This document shows positions 1-47,449 of a stretch of 47,449 bases of DNA, piece by piece. Numbering within the stretch: the first letter of the stretch is position 1; each line of letters opens with the position of its first letter. This DNA comes from a virus. Both the position numbers and the translations under genes were made by a program. The notes under the pieces are model-generated. The model ran no database searches. It worked only from the letters and a program-made list of their open reading frames with translations, and was not told where the DNA came from. Location of the stretch: IMG/VR virus record IMGVR_UViG_3300049456_000119, positions 1-47,449 of that record. One strand, 5' to 3'.

Positions 1-394
1 TCAGGCCCGACCCGCGCAGGTTCGCCTCGCTCAGGTCCGCCCCGCTCAGGTCCGCCCCGTACAGGTTCGCCCCGCTCAGGTCCGCTCCGCGCAGGTTCGC
101 CCTGCTCAGGTTCGCCCTGCTCAGGTCCGCCCCGCGCAGGTCCGCCCTGCTCAGGTCCGCCTCGCTCAGGTTCGCCTCGCTCAGGTCCGCCCCGCTCAGG
201 TTCGCCCTGCTCAGGTTCGCCCTGCTCAGGTTCGCCCTGCTCAGGTCCGCCCTGCTCAGGTCCGCTCCGCGCAGGTTCGCCCTGCTCAGGTCCGCTCCGT
301 ACAGGTTCGCCCTGCTCAGGTCCGCTCCGCGCAGGTTCGCCCCGCCATGTGTGTAAAGAACTTCCCCCGTCCTCTTATGCTTGATTTCGATCAT
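1..394 (-). CDS. Pentapeptide-repeat protein (3' end outside the window)
   Basis: From an ATG at 394 (upstream GAGGG Shine-Dalgarno) the minus strand reads MIEIKHKRTGEVLYTHGG followed by about 20 uninterrupted A(N/D)LxG five-residue repeats up to the window edge. This is the right-handed quadrilateral beta-helix fold; some family members mimic DNA and bind gyrase, but most have no known role. The frame is still open at base 1 and the last visible repeat is slightly degenerate (GSGL in place of GADL). It resembles the N-terminus of the second pentapeptide protein at 28240-29175. The high-GC 15-bp DNA repeat keeps all three minus frames open for long stretches; only this frame gives the pentapeptide pattern and an N-terminal domain. 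Confidence 0.85.
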   Translation of the reverse strand, partial: MIEIKHKRTGEVLYTHGGANLRGADLSRANLYGADLSRANLRGADLSRADLSRANLSRANLSRANLSGADLSEANLSEADLSRADLRGADLSRANLSRANLRGADLSGANLYGADLSGADLSEANLRGSGL

Positions 395-541
395 AATTAC
401 CCTCTTTGCTAGTTTCGTGCCGACTAACTCACCTAGAATTAGCCGACTAATTCGTTAATCTGGAGATTACGCGACACCGGTGTCATGCGGCCGAGTAAAT
501 TCACGGTGTTACCGTGTCATACCGCGCACCTTTTTGCGGGG
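395..541. promoter_or_regulatory. Intergenic control region with two palindromes
   Basis: Gap of about 150 bp upstream of the pentapeptide gene. It holds AATTAGTCGGCTAATT (read on the minus strand, about 435-450), a short relative of the CTAATTAG promoter-like element found elsewhere in the window, and a perfect 12-bp palindrome GACACCGGTGTC at 473-484. Both look like protein-binding sites. No hairpin with a T tract is seen, so a terminator is unlikely. Confidence 0.45.
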
Positions 542-619
542 TTATTCGAGCCATCGCGACCACGCGACGTAAATGAGTGTAATTCCGAGCATGTACGCCG
601 CGACCGCGAAGACGATCAC
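542..619 (-). CDS. 25-residue single-span membrane protein
   Basis: Begins at GTG 619, which overlaps the TGA of the upstream gene (GTGA) and is preceded by GGAGGAAGCC, a strong Shine-Dalgarno. The product is one hydrophobic helix (VIVFAVAAYMLGITLIYVAW) ending in SRWLE. Function is unknown. It is one of several tiny membrane proteins in this genome placed by the same overlap arrangement. Confidence 0.6.
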   Translation of the reverse strand: MIVFAVAAYMLGITLIYVAWSRWLE

Positions 620-951
620 GGCTTCCTCCCGGCGCGGTACGTCGCTAGGGCCAGCTTGGCCGTATTGCGCGCCTCCTCTAGGGCTCGCTCGGCCTCGCGT
701 AGCTGTAATAGGGCGGCATCGCGCTCGCCCCATGGCGCCTCACGCCAGGCGCTCTCGAACGCAGCATGCACGGCTTTGGCTTGCGTCACACGCTCATTCG
801 CGGCTTTGACCGGGGCGTAGTCGACGGCGGATGCGCGCCGCTCTTTGCGAGGCGTCTGCGATGCTAATACCGCGCGGATGGCCTCGCACGCCGCGGGATG
901 GCAGCGCCCGAGTATTTCCAGGCCTTGCTCAATTAGCTCTGCACGATTCAT
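616..951 (-). CDS. Hypothetical protein, helical
   Basis: 111 residues starting MNRAELIEQGLEIL, with AGGAAT upstream of the ATG at 951. The second half is rich in Ala, Arg and Glu with a heptad-like pattern (LQLREAERALEEARNTAKLA), suggesting a coiled coil. No recognised domain. It is cotranscribed with the tiny membrane protein that follows and is the first gene after a large intergenic region, so it probably has its own promoter. Confidence 0.6.
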   Translation of the reverse strand: MNRAELIEQGLEILGRCHPAACEAIRAVLASQTPRKERRASAVDYAPVKAANERVTQAKAVHAAFESAWREAPWGERDAALLQLREAERALEEARNTAKLALATYRAGRKP

Positions 952-1272
952 CGGAGTTATTCCTTACGTCTTACAGTTTCGAATTGTTTGTGGCTTGACG
1001 ATGTAATGGCCTAAGACCATGAAATGTTTTCCCTCTTACATACCTTACACTCTTACAATAAGGTTAGGAGTAGGAATATATAGGGGGGGCTGAAGGAGGG
1101 GGGGGGTCTTCAGCCCCCCCCCTTCGCGGCTCCCTCTTAGGATCGACCCAAAAAGTGTAAGGATCCGTAAGAAGAGAATGATATCGAGGCCTTACATCAC
1201 ATTACGTGTCAAGCTTCGTTGTGCGATTCTGACTAACCTTTATCACCCTTTATCACCTTACAGGTCAGGTTG
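952..1272. other. Gene-free region rich in CTTAC/GTAAG words
   Basis: About 320 bp without a credible gene. It contains at least seven copies of CTTAC or its complement (near 963, 971, 1035, 1052, 1157, 1168, 1190 and 1257), several of them extended to CCTTACA, plus the hairpin listed separately. The density suggests an operator array or replication-related region rather than random sequence. Confidence 0.4.
1083..1120 (-). terminator. 13-bp G/C-rich hairpin, possible terminator
   Basis: GGGGGGGCTGAAG at 1083-1095 pairs perfectly with CTTCAGCCCCCCC at 1108-1120 around a 12-nt loop that is itself mostly G. On the minus strand it lies downstream of the secreted-protein gene (1273-1710). It lacks a clear T tract, so it may be an intrinsic terminator of weak form or an mRNA-end stabiliser. 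Confidence 0.5.
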
Positions 1273-1710
1273 TTACCGACCCGAAAACGAGTCATCCGAG
1301 TGCCCGAGCTCGCCAATGTGCGCCGGGTAGAGCTTCCAGTTACCGTGCGAAACCTTAGGCGCGGCGGGCACTTGGCCGTAAATCGTAATCTCCGGAACGT
1401 TGACAGTGACCCCGACTCGCTCCGTGACGCCTTCGCGCGGCAGGGTCGGAATAAACCCACCTTCGAGCGCGGGAATACTCATTGCGTCACTGTACGCAGA
1501 AACAGTACGGGGCATCGCGAACCGTGCTCCGGGGTTATTTTCGTGGCCCGACGCGCTCGCGTGCGTGTCCCCAGAGCTCGCGTGCGTGTCCCCAGAGCTC
1601 GCGTGCGTGTCCCCAGAGCTCGCGTGCGCGTGCGCGTGCGAGTTTACGACGCCGAACGTGGTGCAGAGGGCGATAATAATTGATCCCGCGACGATATTTG
1701 AGGTTTTCAT
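1273..1710 (-). CDS. Secreted His/Ser-repeat protein
   Basis: 145 residues starting at ATG 1710, with AGGAG nine bases upstream. The N-terminus is a clear Sec signal peptide (MKTSN, hydrophobic core IVAGSIIIALCTTFGVV, then NSHAHA). Mature part begins with a His-rich stretch and three perfect HASSGDT repeats, then a region without repeats ending HSDDSFSGR. His/Asp clusters could bind metal, but no family is recognised. Probably an exported accessory (lysogenic conversion) product or envelope-interacting protein. Confidence 0.65.
   Translation of the reverse strand: MKTSNIVAGSIIIALCTTFGVVNSHAHAHASSGDTHASSGDTHASSGDTHASASGHENNPGARFAMPRTVSAYSDAMSIPALEGGFIPTLPREGVTERVGVTVNVPEITIYGQVPAAPKVSHGNWKLYPAHIGELGHSDDSFSGR
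1555..1617. repeat. Three 21-bp tandem repeats inside a secreted-protein gene
   Basis: GCTCGCGTGCGTGTCCCCAG plus A occurs three times head to tail (1555, 1576, 1597) with a partial fourth copy. The repeat is an exact multiple of three and encodes HASSGDT, so copy number can vary without a frameshift. Confidence 0.85.
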
Positions 1711-1752
1711 GGTCGGCTCCTAATTGATTTCGAGATAATTGGTTAATTGCGA

Positions 1753-1911
1753 TTATCGTGCCGAGCGCGCTCGGATGACGCGGCGCACTTCTTCGATACG
1801 TCGAGCTCGGTAGCGCGCCCGCCAGGTGGAGGCGAGCATGGCCAGGTCTGCCGCGATATCGCCCCGTAGCGAGGCGCTGAGCGCCTGCTCGGGCGTGCGT
1901 AGGGCCGTCAC
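1753..1911 (-). CDS. Small basic protein, unknown
   Basis: 52 residues from GTG 1911, which overlaps the TGA of the gene before it (GTGA). Sequence VTALRTPEQALSASLRGD followed by a strongly basic helix (RARYRARRIEEVRRVIRARS). A longer frame upstream exists but is the antisense-like shadow of the overlapping genes. May bind nucleic acid; no family recognised. Confidence 0.5.
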   Translation of the reverse strand: MTALRTPEQALSASLRGDIAADLAMLASTWRARYRARRIEEVRRVIRARSAR

Positions 1912-2075
1912 GCGGCCACCTGGAGGACCGCGCCCGACGCCTGGTGAACTATGGTGCATTGCCATCCGCCGCGAGTGAGGGACGCGGCCAGGGCGCATGC
2001 GTCGGCGCAGAGCATTCCCGTGCGCGTGTAGACGGCGTGGACGCCGCGCGTTGCGGTAACGGTGTAGAGGCTCAT
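1908..2075 (-). CDS. Small hypothetical protein
   Basis: 55 residues from ATG 2075 (ATGA overlap with the upstream gene). Reads MSLYTVTATRGVHAVYTRTG then a Cys-containing amphipathic segment (MLCADACALAASLTRGGW) and a beta-like end (TIVHQASGAVLQVAA). It resembles the small alpha/beta proteins common in phage early operons. Function unknown. Confidence 0.55.
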   Translation of the reverse strand: MSLYTVTATRGVHAVYTRTGMLCADACALAASLTRGGWQCTIVHQASGAVLQVAA

Positions 2076-2257
2076 TTGCCACCCGTCGCGAGGGAACCGC
2101 CGAGGGTTTCACGAATCATGTCTGCGATGCGTAGGGAGCGCGCAGTGGCCAGCGCGCGGTCTGCCGCCATGGTGGCGACGCTCGTCATGGCGACGACGTT
2201 GGCGTGGCTCGTGGGGGCCGTGGTGTGGAGGATGCTGCGGAGAGTGATCGTCTTCAT
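2072..2257 (-). CDS. Small hypothetical protein
   Basis: 61 residues from ATG 2257, first of three overlapping genes (2257 to 1753). Sequence MKTITLRSILHTTAPTSHAN, an Ala/Met-rich middle and the end LGGSLATGGK. Upstream lies AATTAGCTAATTAGG (about 2284-2298), a palindromic relative of the CTAATTAG element. No family recognised. Confidence 0.5.
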   Translation of the reverse strand: MKTITLRSILHTTAPTSHANVVAMTSVATMAADRALATARSLRIADMIRETLGGSLATGGK

Positions 2258-3085
2258 AATAGGGAGTAATGCAGTATCGATGCCAATTAGCTAATTAGGA
2301 TAAGTCATTGATATCTTGGCAATGGTATGGCATCGTCGTCATAGGGGAATAAGAAGACGAAGGATATCGCGATGTTAGGGTGTCATAGGGGTGCAATGAT
2401 TGCGTAGTATGTGTAGGGGGATAAAGGTTGATATATGTATGAATGCAGATTTTTTGACGATGGGGCCCCACCCCGGGCCTCCTTGAAAAGCGACCCTGAG
2501 CCCGCGCGCGTACCGATCGAAAAAATATTTTCAAAAAATTTTCGAGGTAAATAAAGAAATATTTACGGATAAATAAAGAAATATTTATTTCTGGTTGGAC
2601 CCTGAGCCCGCGCGCGTACCGATCGAAAAAATATTTTCAAAAAATTTTCGAGGTAAATAAAGAAATATTTTCGGGTAAATAAAGAAATATTTATTTCTGG
2701 TTGGACCCTGAGCACGCGTGCGCGCGATCGAAAAAATATTTTCAAAAAATTTTCGAGGTAAATAAAGAAATATTTTCGAGGTAAATAAAGAAATATTTAT
2801 TTCTGGTTGACCTTGAGCCCGCGCGCGTACCGATCGAAAAAATATTTTCAAAAAATTTTCGAGGTAAATAAAGAAATATTTTCGGGTAATATTTCTTTAT
2901 TTACCTCGAAGCGTAAATAAATACGCATTTACGCGCGGGCAAAATGCGAACGGTCGAGTACGCTGCCGGCACATCGGGGCACATTTGCGCCTCAAAAGTA
3001 GCTCGTCCGTGTCAATTTAGTTGCGAGCGCGGCGGGGCGTCACTACTAAGCGGACACCGGGCTCTTCGTCCGGTTGGAGGCCCGC
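2258..3085. other. 828-bp gene-free region, candidate origin
   Basis: No credible coding frame. It contains the AATTAGCTAATT palindrome (about 2284-2295), the tandem repeats and inverted repeat listed separately (2492-2910), and an 8-bp inverted repeat GCGTAAAT/ATTTACGC at 2911-2934. The AT-rich repeats stand out strongly from the GC-rich genome, as in many replication origins. The open frames on the minus strand here are products of the repeats. Confidence 0.5.
2492..2910. repeat. Four 106-bp AT-rich tandem repeats ending in a 23-bp inverted repeat
   Basis: Units start at 2492, 2598, 2704 and 2809. Each has a GC-rich head (GACCCTGAGCCCGCGCGCG), a GATCG junction, then AAAAAATATTTTCAAAAAAT and two copies of GGTAAATAAAGAAATATT. 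The last unit is cut short and continues into the reverse complement of its own tail: 2858-2880 and 2888-2910 are perfect 23-base arms with a 7-nt loop. Unit 3 has a variant head. The design (iterated strand-melting AT tracts plus a fixed GC box) fits an origin or partition site; that is inference. Confidence 0.85.
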
Positions 3086-3298
3086 ATGACCTTGCGAATG
3101 TTTGAGATGATCGACACCTGGAACGCCCTCGTCGTAGAGGCCCGCGCCATAGGCGTCCCGCATTACTTCGTAGACCATCTCGCCCACTGCGTCGCCATTG
3201 TGGAGGCGAGTGCGGGCGCGGGTGTGGTGGAGCTCTACGAGGCCGTCACTGCGGCCGTACGCGCGCAGCGCTTCGTCGTCGCGAACTTGCCGGCGTAG
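3086..3298 (+). CDS. Small hypothetical protein
   Basis: 70 residues. ATG 3086 is preferred over the in-frame TTG at 3074 because GGAGG at 3076-3080 lies five bases before it. Helical sequence (MTLRMFEMIDTWNALVVEAR) with no recognised domain. It is the only plus-strand gene in the first 14.8 kb, directly right of the repeat region, and may be expressed early. Confidence 0.55.
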   Translation: MTLRMFEMIDTWNALVVEARAIGVPHYFVDHLAHCVAIVEASAGAGVVELYEAVTAAVRAQRFVVANLPA

Positions 3299-3369
3299 CT
3301 CAGCAGAGCGCCATCAAGAAGATGGCAATCGCGAACGCGACAAGCTCGGGCCCGTGGTCGCTCAAGTAA

Positions 3370-4026
3370 TCAACCATCGAGGGCGACGGGCCACACGAGC
3401 TTGTCGAGCGGATAGCCGTCCGCGAGCACGACGGCGGCGTTCTGGAACAAGACCTTGTTGGCCAGGTTGCGGGGGCGCAGGCCGGGGTTGCCGGTGTCGT
3501 TCAGCCAACCCTCGCCCCGACACGTCACATCGCGACCGGCGTCGCCTGCGGGGCCGGCACACGTCCGGAAATCGAGCTTGGCCACGGCGGCGTCGAAGTG
3601 CGGCGCGCGCCAGCCGGCGCCCGCTGCCCATGCGCACGAGTGCGCGGCGAGCTGCGCGTCGGCCGGCCACTGCGACCAGTTGGCCCAGCGCTTGACGAAC
3701 CACGACTCATTCGAGGCCATGCGCTCTTGCACGAGCTGCACGACCGTCGTCGGGGAGAGGTACAGCGGGCGCGGCGCGCGCTTCGGCCACCATGCGAGCT
3801 TGCCCGCTTTGACGGCCTGCCACTCGGCTTGCACTTCCCCGAGCGACGCGAGTATACCGTCCGAGCGACGCTGCCATGCGATGCCGAGTGCGGCACCGAC
3901 GGGGTCAATCAGATTACCGACCCCGCACGTCACGAGCCCGAGGCAATCCACATACATTTCGTACACGGTGCCTTCGTACGCCGCCGTGAAGTCGGGGAAG
4001 GCGGCGAGGACGTCGGGGTAGCTCAC
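3370..4026 (-). CDS. Endolysin, T4-lysozyme-like muramidase
   Basis: 218 residues. Cleaves the MurNAc-GlcNAc bond of peptidoglycan at the end of infection. The catalytic triad matches T4 lysozyme in spacing: Glu18 (AAYEG), Asp27 (MYVDCLG) and Thr33 (LVTCGVGN) correspond to E11, D20 and T26. The C-terminal NPGLRPRNLANKVLFQNA is typical of GH24-like phage endolysins. There is no signal peptide, so release needs a holin; small membrane proteins and a lipoprotein lie just upstream in the same operon. The protein is longer than T4 lysozyme (164 residues), with extra Trp-rich loops. Confidence 0.85.
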   Translation of the reverse strand: MSYPDVLAAFPDFTAAYEGTVYEMYVDCLGLVTCGVGNLIDPVGAALGIAWQRRSDGILASLGEVQAEWQAVKAGKLAWWPKRAPRPLYLSPTTVVQLVQERMASNESWFVKRWANWSQWPADAQLAAHSCAWAAGAGWRAPHFDAAVAKLDFRTCAGPAGDAGRDVTCRGEGWLNDTGNPGLRPRNLANKVLFQNAAVVLADGYPLDKLVWPVALDG

Positions 4027-4030
4027 CGTC

Positions 4031-4270
4031 TTACTTACCCGAAGGAAACTTGGCGGCCTCGGCGGCGTCGACTTCGACGTTCACGGCAGCGACGGCGGCC
4101 TGAAGGGCAGTTTGCTGCGCATGCGCGGTGATGAGCGTGACGAGTTTCTTGGAGAGCTCCCCGGCCGCGAGGACGACCGGCACGAACTCCGCTTGGCCAA
4201 CGAGCGGTAGCGCGAGGTCGATGAGCGTCTCGGCGACGGAGATTCCGGCGATGATTTGGTCGGGGGTCAT
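4031..4270 (-). CDS. Small lysis-cassette protein, unknown
   Basis: 79 residues from ATG 4270, which overlaps the TGA of the lipoprotein gene upstream (ATGA). Reads MTPDQIIAGISVAETLIDLA then a hydrophobic segment (LPLVGQAEFVPVVLAAGELS) and an Ala-rich helix. Could be a peripheral membrane or holin-accessory protein; the hydrophobic parts are short and broken, so a true membrane span is uncertain. Confidence 0.6.
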   Translation of the reverse strand: MTPDQIIAGISVAETLIDLALPLVGQAEFVPVVLAAGELSKKLVTLITAHAQQTALQAAVAAVNVEVDAAEAAKFPSGK

Positions 4271-4536
4271 TTGCTTCCGTCTCCCGGCGCACCGGCATCC
4301 AGGGGCACCGTGCAACCGCCAGCGTCCCCTAGGGGGCCGTCCGGCGAGCAGTAGTGAGCGACCACGGCGGCGCGGCAAGCGTCGGCCTGGGCCTTCGTGG
4401 TTGCATTGGCGACGCACGCCAAGGACTCGGTCCGGTACGACTCCGTCGCGTTCACGGAAGCGCAGGCCAGGAGCGAAGGCCCCCAGCAACCACCATGAAC
4501 GAGGGCGATCACGCCGATGGCGCGAAGGAATCTCAC
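4267..4536 (-). CDS. Putative lipoprotein, outer-membrane spanin candidate
   Basis: 89 residues from ATG 4536. The N-terminus MRFLRAIGVIALVHGG and the LLAC sequence ending at Cys25 resemble a type II signal peptide, although Leu at -2 is not ideal. The mature part has several Cys residues and a Pro/Gly-rich end. Its place between a holin-like gene and the endolysin suggests an o-spanin role, but the mature sequence is not typical Rz1 (too little Pro), so this is inference. Confidence 0.6.
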   Translation of the reverse strand: MRFLRAIGVIALVHGGCWGPSLLACASVNATESYRTESLACVANATTKAQADACRAAVVAHYCSPDGPLGDAGGCTVPLDAGAPGDGSK

Positions 4537-4715
4537 GATTTCACCGCGGGCGTGAGGAAGGATTGCTTCGCGAGGGCGATACCGACCAGGACCATCGATA
4601 GCGCGGCGCGCTCGACGGTCGCCTTGGATACGCCGGTATTTACCAAATAGTCGACGAAGGCGGTCGCCATCGGTGCGCCGAAGAACAAGGCCCAGTGCTT
4701 CCAGTCAAATTTCAC
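4533..4715 (-). CDS. Holin-like membrane protein
   Basis: 60 residues from ATG 4715, overlapping the next gene by ATGA. Two hydrophobic segments (WALFFGAPMATAFVDYLV and AALSMVLVGIALAKQSFL) joined by a short polar turn (NTGVSKATVER) match the class II holin plan. It is first in the lysis group and follows an intrinsic terminator, so it probably has its own promoter. Confidence 0.65.
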   Translation of the reverse strand: MKFDWKHWALFFGAPMATAFVDYLVNTGVSKATVERAALSMVLVGIALAKQSFLTPAVKS

Positions 4716-4758
4716 GATTTTGGCTCCGAAAAGGCCCGAAAAGGGCGAAAAAGACGTG

Positions 4759-4777
4759 AAAAAGGCGTCAAAACGCC
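4759..4777 (-). terminator. Rho-independent terminator
   Basis: On the minus strand GGCGT-TTTG-ACGCC is followed directly by TTTTT. It ends the long fibre/capsid operon after the 4780-5082 gene and separates it from the lysis genes. Confidence 0.65.
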
Positions 4778-4779
4778 GA

Positions 4780-5082
4780 TTAGACTTCGGCGACGATGCC
4801 GCTCGCGGAGGTGCCGGTGTGCTTCACGAGGACCCAAAAACCGTCCACGTAGGTGCCGGATTGAACCGTTCGGGCCACTGGGGCTGTATCTGCCGCCATT
4901 TGGGCGGTCAAAGTGCCACCAACACCGACGAAAAGTCGGCGCGCGTAGAACGATTTGAAGCCCGTGGTCGTCGGATTCGTCAAGTCAACGTCGGCCGAGG
5001 ACACATCGACAGCGAATTGCTGGCGCGGGATGAAAAGGCCGACACCTTCGTCGAGGCGGCCGGGGATGTTCGTGAGCGCCAT
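4780..5082 (-). CDS. Small virion-type beta protein
   Basis: 100 residues (MALTNIPGRLDEGVGLFIP) with a mostly beta pattern and many Val/Thr/Gly, ending VKHTGTSASGIVAEV. The character is that of small phage capsid-decoration or fibre-attachment proteins. It is the last gene before the terminator, downstream of the fibre genes. Not assigned to a family. Confidence 0.55.
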   Translation of the reverse strand: MALTNIPGRLDEGVGLFIPRQQFAVDVSSADVDLTNPTTTGFKSFYARRLFVGVGGTLTAQMAADTAPVARTVQSGTYVDGFWVLVKHTGTSASGIVAEV

Positions 5083-5271
5083 TTACTTTTTTTCTTTCTT
5101 GTCGACCAGTTTAGTGACAAGCCGGCGCCCGCCTTCGGCGACCATGGCTAAAACGAAGACCGAAACGAGCTTTTCCGCGTACGTGACGTATGGGGAGTTG
5201 ATCAGGGCGATAAAGCCAGTAATGACGCTCGTCGCGACGGAGGCGCTCGGGCTGTAGCTGTGAGAGCTCAC
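5083..5271 (-). CDS. Holin-like small membrane protein
   Basis: 62 residues. GTG 5271 overlaps the TGA of the upstream gene (GTGA), which gives a better start than the longer frame. Two hydrophobic segments (SVATSVITGFIALINSP and AEKLVSVFVLAMVAEGG) and a basic tail (RRLVTKLVDKKEKK) fit a small holin or antiholin. Position beside the fibre genes rather than in the endolysin group makes the role uncertain. Confidence 0.6.
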   Translation of the reverse strand: MSSHSYSPSASVATSVITGFIALINSPYVTYAEKLVSVFVLAMVAEGGRRLVTKLVDKKEKK

Positions 5272-5696
5272 TTGAGGACGTACCCGCCACCCGGCGAGCC
5301 CCCGTTGATCCAAGTGAGGTCGATGCCGGCGGAGACCGCGCCCCCGGGGAGGACGACAGTACCGGCGGCGGCCGACTGCGTCGCCTGGTTCGGCGGGGGT
5401 TGCGCGATCGTGGTTGCGGCCGGGGCGACGACCGAAATCGTCCCCGAGACGTAAGACGTATTCTCGTCTTGCTTGATTTCGACAGACTGGTTCAGGCTCA
5501 GGAGCGGGAGGTTGATCGTCACGTTTCCGTGATTCGTCCCAACGAGGACGAAGTCCCCGGGCTTGGCCGTATACGGAGACGCAGTCACGCCGCCCGTACC
5601 GTCACCATTTACATATACCGTATTCAAGATGATAGCTCCTCCGCCCCCGGCGCCGAAGGCGCTTTCAGCTAAACCTAGTCCAAGACGAAATTTCAT
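5268..5696 (-). CDS. Fibre-associated structural protein
   Basis: 142 residues from ATG 5696 (ATGA overlap). Starts MKFRLGLGLAESAFGAGGGG, then a beta-rich domain (AIILNTVYVNGDGTGGVTAS, later NVTINLPLLSLNQSVEIKQ and SGTISVVAPAATTIAQPPP). The pattern resembles the C-terminal beta domains of the two fibre proteins upstream. Glycine-rich N-terminus could be an attachment peptide. Likely a virion appendage subunit or chaperone-like cap. Confidence 0.55.
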   Translation of the reverse strand: MKFRLGLGLAESAFGAGGGGAIILNTVYVNGDGTGGVTASPYTAKPGDFVLVGTNHGNVTINLPLLSLNQSVEIKQDENTSYVSGTISVVAPAATTIAQPPPNQATQSAAAGTVVLPGGAVSAGIDLTWINGGSPGGGYVLK

Positions 5697-6475
5697 AGCG
5701 TTACGGCGATCCCGTAACGCTGGTGAAGATACTGAAGCAACGAATCGCGCTGTGCCGTTGTTGGGATAACGTTTAGCATTACAACCTCGGCCATTTGATA
5801 CGCGGTCGCGCCGGCCTGTAGGGTAGCGTTTAGCGCGTTTACACCATAAGTATTCGTGGCCGTGACGCTGGCTGCTATTACGACACCGTTGGCTCGCGCT
5901 TGCCAAGCTCCTGTACCTCCCGAGCCCGACGACTCCGAGCTATAGATAATCGGGGAGGCAAAGCTGGAACCTTTGACGAACCCGGGGCGCGTAGTGCGCG
6001 CAAATCCATCGTAAATATTGCCGTCCGTGAAGGGGATATTGCTTGCAGAACCTTGACCGCTCCAATTGGCGTTGTCGACGTATAGGGCGCTTGGTGCGTC
6101 GGCCGCTCCTTGCATGACGACAAAGCGATTTGCCGCGGTGCCGTTCAGAATTGTGTTGCCGTGCACGAAGTTGAAGTTACCTGTGCTGGCGGTGAAATTG
6201 ATGGCCGATTGGCCTCCGATGCCGGAGCCTAGCGCCACCCCGGCGCCACCTGTGCCGTTGAACCCGTTCCCGGACATATCGTTCCACGTCGTGGAACCGT
6301 TGAAGCCCTGGTCAGCGCGAAGCCATAGACGCAGAGCATTGCCAAAAACGTATTTTGGCGTTTGCCAGTTGGGAGGATTTGCGCCTATGCCTTTGCCTAT
6401 GCCTAGCGCAAAGGCGCTGGACGACACGCAAAAGAAAAGGAGGCATAGCCAGCTAGCAAGGAGTAGTTTTTTCAT
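5693..6475 (-). CDS. Secreted LamG/concanavalin-like protein
   Basis: 260 residues from ATG 6475, overlapping the TAA of the upstream gene (TAATG). Residues 1-24 are a textbook Sec signal peptide (MKKLLLASWLCLLFFC, then SSSAFA). The mature part shows the LRLWLRADQG ... TTWNDMSGNGFNG signature of LamG/ConA-like lectin domains and ends with an AQRDSLLQYLHQRYGIAV helix typical of these proteins. Such domains bind carbohydrate. A signal peptide is odd for a virion fibre; the protein may instead be exported to the host surface. Base composition is lower in GC than neighbouring capsid genes. Confidence 0.65.
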   Translation of the reverse strand: MKKLLLASWLCLLFFCVSSSAFALGIGKGIGANPPNWQTPKYVFGNALRLWLRADQGFNGSTTWNDMSGNGFNGTGGAGVALGSGIGGQSAINFTASTGNFNFVHGNTILNGTAANRFVVMQGAADAPSALYVDNANWSGQGSASNIPFTDGNIYDGFARTTRPGFVKGSSFASPIIYSSESSGSGGTGAWQARANGVVIAASVTATNTYGVNALNATLQAGATAYQMAEVVMLNVIPTTAQRDSLLQYLHQRYGIAVTL

Positions 6476-7206
6476 TAGTTTACCGAGTTGATGGAAGCCA
6501 GAAACCAATTCGTACCGTCGAAGCTGAGGGTCGCTTGCCGGGCCTTGCTGGCCGGGAGCGTTACGAGCGTGCCGCCACCAGCGCCGCCGTTGACGATCGG
6601 CATGGTAAACGCACCGAGTCCGAGGCGCACGATCGTGACCGATTCGCCGGACACGGCACTATCGGTATTGACAGTGATCGTGCGGCTGGCAGTCAAAGCC
6701 GTAGCGGCCGGTAATACAAATTGCGAAGCGTTCAGTGTACCTGCGACCGATAGACCACAATCGACTGTCGTGCTAGCGTCCGTGAGCGTGGCGGAGAGCA
6801 CCCCAATTCCTGCAATTTGCGAGGCGTTGCTATCGTAGGTAAGCTGGCTCCATGCGGCCGGTGTCCCACTCTTTACGGCGTTGCCTTGAAGTTGAAGAAT
6901 ACTTATGACGCCGGCCGATGTAGTGGTCGCCCCCCCGCTCATGGTCACCCAAGCCGGGGCCGTGGCGCCGGAGTTTTCTACCAAAAACTGGCCCGCGGAG
7001 CCGCCCGTAAAGTTAGCTAGTGCGAGAGTGCCGGTGATATTGGAATTAGAGGTGAGTGAAATCGTACTGGCGGCGGTAGTGCCGCCTACCGCGCCGCCCA
7101 TCGATAAGGGAACATTGTAAGAGGCGTCGGAAGTCCGAATGCCGCATGTGGCGGCAATTATCACTAACGCCAATAGTATCGGGGTGAAATATTTACGAAA
7201 CTTCAT
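6475..7206 (-). CDS. Fibre-like protein with signal peptide
   Basis: 243 residues from ATG 7206; the ATG six bases upstream is too close to the GAGGG ribosome site. MKFRKYFTPILLALVIIAA is a signal peptide or membrane anchor; TCG follows but is not a good lipobox. The rest is a Gly/Ser/Thr-rich beta protein with fibre-type repeats (SNITGTLALANFTGGSAG) and the end TLSFDGTNWFLASINSVN, a fold end shared with the spike gene upstream (RADGTNWWIC). Confidence 0.6.
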   Translation of the reverse strand: MKFRKYFTPILLALVIIAATCGIRTSDASYNVPLSMGGAVGGTTAASTISLTSNSNITGTLALANFTGGSAGQFLVENSGATAPAWVTMSGGATTTSAGVISILQLQGNAVKSGTPAAWSQLTYDSNASQIAGIGVLSATLTDASTTVDCGLSVAGTLNASQFVLPAATALTASRTITVNTDSAVSGESVTIVRLGLGAFTMPIVNGGAGGGTLVTLPASKARQATLSFDGTNWFLASINSVN

Positions 7207-7216
7207 AGTCATACCC

Positions 7217-9547
7217 TCAACAAATCCACCAGTTAGTGCCGTCTGCCCGTAAATCGAAGGATTGCAGCGTAGTAATGGGGAGACTGCTTCCGTTTTCGAT
7301 TGTCTCCCCTGCGTGCGGTAAAAGCGTCACGGTCCCCGATCCCGCAATGTTTTTATGGCCTATTCTACGACCGAATACCGGAGGCGGTAGCGTGACCGAA
7401 ATACCTGCCGCTCGGTTATAATAAAGCTGCGCATCGGTATCTAGGATCGTGTAAGTGGCGGCTGAGACAACCTGCCCCGGGGTGTTATCCCCGGCCCCGT
7501 CGCCGACTTGATTCCACGTAGAGGTGGCGGCCGACCAAGCCCACGCTACCACCATTTTGGGGGCAATAACGCAACTCACCCCGTTTTTGCACTTGACAGT
7601 GCCGGCTTGCGGAATAGTAACCGAAGTCGCTCCCGTATTGTACAAATACAAGTCTTGCGATTGCGTGAGCGTTGGGGGCGCGGCAATGGCCGTTCCTGTG
7701 AGAACGAAGGGCCCCCCGGTTACCGCAAACGATACCCAGGAATAAATCGCATCGAATTGAAAGCCTGTGCTTGTGACGGTGGGGCGTTCTTCGATAAATC
7801 CAAAAGCCTGATCAGCCGTAAAGTTGAAGCCTTTAGTCGCTGACATCTGGTTCAGCGAATTGAAGTAGACGCCTAGCGGAAAGACGCCTACCGTGCTAGT
7901 AATCGGGTTCAATCCCGACCAGTGCCCGGTAACCACGATGGGGTCGACGAGAATGTCGCCGAATGCGTTCCCGGACAGCAGAGGCTCGTGAATTTGAATA
8001 CTGCGCGCGCCTCCTATGATAATGTTAGGGTAGGACGATTCGAAATATGCCTTATCGATTTTGGTTGCGATTGGCGTACAGGTACCTCCACCGAACCCAA
8101 TGCCGATGCACGCTCCTCCGTTGGCGGAGAGCAACGGAGCGCCCATGACGTGCGGACCATACAGGCCAGCGAACATCATCCCATAGCAAGCGTTCCCTTG
8201 CCAAATGCCGCCGTTCATCAGGGAATTGTTGTTGTCGCCGCTCTCTTCTTCGTGGTAGCCGTCGCCAACGCAAATCGCGTAATCCAAACCCGAAACCGAC
8301 GACGTTGGTTGGAACGAACCCGTTCCGCCAAGTGTGATCGTGTTGGACGTGACAGAAGCCACTTGCCAGAATTTCGTTGCCGACGAAAGCGGAGTAGGGC
8401 CTAGGCGCAAAACGTCGCCAGGGCGAATGCCGAGCGTCGTGAGGTTGGGCGCGCCCGAGAACGCGACTAAATTCGAATTGGCGGTCGTGGCTGCTGTGCC
8501 TGTAATAGTGGCTGGCGGTAACGATCCAAATGTTCCATACTCGGCCACGAGAGACGCCGTGCAGCGAATTTGCCCATTTTGCGACGCCCAACAACGATGG
8601 AACTCGCATTGATCATTGATGCAATGCGAGCCATTGGACGAACCTCCCGATCCGTCATAGTTCACAGCCATGTGGATGCCGTCCACCAAGCACCCTCGAG
8701 CAAAAACGTTGAAATGCGAAACCGAAACGCCCTGACAATAGAGCCCGTAGGTCGCTTTATTCGCGCCGTCTAGCTTGATCCCTCGCACGCAACAATCAGT
8801 AGCGACGATGTTTAGCAGCGACTTCATCGTTGTTGCGGCAACGAAAGTAGTGCGATTGCCTCCCGCTGCGACAGAGCCGTCGCCCCAGCCTTCTCCCTCC
8901 ATGCGAAAAGACCACGTACCGGGTACGTTCAGAGGGACCGTTAGCGCGTGCGTGCTGGCGTTTGCGGCCGATAGCAGGTAAGTGCCCACGGCGTAAACGG
9001 TACTGTGAGTCAAAATGGCGAAGTTGATAGCACTCTGGATTGCTGAGGTAGAGTCCGTAACACCTGTTGGATCGGCGCCGAAATCTCGAACGTCCACTAC
9101 TCGATCAAAGCGGTATCCGCTGTTTTGTAGTACCCACCGGCTCGAGACGGCGTCGTAAGTGAAGGTCGCGCTGCCTTTTCGCGGCGCAAGGATAACCGGG
9201 AGCCCGGATTGCGTGTCGATGCGATTCGCGGCCGTGGACGAGGCGTCCTCATGGACGAGCGTCATCACCTGCGAGGTCGTATTGATAATAACAAGTGGTT
9301 GCCCTGCATTTACCCCCGCGACGGCGAAGCCGCCGATCGAGAAAGCCCCCGTTGGGCCGACAATGCGCTGGGCTAGCAGAGAGGCCGTCGCAATGTTGGA
9401 ATTGAGCCCGTTTGCCAACGTCATCAAGGACTGGCCGCCGGCACTACTGCCGGGTACGCCTTGCGGCCCGGTTGCGCCGGGGTCACCCTTGACGCCGGGG
9501 ACGCCGAGGACGGTAGAATAGCGAAATCGTGTTACGGGGCCGCTCAT
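7217..9547 (-). CDS. Tailspike with collagen-like and pectate-lyase domains
   Basis: 776 residues from ATG 9547 (ATGA overlap with the upstream gene; the long N-terminal extension of this frame is the shadow of that gene). Residues about 12-40 are Gly-X-Y repeats (GVPGVKGDPGATGPQGVPG), a collagen-like trimer stem. Around residue 150 VVDVRDFGADPTGVTDSTSAIQ is the pectate-lyase-3 beta-helix entry motif, followed by a long parallel beta-helix region. The C-terminus ends with a DGTNWWIC fold. Likely a trimeric receptor-binding spike with polysaccharide depolymerase potential. Confidence 0.8.
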   Translation of the reverse strand: MSGPVTRFRYSTVLGVPGVKGDPGATGPQGVPGSSAGGQSLMTLANGLNSNIATASLLAQRIVGPTGAFSIGGFAVAGVNAGQPLVIINTTSQVMTLVHEDASSTAANRIDTQSGLPVILAPRKGSATFTYDAVSSRWVLQNSGYRFDRVVDVRDFGADPTGVTDSTSAIQSAINFAILTHSTVYAVGTYLLSAANASTHALTVPLNVPGTWSFRMEGEGWGDGSVAAGGNRTTFVAATTMKSLLNIVATDCCVRGIKLDGANKATYGLYCQGVSVSHFNVFARGCLVDGIHMAVNYDGSGGSSNGSHCINDQCEFHRCWASQNGQIRCTASLVAEYGTFGSLPPATITGTAATTANSNLVAFSGAPNLTTLGIRPGDVLRLGPTPLSSATKFWQVASVTSNTITLGGTGSFQPTSSVSGLDYAICVGDGYHEEESGDNNNSLMNGGIWQGNACYGMMFAGLYGPHVMGAPLLSANGGACIGIGFGGGTCTPIATKIDKAYFESSYPNIIIGGARSIQIHEPLLSGNAFGDILVDPIVVTGHWSGLNPITSTVGVFPLGVYFNSLNQMSATKGFNFTADQAFGFIEERPTVTSTGFQFDAIYSWVSFAVTGGPFVLTGTAIAAPPTLTQSQDLYLYNTGATSVTIPQAGTVKCKNGVSCVIAPKMVVAWAWSAATSTWNQVGDGAGDNTPGQVVSAATYTILDTDAQLYYNRAAGISVTLPPPVFGRRIGHKNIAGSGTVTLLPHAGETIENGSSLPITTLQSFDLRADGTNWWIC

Positions 9548-10122
9548 GGTGTCAAAGTCCCCGGAACTATGTTGTTGCCGTCGACGGTCTGTATCCAACC
9601 ACCCTCGGCGCCGCTGCCATCGATGACGACGGAGGTGACTTGTTGCGCGATGCCGGCGAACGTGAAGTCGGCGATTGCCGTATTGACGACGCGCTCGTCG
9701 ACCGTGACGCGCACGCGGGTCGCTTGTTCCGACCAGACGTAGGCAAGGTTGATTGCGTTGAGCTGCGCGGTCACGGTCTCGGCGCGGATGCCCGTGCGGA
9801 TTGCGTCGATGAGTTCGGACGCTTCGACGGATTTGTCGAAGGCTTCGGCGCGTAGCGTGATCACGATCGTGCGGTTGCCGATTTCGGAGGTCGTGAGCGA
9901 GTTCGCGGGTTGCCCGGGCAGATTGTAGACGACTCGATGCTCGTCGACCGCGAGCGCGCTCATGCTGAAGACTTCGAGGCTCACGTCGGCGCGGTCGGTG
10001 TCGCTGATCATCCCGCGCGGATCGGTTTCCCATCGCGTCGCATTGCGACTGAGGCCGCACGCGTTGTTGAGGATTCCGGCGATGACTTCGCGGAACTTCT
10101 CGCGGTCGAGTACGCGGGTCAT
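9544..10122 (-). CDS. Neck/tail-terminator-like protein
   Basis: 192 residues (MTRVLDREKFREVIAGILNN). Sequence character fits the gp12-like neck terminator family (LIC_12616 type) found between connector and tail genes of DUF2184-capsid myophages: an N-terminal helix, a domain with RWETDPRGMISDTDRADVSL and a central beta region. Such proteins close the tail tube and join it to the head. Order (connector, gp10-like, this gene) supports the call. Confidence 0.6.
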   Translation of the reverse strand: MTRVLDREKFREVIAGILNNACGLSRNATRWETDPRGMISDTDRADVSLEVFSMSALAVDEHRVVYNLPGQPANSLTTSEIGNRTIVITLRAEAFDKSVEASELIDAIRTGIRAETVTAQLNAINLAYVWSEQATRVRVTVDERVVNTAIADFTFAGIAQQVTSVVIDGSGAEGGWIQTVDGNNIVPGTLTP

Positions 10123-10460
10123 TTGACCTCGCGCGGGGGGCCAAAGGTTTCGAGGACGTGCGGGGTCAGGATTCGGACGATCGATTCCTCCCAGTCGTCA
10201 ATGCGAGGGTCTTCTCGCTTGACGCCCAACGCCGACGCCATCGCGTACACCGCGCCCGAAAGGTGGACGAGGGCGTGTAGCGTCTCGTGCGTTTTCCAAA
10301 AAGAGCGTGTGTGTTTCGGATTCTGCTCGTCGAGCCAAAGCGTCGAAGTGTCGACGTCGTAGCAGCCGTAGGCTTTCTCAAGCCCGGGCTGATCGACAGC
10401 GGACCCCTCGCGCACGGGGATCGTGAGGCCGCAGACTTTGATGGCGCCCGCGTTCTTCAT
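10119..10460 (-). CDS. HExxH metallopeptidase-like protein
   Basis: 113 residues from ATG 10460 (ATGA overlap). Residues 57-66 THETLHALVH carry His58-Glu59-x-x-His62, the zinc and catalytic motif of gluzincin-type proteases; EESIVR at about 91-96 could give the third ligand. Small proteins of this kind in phage connector regions are usually annotated as ImmA/IrrE-like. Expected role is cleavage of a phage or host protein, or a structural remnant; substrate unknown. Confidence 0.65.
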   Translation of the reverse strand: MKNAGAIKVCGLTIPVREGSAVDQPGLEKAYGCYDVDTSTLWLDEQNPKHTRSFWKTHETLHALVHLSGAVYAMASALGVKREDPRIDDWEESIVRILTPHVLETFGPPREVK

Positions 10461-10918
10461 CGCGCACCGACTTCGTATTCGATGCCTTCGATGAGTTGCC
10501 CGCTGCGGACGAGCGGCGTCGTGTCGTACCCTTCGCGCGCCTTGCGCGTTACGGTCGCCTCTTGAAGCGGCGGGGGGATATTCTCCCAAATACGCTTGCG
10601 AATGCCGTCAACGCAGTATTTACCGAATTTCTCTTCCCAGGCATCGCTCGAGAGGATGAAGGACAATACGGCGGCGCGCAGGCGGCGCATCCATGAAGCC
10701 TGTTCTTGATCGACCCATGCGCGCAGGAAGGAACGCTGCGGGGCGCTGCCGAGACCGAACTCGTGAATCGCGCCGATGTCGGCGACGGTCATCCCCGGCG
10801 TGCCGTCGTGCGGCGCGTCCGTGACGCCCACGCGCATCATCTTCCCGTCCCGCATCTTGCGGACGTTCGTGAGGACGAGGCCGTAGCCGCGGTCCCTGTC
10901 GATAATTTGGACGCTCAC
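10457..10918 (-). CDS. Tail-completion (HK97 gp10-like) protein
   Basis: 153 residues from GTG 10918 (GTGA overlap). IGAIHEFGLGSAPQRSFLRA matches the conserved start of gp10/virion-morphogenesis proteins (iheFG...PqRpFlr), and PLVRSGQLIEGIEYEV matches their conserved end (plvdTGqL..si.y.v). These proteins act at the head-tail junction during tail attachment. Confidence 0.75.
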   Translation of the reverse strand: MSVQIIDRDRGYGLVLTNVRKMRDGKMMRVGVTDAPHDGTPGMTVADIGAIHEFGLGSAPQRSFLRAWVDQEQASWMRRLRAAVLSFILSSDAWEEKFGKYCVDGIRKRIWENIPPPLQEATVTRKAREGYDTTPLVRSGQLIEGIEYEVGAR

Positions 10919-11235
10919 GAGACTCGGAATCCCGAGGTAACGCTCCGCATGAGGAGCATAAACTCTTCGCCGTAGGACGTGCGGGCATATCCGACTTTGC
11001 GGCCGTTCAAGACCGTCTTGGCGTTTTGCCCAAAAGGCGAGACCGCAAGCTTGTGCGCGGCGAGGTACATTTGACCTTGGTCCGACTTCGTCATCGGGCC
11101 GCCCGCGACGCCGAGGGCGCCCCACACGGACGGGTCGAGTTCGAGTGCCGCCGCCGCGAGCATGGCCGTAACGAGCACGTCCGAGACGCCATTCATCTCG
11201 GGAAACTGCGCTCTCATCATCGCCAGGGTCGCCAT
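10915..11235 (-). CDS. Head-tail connector, DUF4054-like
   Basis: 106 residues from ATG 11235. FPEMNGVSDVLVTAMLAAAA and GQMYLAAHKLAVSPFG match the DUF4054 pattern (FPEF... , AHlLa), a helical adaptor docking under the portal. CTAAACT lies 14 bases upstream, so this gene may start its own late transcript. Confidence 0.75.
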   Translation of the reverse strand: MATLAMMRAQFPEMNGVSDVLVTAMLAAAALELDPSVWGALGVAGGPMTKSDQGQMYLAAHKLAVSPFGQNAKTVLNGRKVGYARTSYGEEFMLLMRSVTSGFRVS

Positions 11236-11249
11236 TAGTTTACCCTGTT

Positions 11250-11256
11250 AGTTTAG
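11250..11256 (-). promoter_or_regulatory. CTAAACT element before the connector gene
   Basis: Reads GGCGCTAAACTAACAGGG on the minus strand, 14 bases before ATG 11235. One of seven CTAAACT copies in intergenic positions; TAAACT would serve as a -10 element. Confidence 0.5.
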
Positions 11257-11264
11257 CGCCTAAT

Positions 11265-11450
11265 TCACGTCGGAAAATCGAACCACGGAATCGTCGTCGT
11301 CCCTATGGGCCCGAGAACGTTCTGCTTATGCAAAGCACCCGAGAGGGCGAGCACAATGGCTGCCGTCGAGACGAGGCTCCACGTCGTGTTGATTTGCGCC
11401 GTCGTACTAACGACTACGGCAGCGGTCGAAACGAGAGATGCAACGGCCAT
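11265..11450 (-). CDS. Small hydrophobic repeat protein
   Basis: 61 residues from ATG 11450. Contains an internal duplication, SLVSTAAVVVSTTAQ and SLVSTAAIVLALSGA, and a charged-poor end GTTTIPWFDFPT. Could be a membrane protein or a small virion component in the capsid operon. No family recognised. Confidence 0.5.
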   Translation of the reverse strand: MAVASLVSTAAVVVSTTAQINTTWSLVSTAAIVLALSGALHKQNVLGPIGTTTIPWFDFPT

Positions 11451-11457
11451 GCGGCCG

Positions 11458-11703
11458 TCAGGTCGTTACGATGCGCAGTCCGTCCACGAGTTCGCGCGCG
11501 TCCGCCAGGGAGATCGGGAAAGTCGGTGCGGCTTGCGTTCCGCCGAAGCTTGACGCCTTGGAGATCGTGACGCCGGCCGAGGTGCAGCGCAGACGCCATC
11601 CGCCCTTGAGCGTCAACAATACGACGCCGTCGGTTGGGTCGGTGAGTTTGCCCGTCGTTGCGGTGACGACAGCGCACGTCGAAGTGAGTGCCGAGACAGT
11701 CAC
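11458..11703 (-). CDS. Hypothetical capsid-operon protein
   Basis: 81 residues from GTG 11703, two bases after the upstream stop codon. Beta-rich (TDPTDGVVLLTLKGGWRL) with a Thr/Ala-rich N-terminus that resembles the start of the neighbour at 11265-11450. Probably a minor structural protein. Confidence 0.55.
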   Translation of the reverse strand: MTVSALTSTCAVVTATTGKLTDPTDGVVLLTLKGGWRLRCTSAGVTISKASSFGGTQAAPTFPISLADARELVDGLRIVTT

Positions 11704-11704
11704 G

Positions 11705-12133
11705 TCACGCCACCGTGACGGTAAGGGCCCCGGTCAAGAACTCGACGGTGTCGCCCGATGCCACGGCGACGGGGGTAAACGCCCCGTAGACGAGCATGTT
11801 GCCTGCGGTCACCGCGTCGTAGAGCGCCCAGCCGGCGATCGTGCCCCAGCCTGCGCCCGTAGGCGAAGCGAAGACCTGATTTGCGCCGGTGGCCGCGGTC
11901 GCGGGGGCCGCGCCGCTTGGTGCGACGAGGGTCGTAACGCCCGGGGTTATCGAAAGACGGACGTAGCCATTGGTTGCGGGGACCTCGGTCGCTCCGCTGT
12001 CGACGCCGTTGATCGGCGCGACCGTGAAGAGCGCGAGGAAGGTGTGCGCGGGAACGGCCGGGAAGGTCGTTCCGCGAAACCAGTTGAGAAGAGCGTTCTC
12101 GAGGTACTGCGATGCGCCGGAGGTGACGGTCAT
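11705..12133 (-). CDS. Minor structural protein
   Basis: 142 residues (MTVTSGASQYLENALLNWFR). The sequence has the features of a recurrent phage virion family: FLALFTVAPINGVDSGATEV, then NGYVRLSI and GTIAGWALYDAVTAGNMLVYG. Typically found next to capsid genes; role unproven. Confidence 0.65.
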   Translation of the reverse strand: MTVTSGASQYLENALLNWFRGTTFPAVPAHTFLALFTVAPINGVDSGATEVPATNGYVRLSITPGVTTLVAPSGAAPATAATGANQVFASPTGAGWGTIAGWALYDAVTAGNMLVYGAFTPVAVASGDTVEFLTGALTVTVA

Positions 12134-12137
12134 TGGA

Positions 12138-13229
12138 TCAACCGGCCGCGCCGTCGAGCGCGTTCACGCTCAAGGGGTAGGGAACTCGGATTCCGCCGAC
12201 GCGCATATGGCAGGGGACCTTGAAGGCCATGTTGACCATTTGCGGGGGGAGCTGCTCGAACTCTTGCGGCACGATGAGGGAGAAGTTCTCCTCATTGCGC
12301 TCGCAGAGAAGGATGCGGGGGCCGACCGTACTGCCGTCCTGCTTTTTGCCCGCGTTCTCGAGCATCGTCGTCCAGTAGACCGCCTTCAACCAGGGGCTCT
12401 GCTTCTGCATGAATTGCAGAATCGAGTCGTCGGTGAACGTCGTCGATCGCGCCGTGGTCGCGAGAGTTGACCAAATCGTCAGCGGCAGGATCAGCGTGTC
12501 GGGCTGGTGAACGCCCTTGGAGGTCTGAATGACGGAGAGCTGAAGTGCGTTGAAGTCCGCGAGAATCGTGTTGACCGACGTGCCCGCGAGGGTCCAGTTG
12601 TTGGTCGTGGTCGTGACCGTCAGGCCCGGGAAGTTCGACATTCCGTACATCGCCAAGGGGTCATTGGTGTTTTGCGTCACCGGGGCGAACTGCAAGCCCT
12701 GCGAGGCGCCCGTGCCCGGAATCTGCTTCACGCCGTAGAAGGCGATCTGCTCGAATGCCTGTTCCATCGAGCGGCGCGCGGCGAGGGCCTTGCGGGTCTC
12801 GAGGGGAATGCCGGCCATGCGGGCGCGGCGGATGTCCTGGTACGAGTAGGTGTAGCTCGTGCCGATTGACAGGCAGCGGCTCGACCACTCGGACATCATC
12901 ACTTCGCTCGACGGCATATCCGCCGAGTAGTCGTGAATCAGGCCGGCGGCTCCGACGCGGTCGAATTGCTGCCAGGCGTAGATTTCCGTTGCGGGGTCCA
13001 GGCCGGTGAAGACCGGGAAGATCTGACGAGCCTTGAGCTCGGGGTATTTGACGTCGAAGGTTCGGCTCTCGACGGTCGTCAGCGCGCGAATGGCGAAGGC
13101 GGTTCCCGCTGCGGAGTCGTTGCGGTCCTGGCCCATGGCCTGGAGAACCTGCGGGGTAATGTAATCCGCCAGGTCGTATCGGTGACCCGAGCCGCCGGGC
13201 AGTTCACGAGAGAAAGAGAGGTCGATCAT
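12138..13229 (-). CDS. Major capsid protein, DUF2184-like
   Basis: 363 residues from ATG 13229, two bases after the decoration gene. The region FAIRALTTVESRTFDVKYPE and later YTYSYQDIRRARMAGIPLET is characteristic of DUF2184 capsid proteins of myophages (HK97 fold). The C-terminus MRVGGIRVPYPLSVNALDG is the expected A-domain end. It forms the icosahedral shell. No N-terminal delta-domain is fused; scaffold function sits in the protease gene upstream. Confidence 0.85.
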   Translation of the reverse strand: MIDLSFSRELPGGSGHRYDLADYITPQVLQAMGQDRNDSAAGTAFAIRALTTVESRTFDVKYPELKARQIFPVFTGLDPATEIYAWQQFDRVGAAGLIHDYSADMPSSEVMMSEWSSRCLSIGTSYTYSYQDIRRARMAGIPLETRKALAARRSMEQAFEQIAFYGVKQIPGTGASQGLQFAPVTQNTNDPLAMYGMSNFPGLTVTTTTNNWTLAGTSVNTILADFNALQLSVIQTSKGVHQPDTLILPLTIWSTLATTARSTTFTDDSILQFMQKQSPWLKAVYWTTMLENAGKKQDGSTVGPRILLCERNEENFSLIVPQEFEQLPPQMVNMAFKVPCHMRVGGIRVPYPLSVNALDGAAG

Positions 13230-13231
13230 GA

Positions 13232-13780
13232 TCAGGCAGCTCCCGGCAGATTCACGTCGAGAAGGACGATGTTGCCGCTGCCCGTCAGGGTCTGGCGGAC
13301 GCGGAACTGGTGACCCGCATTGGCGATTTCGGTACCGGCGCCCGAGCTGGTCGACGCGTCGGTGAACTTGCCGCGGTCTGCCGCGAGCGTGCTGGAGTGG
13401 TAGGCGTTGGGCATACCGAAGGCGGTCTGCGTAGTGCCCTTCCACTCGGCGTAAATCCGGCCGCGCATGAGCACGGGGACCATGTCGCCGATGTTGTATT
13501 GCGGGCCGCCGATGCCGTAGGCGGTGATGCTCGTCGAGCCGCTCTGCTCGCGAGCAGTCACGAGGACCGACACACCCACTGGGGCGAATGTCGTCGAGGT
13601 CTGCTGGCATTGCTGAACCGACACGCCGTCCGTCGCCATTTCGACGGCGCGTCCCGGCTGAATCACCTCGTTCGCGGGGAACGAGACGATCTCGTTGTAG
13701 GCCATATCGGCCAACTGCCCGGGCATTGCGAATGCCGGGAACTGATTGACCGTTTGCTGGCCCTGAATGACGGCTGTCAT
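13232..13780 (-). CDS. Capsid decoration / cement protein
   Basis: 182 residues (MTAVIQGQQTVNQFPAFAMP). MAYNEIVSFPANEVIQPGRAV and GDMVPVLMRGRIYAEW are typical of phage structural cement (DUF2190-like) proteins that sit on the capsid surface. Between protease/scaffold and major capsid genes, the normal place. Confidence 0.7.
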   Translation of the reverse strand: MTAVIQGQQTVNQFPAFAMPGQLADMAYNEIVSFPANEVIQPGRAVEMATDGVSVQQCQQTSTTFAPVGVSVLVTAREQSGSTSITAYGIGGPQYNIGDMVPVLMRGRIYAEWKGTTQTAFGMPNAYHSSTLAADRGKFTDASTSSGAGTEIANAGHQFRVRQTLTGSGNIVLLDVNLPGAA

Positions 13781-14847
13781 GCGCTCACCTTGAGTTCACC
13801 GGAGTTGCGCCAAGCGTTTTGGCTGTCCGCGAGATGCTTCGTGTAGAGGTCCGTGTATTTGGGGATCACGACTGCGTCAGCGCGGTCGCCCGCGACCGGC
13901 GCCGCGACGACTGCCGCGAGCGAGGGGTGCGGCTGCGAGGCGTACACGGCGAGAATCGTGTCGACGGTCTCGGCGCCGAGGCTGTCCACGCGGGCCGCGA
14001 GGTCCGGGGTGCGCTTGGCGACGATTGCCCGCTTGATGTCGAGGGTCGATTTGCCGGCCGTGTCGACGCCCGCGGCTTTCGCCGTGGCAACGATTGCGGT
14101 TCGCTCTTCGACGAGCGCGTCGAGTCGCTCCGGGGAGACTTGCGCGACCGCGACTGCGAGATCCGCATTGGCCTTCGCGAGAGCGGCCGTCAGAGCGGGC
14201 ACCTCCGCGGCGTCAGTGCGGGATTTCGCCAGTTCGCCAGTCAACGCGGTGACTTGTGCTTGGAGGGCTTCTAGATCCACATTCGAGTTTAGCGACGCCG
14301 CGATCTCATCCCCTGCGGAGTCGAGTCGAAGGGAGCAATCCTGACCGCCGCGGGGCGCTTCTCCCATAAGGAGGGCGACGTGATTCCCGCGAATATTTCG
14401 CTGGACTCCGTCATACGGCTCTCCTTCGGGCGTAATGCCGGGGGTCGGGTCGTAATCGACGCGATATCCGCAAGAGAGACTATGCGCTTTTCGCGCCAGC
14501 ACGTTCTTTACTGACGTCTCGTCTCGGACGTAGACCTCAGAGACCGCGAAACCCGCATCCTCGCGAACGTTCTCGCCAAGGTGCCCGATTGCGTTCCCTT
14601 TCCAGGTCGCCGACGTCACTTTGCGGCCGGCCGGATGATTCAGCGTGACAGTAGAGGAGGCGAAGCTCGCGAGGGATGCCGGGGCGAATACTTCGCTCGG
14701 GGGGCGGTATTCGCGGCGCGCGGTGCCGTCGGGATTCTGATACACGAAAATCCCGGGTCGCGTGAGCTGCCCAACGACTTTGATGGAGCCGTCCGGCAAT
14801 TGCTGAATTGCGGAAGCGTCGAGGCGGAAGTCGGTAAACCGAAGCAC
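13777..14847 (-). CDS. Prohead protease fused to scaffold (DUF2213-like)
   Basis: 356 residues from GTG 14847, only five bases after CTAAACT, so the mRNA may be leaderless. The N-terminal ~170 residues are a DUF2213-type maturation protease with conserved TLNHP (His71) and HSLSCGY (Ser125) as the likely catalytic pair. Residues about 189-240 form a long Ala/Leu/Glu coiled coil (LEALQAQVTALTGELAKS), the scaffold part, with a C-terminal capsid-binding tail. It guides shell assembly, then cleaves itself and partners. Confidence 0.8.
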   Translation of the reverse strand: MLRFTDFRLDASAIQQLPDGSIKVVGQLTRPGIFVYQNPDGTARREYRPPSEVFAPASLASFASSTVTLNHPAGRKVTSATWKGNAIGHLGENVREDAGFAVSEVYVRDETSVKNVLARKAHSLSCGYRVDYDPTPGITPEGEPYDGVQRNIRGNHVALLMGEAPRGGQDCSLRLDSAGDEIAASLNSNVDLEALQAQVTALTGELAKSRTDAAEVPALTAALAKANADLAVAVAQVSPERLDALVEERTAIVATAKAAGVDTAGKSTLDIKRAIVAKRTPDLAARVDSLGAETVDTILAVYASQPHPSLAAVVAAPVAGDRADAVVIPKYTDLYTKHLADSQNAWRNSGELKVSA

Positions 14848-14852
14848 AAGAG

Positions 14853-14881
14853 AGTTTAGGGCGATGCGTCCCCACTAAACT
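14853..14881. promoter_or_regulatory. Divergent CTAAACT pair between capsid and tail operons
   Basis: AGTTTAG at 14853-14859 (CTAAACT read on the minus strand) and CTAAACT at 14875-14881 (plus) point away from each other over 15 bp. They sit 5 bases before GTG 14847 and 21 bases before ATG 14903. The 55-bp gap is all the space available for two promoters, so these are the best candidates for both. Confidence 0.6.
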
Positions 14882-14902
14882 CCGTGAGAGGGTTTTTGCC
14901 CC

Positions 14903-16225
14903 ATGCCGATCGCGGACGTAGTCAATATTAGTATTTCGGTAAGCGGGGCCGGCCCGACGGGCGCAGGCTTCGGCGAGCCGATGATTGCTGCGTACCACAC
15001 GCACTACACGGATCGCGTGCGCGAGTATTCCTCTCTCGCGGGCATGGTCACGGACGGATTTGCGGTTACGGATCTGGCATATCTCGCCGCCTCGAATATC
15101 TTCGGCCAGACGCCTTCGCCCCCCTTCGTGAAGGTCGGCCGTCGCGCGACGCCGCTTGCGCAGGTCATCCACCTCACCTGTCTTTCGGTGAGCGCGCTCG
15201 ACACCTACGTCTTCCAGCTCCGATCGCCTGGCGGTTCGTGGAGCGTCGTCACCGTCGCCTCGACGGGAGTCGTCGCAACGGACGTCGCCACGATCAATAC
15301 GGCCGTTACCGCGCTCAGCATCACGGGACTGACCTGCACGCACAATGCGACGGACGTCATTTTGACGATGGCTACCGGCAAGTGGATCGACGTCAAGCCT
15401 GATGTCGTCTCTCACATGACGCTGGCGGATACGACCGCCGACGGCGGCGCGGCCCTCGCGGCCGACCTCGCGGCGATCCTCGCGGCGGATAGCAACTGGT
15501 ACGGCCTGCTTCTCGATACGCAGTCCCCGGCGGAAATCGCCGAGGCTGCCGTCTTCGCCGAGGCGAACAAGAAACTCTTCATTTGGAATTGCTCGGACTC
15601 CGCCATCGCGAACGCCGGGAGCACGACCGACATCGCGTATACGGAAAAGACCCTCGCGCATGCGCGCAGCGCCGGCCTCTTCGCGCAAACGCAGCTCCTC
15701 TGTTACTCGGCAGCGGCCTGGATGGGGCGCTTGTTCCCGACCGTCGCCGGCACGGAGAACTGGGCATTCAAGACCTTGTCGGGCGTGCCGGTCGACGCCC
15801 TCACGGACACGCAAGTTCACGCGGTCGAGAACAAGAACGCCTCGGTTTACACCGCGCTCTTCGGTCTCAATCTGACGCAGTTCGGCAAGCAGCCGGGCGG
15901 GCAGTGGATCGACGTCACGCGCGGGACCGACAACCTCACGAACGACATGGCGGTCGCCATCCTCGCTCTTCAGGCGAATAGCCTCCGCGTCCCTTACACG
16001 GACCTCGGCATAGACATGTACCGCTCGCAAATCACGGGCGTCCTCGCGTCGTACCAGGCGCGCGGGTTCCTCGCGCTGACGCCGGCCTTCTTCGTCTCTC
16101 TCCCGACGGCAGCGTCCGCGGGCGCCACGAACCGTGCGCTCCGCAACCTGCCGCTCGTCTCGTTCACCGCGCAGCTCGCGGGCGCAATCAATAGCACCAC
16201 GATCACTGGAGTCCTCGTCACATGA
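14903..16225 (+). CDS. Tail sheath protein, DUF3383-like
   Basis: 440 residues, starting MPIADVVNISISVSGAGPTG, the conserved opening of DUF3383 sheath proteins, followed by a variable inserted domain and a conserved C-terminal half (NASVYTALFGLNLTQFGKQP, YRSQITGVLASYQARGFLAL). The sheath contracts to drive the tube through the envelope. First gene of the plus-strand tail operon; the next gene overlaps by four bases. Confidence 0.85.
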   Translation: MPIADVVNISISVSGAGPTGAGFGEPMIAAYHTHYTDRVREYSSLAGMVTDGFAVTDLAYLAASNIFGQTPSPPFVKVGRRATPLAQVIHLTCLSVSALDTYVFQLRSPGGSWSVVTVASTGVVATDVATINTAVTALSITGLTCTHNATDVILTMATGKWIDVKPDVVSHMTLADTTADGGAALAADLAAILAADSNWYGLLLDTQSPAEIAEAAVFAEANKKLFIWNCSDSAIANAGSTTDIAYTEKTLAHARSAGLFAQTQLLCYSAAAWMGRLFPTVAGTENWAFKTLSGVPVDALTDTQVHAVENKNASVYTALFGLNLTQFGKQPGGQWIDVTRGTDNLTNDMAVAILALQANSLRVPYTDLGIDMYRSQITGVLASYQARGFLALTPAFFVSLPTAASAGATNRALRNLPLVSFTAQLAGAINSTTITGVLVT

Positions 16226-16656
16226 GCCTGAAACGATACGACGCGGCTCAGGTGACGATGGTCTTCATGGGCCTCCCCATTACTTCGGGTTTCGCTGAAG
16301 GCGAGTTCCTCACGATCGAGCAGGAAGCGCCGACGTACGAGACCGTGGTCGGCACCGACGGTGAAGTAAGCCGCAGCCGCACCAACAACCAGCATGCGAC
16401 CATCAAAGTCAAGCTGGCCCGGACGAGCGACGGAAACACTCTTTTCGGCGCATTGCATACGGCCGGCATCCTGGCGGCCAACGGCGCCGATATCGGACCG
16501 ATGCTCGTGCGCGACCGCGTGAGCGGTACGTGCGCGTACACGGCATCCAAGTGCTGGATTGCCGCGCCCCCGGCCGTGAGCTTCGACAATAAGGTCACTA
16601 TGGCCGAGTGGACCTTGGAATGTGCGGACCTGGTTCGGATCGACACCGGGTCGTGA
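16222..16656 (+). CDS. Tail tube protein, DUF3277-like
   Basis: 144 residues (MSLKRYDAAQVTMVFMGLPI). Follows the sheath with ATGA overlap. ITSGFAEGEFLTIEQEAPTY and the end MAEWTLECADLVRIDTGS fit the DUF3277 tube family. It forms the inner tube hexamers inside the sheath. Confidence 0.8.
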   Translation: MSLKRYDAAQVTMVFMGLPITSGFAEGEFLTIEQEAPTYETVVGTDGEVSRSRTNNQHATIKVKLARTSDGNTLFGALHTAGILAANGADIGPMLVRDRVSGTCAYTASKCWIAAPPAVSFDNKVTMAEWTLECADLVRIDTGS

Positions 16657-16710
16657 TCGTCTGATGACGGGCTGATTTGCGTGGACAGGCCCTAATAATT
16701 GAGGCTTACC

Positions 16711-17199
16711 ATGCGCGAAACAGTTCAGAAGACGATCGGCGATACGACCTACCACATCACGACGCTTGGCACGAAGGACGCGCGCCGAGTCGGTCGCCGG
16801 CTCGCGCGGGTCTTCGGGGTTTCGGCCGAGGCCGACCAGAAGGCCGCCAAGTTCTTCGAGGTCCTGACGGATGAGGAGCTCGACTTCCTTTGCGACACGT
16901 TCGCGAAGATGACGCAGATTTCGCCGGCCGATTCCGCTATTCACCCCGCGACCGGGCAGCCGACCGTCATGTTCGCGCTCGCTGCGAAGATGGAGGAGCA
17001 CTTCTCCGGGCACATGGGCCTTCTCATGCAATGGCTCAAGGCGTGCGTGGAGGTCAATTACGGTAATTTTTTAGGCGAGTTGGGGCCCGAGCTCCAATCG
17101 CTCATGGAGACGTTGGCGGCGAAGAGCGTGGAGACCGAGCTGTCGACGGCCCCGACTGGTTCATTTGGCGCCTCGTCCATGCGCGCCTCGGGAGCCTGA
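16711..17199 (+). CDS. Tail assembly chaperone, short form
   Basis: 162 residues from ATG 16711 (GAGG ten bases upstream; the in-frame TTG at 16699 lacks a site). Lies between tube and tape measure, where tailed phages encode a pair of chaperones for tape measure protein. MRETVQKTIGDTTYHITTLG and the helical body fit the G-like product. The reading continues past a TTTTTTA heptamer in the zero frame to a stop at 17199; a fraction of ribosomes is expected to shift. Confidence 0.75.
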   Translation: MRETVQKTIGDTTYHITTLGTKDARRVGRRLARVFGVSAEADQKAAKFFEVLTDEELDFLCDTFAKMTQISPADSAIHPATGQPTVMFALAAKMEEHFSGHMGLLMQWLKACVEVNYGNFLGELGPELQSLMETLAAKSVETELSTAPTGSFGASSMRASGA

Positions 17200-17300
17200 A
17201 CGAAGTAGCGAACGAGTGGTGTCTCGACGACGCGCTCGACGCGCACGAGATACTGGATCAAATCGAAGCGGCGGAAAAAGAAGCGAGGCAAAGTAAGTAA
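16711..17300 (+). CDS. Tail assembly chaperone, -1 frameshift long form
   Basis: Zero frame 16711-17073 (121 codons), then -1 frame from 17073 to TAA at 17298-17300, for 196 residues in all. The extension ends DWFIWRLVHARLGSLNEVAN and LDDALDAHEILDQIEAAEKE, a clear coding sequence with the Trp-Arg-Leu pattern of GT-type extensions and no start codon of its own. The -1 frame has a TAA at 17064-17066 immediately before the slippery run, so the shift must occur at 17067 or later. Confidence 0.75.
17067..17073 (+). other. Programmed -1 ribosomal frameshift site
   Basis: T TTT TTA in the zero frame of the chaperone gene (Asn-Phe-Leu codons AAT TTT TTA). It is a classic X XXY YYZ heptamer, a rare T run in this GC-rich genome, and lies exactly where the -1 frame opens. 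Confidence 0.75.
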
Positions 17301-17302
17301 AG

Positions 17303-18880
17303 GTGGCACTTCGGGATCTGTTGGTGAAGTTCTTGGTTCAAGTCGACGGCGAGAAAAAGCTGGAGTCGACCGATCTCGCTATTCGCCGGACGATCCTATC
17401 CGCGGAACGCCTCGGGAACACCTTCTCGCGTCTCGGCAGCTACCTCGTCGTTGGCACGATCGCGCGCGGGATTGAAAACTTCGTCGAAGGGATGGTCCAG
17501 CAAGCCATTCAATTGAAGGTCAATTCGGACCGCCTCGGTCTCACGTCGGACGAGCTTCAGAAGTACACCTACGTCGCCGACACGATGGGCATCAAGACGG
17601 AGCAGGTCGCCGTCGCGATGCGCTACTTCAACCGCACCGTCGGCGAGGCGGCGTTAGGGACGAAGAGCGCCGTGAAGGAGTTCGCGCTTCTCGGCATCAA
17701 CATCAAGGGCACGGACGGCAAGATTCGCCCACTGGGGGAGCTAGTCGGGGAGTTCTCCGACAAGCTCGCGAAGATGCCGGACCAGGCGACTCGCACCGCG
17801 CATGCGATGCGCGTGCTGGGGCGCGGCGGGTCGAGCGTGCTCCCCGAGTTGCAGAAGGGTGGTGCGGCCCTCAAGGAACTCTTCAAGGATGTCGATGAGC
17901 TCGGGGGCGGCTTCAACGGGAAGTTCTTGAAGCAGGCCGAAGAGACGAATCGGCAAATGAAGCGCCTCAAGTTCGGATGGCGCTCAATCTCCGTCGCCCT
18001 CGCGACCGAGGTACTTCCGTATTTCAAGCGATGGGTCGAGCGCGGTATCGAGACCGCGAAGACGCTCATCGACCTGGCGAAGAAGACCTACGGGTTCCGC
18101 ACGGCGCTCATGTTCCTCGCGACGGGCGTTGCGCTCTTCGCACTGAAGCTCGCCCAGCCGTTCGTCGCGCTCATCGCTCTTCTGACGGCCGCGTACCTCA
18201 TCTTCGACGACCTCTACACTTTTCTCGAGGGCGGAGACTCGGTCATCGGCCGATGGCTCGACAAGCTGGGGGGCAGTGGTACGGCGCTTCAATTCTGGCG
18301 CGACATGAAGGACGCCATCGCGAAGGTTGCCGAAGTCTTCTCGGGTATGGGCTTCTCGCTGAAGAGCATCGGTGAATCCTTCGCTAGCGCCATCCCACTG
18401 GGTATCCGTCTTCTCGGCGAGGCCCTCATTCGGATTACGACTCTGCTCGATCACGCAATTACGGGATTTCGCATCCTTTATCGTATCGCCTCCTTCGGGC
18501 AGGCGGGAACGAGCATCGAAGAGCTGACCGAAAGTCTCCAGAAGCGCATCGACGCCTACAGCAAGCTCGGGGCCACGTTCGACGAGCTCGCCGACCCGGC
18601 CGCCATCTCGCGTCGCGCGCACTTGCCCGGCGGTTCGGCCTTCGTCGGCCCGACGCAGGACCCGAACGCCGCGCCCCCGACGCAGGACCCGAACGCCGCG
18701 CCCCCGACGCCTATCAAGGTCGAGACGACGATTAACATCTCCGGCGCGGGCGACCCTTCCGGCGTGGCGAACAAGGTCAGCGACAAGATGAAGAAGCTCA
18801 TCGCCGACACGGTCGAAGAGCAACGCAATCGCGACACGTGGAATGCCGTGAGCGCGGGCGGATTGGTTACGGGGTACTGA
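17303..18880 (+). CDS. Tape measure protein
   Basis: 525 residues from GTG 17303, three bases after the chaperone long form ends. Sets tail length. Helical, with a phage-tail tape motif near the start (LGLTSDELQKYTYVADTMGI), two or three hydrophobic stretches (RTALMFLATGVALFALKLAQ and FVALIALLTAAYLIF) and a tandem PTQDPNAAP repeat near the C-terminus. At roughly 1.5 angstrom per residue it predicts a tail near 80 nm, short for a myovirus. Confidence 0.8.
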   Translation: MALRDLLVKFLVQVDGEKKLESTDLAIRRTILSAERLGNTFSRLGSYLVVGTIARGIENFVEGMVQQAIQLKVNSDRLGLTSDELQKYTYVADTMGIKTEQVAVAMRYFNRTVGEAALGTKSAVKEFALLGINIKGTDGKIRPLGELVGEFSDKLAKMPDQATRTAHAMRVLGRGGSSVLPELQKGGAALKELFKDVDELGGGFNGKFLKQAEETNRQMKRLKFGWRSISVALATEVLPYFKRWVERGIETAKTLIDLAKKTYGFRTALMFLATGVALFALKLAQPFVALIALLTAAYLIFDDLYTFLEGGDSVIGRWLDKLGGSGTALQFWRDMKDAIAKVAEVFSGMGFSLKSIGESFASAIPLGIRLLGEALIRITTLLDHAITGFRILYRIASFGQAGTSIEELTESLQKRIDAYSKLGATFDELADPAAISRRAHLPGGSAFVGPTQDPNAAPPTQDPNAAPPTPIKVETTINISGAGDPSGVANKVSDKMKKLIADTVEEQRNRDTWNAVSAGGLVTGY

Positions 18881-18881
18881 G

Positions 18882-19664
18882 ATGGGTTTTCAAGGCGCCG
18901 CTCGCGACCCCGTCGTCCCCGCGTTTCTCACGTGGGGCGACCCCGTCACCGATCCCGCGTACGCGCAGGGGCAGCTCGGCTTCGATGCCGTGCTCTCGGA
19001 GCACCATGACCTGACCGCGGAGGTCACGGACTACGCCGTCGAGCAAGGCGTGGCCGTCGTCGACCACGTGCGCCCGAACCCCGACCGCATCACCCTCGAG
19101 ACCTTCGTCACGAATACGCCGGTCTACTCGGTCGATGCGCAAGATCAACAACCGCTGACGCTCGACCTTCCGTACCCCGATCAGGCCCCTGCCGGTCCCG
19201 GCCCCCTTGGTAATCTTTTCGGTGGCGGCTTTCAGGCGGTTTCGAGCGCGCTGTCGCGCCCGACGCAGGCGAGCGCCAGCGTCATGCTGTTCGACGGCGA
19301 TATCGACTACGTTCAGAACGCGCTACTTCAGCTCCAATCTCTCAAGGACACCGCGACGCTCCTCACGATCATCACGCCGCGAAATACGTACTTCAACATG
19401 ATTCTCGAGCGCATCGCCATGCAGCGCGATCGCACGACGGGGACGAGCGGCGCGAACTTCTCGCTCGAGTTCCGGCAGATTCGCATCGTGTCATCGAGCG
19501 TCGTCGCGGCGCCGCTACCCACGATCCCTCGTGCCATTCCGACCGCGAACAAGGGCAAGAAAGACCCCACGGCCGCGCCGCAACCGAAGCAGAGCGTCGC
19601 GGCGCACCAGTGGGGGAATAGCATCGGCCCGTCCGCACAAGGCTTCCCGGCGCCCGCACCATGA
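18882..19664 (+). CDS. Dit-like baseplate protein
   Basis: 260 residues. FDAVLSEHHDLTAEVTDYAV and GVAVVDHVRPNPDRITLETF are the hallmark of the Dit-like N-terminal domain of simple contractile baseplates (Pam3 type). It forms the ring linking tube to hub. A Pro/Lys-rich tail (GKKDPTAAPQPKQSVAAHQW) follows the globular part. The next gene overlaps by four bases. Confidence 0.75.
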   Translation: MGFQGAARDPVVPAFLTWGDPVTDPAYAQGQLGFDAVLSEHHDLTAEVTDYAVEQGVAVVDHVRPNPDRITLETFVTNTPVYSVDAQDQQPLTLDLPYPDQAPAGPGPLGNLFGGGFQAVSSALSRPTQASASVMLFDGDIDYVQNALLQLQSLKDTATLLTIITPRNTYFNMILERIAMQRDRTTGTSGANFSLEFRQIRIVSSSVVAAPLPTIPRAIPTANKGKKDPTAAPQPKQSVAAHQWGNSIGPSAQGFPAPAP

Positions 19665-20035
19665 GCTACGTCGTCATCCCTACCGAGCTCACGGCGCTCT
19701 TCTGGACCCAAGTCACGACCTTGGACGGCGTGCCTTACTTGCTTACCTTCCGGTACAATTCGCGCGAGGCTTGCTATTACCTGCAAATCGACTCGAGCGA
19801 CGGCACGGTCAATTACGCGCAGGGGATCAAGCTCGTATCGAACTACCCGCTCCTCCAAAGCTACGGCGACAACCCGCCGGGGGAACTGCTCGCGATCTCC
19901 TTTAGCGCGGACGACTCTCCTGCGCAGGTCGGTGCCCTCGGGGACGGGCAGCGCGTCAACCTGATTTATGTCGAAGAGGCGGACCTTCTCGCGACCGGCT
20001 TCGAGCCCCAGCGGGACCCCGGCCCGTTTCAGTGA
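19661..20035 (+). CDS. Baseplate plug protein (Pam3 gp18-like)
   Basis: 124 residues (MSYVVIPTELTALFWTQVTT). The pattern LDGVPYLLTFRYNSREACYY, DGTVNYAQGIKLVSNYPLL and RVNLIYVEEADL fits the small baseplate plug family seen between Dit-like and hub genes. It likely seals the central channel before injection. Confidence 0.7.
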   Translation: MSYVVIPTELTALFWTQVTTLDGVPYLLTFRYNSREACYYLQIDSSDGTVNYAQGIKLVSNYPLLQSYGDNPPGELLAISFSADDSPAQVGALGDGQRVNLIYVEEADLLATGFEPQRDPGPFQ

Positions 20036-21003
20036 CCGACGGCGTCGCTAACACAATTGCGCAGCTTGTCGGAACGCAGCTTTTCAACCGCGCGCTCAAT
20101 CTGACGATCGGCTTCCCGAACGACCCGACGCTCGACGTCACGGCCCAGTTCAACGATGCGAACTCAAAGGGGCTCGACCTGTCCGGGATGGACGTCGACT
20201 TCGTCGTCGAAAAGTCACTCAAGCCTACCGAGCCGAACACGTGCGCCATCAAGGTCTACAACCTCTCCCCCGCGTCCCGCGAGAAGATATCGGGCAGCCA
20301 GTCCGGGGGCGTGCAGCACGCGCTCACGGTCCGCCTGGAGGCCGGCTACGTCGGCGGTGTGAGCCAAATCTATTTCGCCGAGGCGCGCTCGGCCTGGACG
20401 ACGTCGGACTCCCGCGGTACGTATGTGACGCACATCGAATCGACCGACACGATCGCCCGTGTGACGGGGGTGAAGCGCACGCGCAAACCGCAGCCGGGGG
20501 AGCTCACGGGGAACATCTACCGGACGATGGGGCCTCGCGTACCTCTCGCCGACGCCTTCCGCAGCATCACGGCCGCCCTAGGCATAGGCAACGGGAATCT
20601 CCAGACCGCGCTCGCGAACATGCACGGCTCGGGTCTCACGGCCGTCAACGGCTCGGCGCTCGTCGGGAACGGGGCGAGGCGCATGACAGACCTTTGCCGG
20701 TCGGCCGGCCTCGAGTGGTCGATTCAAGACGGCAACTTGCAACTCATCAATATCGGTGCGACTCTCTCGAGCACGAAAGCAATCCTCATCAGTGAGGACA
20801 CGGGTATGGAGGGCTCTCCGTCGGTCGACTCTCAAGGCGCTCTGTCGGTGAAGACGCGCTTGATCCCTGGACTCTCCCCGGGCGTGCTCGTATCAGTTCA
20901 ATCCAAATTCATCAATGGCGGCTACCGGGTCGACAAGATTCGCTACATCGGCTCGACCCGCGGCAAAGAGTGGAGCGCGCACTTCGACGCGATAAAATAC
21001 TGA
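20032..21003 (+). CDS. Baseplate hub protein (gp27/gp44-like)
   Basis: 323 residues from GTG 20032 (GTGA overlap). Contains VVEKSLKPTEPNTCAIKVYN, the beta-barrel opening of hub proteins, and LCRSAGLEWSIQDGNLQLIN from the second barrel, ending RVDKIRYIGSTRGKEWSAHF. Forms a trimer that carries the spike beneath the tube. Confidence 0.75.
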   Translation: MTDGVANTIAQLVGTQLFNRALNLTIGFPNDPTLDVTAQFNDANSKGLDLSGMDVDFVVEKSLKPTEPNTCAIKVYNLSPASREKISGSQSGGVQHALTVRLEAGYVGGVSQIYFAEARSAWTTSDSRGTYVTHIESTDTIARVTGVKRTRKPQPGELTGNIYRTMGPRVPLADAFRSITAALGIGNGNLQTALANMHGSGLTAVNGSALVGNGARRMTDLCRSAGLEWSIQDGNLQLINIGATLSSTKAILISEDTGMEGSPSVDSQGALSVKTRLIPGLSPGVLVSVQSKFINGGYRVDKIRYIGSTRGKEWSAHFDAIKY

Positions 21004-21004
21004 T

Positions 21005-21712
21005 ATGCCCCTCCCCCGCTCCCTTGCAGAAATCTTCGGCGCTTTCGGCGACGCACTCAAGGGTGACATTCGCAAATGCGTCCCCGCGACCATTACGACC
21101 GTCCACGCGGACCGGCAGACGGTTGACGTCCAGGTCGCGACGAACGAGCTTCTTTTCGACGACATGGGGAATGCTTTGTCGCTTCCGGCGCCCTCCTTCT
21201 CGGACGTCCCCCTCGCGTGTATGCGCGGCGGTGGCTTCTTCGTGTGGATGCCGGTTGCGGTAGGGGATGCGGTGCTGCTCGTATACAGCGACCAGTCTGC
21301 GGATACGTGGCGCTCGGGCGACGGTAGTCCTCAGGACCCCGGCTTCGCCGGTAAACACACGGCCGATTCGCCGTTCGCGATTCCCGCCTTCGCGCCGGAC
21401 GCGAAGATGCTTACGTCCCCCGCCGGCGACGCCGGCAAGGTCATCATCGGGAAAGACGGCGGCGCGGCGCAGATCAAGATCAGCGCGACGGATATCGAAC
21501 TCGGGGCGTCGGCCGGGGACGCAATCGCGCTCGCGAGCAAAGTCGATTCCGATTTCAAATCCCTAATCAATCAAATGGGTGCCGCCATGGTGCCCCCGAT
21601 TACTACATTGCCCCAGGTTGTGGCGGCGGTCGCGTCGCTTCAGGCTTTGCTCGTGGGCCCTCTGGCCGGCGGGATGCCGCCCGTCGGGTCGACGCTCGTC
21701 AAGTCGGGTTAA
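21005..21712 (+). CDS. Membrane-puncturing spike (Gp138-like)
   Basis: 235 residues. The N-terminal ~110 residues (CVPATITTVHADRQTVDVQV, GFFVWMPVAVGDAVLLVYSD) form the OB-fold of Gp138 spikes; the following GKVIIGKDGGAAQIKISATD is the start of a triple beta-helix needle. It pierces the outer membrane. Last gene of the first plus-strand tail operon. Confidence 0.8.
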   Translation: MPLPRSLAEIFGAFGDALKGDIRKCVPATITTVHADRQTVDVQVATNELLFDDMGNALSLPAPSFSDVPLACMRGGGFFVWMPVAVGDAVLLVYSDQSADTWRSGDGSPQDPGFAGKHTADSPFAIPAFAPDAKMLTSPAGDAGKVIIGKDGGAAQIKISATDIELGASAGDAIALASKVDSDFKSLINQMGAAMVPPITTLPQVVAAVASLQALLVGPLAGGMPPVGSTLVKSG

Positions 21713-21730
21713 CAATCGCCGAGCGCAGGG

Positions 21731-21763
21731 TTGACAATTAGCTGACACGAGCTAATTAGTAAG
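21731..21763 (+). promoter_or_regulatory. CTAATTAGTAAG-class promoter before the integration operon
   Basis: TTGACA (21731-21736), 16 bp, then TAATTA (21753-21758) with an imperfect dyad AATTAGCT-GACACG-AGCTAATT. The 3' part GCTAATTAGTAAG runs straight into ATG 21764. One of four similar elements; this copy also has a consensus sigma-70 -35 box. A binding dyad over the promoter suggests repression. Confidence 0.6.
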
Positions 21764-21943
21764 ATGCAGGACGCCGAGAAGAAACTCAACGGTCGCCGCG
21801 CCGACCGCGCCGCGCTAGTACAGACGTCCATGGTCGCCATTACCGAGGGGCAGATCCTTCGCGACGGAGACGGAAACATTCTCGGCCGCAAACCGAATAG
21901 AGCGCAGCGTCGGGCGAATGCCGCCGCGAAGAGGAAGCCGTGA
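21764..21943 (+). CDS. Small basic protein, first gene of integration operon
   Basis: 59 residues from ATG 21764 directly after the promoter element, with no clear Shine-Dalgarno other than GTAAG. Reads MQDAEKKLNGRRADRAALVQ and ends in a basic tail (RAQRRANAAAKRKP). Possibly DNA binding. Overlaps the next gene by GTGA. Confidence 0.55.
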   Translation: MQDAEKKLNGRRADRAALVQTSMVAITEGQILRDGDGNILGRKPNRAQRRANAAAKRKP

Positions 21944-22170
21944 CGGTTACTCAACAAATGAGCGCCTACAGAACGCAGTGCTTACTATCGACGAGTGACA
22001 ATCCCGCGTCGCCGGTGCGTTTGCGCATGATGGCAGCGAAGCCGAATGAGGACGGCATCAAGGCCGGCTTTCACCAGGACCTCTCGTGCGATGAAGCACG
22101 CGCGCTCGCGGCGGACTTGCAACAAGCGGCGCGATGGGTCGAGTCGGGTGCGTGGACGGTGACGACGTGA
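21940..22170 (+). CDS. Small hypothetical protein
   Basis: 76 residues from GTG 21940 with GAGGAAGCC upstream. Beta then helical sequence (VRLRMMAAKPNEDGIKAGFH, LSCDEARALAADLQQAARWV). No recognised domain. Coupled to genes on both sides by GTGA overlaps. Confidence 0.55.
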   Translation: MTVTQQMSAYRTQCLLSTSDNPASPVRLRMMAAKPNEDGIKAGFHQDLSCDEARALAADLQQAARWVESGAWTVTT

Positions 22171-22277
22171 TCCCCACCCTCCTCATCGGCGCGACGATCT
22201 GTTGGTGTTGGCGCTCGCCGGTTGGGTTGCTCCTCATCCTCGGGGCGCTGGCGCTGACCGTGTGCGGTGCGCCGTGA
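22167..22277 (+). CDS. 36-residue membrane protein
   Basis: GTG 22167 overlaps the previous TGA; its own TGA overlaps the next GTG. Sequence MIPTLLIGATICWCWRSPVG then LLLILGALALTVCGAP, giving two short hydrophobic segments with a Cys/Trp-rich turn. Function unknown. Confidence 0.5.
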   Translation: MIPTLLIGATICWCWRSPVGLLLILGALALTVCGAP

Positions 22278-22504
22278 AGACGAAGGCAGAGAGTGATTTG
22301 TTGACCTCGTTTGCGCGCGACGTGTACGGGCTCGAGCGTCAACGAGGGGAGAGCGACGCGCAGCTCAAGAAGCGGTGCAACATCGTGACCGGCGACCGTA
22401 CGTTCCCGATATGGTGGCAAGTGCCGACCTCGGCTGCGCCGCCGCCCCCCTTCAACGAGTGCCCGAAGTGCGGGGCGCCCCCGCCGTGCCAGTATCACTC
22501 CTGA
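22274..22504 (+). CDS. Small protein with CxxC zinc-knuckle-like end
   Basis: 76 residues from GTG 22274 (GTGA overlap). Helical N-terminus (KTKAESDLLTSFARDVYGLE) and a C-terminal ECPKCGAPPPCQYHS, a possible zinc site. No family recognised. Ends 18 bases into the HTH gene. Confidence 0.55.
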   Translation: MKTKAESDLLTSFARDVYGLERQRGESDAQLKKRCNIVTGDRTFPIWWQVPTSAAPPPPFNECPKCGAPPPCQYHS

Positions 22505-22857
22505 CCCCCGCTGACGTCGCCGCTCGTCTCGGGTGCTCACGCGCGTACGCCTACGTGGTCGTGCGCTCGCTCCCGCACGTGCGCGTCGGCAGGCTCCTTC
22601 GCGTGACGGAAGAGGTCGTGTGTGCTTACCTAGAGCGATGCGAACGCCTACCCCCTATACCCTTGTCCGCGTCGATGGTTCGCCCTTCTGGTACGTGTAC
22701 TTCCTCGACCGGGCCGGGTCTCGCGTCCGGAAGTCGACGAAGGAGCACTCCAAAGAGCGCGCGCATGCAGTGGCTCGGGAACTCGAGCGACGGTACGGAG
22801 ATCCGACCTACAACGCCGCGAACGCAACGACCCTCTCGGATGCCGCCCGCAGCCTGA
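22486..22857 (+). CDS. Excisionase-like HTH protein
   Basis: From GTG 22486 the frame reads LLTPADVAARLGCSRAYAYV then SLPHVRVGRLLRVTEEVVCA, a winged HTH of the excisionase/MerR type (HTH_17). Excisionases bend att DNA and favour excision. After about 55 residues the frame runs inside the integrase gene and gives low-complexity sequence, so the functional protein may be the first half only, or a -1 shift could join it to the integrase frame. Start is uncertain because no strong ribosome site is visible. Confidence 0.6.
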   Translation: MPVSLLTPADVAARLGCSRAYAYVVVRSLPHVRVGRLLRVTEEVVCAYLERCERLPPIPLSASMVRPSGTCTSSTGPGLASGSRRRSTPKSARMQWLGNSSDGTEIRPTTPRTQRPSRMPPAA

Positions 22858-23666
22858 AGGAGCACCTTGAAAACACCGGACGCTCTTCTGAAACCCGAGC
22901 CTTCTACGGCGTCAAGCTCGGCCATGTGGGCCGCGTTCTCGGAACGGATTGCCGGCTTGCGGACGTCACGGCGCCCGCCGTGGACGGGTACATCCGATTA
23001 CGTCGAGCTGAAGGTGCGGCGCGCTACACGATCGCCAAAGAGCTGACCGCGCTGCGGATGCTCCTGAAGGTCGCGCGTCGCCGCGGGGAGTTCGACCGGG
23101 AAGTCTCCCAGGTCATGCCCGTAGGCTTCGCGACCGGTTATAAGCCGCGCATGCGGCGGTTGACCCGCGGGGACGCGTGGGCCTTGATCGCCATGCTCCC
23201 GGAGCCCTGCGGTCGGTATGCGGCCTTCGTGTGCGCGACGACGGCGCGGGACTCCGCGGTCGGCCGCGCCATCGGTTCAGACCGCTTGGCCACGGGCATC
23301 CGCGTGCGCGATGCGAAGACCCGTGCCGCTGCGCGCGTGGTACCCTTCACCGCCGTGACGGCGGCGTTCGCCGACTTCGCCTTCCTGAACGTCGCTCCGG
23401 ACGCCGCCGTCGCACCCGGGCTCGGGAGCGTGCGCCACGCGTTCGATCGCGCGTGCGCGCGCCTCGGCTTCCCGCACACGAGCCCCAACGACCTCCGGCG
23501 GTCCGTGGCCCACTGGCTACTAGAGGAGAGCGTACCGCGCGACGTGGTCGCGGCGTTCATGGGGCACACGTCGACCAAGATGCTTGACTCCGTCTACGGG
23601 AAGCTCGATCCGACGCAGATCGGCGAAGCTATTGCGCGGGCCGTTTCGATGCGCGCGCCAGAGTGA
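22638..23666 (+). CDS. int: Tyrosine integrase
   Basis: 342 residues from ATG 22638. N-terminal arm-type sequence (FWYVYFLDRAGSRVRKSTKE) and a SAM-like core-binding domain (about 55-150) precede the catalytic domain. Arg box TTARDSAVGRA, Lys in DAKTRAAARVVPF, box II DLRRSVAHWLL, GHTS and nucleophile Tyr in MLDSVYGKL are present. The first residue of H-x-x-R is Asn (PNDLRR), a tolerated but unusual change. The attP-like tRNA segment lies 250 bp downstream. It integrates the phage into the host chromosome, probably at tRNA-Phe. Confidence 0.85.
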   Translation: MRTPTPYTLVRVDGSPFWYVYFLDRAGSRVRKSTKEHSKERAHAVARELERRYGDPTYNAANATTLSDAARSLKEHLENTGRSSETRAFYGVKLGHVGRVLGTDCRLADVTAPAVDGYIRLRRAEGAARYTIAKELTALRMLLKVARRRGEFDREVSQVMPVGFATGYKPRMRRLTRGDAWALIAMLPEPCGRYAAFVCATTARDSAVGRAIGSDRLATGIRVRDAKTRAAARVVPFTAVTAAFADFAFLNVAPDAAVAPGLGSVRHAFDRACARLGFPHTSPNDLRRSVAHWLLEESVPRDVVAAFMGHTSTKMLDSVYGKLDPTQIGEAIARAVSMRAPE

Positions 23667-23814
23667 GGATGCCGCTCTTGCACATGTCGATATCTCGGCG
23701 CATCTCTCGGCTCTCCAGCTCGAGGATTTCGATGCGGTCGACGAGCGATGCGATCAGCTCGGCCAGTTTCGGATGCTCGGGGCCGATGAGGATACGGATG
23801 TGCGCGGGGTCCAT
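23629..23814 (-). CDS. Small coiled-coil protein antisense to int end
   Basis: 61 residues from ATG 23814: MDPAHIRILIGPEHPKLAEL, then a coiled-coil helix (VDRIEILELESREMRRDIDM). Opposite strand to the integrase, overlapping its last 38 bases. Weak ribosome site (TTGAGC). Could be a regulator of recombination; may also not be expressed. Confidence 0.45.
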   Translation of the reverse strand: MDPAHIRILIGPEHPKLAELIASLVDRIEILELESREMRRDIDMCKSGILTLARASKRPAQ

Positions 23815-23915
23815 GTGCTCAAGCGTAGCAGATCGAGTTGGGACGCATTTGGGAAAACCGTCCAGAATACTGTTCACGCAGTGGACGCAGTGCACGACGA
23901 GACCCCGGAAATTCG

Positions 23916-23962
23916 TGCGCAGGGACGGAATCGAACCGCCGACACGGGGATTTTCAGTCCCG
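23916..23962 (-). other. attP: Probable attP core: 3' half of tRNA-Phe(GAA)
   Basis: Minus strand, 23962 to 23916, reads as the anticodon arm (GGGA-CTGAAAA-TCCC, anticodon GAA), variable loop CGTGTC, T arm (GGCGG-TTCGATT-CCGTC) and 3' acceptor strand of tRNA-Phe. The 5' half is absent, so it is not a gene. Phages whose integrase targets a tRNA carry just such a fragment to rebuild the gene on integration. Location beside int supports it. Confidence 0.8.
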
Positions 23963-24065
23963 ACAAAACCTCCGGGAAAGTGCGTAACAGCAGAGGTTTT
24001 GTAACGGAGTTGGGATGAAGCCGGGCGTTCCGGTGCAGGTCTTTCTAGGAAACCTCCCCGCGACA

Positions 24066-24072
24066 CTAAACT
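24066..24072 (+). promoter_or_regulatory. CTAAACT element before the baseplate operon
   Basis: GACACTAAACTACCGG on the plus strand, 14 bases before ATG 24087. Just upstream is TTTCTAGGAA (about 24042-24051), which also occurs near the divergent copies at 29.87 kb. Confidence 0.55.
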
Positions 24073-24086
24073 ACCGGAAGAACCGC

Positions 24087-24479
24087 ATGAGTGCTTTTGC
24101 GCAAACAACGACCGGGGACCTCGACATTTCCACGGGGAATCTCGTCGTTCGGAAGGACATCCCGCAGGTCACCGCGTGGAAGCTCAGCAACCTATTCGGT
24201 CTTTTCAAGGGCGAGTGGTTCCGTGATTCGCGCGTAGGCGTGCCGTACTTCCAGTACGTGCTCGTGTGGAACCCGAACCTGAAGGTCATCGGGTCGATTT
24301 TCAAGCGGGTCTGCATGGCGGCACCCGGCGTCCAAGGGGTACTGAACATGGGGCTGAACTTCCTGCCGCAAACGCGGTCGCTCAACGTAGCGATCACGGT
24401 CCAGACGAATGAGGGCGCGGTCCTCGTCGGCGGCCCGGGTAACCCCTTCATCATCGCGCAAGTCGCGCCGGGGGTTTGA
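24087..24479 (+). CDS. gp25-like baseplate protein
   Basis: 130 residues from ATG 24087, 14 bases after CTAAACT; the upstream part of the frame passes through the attP segment and is not used. MSAFAQTTTGDLDISTGNLV and ALKVIG-type central part, ending GNPFIIAQVAPGV, fit small gp25/W-like wedge proteins encoded just before the J/gp6 protein. Assignment rests mainly on order. Confidence 0.6.
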   Translation: MSAFAQTTTGDLDISTGNLVVRKDIPQVTAWKLSNLFGLFKGEWFRDSRVGVPYFQYVLVWNPNLKVIGSIFKRVCMAAPGVQGVLNMGLNFLPQTRSLNVAITVQTNEGAVLVGGPGNPFIIAQVAPGV

Positions 24480-25663
24480 TGGGAGCCCCGGGATTGACCG
24501 CTACGGGGTTCGTCGCCACGACCGTGGATGAAGAGGTTGCCGAGCTCAACTCGCTCTTCCTCGCCAACGTGGACGGGGGGCTCGACCTCGCGGCCGATCA
24601 ACCGTTCGGGCAGGTTGTTGCGATCTTCGCGGAGAAGTTCGCGGAGATCATGGAGCTCGGGGCGACGGTCTACAACGCCGTGAATCCGAACGCCGCGGAG
24701 GGCCAACTCCTGGTCAACGATTGCGCGCTCTCCGGCACGATTCCCCAGGTTGCGACCTACTCGACCGTCGTCGCGAACCTCACGCTTTCGGCGGGTACGA
24801 CCGTCACCGCGGGCGCGACCGCCATCGTCGCGAATCAACCGGCCAACGTGTGGGTCCTCATGGCCAACGCCGTGAACTCGGGCGGCTCGACCGCGGTCAT
24901 CACCGCGACCTTCCGCTCGCAGAATCCGGGTCCCTTCGTCGCGAACGCGAACACGCTCACCGTCATCGGTACCCCGACGATCGGGTGGTTGGCTGTTGGG
25001 AACTCGGTCGACGCAGTCCAAGGCGTCTCCGCCGACACCGATGCGACGCTCCGCGCGCGCCGGCAGGTCGAGCTCGCGGGCGAAGGCTCCGGGGACCTCG
25101 ACGCCATCCGCTCGGCCGTCATCAAGGTCGCGGGTGTTCTTCAGGTGCTCGTCTTCGAGAACACCGGGCTGAGTACCGACTCGACTGGCCTCCCCGGAAA
25201 GGCATTCCGCGTCGTGATTTGGGACGGTCCGGGGCACTCCGCTTCGAACAACGCCGTCGCGCAAGCGATTTGGGATCACAAACCCTCAGGCATTCTCGCC
25301 TTCGGTGGGACTACGGGGACCGCGACCGACTCGCAGGGTACTTTGCAAAGCATCTCTTTCGATCGCGCCGTTCAACTAAGGATTTACGCGACCGTCACGA
25401 CGACGCCCGCGCTCCTCACCACGGCGCAGACCCTCGCCGTCAAGGCATCGATCGCGGCGTACGGCGCGGCGAACTTCAACCTCGGCACGAGCATCATCGC
25501 TCTGCCCCTGCGCGCGAGCGCGATCGTTACCGGCGTGACGACGGACGTGCCGTTCTTCTTCTTCGGGCCGGCCCCGTTCCCGGTGAACTTCAGCAACCTC
25601 GGCGTGGCGGGCGGCACCATCGCCACGATCGCGACCCCCGACATCACCGTCAACGGGGTCTGA
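24479..25663 (+). CDS. Baseplate wedge, gp6/J-like
   Basis: 394 residues from ATG 24479, overlapping the TGA before it. Contains the baseplate J sequence character: DTDATLRARRQVELAGEGSG, then an insertion domain, NAVAQAIWDHKPSGILAFGG, and a beta C-terminus. It forms the wedge ring that triggers sheath contraction. It is followed after one base by the next wedge gene. Confidence 0.8.
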   Translation: MGAPGLTATGFVATTVDEEVAELNSLFLANVDGGLDLAADQPFGQVVAIFAEKFAEIMELGATVYNAVNPNAAEGQLLVNDCALSGTIPQVATYSTVVANLTLSAGTTVTAGATAIVANQPANVWVLMANAVNSGGSTAVITATFRSQNPGPFVANANTLTVIGTPTIGWLAVGNSVDAVQGVSADTDATLRARRQVELAGEGSGDLDAIRSAVIKVAGVLQVLVFENTGLSTDSTGLPGKAFRVVIWDGPGHSASNNAVAQAIWDHKPSGILAFGGTTGTATDSQGTLQSISFDRAVQLRIYATVTTTPALLTTAQTLAVKASIAAYGAANFNLGTSIIALPLRASAIVTGVTTDVPFFFFGPAPFPVNFSNLGVAGGTIATIATPDITVNGV

Positions 25664-25664
25664 T

Positions 25665-26282
25665 ATGCCCGTACCCGTCGTCGATAACGCCCACGTGGCC
25701 GAGGGCGTCGGACTCCTGACGTCCCGTTACAAGAACGCGGCGGTAGTCAAAGGAATTACGACGGCGCTAATGCTTCGCTTCCAAGAGGCGGAGGCGCAGC
25801 TCTGGTCCCTTATCAACGGCGTGCAACTCTCCAACCACCCGATGGCCGGCGGCCCGTGGAGCATCTTGGACCAATTGGCGTCGCTTGTCGGCGTCCCCGG
25901 GGGTCGGAAGGGCCTCTCCGACGCCGACCTGGTCACGGCAATTCGGTTGCAAATCAAGGTGAATCGCAGTCACGGTCTCGCCGAGGACGTCATTCAGGTT
26001 TTGAAACTTGCGACGGGAAATAGTCAATTGTATCTTGACGCCCCGCCCGCAGGCTTTATTGTGTCGGTGTTGGACATCTCGGACGCCTTTGCGGCGATTC
26101 TCGCGTCGATCGTGACGCAGGTTCGTAGCGCGGGGACTTCCGGCACCCTCATCTACACAACCTGGAGCCCCGGCAATGACCTCATACTCGATTCGACCAC
26201 TGGCCACATTCCGGCCGCTAGCCATCTTGGCTCTACTACTGACGGCACTGGCGGGCTGCTTGCTACCGTCCTCCCCGTCTGA
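25665..26282 (+). CDS. Baseplate wedge / tail protein I-like
   Basis: 205 residues. MLRFQEAEAQLWSLINGVQL, LASLVGVPGGRKGLSDADLV and LQIKVNRSHGLAEDVIQVLK match the DUF2612-type proteins that follow J in simple myophage baseplates and connect to the fibre. The last ~100 bases overlap an alternative upstream start of the fibre gene. Confidence 0.65.
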   Translation: MPVPVVDNAHVAEGVGLLTSRYKNAAVVKGITTALMLRFQEAEAQLWSLINGVQLSNHPMAGGPWSILDQLASLVGVPGGRKGLSDADLVTAIRLQIKVNRSHGLAEDVIQVLKLATGNSQLYLDAPPAGFIVSVLDISDAFAAILASIVTQVRSAGTSGTLIYTTWSPGNDLILDSTTGHIPAASHLGSTTDGTGGLLATVLPV

Positions 26283-26298
26283 CGTTACCGAGGAAACT

Positions 26299-27702
26299 AT
26301 GTCGCGACCTGTCATTTTCAATCAGCCGTTCGTTTACAACTGGTCGACCGAGGCGAACTTCCCCTCGGGGGCATATGCCGGGACGCCAACGAAGGTTACC
26401 CCGACCGGGGACATCTTCTTCCCCGACCAACCGCTTGCAGCGCAACCGCTGAACTACGTCCTGAGCCAGTTCGGTCCGGTCGACATGGCGAACCAGAATT
26501 GGAACATCGCGAACCTGACCGGGATCTTGAACTGGACCGGCAACGATATCGCGCTTCAGTGGTACCCCACGCAGCTTGCGGCGACGATGGACACCGGACT
26601 GTTCGCGGGCGACACCAACAACCACGGCCTTCAGGCGGTGTGTTGGAACCCGTTCGACCAGGTCTGGCAAGGCCTCTTCAGCGTCATCGATAGCGGCGGC
26701 CCCACCCCGCGTATGCGCGTCGCCATCAACAGCGGCACCGACACGACCTGGACCGCCGATGTGCATTGCAACCAGGACGCGAGCGCCTTCGCCTTGACGG
26801 CCGGCACCTCGGACATGATTCACGATCCCTACTTCGAACACGTCACGTACTGGGCGGTATCGCTCGGGCCGGGGAACGGGTTCGAAGTCTTCATGAGCAA
26901 CAACAACACGGGGACCACGAGCATCCTCACGGTCGGCGGTTTTACCGTGCAGAACATCACGCTCTCGTTCTTTGGTTTGTCCGGATACCTGATCGTCGGT
27001 GTGACGGACGCGGCGGGGACGAACACGGCGCTCTACTCGTCGGACGACCTCGGGGTGACTTGGGGCCACACGACGTACGCAACGCAGACGGGCAAGTGGT
27101 ACTTCCAGCCCGTCGACTTTGCCGGGACTGCCTACATCGCCGCGATTGCGTCGGGCCTCGGTGGCCAGACGGCGCTCCTACATCTTTCGACTACCGGGGC
27201 GCCCGGCAGTTGGTCGGTCGGCTCTTCGGTCGGCGGAGCGGGGGAGAACGTACACGGGCTTGCGCGCTTCAACCAACCCATCTCTAGCACGGCGTTCGCT
27301 CAGTACCTCGCCACTTCCGTCGGCCATACCGTGCAAGTCACCGGGAACGGGGCCTCCTGGACGACGCAGCACACATCGGTCAATGCCGACTGCCTCGACG
27401 ATATTCGAGGGGCGGGCACCATTCTGGTAGCGAGCCTCGACATCACGAAGCTGACCTACAACTTCTCTCGAGGCGGCGTCGACGACATGGCGCTCGTCTT
27501 TAGCCTGGATAGCGGCGTCACTTGGAGCTGGAGCCCGAACGTGCTTCGACCGGCGACGGCTGCAGTCCGTCGGCTCGTCGACAACTCTACGTTGGATGCG
27601 ACCGGGACCGTGATTGTCCCAGCGACTCAGCTTGGCATGTACCACACGGGGGCTCTGCGACTTTCGATGGCGCAGGGAGCTTCGATGGCGGCCGGGTTCT
27701 AA
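26299..27702 (+). CDS. Receptor-binding beta-propeller protein
   Basis: 467 residues from ATG 26299, chosen for the GAGGAAACT ribosome site. N-terminal ~50 residues (FNQPFVYNWSTEANFPSGAY) look like a baseplate-attachment domain. The rest is a beta-propeller with sialidase-type Asp boxes: SSDDLGVTW and SLDSGVTW. It probably recognises or trims surface sugars. An in-frame ATG at 26176 would add 41 residues including a good lipoprotein signal (LTALAGC) but overlaps the previous gene by 107 bases. Confidence 0.65.
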   Translation: MSRPVIFNQPFVYNWSTEANFPSGAYAGTPTKVTPTGDIFFPDQPLAAQPLNYVLSQFGPVDMANQNWNIANLTGILNWTGNDIALQWYPTQLAATMDTGLFAGDTNNHGLQAVCWNPFDQVWQGLFSVIDSGGPTPRMRVAINSGTDTTWTADVHCNQDASAFALTAGTSDMIHDPYFEHVTYWAVSLGPGNGFEVFMSNNNTGTTSILTVGGFTVQNITLSFFGLSGYLIVGVTDAAGTNTALYSSDDLGVTWGHTTYATQTGKWYFQPVDFAGTAYIAAIASGLGGQTALLHLSTTGAPGSWSVGSSVGGAGENVHGLARFNQPISSTAFAQYLATSVGHTVQVTGNGASWTTQHTSVNADCLDDIRGAGTILVASLDITKLTYNFSRGGVDDMALVFSLDSGVTWSWSPNVLRPATAAVRRLVDNSTLDATGTVIVPATQLGMYHTGALRLSMAQGASMAAGF

Positions 27703-28166
27703 GCGGCCTTCGGGCGCCGCGCTTGCCGCATAAACGGCTGACGTAGCGCCCACTTGCCGAGGCCGATAGCGTCCACGGCGTTGTGGGCGTATCCGCCCTT
27801 GTAGCGCGCGAGGGCGGCGGCCTCCGGGGCGGACAGGGACGCGCGAATGCGGGCGACCATGATGTCGCCGTCGATCGTCCCCTTCCAATCGCGCGGGGCG
27901 ACGAGTTCGACGAGCGTCCCGGCGAAGCGCTCTTCGTACCGGCCTGCGACGCGGGCGAGCTTCAAGATGCTACCAATCGTAGCCTGGTCAAACACGCGGG
28001 TCGGGCATTCGATGACAACGAGGTCGGGGCGCACGGGAAACGAGTTGTCATCCGGTGCACACACGAACGCCTCCATGAGTCGCCAGGCGCCTTCGCTGAA
28101 GGCAAAGTACGCCATGCCGGTATGCACGCCGGGGTCGATGGCGAGCAGGGACGTGATCGCGTTCAC
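27699..28166 (-). CDS. RuvC-like Holliday junction resolvase
   Basis: 155 residues from GTG 28166 (GTGA overlap). RNase H-fold with acidic residues Asp11 (AIDPGVHTG), Glu53 (LVVIECP) and Asp132 (HNAVDAIGLG), the RuvC pattern. Resolves branched DNA before packaging or in recombination. The far longer open frame upstream is an out-of-frame reading of the pentapeptide gene. Confidence 0.8.
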   Translation of the reverse strand: MNAITSLLAIDPGVHTGMAYFAFSEGAWRLMEAFVCAPDDNSFPVRPDLVVIECPTRVFDQATIGSILKLARVAGRYEERFAGTLVELVAPRDWKGTIDGDIMVARIRASLSAPEAAALARYKGGYAHNAVDAIGLGKWALRQPFMRQARRPKAA

Positions 28167-28243
28167 CGTTCCGCCCGCACGTTGAAGTAGAGCGAGATCA
28201 GGATGAGAAGTAACCACGCGCCCCAGAGATAGACGTCGATCAC
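28163..28243 (-). CDS. 26-residue membrane protein
   Basis: GTG 28243 overlaps the pentapeptide stop, and its TGA overlaps the RuvC start. Sequence MIDVYLWGAWLLLILISLYF then NVRAER: one membrane helix with a basic end. Exactly fills the gap between the two genes. Confidence 0.6.
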   Translation of the reverse strand: MIDVYLWGAWLLLILISLYFNVRAER

Positions 28244-29175
28244 GGCGACACCGGACGGGGCAAGTGCCTACCATCGAAGAGCGCAACGAAGGTCGCGACA
28301 AGGGCGCGCTTCGTTTCGGGGGCATCCGCTTGACGGTGTATATCCAGTCCCGCGGCCATGGGGCAATCGGTCCACGAGTGAGATCCCCACGCGGCGATAG
28401 CGCGGGAGGTTGCCTCGGAGGTATCGCAGAGTCCCGCGAGCGGATCGGATTGCCACTGGGCAAGGGTGCGACCGTCGGGGAGATTGGCGTTCTGGAAATC
28501 GGCGCCCTGGAGATTGGCGCCCGTGAGATTGGCGCCACGGAAATCGGCGCCCTGGAGATCGGCGTCCTGGAGATTGGCGCCCTGGAGATTGGCGCCCCGG
28601 AGATTGGCGCCCCGGAGATTGGCGCCACGGAGACTGGCGCCCGTGAGATCGGCGTTCTGGAGACCGGCGCCCCCGAGATCGTCGTTCTGGAGATGGGTGT
28701 ACCGTAGATTGGCGTCCTGGAGATTGGCGCCCGTGAGATTGGCGCCACGGAGATCGGCGTCCTGGAGATCGGCGTTCTGGAGATAGGCGTCCTGGAAATC
28801 GGCGCCCGTGAGATGGGCGCCTCGGAGATCGGCGCCCTGGAGATTGGCGCCACGGAGATGGGTGTCCCGTAGATTGGCGCCACGGAGATCGGCGTCCTGG
28901 AAATTGGCGTCCTGGAAATTGGCTCCCCGGAGACGGGCGCCCGTGAGACGGGCGCCCGTGAGATCGGCGTACCGTAGATCGGCGTCCTGGAGATCGGCGC
29001 CCTGGAGATCGACGCCCTGGAGAGTGGCGCCCTGGAGATGGGCGCCCTGGAGACGGGCGCCCCCGAGATCGGCGCCCCGGAGATTGGCTCCCTGGAGATA
29101 GGCGCCCTGGAGATTGTCCCCGGGGTGCATGAATACGATTTCGTGAGTGAGGCGATGTTTGATGGTTACGGGCAT
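28240..29175 (-). CDS. Pentapeptide-repeat protein with C-terminal domain
   Basis: 311 residues from ATG 29175. N-terminal MPVTIKHRLTHEIVFMHPGD, then about 43 A(D/N)LQ/R-type repeats (residues ~20-230) and a non-repeat C-terminal domain (RTLAQWQSDPLAGLCDTSEA to the end). The repeat part forms a long quadrilateral beta-helix, in some family members a DNA mimic that protects or inhibits gyrase. Controlled by a CTAATTAGTAAG element touching its start codon and cotranscribed with a RuvC-like nuclease, which favours a DNA-related role. Confidence 0.85.
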   Translation of the reverse strand: MPVTIKHRLTHEIVFMHPGDNLQGAYLQGANLRGADLGGARLQGAHLQGATLQGVDLQGADLQDADLRYADLTGARLTGARLRGANFQDANFQDADLRGANLRDTHLRGANLQGADLRGAHLTGADFQDAYLQNADLQDADLRGANLTGANLQDANLRYTHLQNDDLGGAGLQNADLTGASLRGANLRGANLRGANLQGANLQDADLQGADFRGANLTGANLQGADFQNANLPDGRTLAQWQSDPLAGLCDTSEATSRAIAAWGSHSWTDCPMAAGLDIHRQADAPETKRALVATFVALFDGRHLPRPVSP

Positions 29176-29206
29176 CTTACTAATTAGCCCGTGTCCGGGC
29201 TTATTC
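29176..29206 (-). promoter_or_regulatory. CTAATTAGTAAG-class element before the pentapeptide operon
   Basis: Reads AATAAGCCCGGACACGGG then CTAATTAGTAAG on the minus strand and runs into ATG 29175. The 13 bases GCTAATTAGTAAG are identical to the 21.7-kb copy. The outer arm lies within the stop codon region of the upstream gene. Confidence 0.6.
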
Positions 29207-29641
29207 GTCCCCGCCGAACTCTACCGCCAGCTTGCGCCACTGCTCCCGTTGCTCTTGCGTCATCTTCTCGAAGGCGATCGTCGGTGCGATAGCGTGTGCG
29301 ATGTTCTCGGTCGCTTGGCCGGTATCGAGGCGGTAATTCTTCGAGACGAACTCGGCCATCTTCAGGATCGTCGCCGGGTCGAGAGGCCCGATCGAGTTCT
29401 CGAAATCCTTGCCTTGCGAGATTGTCAAGTATTTCTGAAGTTGCGTGAGTACCAGTTCGGTCCCGACCGACAACATCTCGGCGTGCATTTGCCGGGCCTT
29501 TGCGACAGCCAGGCGGGCCGCTGCTTCGGCTTCGCGGGCGAGGGCTAGCTTGGCCGCCGCTGCGCGTTCAGACACCGCCTCGGGGCGCTGGTGAGGCGGC
29601 AGCCAGGGGACGATTGCGCGATCGTCAGGCGTCGGGGCCAT
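29201..29641 (-). CDS. Possible small terminase subunit
   Basis: 146 residues from ATG 29641. Helical: an Ala-rich coiled coil (LAREAEAAARLAVAKARQMH) and ATILKMAEFVSKNYRLDTGQ, which is the tone of phage small terminase oligomerisation regions. Overlaps the HTH gene upstream by 17 bases in another frame. Position before portal supports a packaging role; the large subunit is 5 kb away. Confidence 0.5.
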   Translation of the reverse strand: MAPTPDDRAIVPWLPPHQRPEAVSERAAAAKLALAREAEAAARLAVAKARQMHAEMLSVGTELVLTQLQKYLTISQGKDFENSIGPLDPATILKMAEFVSKNYRLDTGQATENIAHAIAPTIAFEKMTQEQREQWRKLAVEFGGDE

Positions 29642-29861
29642 GCGTCTTGCCCGTGAGGACGTTGGAAACCGTTTTCACACACACGCCCATCTCTCGGGCG
29701 ATCTGATCGTAAGACGGCTGCGGCTTGCGCGCGCGCATCTCGCGAATTTGCTGCGCGCGGATCGCTGCGTATGTTCGCGCAATCGCCTGCCCGAACGTCT
29801 CGGGCTCCGCGAGGGGGCGAGCGGGGGCGGACGGGGGGAGTTCCTTCGTTTGCTTGGCCAC
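29625..29861 (-). CDS. HTH DNA-binding protein
   Basis: 78 residues from GTG 29861, five bases after CTAAACT on the minus strand. C-terminal PSYDQIAREMGVCVKTVSNV plus LTGKTHG is a clear helix-turn-helix. It may be the DNA-binding half of the packaging recognition unit together with the next gene, or a regulator. A ATG two bases upstream is in another frame. Confidence 0.65.
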   Translation of the reverse strand: MAKQTKELPPSAPARPLAEPETFGQAIARTYAAIRAQQIREMRARKPQPSYDQIAREMGVCVKTVSNVLTGKTHGPDA

Positions 29862-29866
29862 ATCTT

Positions 29867-29909
29867 AGTTTAGCTTCCTAGAAAGAAGGGGACGTCCCGG
29901 CACTAAACT
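29867..29909. promoter_or_regulatory. Divergent CTAAACT pair between HTH and portal genes
   Basis: AGTTTAG at 29867-29873 (minus) and CTAAACT at 29903-29909 (plus), pointing apart. Each lies five bases from a GTG start (29861 and 29915). If TAAACT is the -10 box, both messages would begin at or next to the start codon. TTCCTAGAAAG between them resembles the sequence before the 24.07-kb copy in reverse. Confidence 0.6.
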
Positions 29910-29914
29910 CATAG

Positions 29915-31831
29915 GTGGCGGAACCCCAAGAAAAAGCAATTCCGATTTTACCGCAGCGCATAATGGACGTCGGGGGCCCGCAAGGCGCTACGTCGCTGGG
30001 CCCCGCGGGCCCGGAGCTCCCCGCCCGCGCGCACTACATGTCCGGCGTTCGCGCCGACAGTCTTTTCGACGGCTTAATTGGCGGGTGCGGCGGCAACATG
30101 ACCGGCGGCGGATGGTCCAACCCCGTGACGGGGATGGGAACGTTCGGCCGCGACAAGGTGATGCAGGGGAGCTATGCCGAGTCCTACCGCATCGACGACT
30201 CGCAACTCGCCGCGTTGTACAACGGCAACGACATCGCGCAACGCATCATCAACACCAAGCCGCGCGAGATGTTCCGGCGCGGGTGGTTGCTTGTGGTGCC
30301 GCAAGCGGACGACGAGACGGGCGACCCGACATCGGGTTCCGCCAACGGTTCCGGACCCGGTACCGAAAGCGGCCCGGCCGCGCCGGGGTCTCCGCTCGTC
30401 GGCCCCCTTGGCGACCCGCCCGACGGCGTGAAACCGCCCGTCGCCCCCGCGGGCGAGAAGGCGAATATCTCGGATCCGATGGGGACGACGCTCGCGGTAA
30501 CGCCGCCGAGCAACGTGCAACCGAAGGTGCCGTCCGCGGTCAAGCCGCCGCAGAACACGCCCGTGCAAGGCAAGAAGTCGAAGGGCTCCGCCCCGACCGA
30601 CCAACCCGCGGGCGCGGCACTTGCGAAGAACATTGAAGCCTACGCGACGCGGCTCGGGCACAAGGAGCGCTTTCTCGAGGGGGCCATCTTCGGGCGCGCG
30701 TACGGCGGAGGGTTCGTCATCATGGGGATCGACGACGGCCTCGACGTGGCCGCGCCGGTCGACGAAGCAAACATCCGGTCGATCGCTTACCTCACGTGGA
30801 TCGACCGCCGGTTCATCTTCGCGTCGACATGGTACGCGGAGATTGGCCCCAAGTACGGGCAGGTCGAGACGTGGGAAATCATCAACCCCTTCGGCGGCCA
30901 GAGCAACACACGCATCCACGAGTCGCGCGTGATCCGCTTCGACGGCGCGCCGGTCGACTTCCTCATGCGGCGGCGACTGCTCGGGTGGACGCTTTCGGTC
31001 TTACAGGCCCCGTACGACACGATGCGGCAGTTCGATCAGTCGTTCCAGTCGATCGCGAACCTCATGGCCGACATGAGCCAAGCGGTGATGACGATCAACG
31101 GCTTGATGCAAATGATCTCCAACGATCAGGCGACGCTCAAGACGCGCATGCAAATGGTCGACATGTCCCGCAGCTCGGGGCGTATGGTCTACCTCGACGC
31201 GGAAAATGAGAAGTTCGAGCGCGTCGCTACGCCACTGACCGGGGTCGCGGACACGCTCGAGATGCAAATGCTCCGGCTCGCGAGCGCGGCCGAGGTGCCT
31301 GTCGCCATCCTCTTCGGGCGCGAGCCGTCGGGCCTGAACGCCACGGGGGACGCCGACTTCCGGCGCTTCTACGATACGATCGCGGGCGAGCAGCGCACGA
31401 TTCTGGAGCCGAAGCTTCTTCGGTTGTACACGTTGATCTGTCTCGCGAAGGACTCGCCAACGGGCGGCGTGATGCCCGCGCGCGGCCTCGAGTTCGTCTG
31501 GCACAAGCTCTACGAACCGAGCGAGCTCGAACAGTCGACCATCCGCTTCAACATGGCGCAGGCGGACGACCTGTACATCAACAACGGTACATTGCTACCA
31601 TCCGAAGTGGCACTATCGCGCTTCCGCAACGGCGACCTGCACCTCGACACCGAGATTCAGACCAACCTACGTACGGCGGCGTTGACTTCGGTACAGCTTG
31701 CCCCCGAAGGCTCGGCAAAGGCCGATGCCGAAGCGCAGCAAGCCAAGGACCTGATCAAAGCGAAGGGTGATGCGTCGCCAGGCGCGGCGTCGGGCAAGCC
31801 GGGCGCGAAGCCTCCGGCGAAAGCGGCGTAA
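29915..31831 (+). CDS. Portal protein (DUF1073-type)
   Basis: 638 residues from GTG 29915. Contains LAALYNGNDIAQRIINTKPR, a disordered Pro/Gly/Lys-rich insert (about 130-235), then GRAYGGGFVIMGIDDGLDVA, IHESRVIRFDGAPVDFLMRR and VAILFGREPSGLNATGDADF, all typical of DUF1073 phage portals. Dodecameric DNA gateway at one capsid vertex. DUF1073 portals are sometimes auto-named after Acb1 anti-CBASS proteins; the whole length and position here mean portal. The long insert is unusual. Confidence 0.85.
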   Translation: MAEPQEKAIPILPQRIMDVGGPQGATSLGPAGPELPARAHYMSGVRADSLFDGLIGGCGGNMTGGGWSNPVTGMGTFGRDKVMQGSYAESYRIDDSQLAALYNGNDIAQRIINTKPREMFRRGWLLVVPQADDETGDPTSGSANGSGPGTESGPAAPGSPLVGPLGDPPDGVKPPVAPAGEKANISDPMGTTLAVTPPSNVQPKVPSAVKPPQNTPVQGKKSKGSAPTDQPAGAALAKNIEAYATRLGHKERFLEGAIFGRAYGGGFVIMGIDDGLDVAAPVDEANIRSIAYLTWIDRRFIFASTWYAEIGPKYGQVETWEIINPFGGQSNTRIHESRVIRFDGAPVDFLMRRRLLGWTLSVLQAPYDTMRQFDQSFQSIANLMADMSQAVMTINGLMQMISNDQATLKTRMQMVDMSRSSGRMVYLDAENEKFERVATPLTGVADTLEMQMLRLASAAEVPVAILFGREPSGLNATGDADFRRFYDTIAGEQRTILEPKLLRLYTLICLAKDSPTGGVMPARGLEFVWHKLYEPSELEQSTIRFNMAQADDLYINNGTLLPSEVALSRFRNGDLHLDTEIQTNLRTAALTSVQLAPEGSAKADAEAQQAKDLIKAKGDASPGAASGKPGAKPPAKAA

Positions 31832-31845
31832 CACTAGCGCCCGAG

Positions 31846-32358
31846 TCACTTGTTCACCCGGTACCATGCGCGCACGTCGCGCGGCGTAGGACCGAGGGGC
31901 GCGGACAAGTCGATCTTCCAGTACATGAGCGCCCCGGGGTGCTTGTAATCGTCGTCCAGACCCATCGCGTGCCCTAGCTCGTGCGCCGCGACCTCCGTGA
32001 GTTCGTCCCCGACCATCACGTCGACGGCTAGGCCGATGAACAGGTGGCCGTCCGGTTGAGGGTTATATAGGCCGACCACGTTATGGTGCTTGCCAGTTCG
32101 GCGCTCGAACTCCGCACTCAGGTCCGCTTCGGTCCCCGGGAGGATGCGGATTAGCTTGTTCTCTCCGCGATGTACGACAAAAAAGAACGCAAGGCCGGGG
32201 ATGGCGTCCTCCCACAAATGCGCGCCGCGCTCGACCTGGCGACGCTGCGCCGGAGTAAAGTCTGCACTAATTTCTACATCGTAGACCCGATGAAGGTCGG
32301 GACCGGCGTTCCAGGCCGACCACCCGAACATCGCGGCGTAAATTAGCTGCCGGAGCAC
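31846..32358 (-). CDS. Metzincin-like zinc protease
   Basis: 170 residues from GTG 32358. Residues 126-136 HELGHAMGLDD give His126-Glu127-x-x-His130 and Asp136 as third ligand, as in snapalysin-type enzymes, and ALMY (Met145) gives the Met-turn. The N-terminus LRQLIYAAMFGWSAWNAG is a short hydrophobic stretch, possibly a signal or anchor. Likely degrades host envelope or extracellular protein, or processes virion proteins. Converges with the portal gene. Confidence 0.8.
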   Translation of the reverse strand: MLRQLIYAAMFGWSAWNAGPDLHRVYDVEISADFTPAQRRQVERGAHLWEDAIPGLAFFFVVHRGENKLIRILPGTEADLSAEFERRTGKHHNVVGLYNPQPDGHLFIGLAVDVMVGDELTEVAAHELGHAMGLDDDYKHPGALMYWKIDLSAPLGPTPRDVRAWYRVNK

Positions 32359-32510
32359 GGGACCGGGCGCTGCGTTGGGAGAGTGCCTTCTTCGTCAATC
32401 GACGGGGGCAGCGGGTCGGGCAAGTCGTGCGCCGCGATAACGAGCCGAATTGCTCCCTCGACGTTCATCGTCTCCACCATGGCGTAAAGGGCGGCGGGCG
32501 AAATTACCAT
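32343..32510 (-). CDS. Small protein upstream of the metzincin
   Basis: 55 residues from ATG 32510. MVISPAALYAMVETMNVEGA then LVIAAHDLPDPLPPSIDEEG. The last 16 bases overlap the protease start. A CTAAACT element lies 31 bases before its start. Function unknown; could act as inhibitor or leader of the protease, which is inference. Confidence 0.55.
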   Translation of the reverse strand: MVISPAALYAMVETMNVEGAIRLVIAAHDLPDPLPPSIDEEGTLPTQRPVPCSGS

Positions 32511-32540
32511 TCTTATTTATTAGTGTGAGTCCGGTAATTA

Positions 32541-32547
32541 AGTTTAG
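32541..32547 (-). promoter_or_regulatory. CTAAACT element before the metzincin pair
   Basis: Reads GGCACTAAACTTAATTACCG on the minus strand, in a 123-bp intergenic gap. Confidence 0.5.
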
Positions 32548-32633
32548 TGCCGCGGGTTTACTGGCGAGCGCGTCTGACGCACTGCTCATACGAGCCTGCT
32601 TGACGCGGCGAGATAAAAGGCTATTACACGCCC

Positions 32634-33068
32634 ATGACCAAAAGCAGCCCGCCCCCGCGACAGAAAGAGCCTCTTCCCGCCGAGTGTCGAATCTGCCGGT
32701 ACCAATTCAATACCGGCATCCTCGGCTGGGATAAGCACATCGGCGCCATCGACAAGCACCCGAACTGGCACCCCGAGCTCACGACCCCGGCCGAACGTCA
32801 AGCGCAGTACGCGGCCGAGTTCCCGGACTTTTTCAAGGATGCGCTTACGGCCGACCGTCGAAAGCCGCCGGCCGATCGGCTCCCGACACCGCCGCACGGC
32901 ACGCGGAGGCTGGTCGGGGTGTACAGTAGTCACGACCCGCCTACAGGTCGCCGGAGCGTGCTCGCATCACCAGAGAGCGGAATGCCGCCGCCGCCGGTTG
33001 CGGAGACGCGGTGCCCTACTTGCGGCGGCCCCGTGGCGGTGCATTACCTGTCGTCGGCGAAGGGTTAG
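32634..33068 (+). CDS. Zinc-finger-like protein
   Basis: 144 residues from ATG 32634. N-terminal AECRICRYQFNTGILGWDKH and HIGAIDKHPNWHP form a plausible C2H2-type or HNH-like metal site; a second CPTCGG lies near the C-terminus. It is a lone plus-strand gene inside a minus-strand region; TTGACG at about 32600 and TATTAC may be its promoter. Ends by four-base overlap with the converging gene. Confidence 0.6.
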   Translation: MTKSSPPPRQKEPLPAECRICRYQFNTGILGWDKHIGAIDKHPNWHPELTTPAERQAQYAAEFPDFFKDALTADRRKPPADRLPTPPHGTRRLVGVYSSHDPPTGRRSVLASPESGMPPPPVAETRCPTCGGPVAVHYLSSAKG

Positions 33069-33181
33069 GGCGACGCCCAAGCCCACACCACGACGCGCCA
33101 GAGGCAACCCAAAGCGGCCAAATAGCCGACGCCTACGAGACTCATGAGCGCGAGCGCTACCAAGGGGGAAGGCGGCTTCAC
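33065..33181 (-). CDS. 38-residue membrane protein
   Basis: GTG 33181 overlaps the TGA of the lipoprotein metzincin. MKPPSPLVALALMSLVGVGY then LAALGCLWRVVVWAWASP, one or two hydrophobic spans. Function unknown. Confidence 0.55.
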   Translation of the reverse strand: MKPPSPLVALALMSLVGVGYLAALGCLWRVVVWAWASP

Positions 33182-33672
33182 GGTGCCCCCGCTTCCACGG
33201 CCCGCACGGCGCGCCATTGCGCAATGTCCGTCGGCGTCACGGTGAGCGAGCCGAGGTCCGAGTAGGGATACATGAGCGTGCCCGGGCCGGTATGCAGTAG
33301 TCCCATCGCGTGCCCCATCTCGTGCGCGATGAGGCGCTGCGCCATCGCGGGGGTTTGCTTCACGAGCGCCGGCTCTACGAGCCACATTTCCGTAAAAACC
33401 GTGTAGCCGGTCATCACCCCGGGCTCGAGAGGGTTCGGGGGAATGCTGTCGACGGGGTGCATGCAAATCATCCCGAGCCGCCGCTGCTCCGGGCAAGGGC
33501 CGTCGGCGAAGGTGATCTTGACCGGCACATTGGCCATCCAATCGGCGGCGGCTGCGCGGGCCGCTGCGAGCGTTGTGACCGAGAAGCCGGGGTCCGGCCG
33601 CGCGACGTAGTCGGCGCCGAAGCAGCCGATCAGGAGCGCGAGCGCGGCGAGGGCGAGAAGGGGGCGGATCAT
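33178..33672 (-). CDS. Lipoprotein metzincin protease
   Basis: 164 residues from ATG 33672. Residues 1-17 MIRPLLALAALALLIGC are a lipoprotein signal with lipobox LIGC (Cys17). Residues 117-127 HEMGHAMGLLH are the full HExxHxxGxxH metzincin motif and TLMY (Met134) is the Met-turn. The protein should be a lipid-anchored zinc endopeptidase facing the periplasm or outside. It shares the motif HE-GHAMGL with the protease at 31846-32358 but is otherwise different. Such a gene is unusual in a phage. Confidence 0.85.
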   Translation of the reverse strand: MIRPLLALAALALLIGCFGADYVARPDPGFSVTTLAAARAAAADWMANVPVKITFADGPCPEQRRLGMICMHPVDSIPPNPLEPGVMTGYTVFTEMWLVEPALVKQTPAMAQRLIAHEMGHAMGLLHTGPGTLMYPYSDLGSLTVTPTDIAQWRAVRAVEAGAP

Positions 33673-33875
33673 CGTCGACCGCCCGGTTGCGCGTCGACCA
33701 GTTCTTGCACACGCGCCGCAAGGCGCGCGCATCGCGCCGATAGTAGGTCGCGAGAAGCGGTAAGTTCCGCGAGCGACGCCGACAGAATGTCCCCGCGCGC
33801 GTCAGCAGCGGCAAGCTTCAAGGTCAGCTCGGCCACGCGGCCTTGCAATACGTCCAATGCCCACGGGGTACTCAT
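33669..33875 (-). CDS. Small coiled-coil protein
   Basis: 68 residues from ATG 33875 (ATGA overlap at both ends). LDVLQGRVAELTLKLAAADA and LLSARCARLAARVQELVDAQ form a long amphipathic helix. No membrane segment, so a spanin is unlikely. Confidence 0.6.
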   Translation of the reverse strand: MSTPWALDVLQGRVAELTLKLAAADARGDILSASLAELTASRDLLSARCARLAARVQELVDAQPGGRR

Positions 33876-34306
33876 GCCGCCACCTTCTTTGCGCTCGCGC
33901 GCGTCAATACGATTCCTAGAGATTCCGCAATCTGAATCCAGCGCGTCGGGGGGCGCCCGGGCCCGACCTTCGTACACCACGCGGGGCGCTCGCCCGCGAG
34001 CAGACGTTGACGAATGTCTTCGCTCTCAACCTTGATCGCGTGCGCGCGTTGGTACTGCTTGCGCTCGACGGTGCGCGGGGTCTTGCCGCCGAAGATGCCG
34101 GGCTTGTGATAGTTACGCATCCCGTTCACGTGCGAGGCGTTGCCGCTCTGTATGTACGTGAGCACGACATCCGGGGTTTTTCCGATGCCGCTTCCACGGC
34201 CGGTCTGATCTCCAATCAAAGACTGCAAGCGAATGTCCTCCGCGAACGTCTCTTGAAACTCGCCGAAAAGCTCTTCGATTTCTTCGCTCAAATTAGTGAA
34301 CGCCAT
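33872..34306 (-). CDS. Hypothetical protein after terminase
   Basis: 144 residues (MAFTNLSEEIEELFGEFQET). Contains RPAWCTKVGPGRPPTRWIQI and SLGIVLTRASAKKV, mixed basic. No family recognised. Six bases separate it from the terminase stop, so it belongs to the same operon. Confidence 0.6.
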   Translation of the reverse strand: MAFTNLSEEIEELFGEFQETFAEDIRLQSLIGDQTGRGSGIGKTPDVVLTYIQSGNASHVNGMRNYHKPGIFGGKTPRTVERKQYQRAHAIKVESEDIRQRLLAGERPAWCTKVGPGRPPTRWIQIAESLGIVLTRASAKKVAA

Positions 34307-34312
34307 TTTGCC

Positions 34313-35827
34313 TCAGGTAATGCCAAGGCCCGGCGTCGCGCGCACGGTCTCCATGGCTGCTTTTAGGTAGGACATGAACTGCAAAAGGTAGAGAAGCGCC
34401 TGCGTCGTCGCATCGACTTGGTCGTCGTGCTTGGCGCGCGGGAAAGATAGAAGCTCGGGCAAATACAACGATGCGACCCACTCGTACCCGGGCATGGCCG
34501 GGTCGGGTAAATAGACGTTCCCCGCCTCGAAAAGACCTGAAGTCGCTGACGCGCGAGAAAACTTTCCCCCCTGCGGATCGACAGCCACGAGGCCCGGCAC
34601 TTCCAAGGTCAGCGTGGCCACCACGCCGGTCCCGTTCGCCTTATCCTCAATTAGCTTCACAATAGCTTGTTTCCAGCGGAGTGCAAGCTCACGGACTTTT
34701 TTTACCGTCATCGGGAAGTCGAAGTGCCCGTGAAGTTGGTCGAGCAAGAAGAACCAAGCACCGACACGCGCCCACGCTTGGCCCGCGACGAAGTCGCTCG
34801 TTGCCTCGTCCTTGAAGGCACAATCCCACGAGTTCACGATCTGATCGAACGCAACCGGGCGCGCGATGATCTCGCTCGGTTCCCACCCGGGCATGATGAC
34901 GTGCCGGCCTTCGCGGACGGTCGACCAGAACCTGAGGGTCTCGCGCTTGAAGACCGCGCCGCCCTCGGGGACGGGGGACTGGTCGTACTGCGCCGAGTAC
35001 GCCATGCCGCCAAGGTCGAGCTTCATCTTGTCGAGCCACGCCTGCGGGAGTCGGTTCGGCTCGAAGAGCTCCCCGACCTTCGTGCGCGGGTCGCTGCCCC
35101 AAGTCGTCACCGTGCGGCGCGCAGGGTCGAAGTTCGCCGGCAGGCAAAGGTGAACGGCGCCGTTGTCGAGAAGAAGCTGAGAGGGGTCGTCGCAATGCAA
35201 CCGCTGCATGATGAGGATGCGGGAGCGCACTTGGTCGGCGCCGAGTCGCCAGCGCGAGCCAAGCGTCGTTCCGATCCACGCGCGCGCCGTCTCGAGACCG
35301 ATCTTCGAAAGGTCGGCCGGCTTGATTGGGTCGTCGATGATTTGGTAGTTCGCGTGCCACCCGGTGACCGCGCCGCCCGGGGTAGTCCCGAGGCGCCAGC
35401 CCCCGCGGTTGTTTTCGATGAGCTCGACCGCCGGCTTCGTGGGGATCTTGAAGTCCTCGCCCCAGCGGGCCAGCCACCACTTCGATTGCAAGACCTCGCG
35501 GAACGCGCGCGCGTCGCGGTGAATGATGTCGTCGCCGTACGCCCCCGTGATGATACTTCGCTCGGGGGACTTCGCCCAAATCCACAACGGGAAGAGCACG
35601 CACGTGAGTGATGACTTGCTACCGGCCGGCGGAATGTTCACGACGAGCTCGCGAATTTCGCCCGTGTAGCAAGCCTGGTAATGCGATGCAATCAAAGGTA
35701 TGTGCCAATTCCATTGCAAAGGAAAAGCGGCATACGCTTGAGGCCAAACCATCCGTATGAAATCGATGAAATTACCGCTTCGAACCGTCTCCCTATCGCA
35801 CGCAATTAGATTCTCACGCAGCGACAT
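34313..35827 (-). CDS. terL: Terminase large subunit
   Basis: 504 residues from ATG 35827. N-terminal ATPase with Walker A variant PPAGSKSS (66-73) and Walker B QIIDDP (162-167); C-terminal RNase H-fold nuclease with Asp335 (NSWDCAFKD), Glu394/Asp395 (LIEDKANG) and KHDDQVDA (467-474). It cuts concatemers and pumps DNA through the portal. The portal is 4 kb away, on the other strand, an unusual split of the packaging genes. Confidence 0.9.
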   Translation of the reverse strand: MSLRENLIACDRETVRSGNFIDFIRMVWPQAYAAFPLQWNWHIPLIASHYQACYTGEIRELVVNIPPAGSKSSLTCVLFPLWIWAKSPERSIITGAYGDDIIHRDARAFREVLQSKWWLARWGEDFKIPTKPAVELIENNRGGWRLGTTPGGAVTGWHANYQIIDDPIKPADLSKIGLETARAWIGTTLGSRWRLGADQVRSRILIMQRLHCDDPSQLLLDNGAVHLCLPANFDPARRTVTTWGSDPRTKVGELFEPNRLPQAWLDKMKLDLGGMAYSAQYDQSPVPEGGAVFKRETLRFWSTVREGRHVIMPGWEPSEIIARPVAFDQIVNSWDCAFKDEATSDFVAGQAWARVGAWFFLLDQLHGHFDFPMTVKKVRELALRWKQAIVKLIEDKANGTGVVATLTLEVPGLVAVDPQGGKFSRASATSGLFEAGNVYLPDPAMPGYEWVASLYLPELLSFPRAKHDDQVDATTQALLYLLQFMSYLKAAMETVRATPGLGIT

Positions 35828-35906
35828 GGTGCGCCTGTAGATAAGCGGTTGCGTCGCGAACGAAGCTCGGGCGCTCCAAGGGCGTGTAACCGTTTTTGAA
35901 ACTCAT
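35814..35906 (-). CDS. 30-residue leader overlapping terL
   Basis: MSFKNGYTPLERPSFVRDAT then AYLQAHHVAA, from ATG 35906 (ATGA overlap with upstream gene) to TGA 35814, 14 bases past the terL start. Likely couples translation of terL; may have no other function. Confidence 0.5.
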   Translation of the reverse strand: MSFKNGYTPLERPSFVRDATAYLQAHHVAA

Positions 35907-36109
35907 GCGCGCCTCGGCGCCGGGGGCAACGGATCGAGCACCAACGGTGCGGTTGTCCGGAAAACTTCGTGAATCTGATAGACCACGAACACGCGCGAGT
36001 CGTACGACATCGACATCTCTTTCGCGCGCGTCACGGCTTGCTGGCGGGTAACCGAAGTCACGAGTCCGCCTTCGCTCATTACGATGTACTCGAGGTCGGG
36101 AGCGATCAT
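35903..36109 (-). CDS. Small hypothetical protein
   Basis: 68 residues (MIAPDLEYIVMSEGGLVTSV). Alpha/beta pattern with RVFVVYQIHEVFRTTAPLVL, similar in type to other small phage proteins. ATGA overlaps on both sides. Confidence 0.6.
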   Translation of the reverse strand: MIAPDLEYIVMSEGGLVTSVTRQQAVTRAKEMSMSYDSRVFVVYQIHEVFRTTAPLVLDPLPPAPRRA

Positions 36110-36798
36110 CGCACCGCCCTCCGTCGCGCGACGTAGTCCGTCGCCTCTTTGGTCAGATCGTCGCGCTTCCCCGTCCAGAACTCTCCGCGGTCTTTCGCCG
36201 CGAGCTTCCGCACGAACGTGCGAAGCGCGAGCATGTCGCGCTTGCGGTCGATTGCATCCTCGGGCGCATCCGGCACGGTCGCGATGGCGGCCGGCAGGCA
36301 GGAGGATATCCGCTTCGTGCGGTCGAACGGTTGCGTGCGGGGGTCGATCGCCATGAAGGTGGCCTGAGCCGCCTGCGCGCGCTTCATTGCGCTCGGGGCG
36401 ATGCCGACCTCGACGGGCTCCGCCTCGCGCCCGTGCTGCGCGTAGAAGGCCGCCATCGCGTCTTGCTGCGCGCGGGGTAAGTCAGCATCCTTCGGTCGCG
36501 AGATGGGCGTGGCGTGGCGGAGAACGAGCTGCATTTCGTGCCGCATCTTGAAGAACGCGAGCGTCGAGAAAGCCCCGCGCTCGGGGTCCCACTCGGCGAT
36601 GGCGGCCAAGAGGCCGAGGCGCGCGGCCTGGAAGATGTCGTCGCGGAGGTTGTCGATCGCGTACTGCGTCCGACCGAGGAAAGCGCTCGCGAAGCGCTGC
36701 ACGAGCGGCTCGTTCTCGGCCGCCATCTTAGCCATGAGGCGCGACTTTTTCACGCGGCTCGTGGCCGTCTTCCAGGCGTCGAAATCGATTCGGTTCAT
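36106..36798 (-). CDS. Sigma-70 region 2-like protein
   Basis: 230 residues. Residues 51-95 (LRDDIFQAARLGLLAAIAEW, DPERGAFSTLAFFKMRHEMQ) match sigma region 2.1-2.4: D-D-x-x-Q-x-x-x-x-G-L, the D-P-E-R-G turn and F-S-T-x-A. Region 4 is not clear; the C-terminal LRTFVRKLAAKDRGEFWTGK may be a degenerate form. Likely a phage sigma factor redirecting host RNA polymerase to phage promoters, perhaps to CTAAACT or CTAATTAGTAAG sites. It could instead be a phage-borne transcription-modulating fragment. Confidence 0.7.
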   Translation of the reverse strand: MNRIDFDAWKTATSRVKKSRLMAKMAAENEPLVQRFASAFLGRTQYAIDNLRDDIFQAARLGLLAAIAEWDPERGAFSTLAFFKMRHEMQLVLRHATPISRPKDADLPRAQQDAMAAFYAQHGREAEPVEVGIAPSAMKRAQAAQATFMAIDPRTQPFDRTKRISSCLPAAIATVPDAPEDAIDRKRDMLALRTFVRKLAAKDRGEFWTGKRDDLTKEATDYVARRRAVR

Positions 36799-37583
36799 GC
36801 TGCCCTCTTGAGTCGGTCCGAGAGCAAGGACTCCCCCTTGTGAATTGCTACATTGATGTGCTGGAAACGCCCGCTACGTGCGACGAACTGCACTCCGTAT
36901 CCGTGATTCCATGACGTCGGCGCGGTATGCGCGTATAGGGGCTGCAACTTCGCGAGCGTTCCCGGGCACGCGGCGATGAATCCCGTCGAGGCCACCGTGC
37001 GCTCGTTCACCGATTGCACGCGGTGGACATGACCGAAGATGACCGAGGCGCCGAACCGCGCCAAGTGCGTGGCCGCGCAGTGCTTCGAATGCGAGATGCC
37101 GTGGACGAAGTAGCACTGCCCGAGCTTGATCGTGCCGGGGATGCTCAGCCCCATGTACATCGTCGAACGCTTGTAATAGGTAATGCCGCGACTCGCGAGC
37201 TTCAACACGGCCTCGGGGCCGTAGACGTCGAGCATCCCGATCGCGTCCTTCTGATTGAGGAAGTTGCGAGAGGCCCATCTCTCGACGTGGGCCTCATGAT
37301 TTCCTTCAATGTAGTGGATGCGAGCGCGAGGGGCGCGGCGTTGGATCATGTCGAGGAAGAGGTTCGTCGCTTTACAATCGTCGGCGTACGACTCCGTGTA
37401 CTCGTGCGTGTAATTCCGTTGGTGCGAGTTGAACGTTCCGCCACAATCTAGATGGTCCCCGAGCATCACGATCTCTTTCGGGTCGAGCGCCTTCAGGTCG
37501 CCAAGGAAGGCGTCCCGGGCGGCGATGTCGATATGCTCTCCGTGGGAATCGGGGACGATGACTCTTGCGAACTCGGAACTCAT
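36795..37583 (-). CDS. Calcineurin-like metallophosphoesterase
   Basis: 262 residues from ATG 37583. Metal motifs in order: PDSHGE (Asp12, His14), GDHLDCGG (about 42-49), GNHEAH (about 108), the His in FVHGISHS and GHVHRV (about 188). Two-metal phosphoesterase. Position among nucleotide-handling genes suggests a nuclease or nucleotide phosphatase. A longer upstream frame is not supported. Confidence 0.85.
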   Translation of the reverse strand: MSSEFARVIVPDSHGEHIDIAARDAFLGDLKALDPKEIVMLGDHLDCGGTFNSHQRNYTHEYTESYADDCKATNLFLDMIQRRAPRARIHYIEGNHEAHVERWASRNFLNQKDAIGMLDVYGPEAVLKLASRGITYYKRSTMYMGLSIPGTIKLGQCYFVHGISHSKHCAATHLARFGASVIFGHVHRVQSVNERTVASTGFIAACPGTLAKLQPLYAHTAPTSWNHGYGVQFVARSGRFQHINVAIHKGESLLSDRLKRAA

Positions 37584-37629
37584 AGGTCTTCTCCGGCCGC
37601 TTCCGCGGCTTTGGGCATCAAGCAAAGTT

Positions 37630-37707
37630 TCAAAGCCTCAGAGCGTCCTTTACGGCTTTCGTAACGTCGGCGAACGAGTCCGCGCAGAGATGGGCGCGCG
37701 CGGTCAC
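37630..37707 (-). CDS. 25-residue peptide gene
   Basis: MTARAHLCADSFADVTKAVK then DALRL, from GTG 37707 overlapping the previous TGA. Coding status rests only on the overlap pattern. A 12-codon frame (MPKAAEAAGEDL) follows before the phosphoesterase start. Confidence 0.35.
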   Translation of the reverse strand: MTARAHLCADSFADVTKAVKDALRL

Positions 37708-37844
37708 TCGCCCCGCCCGTCTTTGCGAAACTGCGCAATGAACTTCTGAAGCTTACGCTCGAACGCGGCGACGCGAATCGCCTGAATGAAGTACGCGAGA
37801 AGCAACCCGAGCTGCCCGAGGGCGAGGCCGGTTTGCGGGGTCAT
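37704..37844 (-). CDS. 46-residue membrane-anchored helix protein
   Basis: From ATG 37844 (ATGA overlap). TGLALGQLGLLLAYFIQAIR is a likely membrane helix followed by a basic amphipathic helix (AAFERKLQKFIAQFRKDGRG). Arrangement resembles single-span small holin-like or toxin-like peptides; function unknown. Confidence 0.5.
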   Translation of the reverse strand: MTPQTGLALGQLGLLLAYFIQAIRVAAFERKLQKFIAQFRKDGRGE

Positions 37845-38020
37845 CGAACACCGAAGGGGTTAGTGGTAATACGATCCCAGCGCGCCTTCGTCATGAAATA
37901 GAATTGAGTCGGCCCCGGGTTCTCGGAATTACTTACATCCATTGCGACGACCAACATGAACCCAAAAAAACGGAAGATGCGATTGAGGGTGTGGAGCTTC
38001 AAAGGACGCTTTTCCGTCAT
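37841..38020 (-). CDS. Small membrane protein
   Basis: 59 residues from ATG 38020 (ATGA overlap). Basic start MTEKRPLKLHTLNRIFRFFG, hydrophobic FGFMLVVAMDV, then a polar end (GPTQFYFMTKARWDRITTNP). Function unknown. Confidence 0.55.
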   Translation of the reverse strand: MTEKRPLKLHTLNRIFRFFGFMLVVAMDVSNSENPGPTQFYFMTKARWDRITTNPFGVR

Positions 38021-38169
38021 TTGCGTAACTCCCGCGCGACCGCGCGCCACGCCTCTTGCACGTCGGGGTGAAGCGCGTACCAAGATTCGTTCGGCAAGAA
38101 GTTGCGCGCTTTGATGAAGGTGTCGTATGCGAGTCGCGCTCGCGCTTCGGTGTCCGGGTAGAAGGTCAT
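38017..38169 (-). CDS. Small hypothetical protein
   Basis: 50 residues from ATG 38169: MTFYPDTEARARLAYDTFIK then ALHPDVQEAWRAVARELRK. Helical; resembles small proteins of unknown role found near phage nucleotide genes. Overlaps both neighbours by ATGA. Confidence 0.55.
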   Translation of the reverse strand: MTFYPDTEARARLAYDTFIKARNFLPNESWYALHPDVQEAWRAVARELRK

Positions 38170-38783
38170 TTGACTCCTAATTGAGCCGCGCGATTGAGGA
38201 ACATTTCTTTGGCGACGCTCGGTACCCACGGCACGATCGTGTCGAACCAAGGCGCCGGCAGATCGCCCCACGCCGCCGGGGGCGGCCCGCGCAGGTCGCG
38301 CTTCTCGGTCGCCAGCGCGCGCTCGTCGGCTTCCTGGACCTCCGCCGGCAAGGGGCTCAGCGGCAATGCGAACCGCGCCCCAATGACGCGCGCGAGGTTC
38401 GCTTCGATGTCCGAGTAGTTCGAGAGGTGTTTCTTGATCGGCCGGGGGACGTCAACGAGGTAAGCCTCCGTCGCGTCGTGCATGAGTCCCGAACGCGGAT
38501 ACTTCGGGCAGTGCCAGCTCACGAGCACGGAATGCTGCGCAACCGAGTAGAACTCCCGGACGTGGCCCCCGAACCGGCAAAGGTTCGAGAGCGCGTGCGC
38601 GATGTCCTCGAGACAGACGTCCTCGGGCCGCGCGTCGAGCGGAAAAAATTGCTTGTCGGTGAAGGTCTGAATCCAATCACCCTTGCGGATCGGTGCGGTG
38701 AACGGCGGCGGTACGCCCCGCGAGAGCACGACTTCGCCGTGGGGCCCCTCGCGATAGACGAAATCCGGAATCTCGAGAGTCAA
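38166..38783 (-). CDS. HD-domain nucleotide phosphohydrolase
   Basis: 205 residues. Metal-binding pattern His74 (FGGH), His84 (SVAQHS), His102-Asp103 (LMHDATEAYL) and Asp111 (VDVPRP) fits the YfbR/DatZ-like HD family that removes phosphates from deoxynucleotides. Probably reshapes the dNTP pool during infection. In phages with 2-aminoadenine DNA a related enzyme destroys dATP, but no PurZ is visible here, so that reading is only a possibility. Confidence 0.8.
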   Translation of the reverse strand: MTLEIPDFVYREGPHGEVVLSRGVPPPFTAPIRKGDWIQTFTDKQFFPLDARPEDVCLEDIAHALSNLCRFGGHVREFYSVAQHSVLVSWHCPKYPRSGLMHDATEAYLVDVPRPIKKHLSNYSDIEANLARVIGARFALPLSPLPAEVQEADERALATEKRDLRGPPPAAWGDLPAPWFDTIVPWVPSVAKEMFLNRAAQLGVK

Positions 38784-39121
38784 TTGAGCACCCCTTCCGT
38801 GCCTTGAAACTTGTAAATGAACGAGTAGAGTTCGCCGTGCGCCATCACGAGCGTTCGGACCCCGAGCTTCGGCCCGGGTACACTGAGTTGCGCGATGATC
38901 TTCACGGCCTCGGGGATTTCGTTCTTCAGGTCGCGAAGCGCGACCTCGCGCGAGGCGACGTAGATGCCCGCGGCCTCGCCATCGGGCCGCACGCGGACGA
39001 GAATCACGACATCCCAGTCCGCCGAATCCCGGCGCGCGCGTTGCGCGAAGGGTTCGATCTCCTCAATGATCCATCCGAGGCCGGCGGCGAGGAAGTCTTG
39101 CGTATCCGTCGCGACGGTCAT
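38780..39121 (-). CDS. Hypothetical protein
   Basis: 113 residues (MTVATDTQDFLAAGLGWIIE). Alternating strands and helices (WDVVILVRVRPDGEAAGIYV) with no recognised domain. ATGA overlaps on both sides place it in the nucleotide-metabolism operon. Confidence 0.6.
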   Translation of the reverse strand: MTVATDTQDFLAAGLGWIIEEIEPFAQRARRDSADWDVVILVRVRPDGEAAGIYVASREVALRDLKNEIPEAVKIIAQLSVPGPKLGVRTLVMAHGELYSFIYKFQGTEGVLN

Positions 39122-39324
39122 ATGGCCCCCGATTTTTTGACAATCACCCCGCCGCCCACGGTGTTCAAAATAAACTGCTTTTCGCCGTCGTTACCGCACA
39201 CCGTCTCCCAACACGCAGGGTGAATCTCCACGGCTACTAGCCCGCCGACACCGAGGGAACTCCCGCCAAGAAGGTGATCGAGCTTTTCGATCAATTCCAG
39301 TGCCTGAATATTGACGAATCTCAT
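39118..39324 (-). CDS. Small hypothetical protein
   Basis: 68 residues from ATG 39324: MRFVNIQALELIEKLDHLLG, later NDGEKQFILNTVGGGVIVKK. Probably alpha/beta. No family recognised. Confidence 0.6.
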   Translation of the reverse strand: MRFVNIQALELIEKLDHLLGGSSLGVGGLVAVEIHPACWETVCGNDGEKQFILNTVGGGVIVKKSGAI

Positions 39325-39905
39325 ATGGCACCCGACTTCGTTTCGTAATCGTCCGTGTACGGGATTCGAGAGCGCACGGGTTGTCCCGGCGCGGGGCCGT
39401 CGGCCGCCTTCGACCCACGAGAGATAGGCTTCCCGAGGCGCTTCTCTTCGAGCTCTTGCAGCAAAGCAAGTGCTCGCCAAGCCATGGCGGCGGCATCATC
39501 GAACTCCCCGGTTTCCGGGTTCACTGTCTGGTAATCGAGAATGTGTCGAGCAATGCAATCCGGATGGTCATTCGACTTACCGCGAGAGTGGTGCAAAGGC
39601 TGTCCGGGATTGTGCTTGTCGTTGCCGCGCTTGGAGACGCGCGCGACTGCGGCAATGGCGAGCGGGAAGTAGTTGAGCACTCCGGAGAAGATCGGGATTT
39701 GCTTGCGCTCTTCGGAGTCGGTCGGGAGGACGTACCCGAACTGGCGCGGTGCCGGTTCGACGTACCCCGTGAAACCGGCGAAACCCGACGACGCATTCGC
39801 CCTACACTCGACCTCACGCGCACACGATTCGGAGCAGTAGTCCTGATCGAACTCGCAGACCGCTTCTCCGCAGTTATCGCACTCGTACGCCATCCCGTCC
39901 GCCAT
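39321..39905 (-). CDS. dATP/dGTP diphosphohydrolase-like (DUF5664) protein with zinc ribbon
   Basis: 194 residues from ATG 39905. Residues 9-34 carry Cys pairs (CDNC, CSESC) as a small zinc ribbon. The main domain has IPIFSGVLNYFPLAIAAVAR, SKRGNDKHNPGQPLHHSRGK and DAAAMAWRALALLQELEE, the signature of DUF5664/MazG-related enzymes. Members hydrolyse dATP or dGTP to the monophosphate. First gene of the operon behind a CTAATTAGTAAG element. Confidence 0.7.
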   Translation of the reverse strand: MADGMAYECDNCGEAVCEFDQDYCSESCAREVECRANASSGFAGFTGYVEPAPRQFGYVLPTDSEERKQIPIFSGVLNYFPLAIAAVARVSKRGNDKHNPGQPLHHSRGKSNDHPDCIARHILDYQTVNPETGEFDDAAAMAWRALALLQELEEKRLGKPISRGSKAADGPAPGQPVRSRIPYTDDYETKSGAI

Positions 39906-39918
39906 CCCGCACCGCCTT

Positions 39919-39949
39919 CTTACTAATTAGCCCCTGTCCGGCTAATTAG
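39919..39949 (-). promoter_or_regulatory. CTAATTAGTAAG-class element before the nucleotide operon
   Basis: Perfect 10-bp arms CTAATTAGCC / GGCTAATTAG around a 7-bp centre containing GGACA on the minus strand, followed by TAAGAAGG. ATG 39905 is 14 bases further. This is the most symmetric of the four copies. Confidence 0.65.
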
Positions 39950-39953
39950 CGCG

Positions 39954-41969
39954 CTATGCGGCGGCGAGTGCGGCCTTGCGAGCTCTCTCCTCCGCCGCCC
40001 ACTCGGGCGACCACGGGAGTAGCTCGCCATCGGCGTCATACCTCGGCTCGGCGCTTTTCGACCACACGGTCATCACGAGCGGCAGGGTCCGCACGGGTAC
40101 TTTCGAGAGGTAAATGTTCGCGCCTTCGCACATCAAGCGGCCGAGCTCTTTCGCCGCCGCAGGGGCGCGTGCATGCGTGCATTCTGCGATGATCTCGTCA
40201 TGCACGAACGCAACGACACGGCACCCGAAGAGCGGCGAAGTCGGCTCGGCGTAGCACGCGCGCGTAACGCGCCAAAGAGCTTCTTTCGCGCAATCGGCCC
40301 CGAGCGCCTGGAACCGGCGATTGCACAATGCGCTGTAGCGCATTTGGCCGCCCTGGCGCCCCGTGAAGAGGGTCTCTTCATCGCCCTCGCCATCCGCGGT
40401 CGCCATCGCCGCGAGGCGAAAGTGCTCGACCGCCTCGGGCACGCGACGCTTCCACGCCGCATTGTACTGCGCCGCCTCCTGCAAGGTGACGACGACGCCG
40501 TAGTTGTTCTTGGCATACGCTACGAACTTCTTGTCCCCGAGGCCGCCTGGTCGCCCGAAGTTGATGGCCTTCGCGCGCTGACGCATCTCTTTGATCTCGG
40601 GGTCGCCAGCTTTCTTCCGCGCGAGCGCTTCCTCGTACGTGATCCCCATCATCACGGCCGCCATAGCCAAGTGGGCGTCTCGGCCGGCGTTCAGGTCTTC
40701 GGCCAGCTTGCTCCATCCGATCTTTTCGAGGCACCACGCCGCGAAGGTATGGAGCTCCAAGCCCTCGAAGTCGGCCTGAATGAAGACGGTGCCCTCGCGC
40801 GGTCGGAACGCCTCGCGGATGCCGGCGCCGCGACTGATCGCCTGAATGTTCGGCTTCGAACACCGCGTGCGCCCCGTGTCCGCCATGTCGTACCGCGGTT
40901 GTATCGGAACCTCGCACCCCGACCGGAGCATTTTGACGTCGTTGCTCAGTTGCTTCCGAATCGTGAGGAACTGCGAATATCGACCGATGATCGATTCGTC
41001 GGGGAGTCGATCGCACGCGTCGGACCCGAGCGAGACCTTGCCCCCCGGAGTACGCGCGACGGGGATGCCCTCTTCCGCGCACGCCTTCTCCATGGCCGCC
41101 ATCGCGACCTTCGTGTCGGCCGTGCCGTCGGGGCGGATGAGGCCCTCCGCCTGAAGCTCGAACTTGAGCGCTTCGAGCTCTTCGGTCAGATTCTTCTCAA
41201 GCGCATCGACCGCGGGACCATCGGTGTAGAGACCCCAGCACGACGACAGGTGCAGACCGAAAGCGGCCCTCGCCTGGCGGAACTGGTCCTGAAGCACTCC
41301 AGGGCGCTCGCGCGCGATGCGCTCTTGCGATTCGTAGAGGGCGAGCGTCGTCGTCGCGTCCGCGAGCGCATACCGCACGGGCTCGTCGGGGTCGCTGGCA
41401 AGCATCGCATGAACGTCCTTCTCTTCGACGTCTTTCGCCCACTCGGGGAGACCGTGCGAGCGCACGCGCGCCTGGAAGTGTCGCGCGACGCGCGGCCAAT
41501 CGGCGATGTCCGGCTCTTGGTCGAAAGCGCGGTACATGAGGCGCCACCCGTCCTTGGCCAACCGGCGGCCGAAGTGCCGCGCGCAGCAATCGTCGAGCGA
41601 GTACTTGACCGGGGAGAGCTCGCCGTCGCTGCCCATCACGGAGCGGAAGGTCCCCCGGGCGATCTGGAGGAGCTGCTCGCGGAGGAGAGTATCGCTTATT
41701 TCGTCACGATCGTACTTCGCGAAGATGGCGGGCACGAGGTCCGGCCATTGCGCGGCGATCACTCCGAAATCGTACGCCGCGTTGTGACCGACGAGCAGCG
41801 CGTCGCCCGCGAGCCACTCTTCGATGATCGGCTTCGCGGAGTCGCGGTGTCGAATGCCGGGGCCCGCCATGCCGGCGGACATGAATTGCACGCAGACGAT
41901 CGGGGGCGCGAGCAGCCCTGGCGCAATCAAAAAAGTCTCGGTATCGAAGGCTACGACTCGACTACTCAC
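39954..41969 (-). CDS. Family A DNA polymerase
   Basis: 671 residues from GTG 41969. Proofreading 3'-5' exonuclease: Asp9/Glu11 (FDTE), Asn63...Asp67 (HNAAYD), Tyr200-Asp204 (YALAD). Polymerase: motif A IQADFEGLEL (Asp400), motif B RQRAKAINFGRPGG (Arg463, Lys467), motif C VHDE (590-592). In motif B the O-helix residue equal to E. coli Pol I Tyr766 is Gly475, an unusual change; Phe471 matches Phe762. Replicates the phage genome. Confidence 0.9.
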   Translation of the reverse strand: MSSRVVAFDTETFLIAPGLLAPPIVCVQFMSAGMAGPGIRHRDSAKPIIEEWLAGDALLVGHNAAYDFGVIAAQWPDLVPAIFAKYDRDEISDTLLREQLLQIARGTFRSVMGSDGELSPVKYSLDDCCARHFGRRLAKDGWRLMYRAFDQEPDIADWPRVARHFQARVRSHGLPEWAKDVEEKDVHAMLASDPDEPVRYALADATTTLALYESQERIARERPGVLQDQFRQARAAFGLHLSSCWGLYTDGPAVDALEKNLTEELEALKFELQAEGLIRPDGTADTKVAMAAMEKACAEEGIPVARTPGGKVSLGSDACDRLPDESIIGRYSQFLTIRKQLSNDVKMLRSGCEVPIQPRYDMADTGRTRCSKPNIQAISRGAGIREAFRPREGTVFIQADFEGLELHTFAAWCLEKIGWSKLAEDLNAGRDAHLAMAAVMMGITYEEALARKKAGDPEIKEMRQRAKAINFGRPGGLGDKKFVAYAKNNYGVVVTLQEAAQYNAAWKRRVPEAVEHFRLAAMATADGEGDEETLFTGRQGGQMRYSALCNRRFQALGADCAKEALWRVTRACYAEPTSPLFGCRVVAFVHDEIIAECTHARAPAAAKELGRLMCEGANIYLSKVPVRTLPLVMTVWSKSAEPRYDADGELLPWSPEWAAEERARKAALAAA

Positions 41970-42051
41970 CGGGCAACCTCGCGCCGAACGCGAGAAGCCA
42001 AACCGCGAGAAAGCAGAAAACGATCGTGAGGGCGATGCGCTCGGGCGTCAT
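41962..42051 (-). CDS. 29-residue membrane protein
   Basis: From ATG 42051 (ATGA overlap with upstream gene); TAG overlaps the polymerase GTG region. MTPERIALTIVFCFLAVWLL then AFGARLPGE: one membrane helix. Function unknown. Confidence 0.55.
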   Translation of the reverse strand: MTPERIALTIVFCFLAVWLLAFGARLPGE

Positions 42052-42359
42052 TGACACGGATTATCCTCCACAACCCCGAGGGAAAAGCACTTCTCGCACG
42101 GGTCGGTCGAACTCGTGTAATACGTCATCTTGCTCAAGTCGGCCGGCACGCGCCCGGTACCCTTGCAGGGCTTGCACGGGACCGTCCAGGCGGCCCGCCC
42201 TCGCGTCGCGCGGACACGGATGCGGCTACCCTCCCGGACGACTCGCGGCTCGACGTCAGCGAGGCTCAGGCGCTTCGCTTCTTGAATCGCGGCGTCGATC
42301 GTGGCCGTCTCCGCAAGAGTCGTCTTTTCGTCGAATTGGTGCGTGATGCGGTACGTCAT
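42048..42359 (-). CDS. Zinc-ribbon protein
   Basis: 103 residues from ATG 42359 with TGAGG upstream. Helical N-terminus, then CKPCKGTGRVP and CEKCFSLGVV, a DnaJ-like pair of Cys knuckles. Perhaps a nucleic-acid-binding accessory of replication. First gene after a terminator, so it needs its own promoter. Confidence 0.65.
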   Translation of the reverse strand: MTYRITHQFDEKTTLAETATIDAAIQEAKRLSLADVEPRVVREGSRIRVRATRGRAAWTVPCKPCKGTGRVPADLSKMTYYTSSTDPCEKCFSLGVVEDNPCQ

Positions 42360-42467
42360 TCGGCCTCACAAATCGTCTCGCCACTCCGGAATACGGTGTG
42401 CCAGCACCGTCGGTCAGAACGCCCTGGCTTTTGGCGGTTGGAGTTCGCGAGACGATCTCTGAAGTCG

Positions 42468-42504
42468 AAAGAAAACGCACCCCGTCGACACTGCACGGGG
42501 TGCG
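42468..42504 (-). terminator. Rho-independent terminator
   Basis: On the minus strand CGCACCCCGT pairs with ACGGGGTGCG (42476-42504, 10-bp perfect stem, 9-nt loop), followed by TTTTCTTT. It ends transcription from the ssDNA-binding-type gene at 42630-43247. The 108 bp from here to 42360 hold no clear gene. Confidence 0.8.
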
Positions 42505-42629
42505 CGAAGCTAAGTAGCGAGTCGGTAGTGGTTCGGGTTTCTAACCCTCGCCCGCGGTTACGGTCCGCTTTGCCGAAGTCGCCTCACCGTGCGCTCGCCT
42601 GATTGGGAGACCTGCGAGCGCCCGGAGAA

Positions 42630-43247
42630 TCAGGCCGCCTGCGTCGCTTCTTGCGCCACGGGCGAGAACGTGTGAAGCGTGTGGATGAGTCGCTTGGCGC
42701 GACACTCTTCGATGCTAAGGAGCTTGCCGTCCTTGAGCTTCTTTTCGCTGGTCTGGAGAATGACTTCGCAACCGTTGAGGATGTTCATCATTTCGGGGCC
42801 CGTCTTCGTGACCTTGGCGATCGACCCGTCGGGCTGTCGAATCTGAAGGACGAAGACCGTCGTCGGCTTGTCGTTGATTGCGGCGTTGAGGTAGGCGGCG
42901 TTGTTCATCTTCATGTCGCCGTCGATTTTTGCCTTGTCGCGAGCAGCGTCGAGACCGAAACAGGCGTGCAAGAAACCGATGCACGTCTGGTATGCGGTGT
43001 CGGCGTACTGCCCTTCCATGTTGCCCTGGAACCAGGAGTAACGACCGCCGACGTACACGTCAGCGCGGTTCGAGGTGACAACGGTGAACTCGGCAATGAA
43101 AGAGCGCTGGCCCTTGCCTGTCGTGATGATCTTGCAGAGATCGACCCGCACGCGACCGATGAAGTCGGCGGGGAAGTACGGGAGCTTGTTGCTTGCGTCG
43201 AGTTGATTGGCGCGGTCGGTGAAAAATGCTTGGGGGGCGGTGTTCAT
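42630..43247 (-). CDS. Possible ssDNA-binding / recombination protein
   Basis: 205 residues from ATG 43247 with AAGGACATCAAC upstream. The order of elements RVRVDLCKIITTGKGQRSFI, AEFTVVTSNRADVYVGGRYS and an acidic or polar C-terminus is like phage OB-fold ssDNA-binding proteins, and it lies between polymerase and helicase genes. No diagnostic motif is present, so this is inference. Confidence 0.55.
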   Translation of the reverse strand: MNTAPQAFFTDRANQLDASNKLPYFPADFIGRVRVDLCKIITTGKGQRSFIAEFTVVTSNRADVYVGGRYSWFQGNMEGQYADTAYQTCIGFLHACFGLDAARDKAKIDGDMKMNNAAYLNAAINDKPTTVFVLQIRQPDGSIAKVTKTGPEMMNILNGCEVILQTSEKKLKDGKLLSIEECRAKRLIHTLHTFSPVAQEATQAA

Positions 43248-43269
43248 GTTGATGTCCTTGTCGATGGGG

Positions 43270-43509
43270 TTACGGGAGTGCTACGAGAGGGGATTCGCGC
43301 GACGCGCTGACGGCGCGGCAGTACTCGTCGTACGCGGCGGCGCCAACGCCGGGGGCCTGGCCGCACTCGTTCACGGCGCGCGCTTCGACGCTGTCGCGCG
43401 TGAGGCGCCCACGGCCGGTGACCCACTTCTTGGCGAACTCGCCAAGGCCGAGGGGGCTACCGTGAACTTGCAAAGTGAGCCATTGATTGAACGAAACGCG
43501 GGTCGACAT
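43270..43509 (-). CDS. Small hypothetical protein
   Basis: 79 residues from ATG 43509, AAGG upstream. MSTRVSFNQWLTLQVHGSPL then GEFAKKWVTGRGRLTRDSVE. First gene behind a CTAATTAG element. No family recognised. Confidence 0.55.
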   Translation of the reverse strand: MSTRVSFNQWLTLQVHGSPLGLGEFAKKWVTGRGRLTRDSVEARAVNECGQAPGVGAAAYDEYCRAVSASRESPLVALP

Positions 43510-43551
43510 TTTCGAAGCCTTTTCGGTGCGGGGTCCTTGAAAGACAGTCTA

Positions 43552-43585
43552 CTCATCAATTAGCCCTTGTCCAGCTAATTAGGGT
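43552..43585 (-). promoter_or_regulatory. CTAATTAG-class element before the ssDNA-binding operon
   Basis: TAATTAGCTGGACAAGGGCT then AATTGATGAG on the minus strand: arms AATTAGC/GCTAATT around GGACA. The 3' part (TTGATGAG) diverges from the TTAGTAAG of the other copies. Overlaps the last bases of the helicase gene. Confidence 0.55.
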
Positions 43586-45357
43586 CATGCCGCCCACCTC
43601 TTTCCGCGACGCCCCGTCTCCGCTGGCCAGTCGATATCCGCGAGCTGCAACTTTTGCGTGAATCCGAGAAGCGCCGATTTCACGGAAGAAGAATTGAGCG
43701 CGCGAGGCATGGCCTCGAGGTGTTCTCTACACCCGACAAGTACGTCCACTGTCACCTCGTCCTCCGGTTGCCCCTGACGGTGCGTGCGCCCGATGAGCTG
43801 CTCGAAGAACTCCGAATCCCCGCGCGGGGCCGTAATGAGGTTGTCGCACCACTTGAACTGCAAATCGCGGCCGGTAAGGTTGGCGTGCGATGCGATGACC
43901 GGGCCCGTGACCTCCGGGTCCAGATCGAAGGGTACCTTGCTGTCGACCTTGCCAGAAAGGCCCCCGGCCCCGAAGAACGGCAAGCCCGTGCGGCGCGAGA
44001 GCTCGCGACCGAAGAGAATGTGCTCGACCCAACAGATCCCCTTCGGGTGCGTCTTGAGCCACTCCGCGCAGACGTTCAGCGCCGTGTCATCATGCCAGAC
44101 CTCTTTCGAGTTCACGTCGAAGGTCGGCTTGATCTTGCGCCATTCCCCGAGCAAGTCGTACTCGTCTTCGATCTCCCCCCGATCGACGGCGTTCGTGACC
44201 TGAAGCTCGCTATCGATGCCGGCGCGCGACGAGCTAGGGGCCTTGAGCGTCTCGCGGACGAGCTGCGCCCACTGCCGGCGCTTGTCGAGCCATTCTGTCG
44301 GCGCGGGCGGGTCCCACGTGTAATGCATCCCGAGGCTGAGCTGCCGCGCGCACGCCCAAATCTGCACGGCCTCCGTGAGCGCGAAGCCGTCGGGGCGACA
44401 CGACGTGTCGCGCAAGATCTGAAAGTTCGCTTCGGTCGCGGCATTCGGTTGGTACTCGATTGCGTTGATTTGAAGCGACCCGCCATAGTCCTGCACCGCG
44501 TCCGAGATGATGATTCCCCCCGTACCGAGCATGCGCTTCTGGAAGATGACGCGCGCGCGATGGCGATCGTCATCGAACATTTCGCTGTCGTTCGTCGCAC
44601 CAGGCATGAGCTCGAGAAGCTGCCCCGGGGGCCGCATGGAGAACGGGTTGATGTTCTCGTCGAGCGCTTCCGACCACTCCATGAGTGTCGCGGCGTACAG
44701 CGGCGTCGGGGACGCCTCGCGATGCGACCACTCGAGAAGGTGTGCGAAATCCTTGACGCTCTTCTTCATCGGCGTGCCCGCGAGGGGGACGAACGTGAGC
44801 GCCTCGTCCCGCGCGCGCTTGCCTTCGATGTACCGCCGGAACCGACGGGTCACGGCGGCGCGGAGGTTCTTCAGCTTGTGCGCTTCGTCGGCGAGAATCA
44901 GGTCGGGTTGCTCGCGGTCCAGGTACGCGGCGCCCGACACGCGCGAGATGAAGTCGTACGACTTGATCCTCAGGTCCTTACGCACTTGCCAGTACTTCGC
45001 CATCTCGTGCCAGGCGTGCTCGGTCTTCACGAGCAGGCCGCCGGGAACGACGAGCAGCGGGCGCTTCGCCTCGAGTACGCGCCCCGCGAGAAAACTAATC
45101 AAGGTCTTCCCGGCCCCGACGCGGAGGGGGAAGAAGCCTTTTCCGTGCGTTCCCAGGTCGTAGAGCGCTCGCGCCTGCACGTCCTTCAAGCGCAGCGGGT
45201 TGCCGCGCCCGTCGACCTCGACGCCCGGGTTCTTCAGCAACCGGGTCATCTCGTCGGTGAGGTTGTCGGGATATGCCTCTTCCCCGCGCACGGGAAGACC
45301 CCGCACGCGAAGGAAGTCGGCGCTCGCGACGACGGGCGGTTTGGAAAAACCGGCCAT
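43585..45357 (-). CDS. SNF2-type helicase
   Basis: 590 residues from ATG 45357. Motif I RVGAGKT (79-85), motif II LADEAH (155-160), LAGTPMKK (motif III) and QLIGRTHRQGQ near the C-terminus (motif VI) define an SF2/SNF2 translocase. The motif I Gly-Ala-Gly-Lys-Thr is full. It probably acts in replication, repair or branch migration with the adjacent RecB-like nuclease. The frame upstream of 45357 overlaps another gene and is not used. Confidence 0.85.
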   Translation of the reverse strand: MAGFSKPPVVASADFLRVRGLPVRGEEAYPDNLTDEMTRLLKNPGVEVDGRGNPLRLKDVQARALYDLGTHGKGFFPLRVGAGKTLISFLAGRVLEAKRPLLVVPGGLLVKTEHAWHEMAKYWQVRKDLRIKSYDFISRVSGAAYLDREQPDLILADEAHKLKNLRAAVTRRFRRYIEGKRARDEALTFVPLAGTPMKKSVKDFAHLLEWSHREASPTPLYAATLMEWSEALDENINPFSMRPPGQLLELMPGATNDSEMFDDDRHRARVIFQKRMLGTGGIIISDAVQDYGGSLQINAIEYQPNAATEANFQILRDTSCRPDGFALTEAVQIWACARQLSLGMHYTWDPPAPTEWLDKRRQWAQLVRETLKAPSSSRAGIDSELQVTNAVDRGEIEDEYDLLGEWRKIKPTFDVNSKEVWHDDTALNVCAEWLKTHPKGICWVEHILFGRELSRRTGLPFFGAGGLSGKVDSKVPFDLDPEVTGPVIASHANLTGRDLQFKWCDNLITAPRGDSEFFEQLIGRTHRQGQPEDEVTVDVLVGCREHLEAMPRALNSSSVKSALLGFTQKLQLADIDWPAETGRRGKRWAA

Positions 45358-45533
45358 CAGTCGTCCTCGCCCTCGGCATTGCAGAAGACAGCCACGGTCC
45401 GCCCGACTCCCGAAAGGGCGCCGGCAACAGGTCGCCACGCCCCGTGACCCGCTTGCGCTTCATCGTCCCATACTTGCACCACGTCCGTGCCGGAGAAGTG
45501 TGCGAGCAAGTCGCGGAGTTCTTGAACGGTCAT
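45357..45533 (-). CDS. Small hypothetical protein
   Basis: 58 residues from ATG 45533: MTVQELRDLLAHFSGTDVVQ then VWDDEAQAGHGAWRPVAGAL. This pattern (TVQELRDLL....D..V.V.D) is common in phage early proteins of unknown role. TGATG overlap with the helicase. Confidence 0.65.
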   Translation of the reverse strand: MTVQELRDLLAHFSGTDVVQVWDDEAQAGHGAWRPVAGALSGVGRTVAVFCNAEGEDD

Positions 45534-45745
45534 GCGGCTCTTCCTAGCTCTTCGAGCAGCGCAAGCTTGTACTGCAATTTTTTCCAGGCGTGCGTGTTGC
45601 GCATCTCGCGCGCCTTGAACTTCTCGGCGAGCGCGGTGAGCTGCGCGGGCGATGTCGCGGCGGCGATGTCGCGCTCCGCGTGCTTTCGGGTGAGCGCCTT
45701 CTTGGCGCGCGCTTGCTGCGGGGCCGGTGTCTTCGCATGTTTCAT
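45530..45745 (-). CDS. Small basic helical protein
   Basis: 71 residues from ATG 45745 (ATGA overlap, GGGGA upstream). Lys/Arg-rich N-terminus (KHAKTPAPQQARAKKALTRK) and a helical end (AWKKLQYKLALLEELGRAA). Possibly nucleic acid binding. Confidence 0.55.
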   Translation of the reverse strand: MKHAKTPAPQQARAKKALTRKHAERDIAAATSPAQLTALAEKFKAREMRNTHAWKKLQYKLALLEELGRAA

Positions 45746-45900
45746 CGCATTCCCCACGGTCGGTCGCCATTTGGCGTCGTCGGATAGGTCGGCGGCGCGT
45801 ACGGGTTCTTCGGGGCCCGCTTGCGCAGGCAGGTCTCACACTCGTCATTGTAGTTGTGCGGCGTGTACGTCACGCACTGGGCGCAGTGGGAGAGAATCAT
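45742..45900 (-). CDS. Zinc-knuckle protein
   Basis: 52 residues from ATG 45900 (ATGA overlap). ILSHCAQCVTYTPHNYNDEC then CLRKRAPKNPYAPPTY: two Cys pairs (CAQC, CETC) suggest one zinc ion. Function unknown. Confidence 0.6.
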   Translation of the reverse strand: MILSHCAQCVTYTPHNYNDECETCLRKRAPKNPYAPPTYPTTPNGDRPWGMR

Positions 45901-46076
45901 GACGGCCCCGTCTCGAGGACGACGTCCGCCGCGCCGTCCCACTTCATCATCTCGGCCGCGCGCGCGAGTGCCTGCTCATACGTGCCCCAGAAGCGGTATA
46001 CGCGATTCTCACGCACCGCAGAGCCAAGCACGGGCACGAGGAAGGTATACGTGATGACTTGCTGTCGAGCGTTCAT
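45897..46076 (-). CDS. Small hypothetical protein
   Basis: 59 residues from ATG 46076 (ATGA overlap). MNARQQVITYTFLVPVLGSA then WGTYEQALARAAEMMKWDGA. Alpha/beta. No family recognised. Confidence 0.55.
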   Translation of the reverse strand: MNARQQVITYTFLVPVLGSAVRENRVYRFWGTYEQALARAAEMMKWDGAADVVLETGPS

Positions 46077-47449
46077 CGAACGGCCTCGACGACCGTGTCG
46101 CTGATCGACCGGAGATGCGAGAGGCACAACACGGCCTCGGGAGACATCGGGGAGATGACGACGAGCGCCGTCGGCTTCTCGTGTTGCACGATCGCCTCGA
46201 ACATCGACAGAAGCATTCCGTTACCCTTGCCGTACTCGTAGAGGCGGTAGTCCTGCGGGCCGATGGCGACCTTCGCCTTGGCCACGAGATTATCGAAGTT
46301 CGGGCGAGGATCGCACCCGATAGAGACGCTCGGGATACAACCGACGTAGAGCGTGTCGATGCGATGCTTCGCGGGGGCGGGCGGCGGTGCGACTTCCATT
46401 CGGGTCGGGTTCGTGTTCACGGTGCCGGTCAACTCCGCGGAGGGTGACCCTCCGGGCGCGGGAATTTGTTCCGCGGGCGCGACCGAAACGGCGGCCGGCG
46501 GCACGGTCGGTTGCGCCAACTCGGCCGCGCGCGAGATTTGCACCGACGGCGGCGGCACCGAGGCCACCTTGCGCGGGCGTCCGGGTTTGCGCTTCGGGGG
46601 ATTGACCTGACCGGGGGCGACCTCGGTCGCCATGAACTCCGCCGAGAACGTCGTGGGGCCGCTGGGGGTCACCACGGTGACCGGGGCGGGCCCCAGCGCG
46701 GGCGCGCCGGCCGAGAGGGCCTCGAGAGCGCGAAGGCGCGACGGGCCGCCTGCGGGCACGTACGGCGGGGGAGATGCGGGCGCGACGGCGGGCGCCTCGG
46801 GGATGTCGATACGGGTCGGCTCGTACCCATTGTTACCGACGGGGGCGGGGGTCGCCGCGACGGGCGCGGCCGTCGTATTCGCCGGGCCATTGAATGCGTT
46901 CTGAGCTTCGAGTCTTGCGAGCAAGGGATTCATCGGTTTCTTTCCTGCGGTTGAGGGGTCACGAAAAAACGAAATGTTGCAACGGGCTTGGTGAGGGCAC
47001 GGGCGGCCGTAGTCCCAACACGCATCGGGGTTCGGTTCGATCACGTCTAGGATGTACTTGTGTTTGCCGGCGGGATCGTCGGGCGCGTTGCTCGCGGCCG
47101 TCTGCATGTCGTCGGCGAAGGTCTCAAGGACCTCGAACATCTTGCGCGCGTGCCCGCGGGTCATCGTGAAAGTCACCGGCTCGCACTTGATGGGCTTCGC
47201 TTTGCGAATGTACAGCCACGTGCCTTTGAGCGTGGCGTCGTCGGGAAGCGGCGCCGCGTTCTCCATTCGCCGGAACATTCGCTCCGCGTAGAGCACGGCT
47301 TGTGGGTCGTGCTGCAACTCTTCTGGCGTCTTCTTCCACTTGAAGTGCGAAGTTGTCTTGTAATCCCGCAAGTCTCCCGGCTTTTCGATGTCGATCTTCC
47401 CGCGCCACGTGTGGCGCCCGCGAAAAGTAAATTCACCCTCGATTGAGGC
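46073..47449 (-). CDS. RecB-like (PD-D/ExK) nuclease with AT-hook linker, N-terminus missing
   Basis: 458 visible residues; the 5' end lies beyond the window, since the frame is open at 47449 with no start. GKIDIEKPGDLRDYKTT holds the nuclease signature (Asp of GKID and D-Y-K). Cysteines CWDYGRPCPHQARC follow, as in Cas4/AddB-type Fe-S or zinc nucleases. Then a Pro/Ala-rich linker with an AT-hook (PKRKPGRPRK) and a separate C-terminal domain (RIDTLYVGCIPSVSIGCDPR to PTALVVISPMSPEAVLCLSH) that I do not recognise. Probably processes DNA ends with the helicase. Confidence 0.75.
   Translation of the reverse strand, partial: ASIEGEFTFRGRHTWRGKIDIEKPGDLRDYKTTSHFKWKKTPEELQHDPQAVLYAERMFRRMENAAPLPDDATLKGTWLYIRKAKPIKCEPVTFTMTRGHARKMFEVLETFADDMQTAASNAPDDPAGKHKYILDVIEPNPDACWDYGRPCPHQARCNISFFRDPSTAGKKPMNPLLARLEAQNAFNGPANTTAAPVAATPAPVGNNGYEPTRIDIPEAPAVAPASPPPYVPAGGPSRLRALEALSAGAPALGPAPVTVVTPSGPTTFSAEFMATEVAPGQVNPPKRKPGRPRKVASVPPPSVQISRAAELAQPTVPPAAVSVAPAEQIPAPGGSPSAELTGTVNTNPTRMEVAPPPAPAKHRIDTLYVGCIPSVSIGCDPRPNFDNLVAKAKVAIGPQDYRLYEYGKGNGMLLSMFEAIVQHEKPTALVVISPMSPEAVLCLSHLRSISDTVVEAVR

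Follow-up and report, generated by a model that had tools for sequence, protein, structure and literature searches.

The window, that is the whole 47,449-base stretch analysed here, is an IMG/VR virus record of a contractile-tailed phage, with genes for a major head protein, head protease, tail sheath, tape measure, baseplate, portal and terminase. A noncoding region, which we regard as a candidate control or origin region, extends from position 2258 to 3085, between the start of a leftward gene (2072-2257) and a small rightward ORF (3086-3298), and harbours a tandem repeat array at 2492-2910. No other noncoding stretch of the tailed-phage contig is as rich in AT or as dense in repeats as this array, whose GC content of 0.32-0.33 is the minimum of the window (0.63 overall). 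The surrounding segment 2295-3197 is the longest stretch of the window without an ORF of at least 110 amino acids, so that the first-pass annotation correctly described an AT-rich array within the largest gene-free block of a GC-rich genome. It had also placed the array beside a strand switch, which proved to be one small plus-strand ORF (3086-3298) among flanking main genes that all lie on the minus strand.

To the left, a chain of small minus-strand genes leads toward the early replication operon (PolA, helicase, exonuclease). To the right, the small plus-strand ORF is followed by an endolysin-like gene (3370-4026, minus strand), which serves as a syntenic marker on one side of the array. 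Its name is tentative, being based on position and conserved neighbours; the gene has relatives in the related phages G002, G003 and G011 and gives no match in Pfam or PHROGs.

The array consists of three full units of 106 bp and a truncated fourth, where four near-identical units had been reported. Unit starts are found at 2492, 2598, 2704 and 2809 (spacings of 106, 106 and 105 bp), and Tandem Repeats Finder (TRF) assigns 3.8 copies of period 106 with 94% matches and a score of 724 over 2492-2889. Unit 1 (2492-2597, plus strand, 106 bp) contains a GC box, a AAAAAATATTTT element and two sub-repeats of the GTAAATAAAGAAATATTT type. Unit 2 (2598-2703, plus) also measures 106 bp, unit 3 (2704-2808, plus) measures 105 bp and shows compensating 1-bp indels, and unit 4 (2809-2887, plus) is cut off after its first sub-repeat. 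Every unit joins the GC box GACCCTGAGCCCGCGCGCG to the AT element CGATCGAAAAAATATTTTCAAAAAATTTTCGAGG, as described earlier, although the box is not fixed, having diverged in unit 3. The last unit indeed folds back on itself: it ends in a perfect 23-bp inverted repeat (2858-2910) with arms at 2858-2880 and 2888-2910 and a loop of 7 nt. Folded as DNA, this terminal hairpin has a z-score of -7.5, and none of 200 shuffled sequences folds equally well. An Rfam search for an RNA element yielded no match.

Within the units, the sub-repeat (R)TAAATAAAGAAATATTT, 18 to 21 bp long, occurs in seven direct copies between 2547 and 2884 on the plus strand (starting at 2547, 2569, 2653, 2675, 2758, 2781 and 2864), and one further copy is inverted at approximately 2888-2904. 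The spacings of the direct copies (22/84/22/83/23/83) correspond to positions of 0, 2.10, 10.10, 12.19, 20.10, 22.29 and 30.19 helical turns. The sub-repeats thus hold one helical phase within about 0.3 turn across 30 turns, which is partly a by-product of the tandem duplication, so that the sites are not fully independent. Since the period of 106 bp is not a multiple of three, the array is noncoding, a coding origin is ruled out, and the ORFs that overlap it are mechanical. The units differ by substitutions as well as compensating 1-bp indels and hence do not represent a simple assembly duplication, while their similarity of about 94% indicates that the amplification is recent. A chance origin is excluded: composition-preserving block shuffles produced no 8-mer cluster comparable to the array.

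We searched the window and the relatives compared for clustered 8-mers, excluding those with coding-type spacing and using block shuffles as control. In G011, AATATCCG occurs 14 times (AATATCC repeats) between the lysin and a beta clamp, which is the same slot as that of the window array; this slot also holds GC/AT tandem repeats of 55 bp. Other clusters adjoin a replication helicase-primase gene, namely GTGATCCA (ten copies) in G012/G016, CTTTCGCC (nine copies) in G015/G017 and AGTTCCCG (six copies) in G014. In G015 and the G014 homologue the helicase-primase position is filled by an AAA_25 helicase protein. All these clusters, including that of the window, lie beside the early replication module, whereas none was obtained in the block shuffles. 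The signal is not perfectly exclusive to this location, as further clusters occur elsewhere in G003 (pentapeptide-type coding repeats), G014 (at 45.5 kb) and G015 (at 17 kb); in G002 and G003 the slot itself holds no iteron cluster by the 8-mer search. The cluster sequences of the relatives are unrelated to one another and to the window array, and similarity between the array and the G011 slot is no better than for shuffles.

A similar arrangement is seen in more distant phages. A scan with a PrimPol alignment yielded 80 loci, of which ten with a cluster were counted after near-duplicates had been removed by hand and partial PrimPol matches left out. In eight of these ten the cluster lies 0 to 1 kb 3' of a PrimPol (PF09250)-VapE (PF05272) gene (Poisson-binomial P = 3.9e-8 against random placement). 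The exceptions are L183 and G011; in the latter, 4.7 kb separate the cluster from PrimPol (5.2 kb when measured to the cluster midpoint). The PrimPol loci L169, L171, L176, L184, L185 and L188 carry no cluster. Two of three named phages that were checked fit the arrangement: Marinobacter phage PS3 has seven copies of GGGGTGAC in the 265-bp gap after its 'DNA primase', and Pseudomonas phage vB_Pae_U5 likewise has a cluster 3' of PrimPol. In Bacteroides phage BT638P5, the third, the arrangement is absent.

The early replication module of the window is located on the minus strand and comprises a family A DNA polymerase (39954-41969), a SNF2/ResIII-like helicase (43585-45438) and a PD-(D/E)XK exonuclease-like gene (46073-47371). 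If the genome were circular, the module would join the left end of the window, but the contig shows no terminal repeat that would indicate circularity. G011 shows this junction without interruption, from helicase and exonuclease through other genes and the beta clamp to the repeat-rich noncoding DNA and the lysin, and G002 has the same order. No PrimPol or Rep gene is found in the window. In G002, G003 and G011 a PrimPol gene starts upstream of the exonuclease counterpart and diverges from it on the opposite strand, as judged by PF09250 together with PF05272 in G002, PF09250 in a G003 fragment and homology in G011. In the window, 78 bp separate the exonuclease start from the contig end. By synteny with these three relatives the contig is probably truncated, and the initiator gene presumably lies beyond its right end, being absent from the window because the contig apparently ends first. 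The window also contains no DnaA box (TTWTNCACA). Such boxes are optional in the class of iteron plasmids helped by DnaA, and their absence makes a phage initiator likely rather than DnaA.

Taken together, the relatives' clusters and the PrimPol-VapE loci, along with a similar unit in G002 described below, suggest that the array is an iteron-type replication origin of a PrimPol-type tailed phage, or else the control part of such an origin to which the initiator binds. We put the probability of this reading at roughly 60%. The first-pass annotation, which had proposed a candidate origin, is thereby supported in part; against it stand the lack of an initiator gene on the contig, the separation of PrimPol and slot in G011, which exceeds that at SaPI origins, the empty slot of G002 and G003 in the 8-mer search, and a silent GC skew. 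The skew had been suggested as a check on the start of replication and gives no replichore signal: once gene orientation is allowed for, there is no sign change at the array (same-orientation gene blocks on either side give 0.051/0.009 in the window, 0.046/0.040 in G011 and -0.057/-0.042 in G002).

Under the origin reading, the phage's own initiator, most likely a PrimPol-VapE primase-helicase encoded just past the right end of the contig, would bind the repeated sites cooperatively. Sub-repeat pairs 22 bp apart, in units 105 to 106 bp (about ten helical turns) apart, would place these sites on one face of the DNA. The AAAAAATATTTT/AAAAAATTTT tracts would melt after initiator binding, whereupon the helicase-primase would be loaded and prime replication by the phage family A polymerase. 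The hairpin at the end of the array may keep transcription out of the origin or aid melting. The composite unit of GC box and AT element would have been amplified about fourfold.

Several known systems resemble this arrangement. The satellite phage P4 requires long direct repeats (ori/crr, approximately 120 bp) in cis for replication by a primase-helicase initiator, with two repeat copies located apart from ori. Long direct repeats and a putative primase-helicase initiator would be shared with the window, whereas the initiator domains and the repeat sequence differ and the window has about four copies in tandem. Iteron plasmid origins (RK2, F, P1, R6K; PMC4980987) likewise combine AT-rich melting tracts with helically phased repeats of about 20 bp, and Rep cooperativity at plasmid iterons is lost when sites are offset by half a turn (PMC4980987). 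In contrast to these, the window array lacks DnaA boxes, pairs its sites in 106-bp units, carries its AT tracts inside each unit instead of in one adjacent block, and would depend on another class of initiator. According to the summary in PMC7581432 of Ubeda et al. (2007), the Rep helicases of SaPIs recognise iterons located immediately downstream of the gene that encodes them. The likeness consists of noncoding clusters of short repeats and a primase-helicase (PrimPol-VapE) encoded by the window's relatives, with the cluster directly 3' of that gene in the distant ones. In the lineage of the window, however, as seen in G011, the cluster lies several kb from the initiator gene and adjoins the lysin. 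The window repeats, moreover, are not just short iterons but make up a composite unit of 106 bp that contains two sub-repeats.

The main rival is that the array is a control region of the early operon, in which the repeats would act on that operon and on the small leftward genes as operators or phage-sigma promoters while replication starts elsewhere. The array region directly precedes the leftward gene series (starts at 2257, 2075, 1710 onward), which in a circular genome would run toward the exonuclease, helicase and polymerase, and a sigma-70-like factor is encoded at 36106-36798 (minus strand). Yet no promoter-like site was found in 1700-3500 against 1.2 expected (sigma-70 consensus only), no AT-rich sub-repeat cluster precedes other operons in the window, and this reading leaves unexplained why distant phages have clusters immediately 3' of PrimPol. 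On balance we consider this reading unlikely but a live competitor, given that the contig carries no initiator gene and GC skew offers the origin no support. Control regions of early genes and replication origins often overlap, and both functions may share the region here.

A functionless array, produced when AT-rich noncoding DNA underwent tandem duplication of a selfish or neutral kind, would fit the recent amplification of copies about 94% alike and the uniqueness of the exact repeat to this contig. An exact search of IMG/VR with a 26-nt core and with two sub-repeats in tandem gave no match, nor did a distant blastn search against INPHARED phages or a lysin-based scan of viral contigs. Beyond a weak similarity in G002, nothing comparable was found in IMG/VR or INPHARED. 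In G002, however, which shares about 50-65% protein identity with the window phage, the AT-rich DNA directly behind the lysin can be aligned with one window unit. The alignment spans 104 columns, running from an AT element through the GC box to a further AT element, and the G002 unit has the same position and orientation with respect to the lysin as the array. For the 42-column core of this alignment, 7 of 5000 dinucleotide shuffles attain the observed score, and every other one of 300 natural AT-rich stretches from the relatives scores lower. The similarity is weak but significant, suggestive rather than overwhelming, and speaks for a single conserved unit that underwent amplification in the window phage. 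With repeat clusters recurring at the locus in relatives as well, we regard a functionless array as very improbable.

Equally slight is the prospect that the array is the attP site of a tyrosine integrase, in which case the repeats would serve as arm-type sites and the inverted repeat would form the core. An inverted repeat flanked by paired repeats can look like this, and a phage integrase is encoded at 22533-23666 (plus strand); it lies about 20 kb from the array, though, inside the tail genes as in G002, no tRNA was found in the window, and clusters are equally strong in relatives without a detected homologous integrase (G011, G014, G015, G016). That distance speaks against the recombination site which the first-pass annotation had offered as an alternative, and its other suggestion, a partition site, fares no better. 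Recognition of the array by a phage protein, either as a partition (parS-like) site or as a packaging (pac) site, would fit repeats with inverted copies, as in centromere-like binding sites, but is the least probable reading, since the scanned subset of ORFs has no match to ParA/ParB-like families and the large terminase gene (34313-35827) is far from the array, pac sites usually lying in or near terminase genes.

Returning to the origin reading, a broader and more tentative proposal is that this family of contractile-tailed phages might maintain its origin in a single noncoding stretch next to the replication module while swapping the iteron sequence wholly between lineages. The window origin would then be a tandem-amplified form of a conserved composite unit (GC box, melting element and paired sites), each unit acting as a mini-origin. 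We think this possible rather than probable. Such fast turnover of iterons beside a conserved replication module would provide a natural set for studying the co-evolution of initiator and origin. The array may moreover indicate where origins lie in a phage group without a close cultured member in the collections searched (a terminase-based host search in genome contigs yielded only relatives at 37% identity or less). As a rule for finding origins we offer clustered 8-mers with noncoding spacing near a PrimPol gene.

Some minor observations concern the remainder of the window and its relatives. The G011 slot contains, beside the AATATCC sites, a second and GC-rich set of direct repeats at L148:13929-14154 (GCGTCGGTGTGCACACGCGGG, GGGGTGTGTAAGGACGTACGC). 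The DNA polymerase III beta-clamp-like protein beside this repeat-rich noncoding region (L148:11955-13031, minus strand) has no homologue in the window or the other relatives compared. The integrase at 22533-23666 occupies an odd location within the tail/baseplate cluster, and its counterpart at the same place in G002 shows 66% identity. The sigma-70 region 2 protein at 36106-36798 has conserved counterparts in G002, G003 and G005 and may let the phage control promoters of its own. A perfect 21-bp tandem repeat of 3.5 copies (1555-1628) falls within the small ORF 1273-1710 (minus) and encodes HASSGDT repeats. A minus-strand gene at 33178-33732 shows a weak match to matrixin-type metallopeptidases. 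Genes of the pentapeptide-repeat type, with a DNA period of 15 bp, are present at 1-394 (minus; cut by the left end of the contig) and 28240-29175 (minus), and similar coding repeats occur in several relatives.

Follow-up and report, generated by a model that had tools for sequence, protein, structure and literature searches.

The late promoters of phage T4 depend on a -10-like element, and in phage lambda (C/Nu3) the scaffold is read in frame from an internal start of the protease gene. The T4 protein gp55 docks where sigma domain 2 docks and has no domain 4 of its own, and late transcription uses the sliding clamp gp45 together with the coactivator gp33, which docks at the place of sigma domain 4 (PMC2988020). 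Phage phiEco32 encodes gp36, a sigma factor without region 4 homology that uses one element (tAATGTAtA) and no -35, with starts 6-8 bp downstream and middle and late genes as targets (PMC8948821). In leaderless genes of bacterial hosts, a TANNNT -10 motif stands next to the ORF, some 11-12 nt upstream of the start codon, and a ribosome-binding site is lacking (PMC3160421, PMC12340547), and the authors of the AR9 study describe phage transcripts as often leaderless (PMC5312081). Here, we analysed the IMG/VR record IMGVR_UViG_3300049456_000119 of an uncultivated virus of bacteria over its whole length of 47,449 bases, hereafter the window. We postulate, with good confidence, that the heptamer CTAAACT serves as the -10 element in late promoters specific to the phage, read by a sigma factor of the phage itself and giving rise to mostly leaderless mRNAs.

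CTAAACT occurs nine times in the window, compared to 1.43 copies expected from dinucleotide-preserving shuffles, and none of 100 shuffles reaches nine. The extended form CRCTAAACT, which had been pointed out in the initial annotation, is present in seven copies against 0.28 expected. The seven CTAAACT sites listed there were all correct in coordinate and strand, and each is oriented toward its downstream gene as claimed; the copies at 5108(-) and 14286(-) had been overlooked. These two fall within coding sequence, so that the earlier wording, by which the motif always occupies a gap ahead of a gene, does not hold to the letter. The site at 24066 also lies within the longest ORF (start 24015); alignments to homologues begin only at about residue 18-25 of this ORF, which puts the true start of the baseplate wedge gene near 24087, downstream of the motif. 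Both divergent pairs that had been described, 14853/14875 and 29867/29903, are real. Profile searches with the targets returned a maturation protease, tail sheath, baseplate wedge, head/packaging protein, portal, helix-turn-helix (HTH) protein and metzincin. Window genes were called with a simple codon model. A sequence shared near 24066 and 29867, TTTCTAGGAA, is not significant.

Table 1. Motif copies in the window and the genes discussed with them.
Feature	Coordinates	Strand	Context or basis
CTAAACT	5108..5114	-	in the last part of gene 5083-5271, with ATG 5082 following after 25 nt; weakest copy
CTAAACT	11250..11256	-	14 nt before ATG 11235, PHROG 302 head/packaging protein
CTAAACT	14286..14292	-	within protease gene; 5 nt before in-frame GTG 14280 (codon 190)
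CTAAACT	14853..14859	-	5 nt before GTG 14847, head maturation protease; divergent with 14875
CTAAACT	14875..14881	+	21 nt before ATG 14903, tail sheath
CTAAACT	24066..24072	+	14 nt before ATG 24087, baseplate wedge
CTAAACT	29867..29873	-	5 nt before GTG 29861, HTH protein
CTAAACT	29903..29909	+	5 nt before GTG 29915, portal
CTAAACT	32541..32547	-	30 nt before ATG 32510 (55-aa ORF, then metzincin 31846-32358)
Major capsid protein, member of protease operon	12138..13229	-	profile search
Head maturation protease with C-terminal scaffold part	13777..14847	-	profile search
Predicted nested scaffold ORF, C-terminal part of protease gene	13777..14280	-	from GTG 14280
Tail sheath	14903..16225	+	profile search
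Small HTH protein	29625..29861	-	weak PHROG hits to transcription regulators
Portal protein	29915..31831	+	profile search
Sigma70-family factor of the phage, regions 2-3, without region 4.2	36106..36798	-	Pfam, family profile, predicted model

The distance between motif and start codon is constant at several sites. At four of the nine window sites, 14853(-), 14286(-), 29867(-) and 29903(+), a GTG follows after exactly 5 nt, and the downstream ORF has this GTG as its first start codon at each of these sites but the intragenic 14286(-). The remaining five sites depart from this spacing, with 14 nt at 11250 and 24066, 21 nt at 14875, 25 nt at 5108 and 30 nt at 32541. Pooling CTAAAMT over eight phages and counting only an ATG or GTG that opens an ORF of at least 70 aa, we observed RTG at exactly 5 nt in 22 of 51 sites, compared to 23 of 2403 for 313 permuted 7-mers (binomial p about 5e-31, with sites treated as independent although the phages are related). 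Some motif sites in relatives have no nearby start, for example G006 5372 and G005 14904. Of the 27 start codons at the 5-nt position, 19 are GTG, compared to 12 of 60 for the other window genes (p about 1e-5), an excess that might be expected if the first base of the start codon also serves as the transcript start.

Related IMG/VR contigs, most of them fragments, were found via their capsid, portal and sigma proteins and share the gene order of the window. When the same gaps were scanned in these relatives, as the initial annotation had proposed, the portal, HTH, protease, sheath, baseplate and metzincin gaps carried the motif, mostly spelled CTAAAAT and at the same spacing. Examples are CTAAAAT-tagcc-GTG before the protease and CTAAAAT-aggag-GTG before the portal of G002, CTAAAAT-aggcc-GTG before the portal of G005, and CTAAAAT-cgatc-GTG before the HTH gene of L004. 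The metzincin homologue of G002 begins with a GTG preceded by CTAAAAT at 5 nt, orthologues of the baseplate wedge gene start 5-10 nt after CTAAAAT or CTAAACC, and the G006 orthologue of the gene starting at 11235 has CTAAACT 12 nt ahead of its ATG. The motif was not seen before the portal genes of L043 and L044, whose portals are the most distant. The spelling itself drifts: the window has nine CTAAACT and no CTAAAAT, G002 has eleven CTAAAAT and no CTAAACT, L035 uses CTAAACC, L036 CTAAAAC and L037 CTAGACT/CTAGAGT, while in G006 the spellings are mixed. Coherence within a phage and divergence between phages would be expected of viruses that each make a small switch-on factor of their own. No start-linked site lies in the replication region of the window, G002 or G006; three motif copies within the replication regions of G002 and G006 have no nearby start.

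Outside these contigs, a DNA search of GenBank phages with window positions 1-25000 returned no close relative. Capsid and portal protein matches among GenBank phages all stay below 60% identity, reaching at most 33% among the matches listed, and the annotation of MW202816 contains no sigma factor. Genome scans with portal and capsid profiles found no related prophage in named bacteria.

Alignment of 50 sites revealed information in the bases just before the motif, where G is preferred, and in the start codon. No informative block appears near -35 among these sites, and a -35 element was therefore rejected as a part of the promoter. L009 and L042 each have a pair of divergent genes with a gap of only 24 bp between them, consisting of 5 nt, the palindrome ATTTTAGCTAAAAT and another 5 nt, so that any -35 would fall inside the coding sequence of the neighbour. 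Both the aligned sites and these two gaps thus present a single element, as in the phiEco32 gp36 type. Host sigma70-type promoters number three within 32-47 kb, compared to 2.3 expected, a difference too small to be informative.

A candidate reader is encoded in the leftward cluster that also holds polymerase and helicase genes. The product has a Pfam Sigma70_r2 match above the cut-off, and its family profile matches SigA/RpoD over regions 2-3 (E 1.5e-11). Confidence in the predicted model is moderate (mean pLDDT 70, pTM 0.43), and residues 1-97 of the model align to domain 2 of E. coli sigma70 with a Z of about 12 and an rmsd of 2.0. In four sigma homologues, Sigma70_r4 gave no match up to E 1, and all six homologues compared stop shortly past the start of region 4.1, where a short 4.1-like remnant stays. 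Region 2 is thus present and the region 4 helix-turn-helix absent, both as in the phiEco32 gp36 type; a sigma factor lacking the -35-reading domain suits promoters that lack a -35. Searching viral contigs with the single sigma sequence gave no match, and searching them with the sigma alignment gave nine loci; tblastn against phage records returned weak hits only, to other phage sigma factors. All relatives with the locus on their contig have a homologue. On the contigs of L035 and L036, which are fragments, no sigma gene was found. Between phages, the sigma proteins share 30-40% identity, the adjacent phosphoesterase 63-76% and the terminase 50-60%. The phage sigma is the likely reader of the CTAAACT-type motif, co-occurrence being the ground for this assignment.

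The copy at 14286 lies at the junction between the protease and scaffold parts of a single gene. An in-frame ATG or GTG, as a nested gene calls for, is found at this junction in six of six phages compared. Ahead of it, the window has CTAAACT at 5 nt and G002 has CTAAAAT at 8 nt; one-mismatch forms stand 6-13 nt before the junction start in G004 (CTACAAT), G005 (CTACAAT) and G006 (CTATACT), and L002 has a weaker CTACAAG at 5 nt. The forms in G004, G005 and G006 lie in a different reading frame from those in the window and G002, which means that conservation of the protein cannot by itself account for them. For the nested scaffold, the copy at 14286 probably acts as an intragenic promoter. An intragenic leaderless promoter is the simplest reading of the junction motifs, to which the one-mismatch cases lend weaker evidence.

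The proposed mechanism runs as follows. The leftward replication cluster, including the sigma gene, is presumed to be driven by host-type promoters. The sigma factor, keeping the -10-reading region 2 without the -35-reading region 4.2, would direct core RNA polymerase of the host to CTAAACT without any contact at -35. Start codons placed 5 nt downstream suggest that transcription begins about 6 nt past the element, which at several genes would be the first base of the start codon, and the resulting mRNAs would have very short leaders or none. A copy of this promoter within the protease gene would provide a separate mRNA for the nested scaffold protein. Transcription from these sites is presumably late.

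Other roles for the motif were weighed against the same observations. As a translation signal, CTAAACT would act as a non-Shine-Dalgarno ribosome site; the 5-nt spacing would suit a ribosome-binding element, and little Shine-Dalgarno sequence is found at the motif-linked starts. To our knowledge, the usual 3' end of 16S rRNA has no complementarity to CTAAACT. Moreover, the motif is absent before nearly all operon-internal genes and stands mostly where transcription units begin, both divergent pairs included, and the spacings of 14-30 nt at other sites would be unsuitable for such an element, all of which makes this role highly improbable. We give equally little credence to an operator, bound by a repressor or activator such as the HTH protein, in place of a core promoter. 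The inverted pairs in divergent gaps and the HTH gene among the targets are compatible with it, but the spacing of inverted copies varies widely, from adjacent in L009 to 15 nt in the window, while the spacing to the start codon is fixed; in addition, the 24-bp gap of L009 is too small to hold another core promoter.

A more serious contender, though still unlikely, is a leaderless -10 element of the TANNNT type read by the housekeeping sigma of the host, the phage sigma having another role. The TAAACT within CTAAACT fits TANNNT, and the first T of TAAAMT lies 11 nt ahead of RTG at 22 of the 51 pooled sites, as in leaderless genes of hosts (PMC3160421), which are common in some high-G+C hosts (PMC3160421, PMC12340547). 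Against this, the three middle bases of TANNNT carry little information in high-G+C groups according to Zheng et al.; here the middle bases are nearly fixed within each phage and different between phages. Start-linked sites also avoid the replication genes, and the phages all encode a rapidly evolving sigma of their own where the locus lies on their contig. The reading of CTAAACT as a late promoter element of the phage, put forward in the initial annotation as a late regulon, draws support from the conservation of the motif in the corresponding gaps of relatives, the fixed 5-nt spacing, the restriction of start-linked copies to the genome part without replication genes, the coherent drift from phage to phage and the presence of a phage sigma gene among the replication genes. 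It is refined here to a -10-only and mostly leaderless promoter, with the product of 36106-36798 as its probable reader and one of its nine sites intragenic.

Such a system would be a natural and compact example of promoter specificity defined by sigma region 2 alone. The parallel changes in sigma and promoter across relatives would make the recognition code of sigma 2.4 testable by swaps. The junction motifs suggest that capsid scaffold expression from an intragenic leaderless promoter is possible. As a sequence rule, CTAAAMT followed after 5 nt by RTG would flag late genes and allow start codons to be corrected in these uncultivated phages. With some reservation, we lean towards a broader picture of a small contractile-tailed phage lineage in which late promoters have been pared down to a single 7-bp element joined to the start codon, a 24-bp gap serves two divergent leaderless genes, one copy in the protease gives the nested scaffold its own mRNA, and a sigma without the -35-reading domain co-evolves with the element, yielding a private promoter code for each phage.

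Judged by its features rather than by direct sequence comparison, phiEco32 gp36 is the closest described system. Common to both are a sigma without region 4, a single element with no -35 and a similar, here predicted, start distance. In contrast to phiEco32, the motif is different, the element is fused to start codons in a leaderless arrangement, targets lie on both strands with back-to-back pairs, one copy is intragenic, and the phage is of another type, with contractile-tail genes. The T4 gp55 system is similar in principle, but T4 has gp33 and clamp partners; no clamp or gp33 partner was noticed among the window genes searched, which covered only part of the small genes. The window sigma had no match to the gp55 family, the profile search giving PHROG 351 only. 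Leaderless TANNNT promoters differ in belonging to host genes, in their variable middle bases and in being read by host sigma factors. Unlike lambda C/Nu3, a promoter-like element stands just before the internal start, and the scaffold may have its own mRNA. As a whole, the proposed promoters would work in the manner of phiEco32 gp36 or T4 gp55 late transcription, and what appears to be new are their leaderless, 24-bp bidirectional and nested forms.

The palindromic element GCTAATTAG(C/T) recurs in the window, where 16 matches were found against 3.1 expected with up to one mismatch allowed. Its copies are often preceded by GGACA or TTGACA and often followed closely by an ATG, and it may represent an early promoter or operator. 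CTAAAAT, the main spelling of the late promoter-like element in relatives, occurs at 7530(+) in G004 and 14904(-) in G005, two related phage contigs, in a similar context with no start codon within 30 nt.

Features of the window and their coordinates
Feature	Position	Strand	Remark
Palindromic element GCTAATTAG(C/T)	2282-2299, 21751-21760, 29179-29188, 39922-39950, 43574-43583		Repeated; distinct from CTAAACT
Phosphoesterase	36795-37583	-	Adjoins sigma gene
Metzincin-like protease	31846-32358	-	
Metzincin-like protease	33178-33672	-	
Integrase	22638-23666	+	PHROG 1
15-nt-period array	28240-29175	-	Repeat periodicity
15-nt-period array	1-400		Repeat periodicity
Tandem repeat	2514-2889		Three copies of ~106-nt unit; few genes

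The phosphoesterase is among the best-conserved neighbours of the sigma gene, with 63-76% identity in every relative covering the locus. The two metzincin-like genes have a 29-nt stretch in common at 90% identity, and the related contig G002 likewise carries two homologous places. G002 also encodes, at the same location, a homologue of the integrase (~66% identity), which in the window is flanked by tail genes on one side and baseplate genes on the other. Both 15-nt-period arrays probably encode pentapeptide-repeat proteins; several copies are also present in the related contig G006, adjoining the sigma gene.

Follow-up and report, generated by a model that had tools for sequence, protein, structure and literature searches.

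A tRNA-Phe 3' half between the baseplate genes of an uncultivated phage is very probably its attachment site

Introduction

Why would a virus carry half of a tRNA gene beside an integrase gene, in the midst of its tail genes? The question is raised by a stretch of 47,449 nucleotides (IMG/VR record IMGVR_UViG_3300049456_000119, positions 1 to 47,449; hereafter the window). We conclude that the half gene is very probably the core of attP in a temperate phage with a contractile tail, a site that its tyrosine integrase would recombine with a tRNA-Phe(GAA) gene of the host, in its 3' half. The type of site is ordinary, and its genomic address is unusual.

Results

The core lies on the minus strand at 23915-23961, comprises 47 nt, and corresponds to positions 28-74 (the 3' half) of tRNA-Phe(GAA). 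Read directly from 23961 to 23915, the minus strand is GGGACTGAAAATCCCCGTGTCGGCGGTTCGATTCCGTCCCTGCGCAC. In standard tRNA numbering, GGGA (28-31) leads into the anticodon loop CTGAAAA with anticodon GAA, followed by TCCCC (39-43), the variable loop GTGTC, a T stem (GGCGG/CCGTC) enclosing TTCGATT, CCTGCGC (66-72), A73, and then CGA where CCA is expected. C27 faces C43, so the tRNA identity of the core starts at 28. An earlier note on this DNA had recognized the same loop and minus-strand tRNA-Phe(GAA) 3' half. Its placement at 23916-23962 was one base off, as the core shared with L083 (a locus in IMG/VR contig 3300031240_000006, an environmental phage whose whole record, G001, has 57,690 bases) is 23915-23961. 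The T arm that the note called perfect does contain TTCGATT, but the stem consists of four Watson-Crick pairs and one G-U.

Neither a complete tRNA (ARAGORN) nor an Rfam match at gathering score is present in the window, as expected for half a gene. The 5' half is absent, as the earlier note had said; direct reading and the ARAGORN result rule out a full tRNA with an overlooked 5' half. Chance resemblance is ruled out by shuffling: a 33-base tRNA-Phe pattern, allowing up to three mismatches, matches the window once and 100 shuffles not at all. RNA secondary structure of the half-tRNA is unremarkable (z -1.1) and carries no weight in the argument. Adjoining the core is a 10-bp inverted repeat, ACAAAACCTC / GAGGTTTTGT (23963-24002).

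A tyrosine integrase of 342 aa is encoded upstream on the plus strand (22638-23666; ATG at 22638, open frame from 22533), with matches to PF00589 (E 3.9e-9), PF02899 and phrog_1 (E 1.2e-30). It reads toward the core, and 248 bp separate its stop at 23666 from the core edge at 23915, in agreement with the roughly 250 bp first proposed. R239, R322, H345 and Y355 of the open frame, which we take to be the catalytic positions, are invariant between the window and L083. Searched by tblastn, the integrase has no match among phages or plasmids. As a single sequence it returns five viral-contig matches, all short and distant, and as a two-sequence alignment it returns L083's record alone. Overlapping the integrase start is a plus-strand gene for an HTH_17 protein (22492-22857; start codon provisional), which matches PF12728 at E 9.5e-6 and 26.2 bits, slightly under the curated cut-off of 27, and has a homolog (46%) upstream of the integrase gene in L083. 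This protein is likely the excisionase, or recombination directionality factor.

CACTGCGT occurs twice in direct orientation, 9 bp apart (23876-23892, minus strand), forming possible arm-type integrase sites. The copies occur on one side of the core only, and L083 has a related, imperfect pair at the matching distance. We estimate that such a pair is about at chance level for 8-mers in a stretch of this kind, and a role as arm-type sites is only suggestive.

What does the related phage add? The order of HTH gene, integrase gene and half-tRNA in L083 equals that in the window, with the half in the same orientation and between the integrase and gp25 genes, and homologs of the HTH protein, spike, hub, gp25, J, sheath, tube and tape measure occur in the same order. 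The integrases are 66-67% identical at the amino acid level. Over the core (L083 2172-2218), 46 of 47 positions are identical, compared with 12/47 and 11/47 in the two 47-base flanks (ungapped). A core that is kept while its flanks diverge, next to a homologous integrase, is what an attP constrained by its integrase predicts, and this conservation in a syntenic relative supports the earlier proposal that the tRNA-Phe(GAA) half is attP.

A relaxed tRNA-Phe 3' pattern matches at least 119 loci in viral contigs. Among the matches listed (119 loci), 79 have a 5' half, as called by a D-arm motif, 31 lack one, and 9 end too near the match for a call. Since many phages carry tRNA-Phe genes, with the D-arm motif upstream in 79 of the 119 loci listed, the half could be the decayed remnant of a phage-borne gene that lost its 5' portion and has no role in integration. 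We regard this as very improbable: a decaying half would not keep its near identity while integrase DNA fell to 68% and the flanks became nearly random, and the half-tRNA stands beside an integrase gene in both phages.

The attP reading, by comparison, places the site among familiar ones. Of the 31 half-only records among the matches listed (L083 included), 24 hold a PF00589 match. The Islander survey reports anticodon-centred attP sites for 2083 islands and T-stem-region sites for 1836 (PMC4383910), and typical cores are given as 30-45 bp with the tRNA 3' half included (PMC10865867). The 47-nt core next to an integrase gene fits the usual arrangement outlined in these sources. As in the anticodon-centred 3'-fragment sites described there by Islander, the fragment sits beside a tyrosine integrase gene, has no 5' half, and begins its identity at the anticodon stem. 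The shared block differs in having no CCA, which is present in 30 of the 31 halves among the matches listed and absent from L083 and the window. Taken with the 31 half-only loci of the 119 listed, the published figures indicate that the site is of a known, ordinary kind.

The maps of the two contigs bear on whether the site is integrated. G001 and the window are circularly permuted: window positions 34.3-35.9 kb match G001 at 0.4-1.9 kb, the window from 36.1 kb onward matches G001 from 57.6 kb downward, and the window's ends fall inside G001, so that the ends of either contig map to the interior of the other. With phage genes on either side of the core in both contigs, the site looks unintegrated, an attP and not an attL or attR. 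Half-tRNAs do also mark the distal ends of tRNA-integrated islands and prophages (PMC4383910), but an attL or attR with host DNA on one side is extremely improbable where, in either phage, the core is flanked left and right by tail genes and the contig ends are internal. In a third phage contig (G002), a tRNA-Phe half adjoins a terminase-like gene and is accompanied by an HTH-like frame and an integrase of 32% identity (HTH and terminase read from the ORF list).

If the site is attP, the integrase (22638-23666) would recombine it with the corresponding half of the host's tRNA-Phe(GAA) gene. Strand exchange would most likely occur inside the anticodon loop (23951-23957, minus strand), because the identity block begins at 28, just 5' of that loop; anticodon-centred attP sites are a known class (PMC4383910). 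The phage block 28-74 would join the host 5' half and, since the phage brings these positions, a working tRNA-Phe would be rebuilt at the integrase-side junction, with the displaced host 3' half going to the far junction. The HTH protein upstream would likely act in excision. We infer that the phage enters lysogeny; against this, no CI-type repressor was seen among the ORFs scanned, which are part of the window's ORFs. A short minus-strand ORF (23629-23815, no Pfam match) is convergent with the integrase gene and overlaps its 3' end. After integration, this ORF would follow the rebuilt tRNA-Phe and share its direction.

Which host gene would be the target? By pairing, the acceptor strand CCTGCGC calls for a tRNA-Phe gene starting GCGCAGG. 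The earlier note expected an identical core in a host tRNA-Phe gene and named the absence of such a host as refuting its reading. In genome_contigs (84,980 species), and for that collection alone, this absence is literally what was found: an exact 46-mer and the relaxed CCTGCGCA pattern had 0 matches in scans run with no positive control. These scans required exact anticodon and T loops, so a host with a different T loop would escape them. Likewise, no integrated copy, lysogen or attL/attR junction was found in our searches. The nearest gene seen is an Azospirillum tRNA-Phe (L140, L141), which starts GCCCAGG and matches at 45 of 47 positions, one of the two differences lying in the acceptor stem. 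Azospirillum is also the commonest genus among the 68 plasmid records returned by blastn, and the CCTGCGC strand occurs in none of the three plasmid records read (L140-L142). In viral contigs, the exact pattern has 0 matches (the window's own record may be excluded there), a shorter pattern finds L083 and L103, and a looser acceptor pattern finds L083 plus L128, the latter a full tRNA. That the CCTGCGCA acceptor strand is common to two phages and missing from genome_contigs suggests a real but unsampled host lineage, rather than a sequence in error.

The missing acceptor match would also suit tRNA-dependent lysogeny, known in actinobacteriophages (PMC10865867), in which a short core leaves the host tRNA broken and a phage-encoded tRNA compensates, but this is scarcely credible here, as the window, a contig that may be incomplete, contains no full-length tRNA by ARAGORN and the 47-nt core extends past position 73, compared with a core of about 10 bp in that description.

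The attP site lies within the baseplate genes. Sheath, tube, tape measure and hub genes (14903-21003, plus strand; phrog_205, tape-measure PHROGs, phrog_196) are collinear with those of L083. A spike-position gene (21005-21712, plus strand; PF18352; homologs in L083, 55%, and L145, 57%) follows the hub, as in reference phages, and forms the upstream border of the cassette. Downstream, 125 bp past the core, begins a gp25-like wedge gene (24087-24479, plus strand; phrog_120, E 3.8e-9 for the frame from 24015; 62% to L083 and 50% to L145), followed by a J-like wedge gene (24476-25663, plus strand; phrog_6, E 8.6e-34). The spike/gp25 junction spans 2,374 bp in the window, with the HTH gene, integrase gene and attP, and 2,080 bp in L083. 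The latter includes an opposite-strand ORF (L083 1570-2091, plus strand; no Pfam match) for a lipoprotein-like, PDAA-rich protein, which is located between attP and gp25 and may be cargo carried at the end of the prophage. About 780 bp lie between the spike and HTH genes of the window (21713-22491), compared with only about 100 bp in L083, and hold two small ORFs (76 and 100 aa) with no Pfam match.

In the five reference phages read and in L145 this junction is closed. The spike gene overlaps the next gene by 1 bp in PSKM, AsaM-56 and Meifeng and by 4 bp in Aaphi23, and is separated from it by 10 bp in Bitten. These five reference phages were hand-picked from match lists, and in PSKM, Meifeng and Bitten the gene before J carries no wedge annotation and is taken as the wedge by its place. 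A hub alignment search returned four loci, one of which is L083's own record. In L145, spike and gp25 nearly abut and there is no integrase match. L146 and L147 have the spike and no match for gp25, J or integrase; lacking gp25 matches, they are uninformative on this junction. The closed junction in the five references and L145 indicates that the cassette was gained exactly there, or lost in the others. The myophage Aaphi23 (NC_004827; int, cI and cro annotated) shares the hub-spike-gp25-J order and an HTH gene beside int, but its int lies apart from the tail run, at the end of the record, whereas in the window HTH gene, integrase gene and attP stand between spike and gp25. An attP amid tail genes is an unusual address for an ordinary type of site. 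We found no description of an attP inside a tail operon in literature searched by title and abstract start, a weak test of absence.

Discussion

Could integration at this address affect the tail genes? Among the identified tail genes, the plus-strand run extends from the sheath (14903) to at least J and two frames beyond (to 27702). It does not reach the portal gene (29915-31831) unbroken, because a minus-strand gene for a pentapeptide-repeat protein (28240-29175; PF00805, E 7.9e-95), with strong internal DNA repeats at 28473-29118, opposes the tail direction before it. By self-comparison, tandem-like DNA repeats also occur near the contig's left end (1-345 and 2492-2910). On the other side of the portal gene is a small matrixin-like metallopeptidase gene (31846-32358, minus strand; PF00413, 25.8 bits against a cut-off of 24).

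Integration at attP would separate the sheath-to-spike genes from gp25-J, moving the two blocks to opposite ends of the prophage. If sheath to J were one transcript, integration would cut it and excision restore it. We raise, as an unlikely idea, that integration itself could switch off virion assembly, with gp25, J and later genes severed from a promoter upstream of the sheath until excision. If true, lysogeny would be locked structurally, and the baseplate genes would need no repressor. The pentapeptide-repeat gene ahead of the portal gene and, in L083, the opposing lipoprotein-like ORF between attP and gp25 both speak against a simple single transcript. Between attP and gp25, our promoter and terminator scan detected no sigma-70-like site, which is weak evidence: such a scan says little for a phage that has an apparently unsampled host and encodes its own sigma-70 region 2 protein (36106-36798, minus strand; PF04542, phrog_351), and whose late promoters may not be host-type.

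In mycobacteriophages with integration-dependent immunity, attP reportedly lies inside the repressor gene. The position of attP similarly ties integration to gene control in those systems (PMC4557955), but involves a repressor gene, whereas the window's attP is between tail genes. Helper-embedded PICIs (PMC10111431) demonstrate that phage late genes can be delayed by DNA integrating into them, and stay interrupted until excision much as proposed here. This precedent makes the operon-split idea plausible, though unproven. In PICIs, however, a satellite enters a late gene of its helper, whereas here the phage's own attP lies between its own late genes and any regulatory effect is hypothetical.

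If the site is attP, an integrase, a candidate excisionase and a target sequence are now available for an uncultivated phage lineage, and the tRNA-Phe sequence of the core is a handle for the host search. The baseplate-gene address offers a clean test case for whether phages may dismantle a late operon by their own integration.

What the first reader, a model, noticed from the sequence alone, without database searches (positions are those of the whole stretch)
31846..33672. Two phage metzincin proteases, one a lipoprotein
Both have HE-GHAMGL and a Met-turn, with third ligands Asp (31846-32358) and His (33178-33672). The second has a clear lipobox, so it would sit in the envelope of an infected or lysogenic cell. 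Metzincins are rare in phages; a pair near terminase is unusual. Possible uses: superinfection control, breaking host surface proteins, lysogenic conversion.
Basis: partly seen in the sequence, partly recalled or inferred. Interest (0 to 1): 0.85.

Follow-up and report, generated by a model that had tools for sequence, protein, structure and literature searches.

The report
Phage metzincin proteases, one lipoprotein
A temperate environmental phage carries two real matrixin-like zinc protease genes, one with a lipoprotein anchor, and relatives in unrelated phages sit beside lysis genes, so these proteases most likely help to breach the host envelope rather than being an isolated oddity.

Summary
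P1 (31846-32358) has HELGHAMGLDD..LMY (third ligand Asp) and no lipobox. P2 (33178-33672) has HEMGHAMGLLH..LMY (His) and lipobox LLIGC. Confident AlphaFold models match MMP catalytic domains. They are not recent duplicates: each has its own sister protein in a related phage. They behave as movable cargo: the P2 sister (55% identity, lipobox kept, dN/dS about 0.4) lies between two tail genes that abut in the window. Such proteins recur: one narrow motif found about 80 distinct ORFs in IMG/VR, at least 24 with a lipobox; 8 of 37 records hold two or more. New evidence points to lysis: in one clade the metzincin gene overlaps an endolysin gene (M15 peptidase or amidase); in another it sits in a small cassette with a membrane protein, a lipoprotein and a nearby endolysin, partly homologous to the window's own lysis genes. 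Precedents are the phage-derived Listeria Mtz-Tim pair and a Mycobacterium prophage. In the window both genes lie about 28 kb from the lysis genes, so the role is inferred (0.42).

The parts
31846..32358 (-). P1: metzincin (matrixin-like), 170 aa, HExxHxxGxxD with Met-turn LMY; no lipobox; GTG start
   Evidence: ORF; Pfam M10 1.1e-5; AF2 model pLDDT 87.2; Foldseek to MMP-11 and snapalysin
33178..33672 (-). P2: lipoprotein metzincin, 164 aa, lipobox LLIGC, HExxHxxGxxH with Met-turn LMY
   Evidence: ORF; Pfam M10 1.6e-4 (just below cut-off); AF2 pLDDT 85.6; Foldseek to MMPs; 55% sister protein with lipobox in L171
33669..33875 (-). 68-aa ORF, coiled-coil by eye, whose stop overlaps the P2 start (ATGA)
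   Evidence: sequence; no homologue in fetched loci
33065..33181 (-). 38-aa ORF with one hydrophobic segment, overlapping the P2 stop (GTGA)
   Evidence: sequence; L034 has a similar small ORF after its metzincin
33872..34306 (-). 144-aa gene between TerL and the P2 cluster; homologue in the same place in a related phage (L020)
   Evidence: E=3e-8
34313..35827 (-). Terminase large subunit, upstream gene of the P2 run
   Evidence: Pfam Terminase_6C; PHROG 38
32343..32510 (-). 55-aa ORF overlapping the P1 start
   Evidence: sequence; by eye
32634..33068 (+). 144-aa CxxC zinc-finger-like gene, divergent from P1; homologue also divergent from the P1 sister in L012
   Evidence: (30% identity, E=2e-5)
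3370..4026 (-). Endolysin-like gene (lysis region, distant from the metzincins)
   Evidence: 37% identity, E=4e-19 to L026 endolysin
4267..4536 (-). Cys-rich lipoprotein-like gene next to the endolysin; homologue of the lipoprotein beside the metzincin in L027 and L007
   Evidence: E=1e-4, 1e-3
22533..23666 (+). Tyrosine-type integrase, evidence that the phage is temperate
   Evidence: PHROG 1 E=1.2e-30

Best explanation
P1 and P2 are small, prodomain-less matrixin-like zinc endopeptidases carried as exchangeable late-region cargo of a temperate myovirus. Shown by sequence and model: the metzincin motifs and fold, the lipobox on P2, constraint on P2, and movement between sites. Inferred: P2 is exported by Sec, lipidated, and (residue +2 is Phe, not Asp) held in the outer membrane if the host is a typical Gram-negative; it is made late with the TerL genes and cleaves envelope proteins so that, once the endolysin acts, the envelope opens and virions are released. 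P1, with no clear signal peptide, would stay in the cytoplasm and reach the envelope when the holin opens the membrane. They would thus be accessory lysis proteases, as proposed for the phage-derived Listeria Mtz.
For: Fold and motif. Lipobox kept while the signal sequence diverges, dN/dS about 0.37. Mobility: L171 has the P2 sister in a 1.4-kb insertion between two tail genes that abut in the window; L020 has a metzincin after TerL and the 144-aa homologue. Lysis link, clade A: in L203/L202, L040, L206/L131 and L032 the metzincin gene overlaps the start of an M15-type or Amidase_2 endolysin gene (PF13539 6e-11 in L040 and 2e-6 in L206; PF01510 2e-17 in L032; PHROG endolysin 3e-5 in L203). Clade B: in L003/L026/L027/L007 it sits in a cassette with a single-TM protein and a Cys-rich lipoprotein and, in L026 and L027, a clear endolysin within 1.5-2.5 kb. 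The window's endolysin and adjacent lipoprotein are homologues of clade B genes. The P1 sister in L012 lies about 2.4 kb past its endolysin-like gene. Precedents: Listeria Mtz-Tim raises sensitivity to holin-lysin and virion release (PMC8235301); a Mycobacterium prophage has metallopeptidase and inhibitor genes next to holin and lysins.
Against: In the window both genes lie about 28 kb from the lysis genes. In other phages relatives sit beside DNA methylase and HNH genes (L186-L188) or between ThyX-like and NUDIX-like genes (L034/L198; both by eye), not in lysis cassettes. No inhibitor gene was recognised. Expression timing, export and activity are untested. Only about nine distinct loci show the lysis link out of about 80. 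In L003 the muralytic call is weak (Pfam E=0.011), in L007 none was found nearby, and the gene after the L017 metzincin has no match.
Confidence: 0.42

Rival explanations
1. Superinfection exclusion or receptor removal: P2, anchored in the outer membrane during infection or lysogeny, cleaves the phage receptor or other surface proteins and blocks re-adsorption or rival phages, a goal that phage lipoproteins such as Ltp reach by other means.
For: Lipobox, temperate phage, cargo behaviour, position outside the lysis cassette; lipoprotein superinfection exclusion is a known phage strategy (PMC3952083, listed).
Against: Known exclusion lipoproteins are not, as far as I recall, proteases (general knowledge, not tested); P2 follows TerL in a tightly packed run, which suggests late rather than lysogenic expression; two clades tie relatives to endolysins; no PADLOC match.
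Confidence: 0.25
2. Lysogenic conversion: the proteases act for the host bacterium, on competitors or nutrients, as exported cargo enzymes.
For: Temperate phage; most relatives in viral contigs have an exported-type N-terminus; cellular genomes carry related metzincins (controls).
Against: P2 lies in the terminase gene run with overlapping ATGA and GTGA junctions and no promoter-like site of its own; P1 has no clear signal peptide.
Confidence: 0.15
3. Virion-associated or assembly proteases: P1, or both, are packaged or act in head or tail maturation.
For: P1 abuts the portal gene; P2 is near TerL; the L171 sister is among tail genes; P1 has no clear export signal.
Against: A separate head maturation protease gene is present (13777-14847, PHROG 530); P2 carries a lipobox; position varies among related phages; no PHROG match.
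Confidence: 0.08
4. Inactive relics or chance ORFs.
For: Pfam scores are modest.
Against: Motif, Met-turn, fold, lipobox and dN/dS about 0.37 against L171.
Confidence: 0.03

Closest known systems
Matrixins (Pfam PF00413, MEROPS M10A; bacterial example karilysin)
   Same: HExxHxxGxxH, Met-turn, catalytic domain size; Foldseek and profile matches to MMPs and karilysin
   Different: No prodomain or hemopexin; phage-encoded; P2 has a lipobox; P1 has Asp as third ligand; about 13-26% identity to solved structures
Snapalysin (M7, Streptomyces)
   Same: P1: third ligand Asp; TM-score by target 0.73-0.74, the highest of the matches listed; Pfam M7 E=4e-4, below cut-off
   Different: P1 scores better against M10; far below the NCBIfam snapalysin cut-off (20.7 against 300 bits)
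Phage-derived Listeria Mtz-Tim pair (PMC8235301)
   Same: Phage-associated metzincin acting on the host envelope and aiding phage lysis
   Different: There the protease is secreted and the partner is the lipoprotein; here the protease itself has the lipobox and no TIMP-like partner was recognised; host envelope type unknown
Mycobacterium prophage prophiGD12-2 genes 80 and 79
   Same: Metallopeptidase in a prophage, next to holin and lysins
   Different: 400-aa protein with an annotated inhibitor; only weak similarity to P2 (E=0.02)
Spanins and other accessory lysis proteins
   Same: Proposed step (final envelope disruption after the endolysin), small lipoprotein, lysis neighbourhood in relatives
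   Different: An enzyme, not a fusion or tether protein; the window's genes are not in its lysis cassette

Membership tests
Metzincins / matrixin-like (M10) | HExxHxxGxxH/D zinc motif | tested here: met
   P1 HELGHAMGLDD, P2 HEMGHAMGLLH; HE-GHA-G invariant in alignment A3
Metzincins / matrixin-like (M10) | Met-turn after the zinc motif | tested here: met
   ALMY and TLMY; Met invariant in A3
Metzincins / matrixin-like (M10) | Metzincin fold | tested here: met
   AF2 models; best PDB matches are MMP catalytic domains, probability 1.00, TM about 0.5-0.65
Metzincins / matrixin-like (M10) | Profile score over Pfam M10 cut-off | tested here: inconclusive
   P1 over (25.8 of 24), P2 just under (22.0)
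Metzincins / matrixin-like (M10) | Zinc-dependent proteolysis | not testable with these tools
   needs purified protein
Snapalysin (M7), for P1 | Family model score over cut-off | tested here: not met
   20.9 of 25 bits Pfam M7; 20.7 of 300 bits NCBIfam
Bacterial lipoprotein (P2) | Signal peptide with lipobox Cys | tested here: met
   MIRPLLALAALALLIGC by sequence; kept in L171 as LLAGC
Bacterial lipoprotein (P2) | Lipidation and membrane location | not testable with these tools
   needs fractionation or labelling
Lysis-cassette protein | Gene inside the lysis cassette | tested here: not met
   window genes are about 28 kb from 3370-4715; met in clades A and B of relatives
Listeria Mtz-Tim type pair | Adjacent TIMP-like partner gene | tested here: inconclusive
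   the neighbours (68, 38, 55 and 144 aa) gave no such match where searched; their structures were not predicted
Superinfection exclusion lipoprotein | Blocks phage adsorption or DNA entry | not testable with these tools
   needs infection assays

The most novel reading that the evidence does not exclude
Membrane-anchored metzincins are an unrecognised class of phage lysis protein: an enzyme that cuts envelope proteins, translationally coupled to exchangeable endolysins in some phages and carried as free cargo in others, working beside or in place of spanins.
Probability: 0.3. Interest if true: 0.8.

Novelty: new variant of a known kind. Interest (0 to 1): 0.58.

Why it matters
How phages open the envelope of bacteria beyond the well-studied model hosts is poorly known. 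A recurring, exported-type protease that in two phage clades sits with unrelated types of endolysin is a testable candidate for an enzymatic step of lysis, and it turns a finding that looked like a one-off into a class with many members.

Tried and rejected
Close-relative scans of IMG/VR with P1 or P2 alone found nothing; motif scans worked. GenBank phage hits were weak; the Acinetobacter 'phage MD-2021a' matrixins lie on what looks like a chromosomal contig with dnaK, grpE and purEK, so they were set aside. A TerL search of bacterial genomes gave at best 40% identity (Terriglobia MAGs), with no metzincin near it, so the host is not settled. The idea that P1 and P2 are a recent tandem duplication was rejected by the tree (P1 with L012 99/96; P2 with L171 100/88). 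PADLOC gave nothing. A sigma-70 promoter scan of the region found no site. A last scan for more endolysin-coupled members returned the known contigs as its best matches; the weaker ones were not examined. Full-text paper searches found no description of lipoprotein metzincins in lysis cassettes, but that library is incomplete.

Full report
What is there. The window is a whole IMG/VR virus record of 47,449 bases. It encodes a myovirus-type tail (sheath), a portal gene on the plus strand, TerL on the minus strand, and an integrase. Both reported ORFs are on the minus strand. P1 (31846-32358) has the zinc motif HELGHAMGLDD and LMY; P2 (33178-33672) has HEMGHAMGLLH, LMY and the lipobox LLIGC. Pfam M10 matches P1 above its cut-off and P2 just below. 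AlphaFold models built on 22 phage sequences are confident and their best PDB matches are MMP catalytic domains; P1 also matches snapalysin, whose third ligand is Asp as well (the ligand statement is general knowledge). A profile of these phage proteins finds MMPs and karilysin by sequence alone (E down to 1e-14).

Neighbourhood. P2 lies in a closely packed minus-strand run: TerL, a 144-aa gene, a 68-aa ORF, P2 (ATGA overlap), a 38-aa ORF with one hydrophobic segment (GTGA overlap). P1 lies behind a 55-aa ORF and is divergent from a zinc-finger-like gene. No promoter-like site was found in the region.

Relatives. A phage with a 61% identical TerL (contig 3300031240_000006, loci L012 and L020) carries both kinds: a metzincin after TerL and the 144-aa homologue, and a P1 sister elsewhere, again divergent from a zinc-finger homologue. 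L171, about 60% identical to the window in tail proteins, has the P2 sister (55%) with lipobox LLAGC in a 1.4-kb insertion between two tail genes that abut in the window. dN is 0.42 and dS 1.13. L049 (TerL 51%) has another lipo-metzincin before a tail gene. A tree places P1 with L012 and P2 with L171. So the two genes are separate, constrained and movable cargo.

How common. Two motif scans of IMG/VR (2.9 million contigs) gave about 80 distinct ORFs; by a simple rule 19 have a strict and 5 a relaxed lipobox, and 30 more have another hydrophobic N-terminus. The rule is crude and the motif narrow, so these are rough counts: such genes are rare per contig but recur in many unrelated phages. In 37 records, 8 held two or more M10 matches, though several of these are near-copies of one another.

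Function. Two clades give the strongest clue. Clade A (L203/L202, L040, L206/L131, L032): the metzincin, in most fused to a coiled-coil and membrane segment, overlaps the start of an endolysin gene, M15-type or Amidase_2; L017 has the same layout but the next gene is unidentified. L032 also shares the Asp ligand and the LDD-x-Y...MYW pattern with P1. Clade B (L003, L026, L027, L007): a conserved small cassette holds the metzincin, a single-TM protein, a Cys-rich lipoprotein and a short helical protein; L026 and L027 have clear endolysins 1.5-2.5 kb away, of different types. The window's own endolysin-like gene and adjacent lipoprotein are homologues of clade B genes. Unrelated muralytic enzymes at the same place are typical of lysis cassettes. 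In Listeria, a phage-derived metzincin and its lipoprotein partner raise sensitivity to holin-lysin and virion release (PMC8235301), and a Mycobacterium prophage has a metallopeptidase and inhibitor beside holin and lysins.

Limits. In the window the metzincins are not in the lysis cassette, and some relatives are in quite different surroundings. Lysis aid is therefore the best-supported single role (0.42), ahead of superinfection exclusion (0.25) and lysogenic conversion (0.15). Everything about export, activity, timing and substrate is inference.

Noticed in passing
window 22533-24015: The integrase lies inside the tail module, between genes that are contiguous in the related phage L171, so about 2.3 kb is inserted here.
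   Followed up: partly
window 23914-23961, minus strand: A stretch reads like the 3' half of a tRNA with anticodon loop CTGAAAA (tRNA-Phe by eye), a likely attP site; ARAGORN finds no complete tRNA.
   Followed up: partly
window 28240-29175 and 2-397: A pentapeptide-repeat protein gene near the portal and a similar partial copy at the left end of the record.
   Followed up: no
window 26176-27702: A tail-end protein with a weak BNR-like match has an N-terminus that reads like a lipoprotein signal (LLTALAGC), but that start overlaps the gene before it by about 100 bases, so the true start may be later.
   Followed up: no
window 36106-36798: A sigma-factor-like gene upstream of TerL (PHROG 351, E=1.2e-10), with look-alikes before TerL in L043 and L048 (by eye); possible late-gene regulator.
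   Followed up: no
L006:5488-6679 and L165:9718-12682: Two lipoprotein metzincin genes, adjacent in L006 and about 1.7 kb apart in L165.
   Followed up: partly
GenBank CAKLQH020000026.1 (L181): A record named Acinetobacter phage MD-2021a carries dnaK, grpE and purEK near two matrixin genes and looks like bacterial chromosome.
   Followed up: no

Follow-up and report, generated by a model that had tools for sequence, protein, structure and literature searches.

Background

In general a sigma factor recognizes two promoter elements, and it is mainly in T4 that the loss of one has been studied. Sigma-like late activators whose genes lie beside the terminase are found in prophages of Gram-positive bacteria, among them Xpf of PBSX and the ArpU/RinA group. 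The late promoters of T4 consist of an 8-bp box that has no -35 element, is located about one turn upstream of the start and needs gp55; the T4 protein gp33 mimics sigma-4 on the beta flap and does not read DNA (PMC2988020). The phage lineage described in this report would represent a second, apparently unrelated case of a sigma factor that lacks the -35 contact.

The window, by which we mean the whole stretch of DNA that was analysed (47,449 nucleotides), is a 47.4 kb virus record with a GC content of 63%. It encodes an integrase, tail sheath, tape measure, baseplate, portal, head protease, major capsid, terminase large subunit (TerL), DNA polymerase I and helicase, and is therefore regarded as a temperate phage with a contractile tail. 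The sigma-like gene and the other features discussed here are compiled in Table 1.

Table 1. Positions and strands of the sigma-like gene, its neighbours and the two sequence motifs in the window
Feature	Position	Strand	Remarks
Sigma-like gene, 230 aa, ATG start	36106..36798	-	ORF real; sigma-70-type protein
Regions of the sigma-like protein	residues ~27-96; 109-144; 145-177; 179-229		region 2; region 3-like helices; disordered linker; shortened region 4
TerL	34313..35827	-	downstream neighbour of sigma in all relatives covering the spot
Metallophosphoesterase	36795..37625	-	conserved upstream neighbour of sigma
Head maturation protease (DUF2213)	13777..14847	-	scaffold-like C-terminal part
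CTAAACT, N5, GTG(14847)	14853..14859	-	start of head protease gene
CTAAACT, N5, in-frame GTG(14280)	14286..14292	-	inside head protease gene
CTAAACT, N5, GTG(29915)	29903..29909	+	portal gene
CTAAACT, N5, GTG(29861)	29867..29873	-	small HTH protein gene, divergent from portal
CTAAACT, 21 nt before ATG	14875..14881	+	tail sheath gene
CTAAACT, 14 nt before ATG(24087)	24066..24072	+	baseplate wedge gene, probable true start
CTAAACT, 14 nt before ATG(11235)	11250..11256	-	virion structural gene
CTAAACT, 25 nt before ATG(5082)	5108..5114	-	100-aa gene
CTAAACT, 30 nt before ATG(32510)	32541..32547	-	beside imperfect copy of the other motif
CTAATTAGTAAG, copy nearest sigma	39919..39930	-	3.1 kb upstream; heads same-strand gene run including sigma
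CTAATTAGTAAG	29176..29187	-	directly before ATG of pentapeptide-repeat gene
CTAATTAGTAAG	21752..21763	+	directly before ATG of 59-aa ORF near integrase
Composite repeat	21752-21763, 29176-29187, 32512-32523, 39919-39930, about 43558-43582		oriented toward the downstream gene

Gene neighbourhood and relatives

A search anchored on TerL recovered eleven related records, and alignment-based searches gave more. In every relative whose record reaches that spot a homologue of the sigma-like gene adjoins TerL, and the order phosphoesterase, sigma, TerL is kept across the relatives. The sigma proteins are 47% (G012) down to 26% identical to the window protein, far lower than the values for TerL (50-62%) and the phosphoesterase (62-76%). 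Searching IMG/VR directly with the single sigma protein returned no close relatives, the same query against a phage collection gave one weak partial match only, and genome contigs searched with TerL for a host yielded distant matches only. One candidate relative, G017, was rejected, as it encodes a complete sigma of a different kind and none of its CTAAA(A/C)T sites has a start at the spacing described below; this unrelated record was used as a control.

The sigma-like protein

On profile evidence the window protein is a sigma-70-type factor of a variant kind, and not a complete sigma-70, because the helix-turn-helix of region 4.2 is missing, yet sigma factors without region 4.2 exist (T4 gp55). 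The sequence-only reading had described the region 2 signature as strong, and this is borne out by a match of residues 27-94 to Pfam Sigma70_r2 (E 1.6e-7, above the curated cut-off) and by a PHROG match to the sigma family phrog_351 (E 1.2e-10). The Sigma70_r2 cut-off was passed by the window protein and six of the seven relatives scanned, the relative below it (L015) scoring 22.0 against a cut-off of 24. Residues D54, Q57 and F77 are conserved in every aligned sigma member. The AlphaFold2 model (pTM 0.45) comprises a confident region 2, a region-3-like part, a disordered linker and three C-terminal helices, and the predicted region 2 superposes on known sigma domain 2 over 90-91 residues at 1.9 A. 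The best solved relatives of the single window sequence are FliA sigma factors.

Regions outside region 2 were traced with a profile of the family, which matches the housekeeping SigA (E 2e-14). The alignment starts with region 2, spans region 3 and breaks off in the first helices of region 4. Region 3 is present, as the profile could be aligned through region 3 of both SigA and RpoD; regions 1.1 and 1.2 were not detected in the window protein. Region 4 had been read as weak or lost, and this holds insofar as no region-4 Pfam model matches the window protein at E<=1, but the description was incomplete, since the start of region 4 remains and region 3 is there as well. Sigma70_r4 was found in none of the eight proteins scanned with Pfam (the window protein and seven relatives); in the same scan a control phage sigma gave both regions, and Pfam region-4 matches were given by the sigmas of L069 and L051. 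The C-terminal piece alone had no match among solved structures, and the Pfam scan of the window protein gave no match to the Xpf, ArpU or RinA families. In the alignment the C-terminus is basic (VARRRAVR).

When the window family is aligned with sigmas that keep region 4, a gap of about 16 residues, whose borders vary with the alignment, falls at the region 4.2 helix-turn-helix. The outgroup L069 has the same gene order as the window, and its sigma is a homologue (30% identity, E 5e-19) in which region 4 is retained (Pfam 3.2e-5, slightly below the curated cut-off). Because this homologue in the same gene order retains the region intact, the window family seems to have lost about 16 residues that include the helix-turn-helix reading the -35 element, and the loss is probably derived.

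The CTAAA(A/C)T element

The heptamer CTAAACT is present in nine copies in the window against 1.4 expected, a number not reached in 100 shuffles. Four of the nine are followed, after exactly five nucleotides (N5), by a GTG that starts the portal gene, the head protease gene, a small divergent HTH gene or an in-frame segment inside the protease gene, and four further copies stand 14-25 nt before an ATG. It had been proposed that the genome carries two distinct intergenic motifs; both exist and both exceed chance, but one CTAAACT (14286-14292) is located within the head protease gene and is thus not intergenic. For the baseplate wedge gene (+ strand), the late element and the homologues indicate that the start is probably ATG 24087, not 24015. 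The small HTH gene (29625-29861, - strand) shows weak matches to HTH and late-activator families and has relatives in G002-G004 and L069; its product could be a small terminase (TerS) or a second regulator.

Among the relatives the homologous sites are mostly CTAAAAT, which is why the exact CTAAACT-N5 pattern was absent from those searched first. When ORFs of at least 60 codons with an ATG or GTG start exactly 5 nt after the element were counted over ten records, 27 of 62 CTAAA(A/C)T sites qualified, no other offset was seen more than five times, and the next best of all 256 NTANNNT 7-mers compared at the same spacing reached 3 of 21. Per-record binomial P values range from 1e-6 to 1e-9 in G000, G003 and G016, and the signal is weak in G005 (0.086). 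The genes led by the element are overall those for portal, head protease, scaffold, sheath and baseplate; the late genes that carry it across relatives are the protease, portal, sheath and structural gene 10915, in a gene-by-gene comparison that disregarded artefactual motif offsets close to the ends of contigs (G001, G008, G011). The element is absent from the replication genes, sigma and TerL in the window and relatives.

No -35 element is detectable upstream of 46 aligned sites, which contain no upstream information except a preference for G just before the box; matches to TTGACA show no excess (2.61 versus 2.67 in random sequence), and a TGn is found in only one of the 46. Because upstream information and a TTGACA excess are both lacking and the element recurs at the same late genes of relatives, CTAAA(A/C)T is best classed as a predicted -10-only promoter. 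With N5 between the element and the start codon, the mRNA would presumably begin at that codon itself, as a leaderless transcript. In two relatives, G006 (L007 2253) and G008, CTAAAAT-N5-ATG precedes an ORF of 78 aa whose end is immediately upstream of sigma, and positive feedback on sigma is possible there.

The copy inside the protease gene deserves separate mention. Many phages encode their scaffold as a nested segment at the C-terminal end of the protease. The internal in-frame GTG (14280) opens a predicted 167-aa protein (13777-14280) with a coiled-coil-like beginning, and the nested arrangement recurs in relatives with N5 in G012 and G016 and N8 in G003. This CTAAACT is probably the promoter of a separately transcribed, nested scaffold-like protein; it is possible that coding constraint explains the conserved sequence at 14280-14292. 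Taken as a rule, CTANNNT followed by five bases and a start codon could serve to locate late promoters and to correct start codons in these uncultured phages.

The second motif

The other motif, CTAATTAGTAAG, has three exact copies in the window and one with two mismatches, against 0.5 expected. Of the palindrome CTAATTAG there are six copies in the window and six in G003. Around CTAATTAG a longer composite, AATTAG-CYGGACANGGG-CTAATT(AGTAAG), can be recognized in the window, pointing at the downstream gene; in its strict form it had no match in IMG/VR. Among 16 other records examined, including the unrelated G017, CTAATTAG is absent from 15, one of them the closest sigma relative G012. As it is common only to the window and G003, CTAATTAG was rejected as a conserved partner of sigma; it may be an early promoter or a repressor site. 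Directly behind one CTAATTAGTAAG copy lies a gene for a pentapeptide-repeat protein of 311 aa (28240-29175, - strand). Two further observations concern composition: AAATATTT is strongly over-represented across the whole window, and the stretch 2493-2951 is very AT-rich for a genome of 63% GC, its AT content reaching 84% over 50 bases.

Linking the sigma factor to the element

The sigma family and the CTAAA(A/C)T-N5-start element co-occur in this lineage. Among 79 other TerL relatives, one of 81 sites has the N5 start, compared with 26 of 62 in the sigma lineage (a record set slightly different from that of the 27/62 count), a difference with P 2e-10 that overstates independence, the lineages being few and related. 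A search of 14 of those more distant relatives for the sigma gave no match, an empty answer that carries little weight where records are fragments, and N5 was found in none of their 27 sites; two cultured phages with a related TerL also have no N5 pattern. The letter within the motif follows the sigma: CTAAACT is dominant in G000 and the nearest sigma relative G012, CTAAAAT in the others, and CTACGCT in L069, the exceptions being the use of both letters in G005 and a single CTAAAAT site in G012. The correlation covers few lineages. In L069 the element precedes, with N5, the portal gene as well as the HTH gene divergent from it, two sites only, both within an inverted repeat.

The earlier suggestion that the sigma-like protein could turn on the CTAAACT class thus gains likelihood from the co-occurrence, from the changed motif in L069 and from the failure of CTAATTAG to be conserved with sigma. 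A sigma that has no -35 reader also fits promoters that have no -35 element. We consider it probable that host RNA polymerase is directed by the phage sigma to late promoters that consist of a -10 box only and are often leaderless. In this mechanism the protein would bind the host core RNA polymerase through region 2, and regions 2 and 3 would read the 7-8 bp -10 element (G)CTAAACT. Region 4, devoid of its DNA-reading helix-turn-helix, would make a -35 element dispensable, and the beta flap may still be a docking site for the region-4.1 helices that remain. Transcripts of structural genes would often begin with the start codon itself and so be leaderless. Sigma would be made earlier, within the replication gene run, setting an order of early genes, sigma and then structural genes. 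Evidence that runs counter to this scheme is that sigma and TerL share a gene run that has no copy of the element, though TerL is usually a late gene.

Alternative explanations

In the main rival reading the element is the ordinary -10 box of the host housekeeping sigma, the phage protein reading other sites or acting as an anti-host factor. TAAAAT is near the consensus -10, both TAAAAT and TAAACT fit the TAnnnT of a host sigma-70, some hosts have leaderless promoters driven by a -10 box, and leaderless transcripts are common in some bacteria, for example in mycobacteria (PMC4633059). Such sites would, however, be weak host promoters given the missing -35 excess and the near absence of TGn; they are confined to late genes, the TerL relatives in which no sigma was found also lack the N5 pattern, and the motif becomes CTACGCT in L069, all of which makes a host box unlikely. 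That the phage sigma reads the CTAATTAGTAAG class instead is far less credible: one copy does precede the gene run in which sigma is located, and two copies likewise stand at N5 from an ATG, but CTAATTAG is absent from G005, G012, G009, G010, G016 and further records with sigma or its late motif, and the composite repeat is longer and looks more like an operator plus promoter.

The position of the gene, directly upstream of TerL where TerS usually lies, raises the question of whether the product is a DNA-binding packaging protein, a small terminase. Cultured phages with a related TerL have TerS at this position, and one relative gave a weak TerS match (phrog_891, E 0.083). The profile homology to sigma regions 2 and 3, the predicted sigma domain 2 fold and the presence of sigma regions 2 and 4 in the outgroup protein at the same position leave this reading with hardly any probability. 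The preferred account is the redirection of host polymerase by the phage sigma. A wider scenario, to which we give about an even chance, is that a late sigma of one chain, with a region-4 remnant that reads no DNA, arose in a temperate lineage independently of T4, and that this lineage moved its late genes to -10-only leaderless promoters, including a scaffold promoter inside the protease gene, L069 representing the step before the loss. Homologues with and without region 4 occupy the same gene position and the promoters change too, so that loss of the -35 contact and the rewiring of late genes can be tested together.

Comparison with known systems

The window protein shares with SigA, FliA and WhiG homologous regions 2 and 3, and differs from them in a shortened region 4 that has no detectable helix-turn-helix and in that regions 1.1 and 1.2 were not detected. 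The likeness to T4 gp55 lies in a phage-coded sigma-70-type protein whose late promoters, here as predicted from sequence, consist of a single -10 box; with N5 and a transcript that begins at the start codon, the box would occupy -13 to -6, as does the T4 late box. Membership in the gp55 family was rejected (hhalign against T4 gp55, E 0.45), and the two proteins fall into different families, phrog_351 here and phrog_234 for gp55. The window protein combines region 3 and a shortened region 4 in a single chain, whereas gp55 is sigma-like only in domain 2 and works with gp33. The C-terminus of gp55 carries a hydrophobic-acidic epitope for the sliding clamp; no clamp-binding tail was seen in the aligned window protein. 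The box also differs, (G)CTAAA(A/C)T and apparently often leaderless, and the phage is temperate, unlike T4. If the proposed scheme is true, a sigma with a region-4 remnant would be the natural counterpart of the artificial gp55-gp33 fusion.
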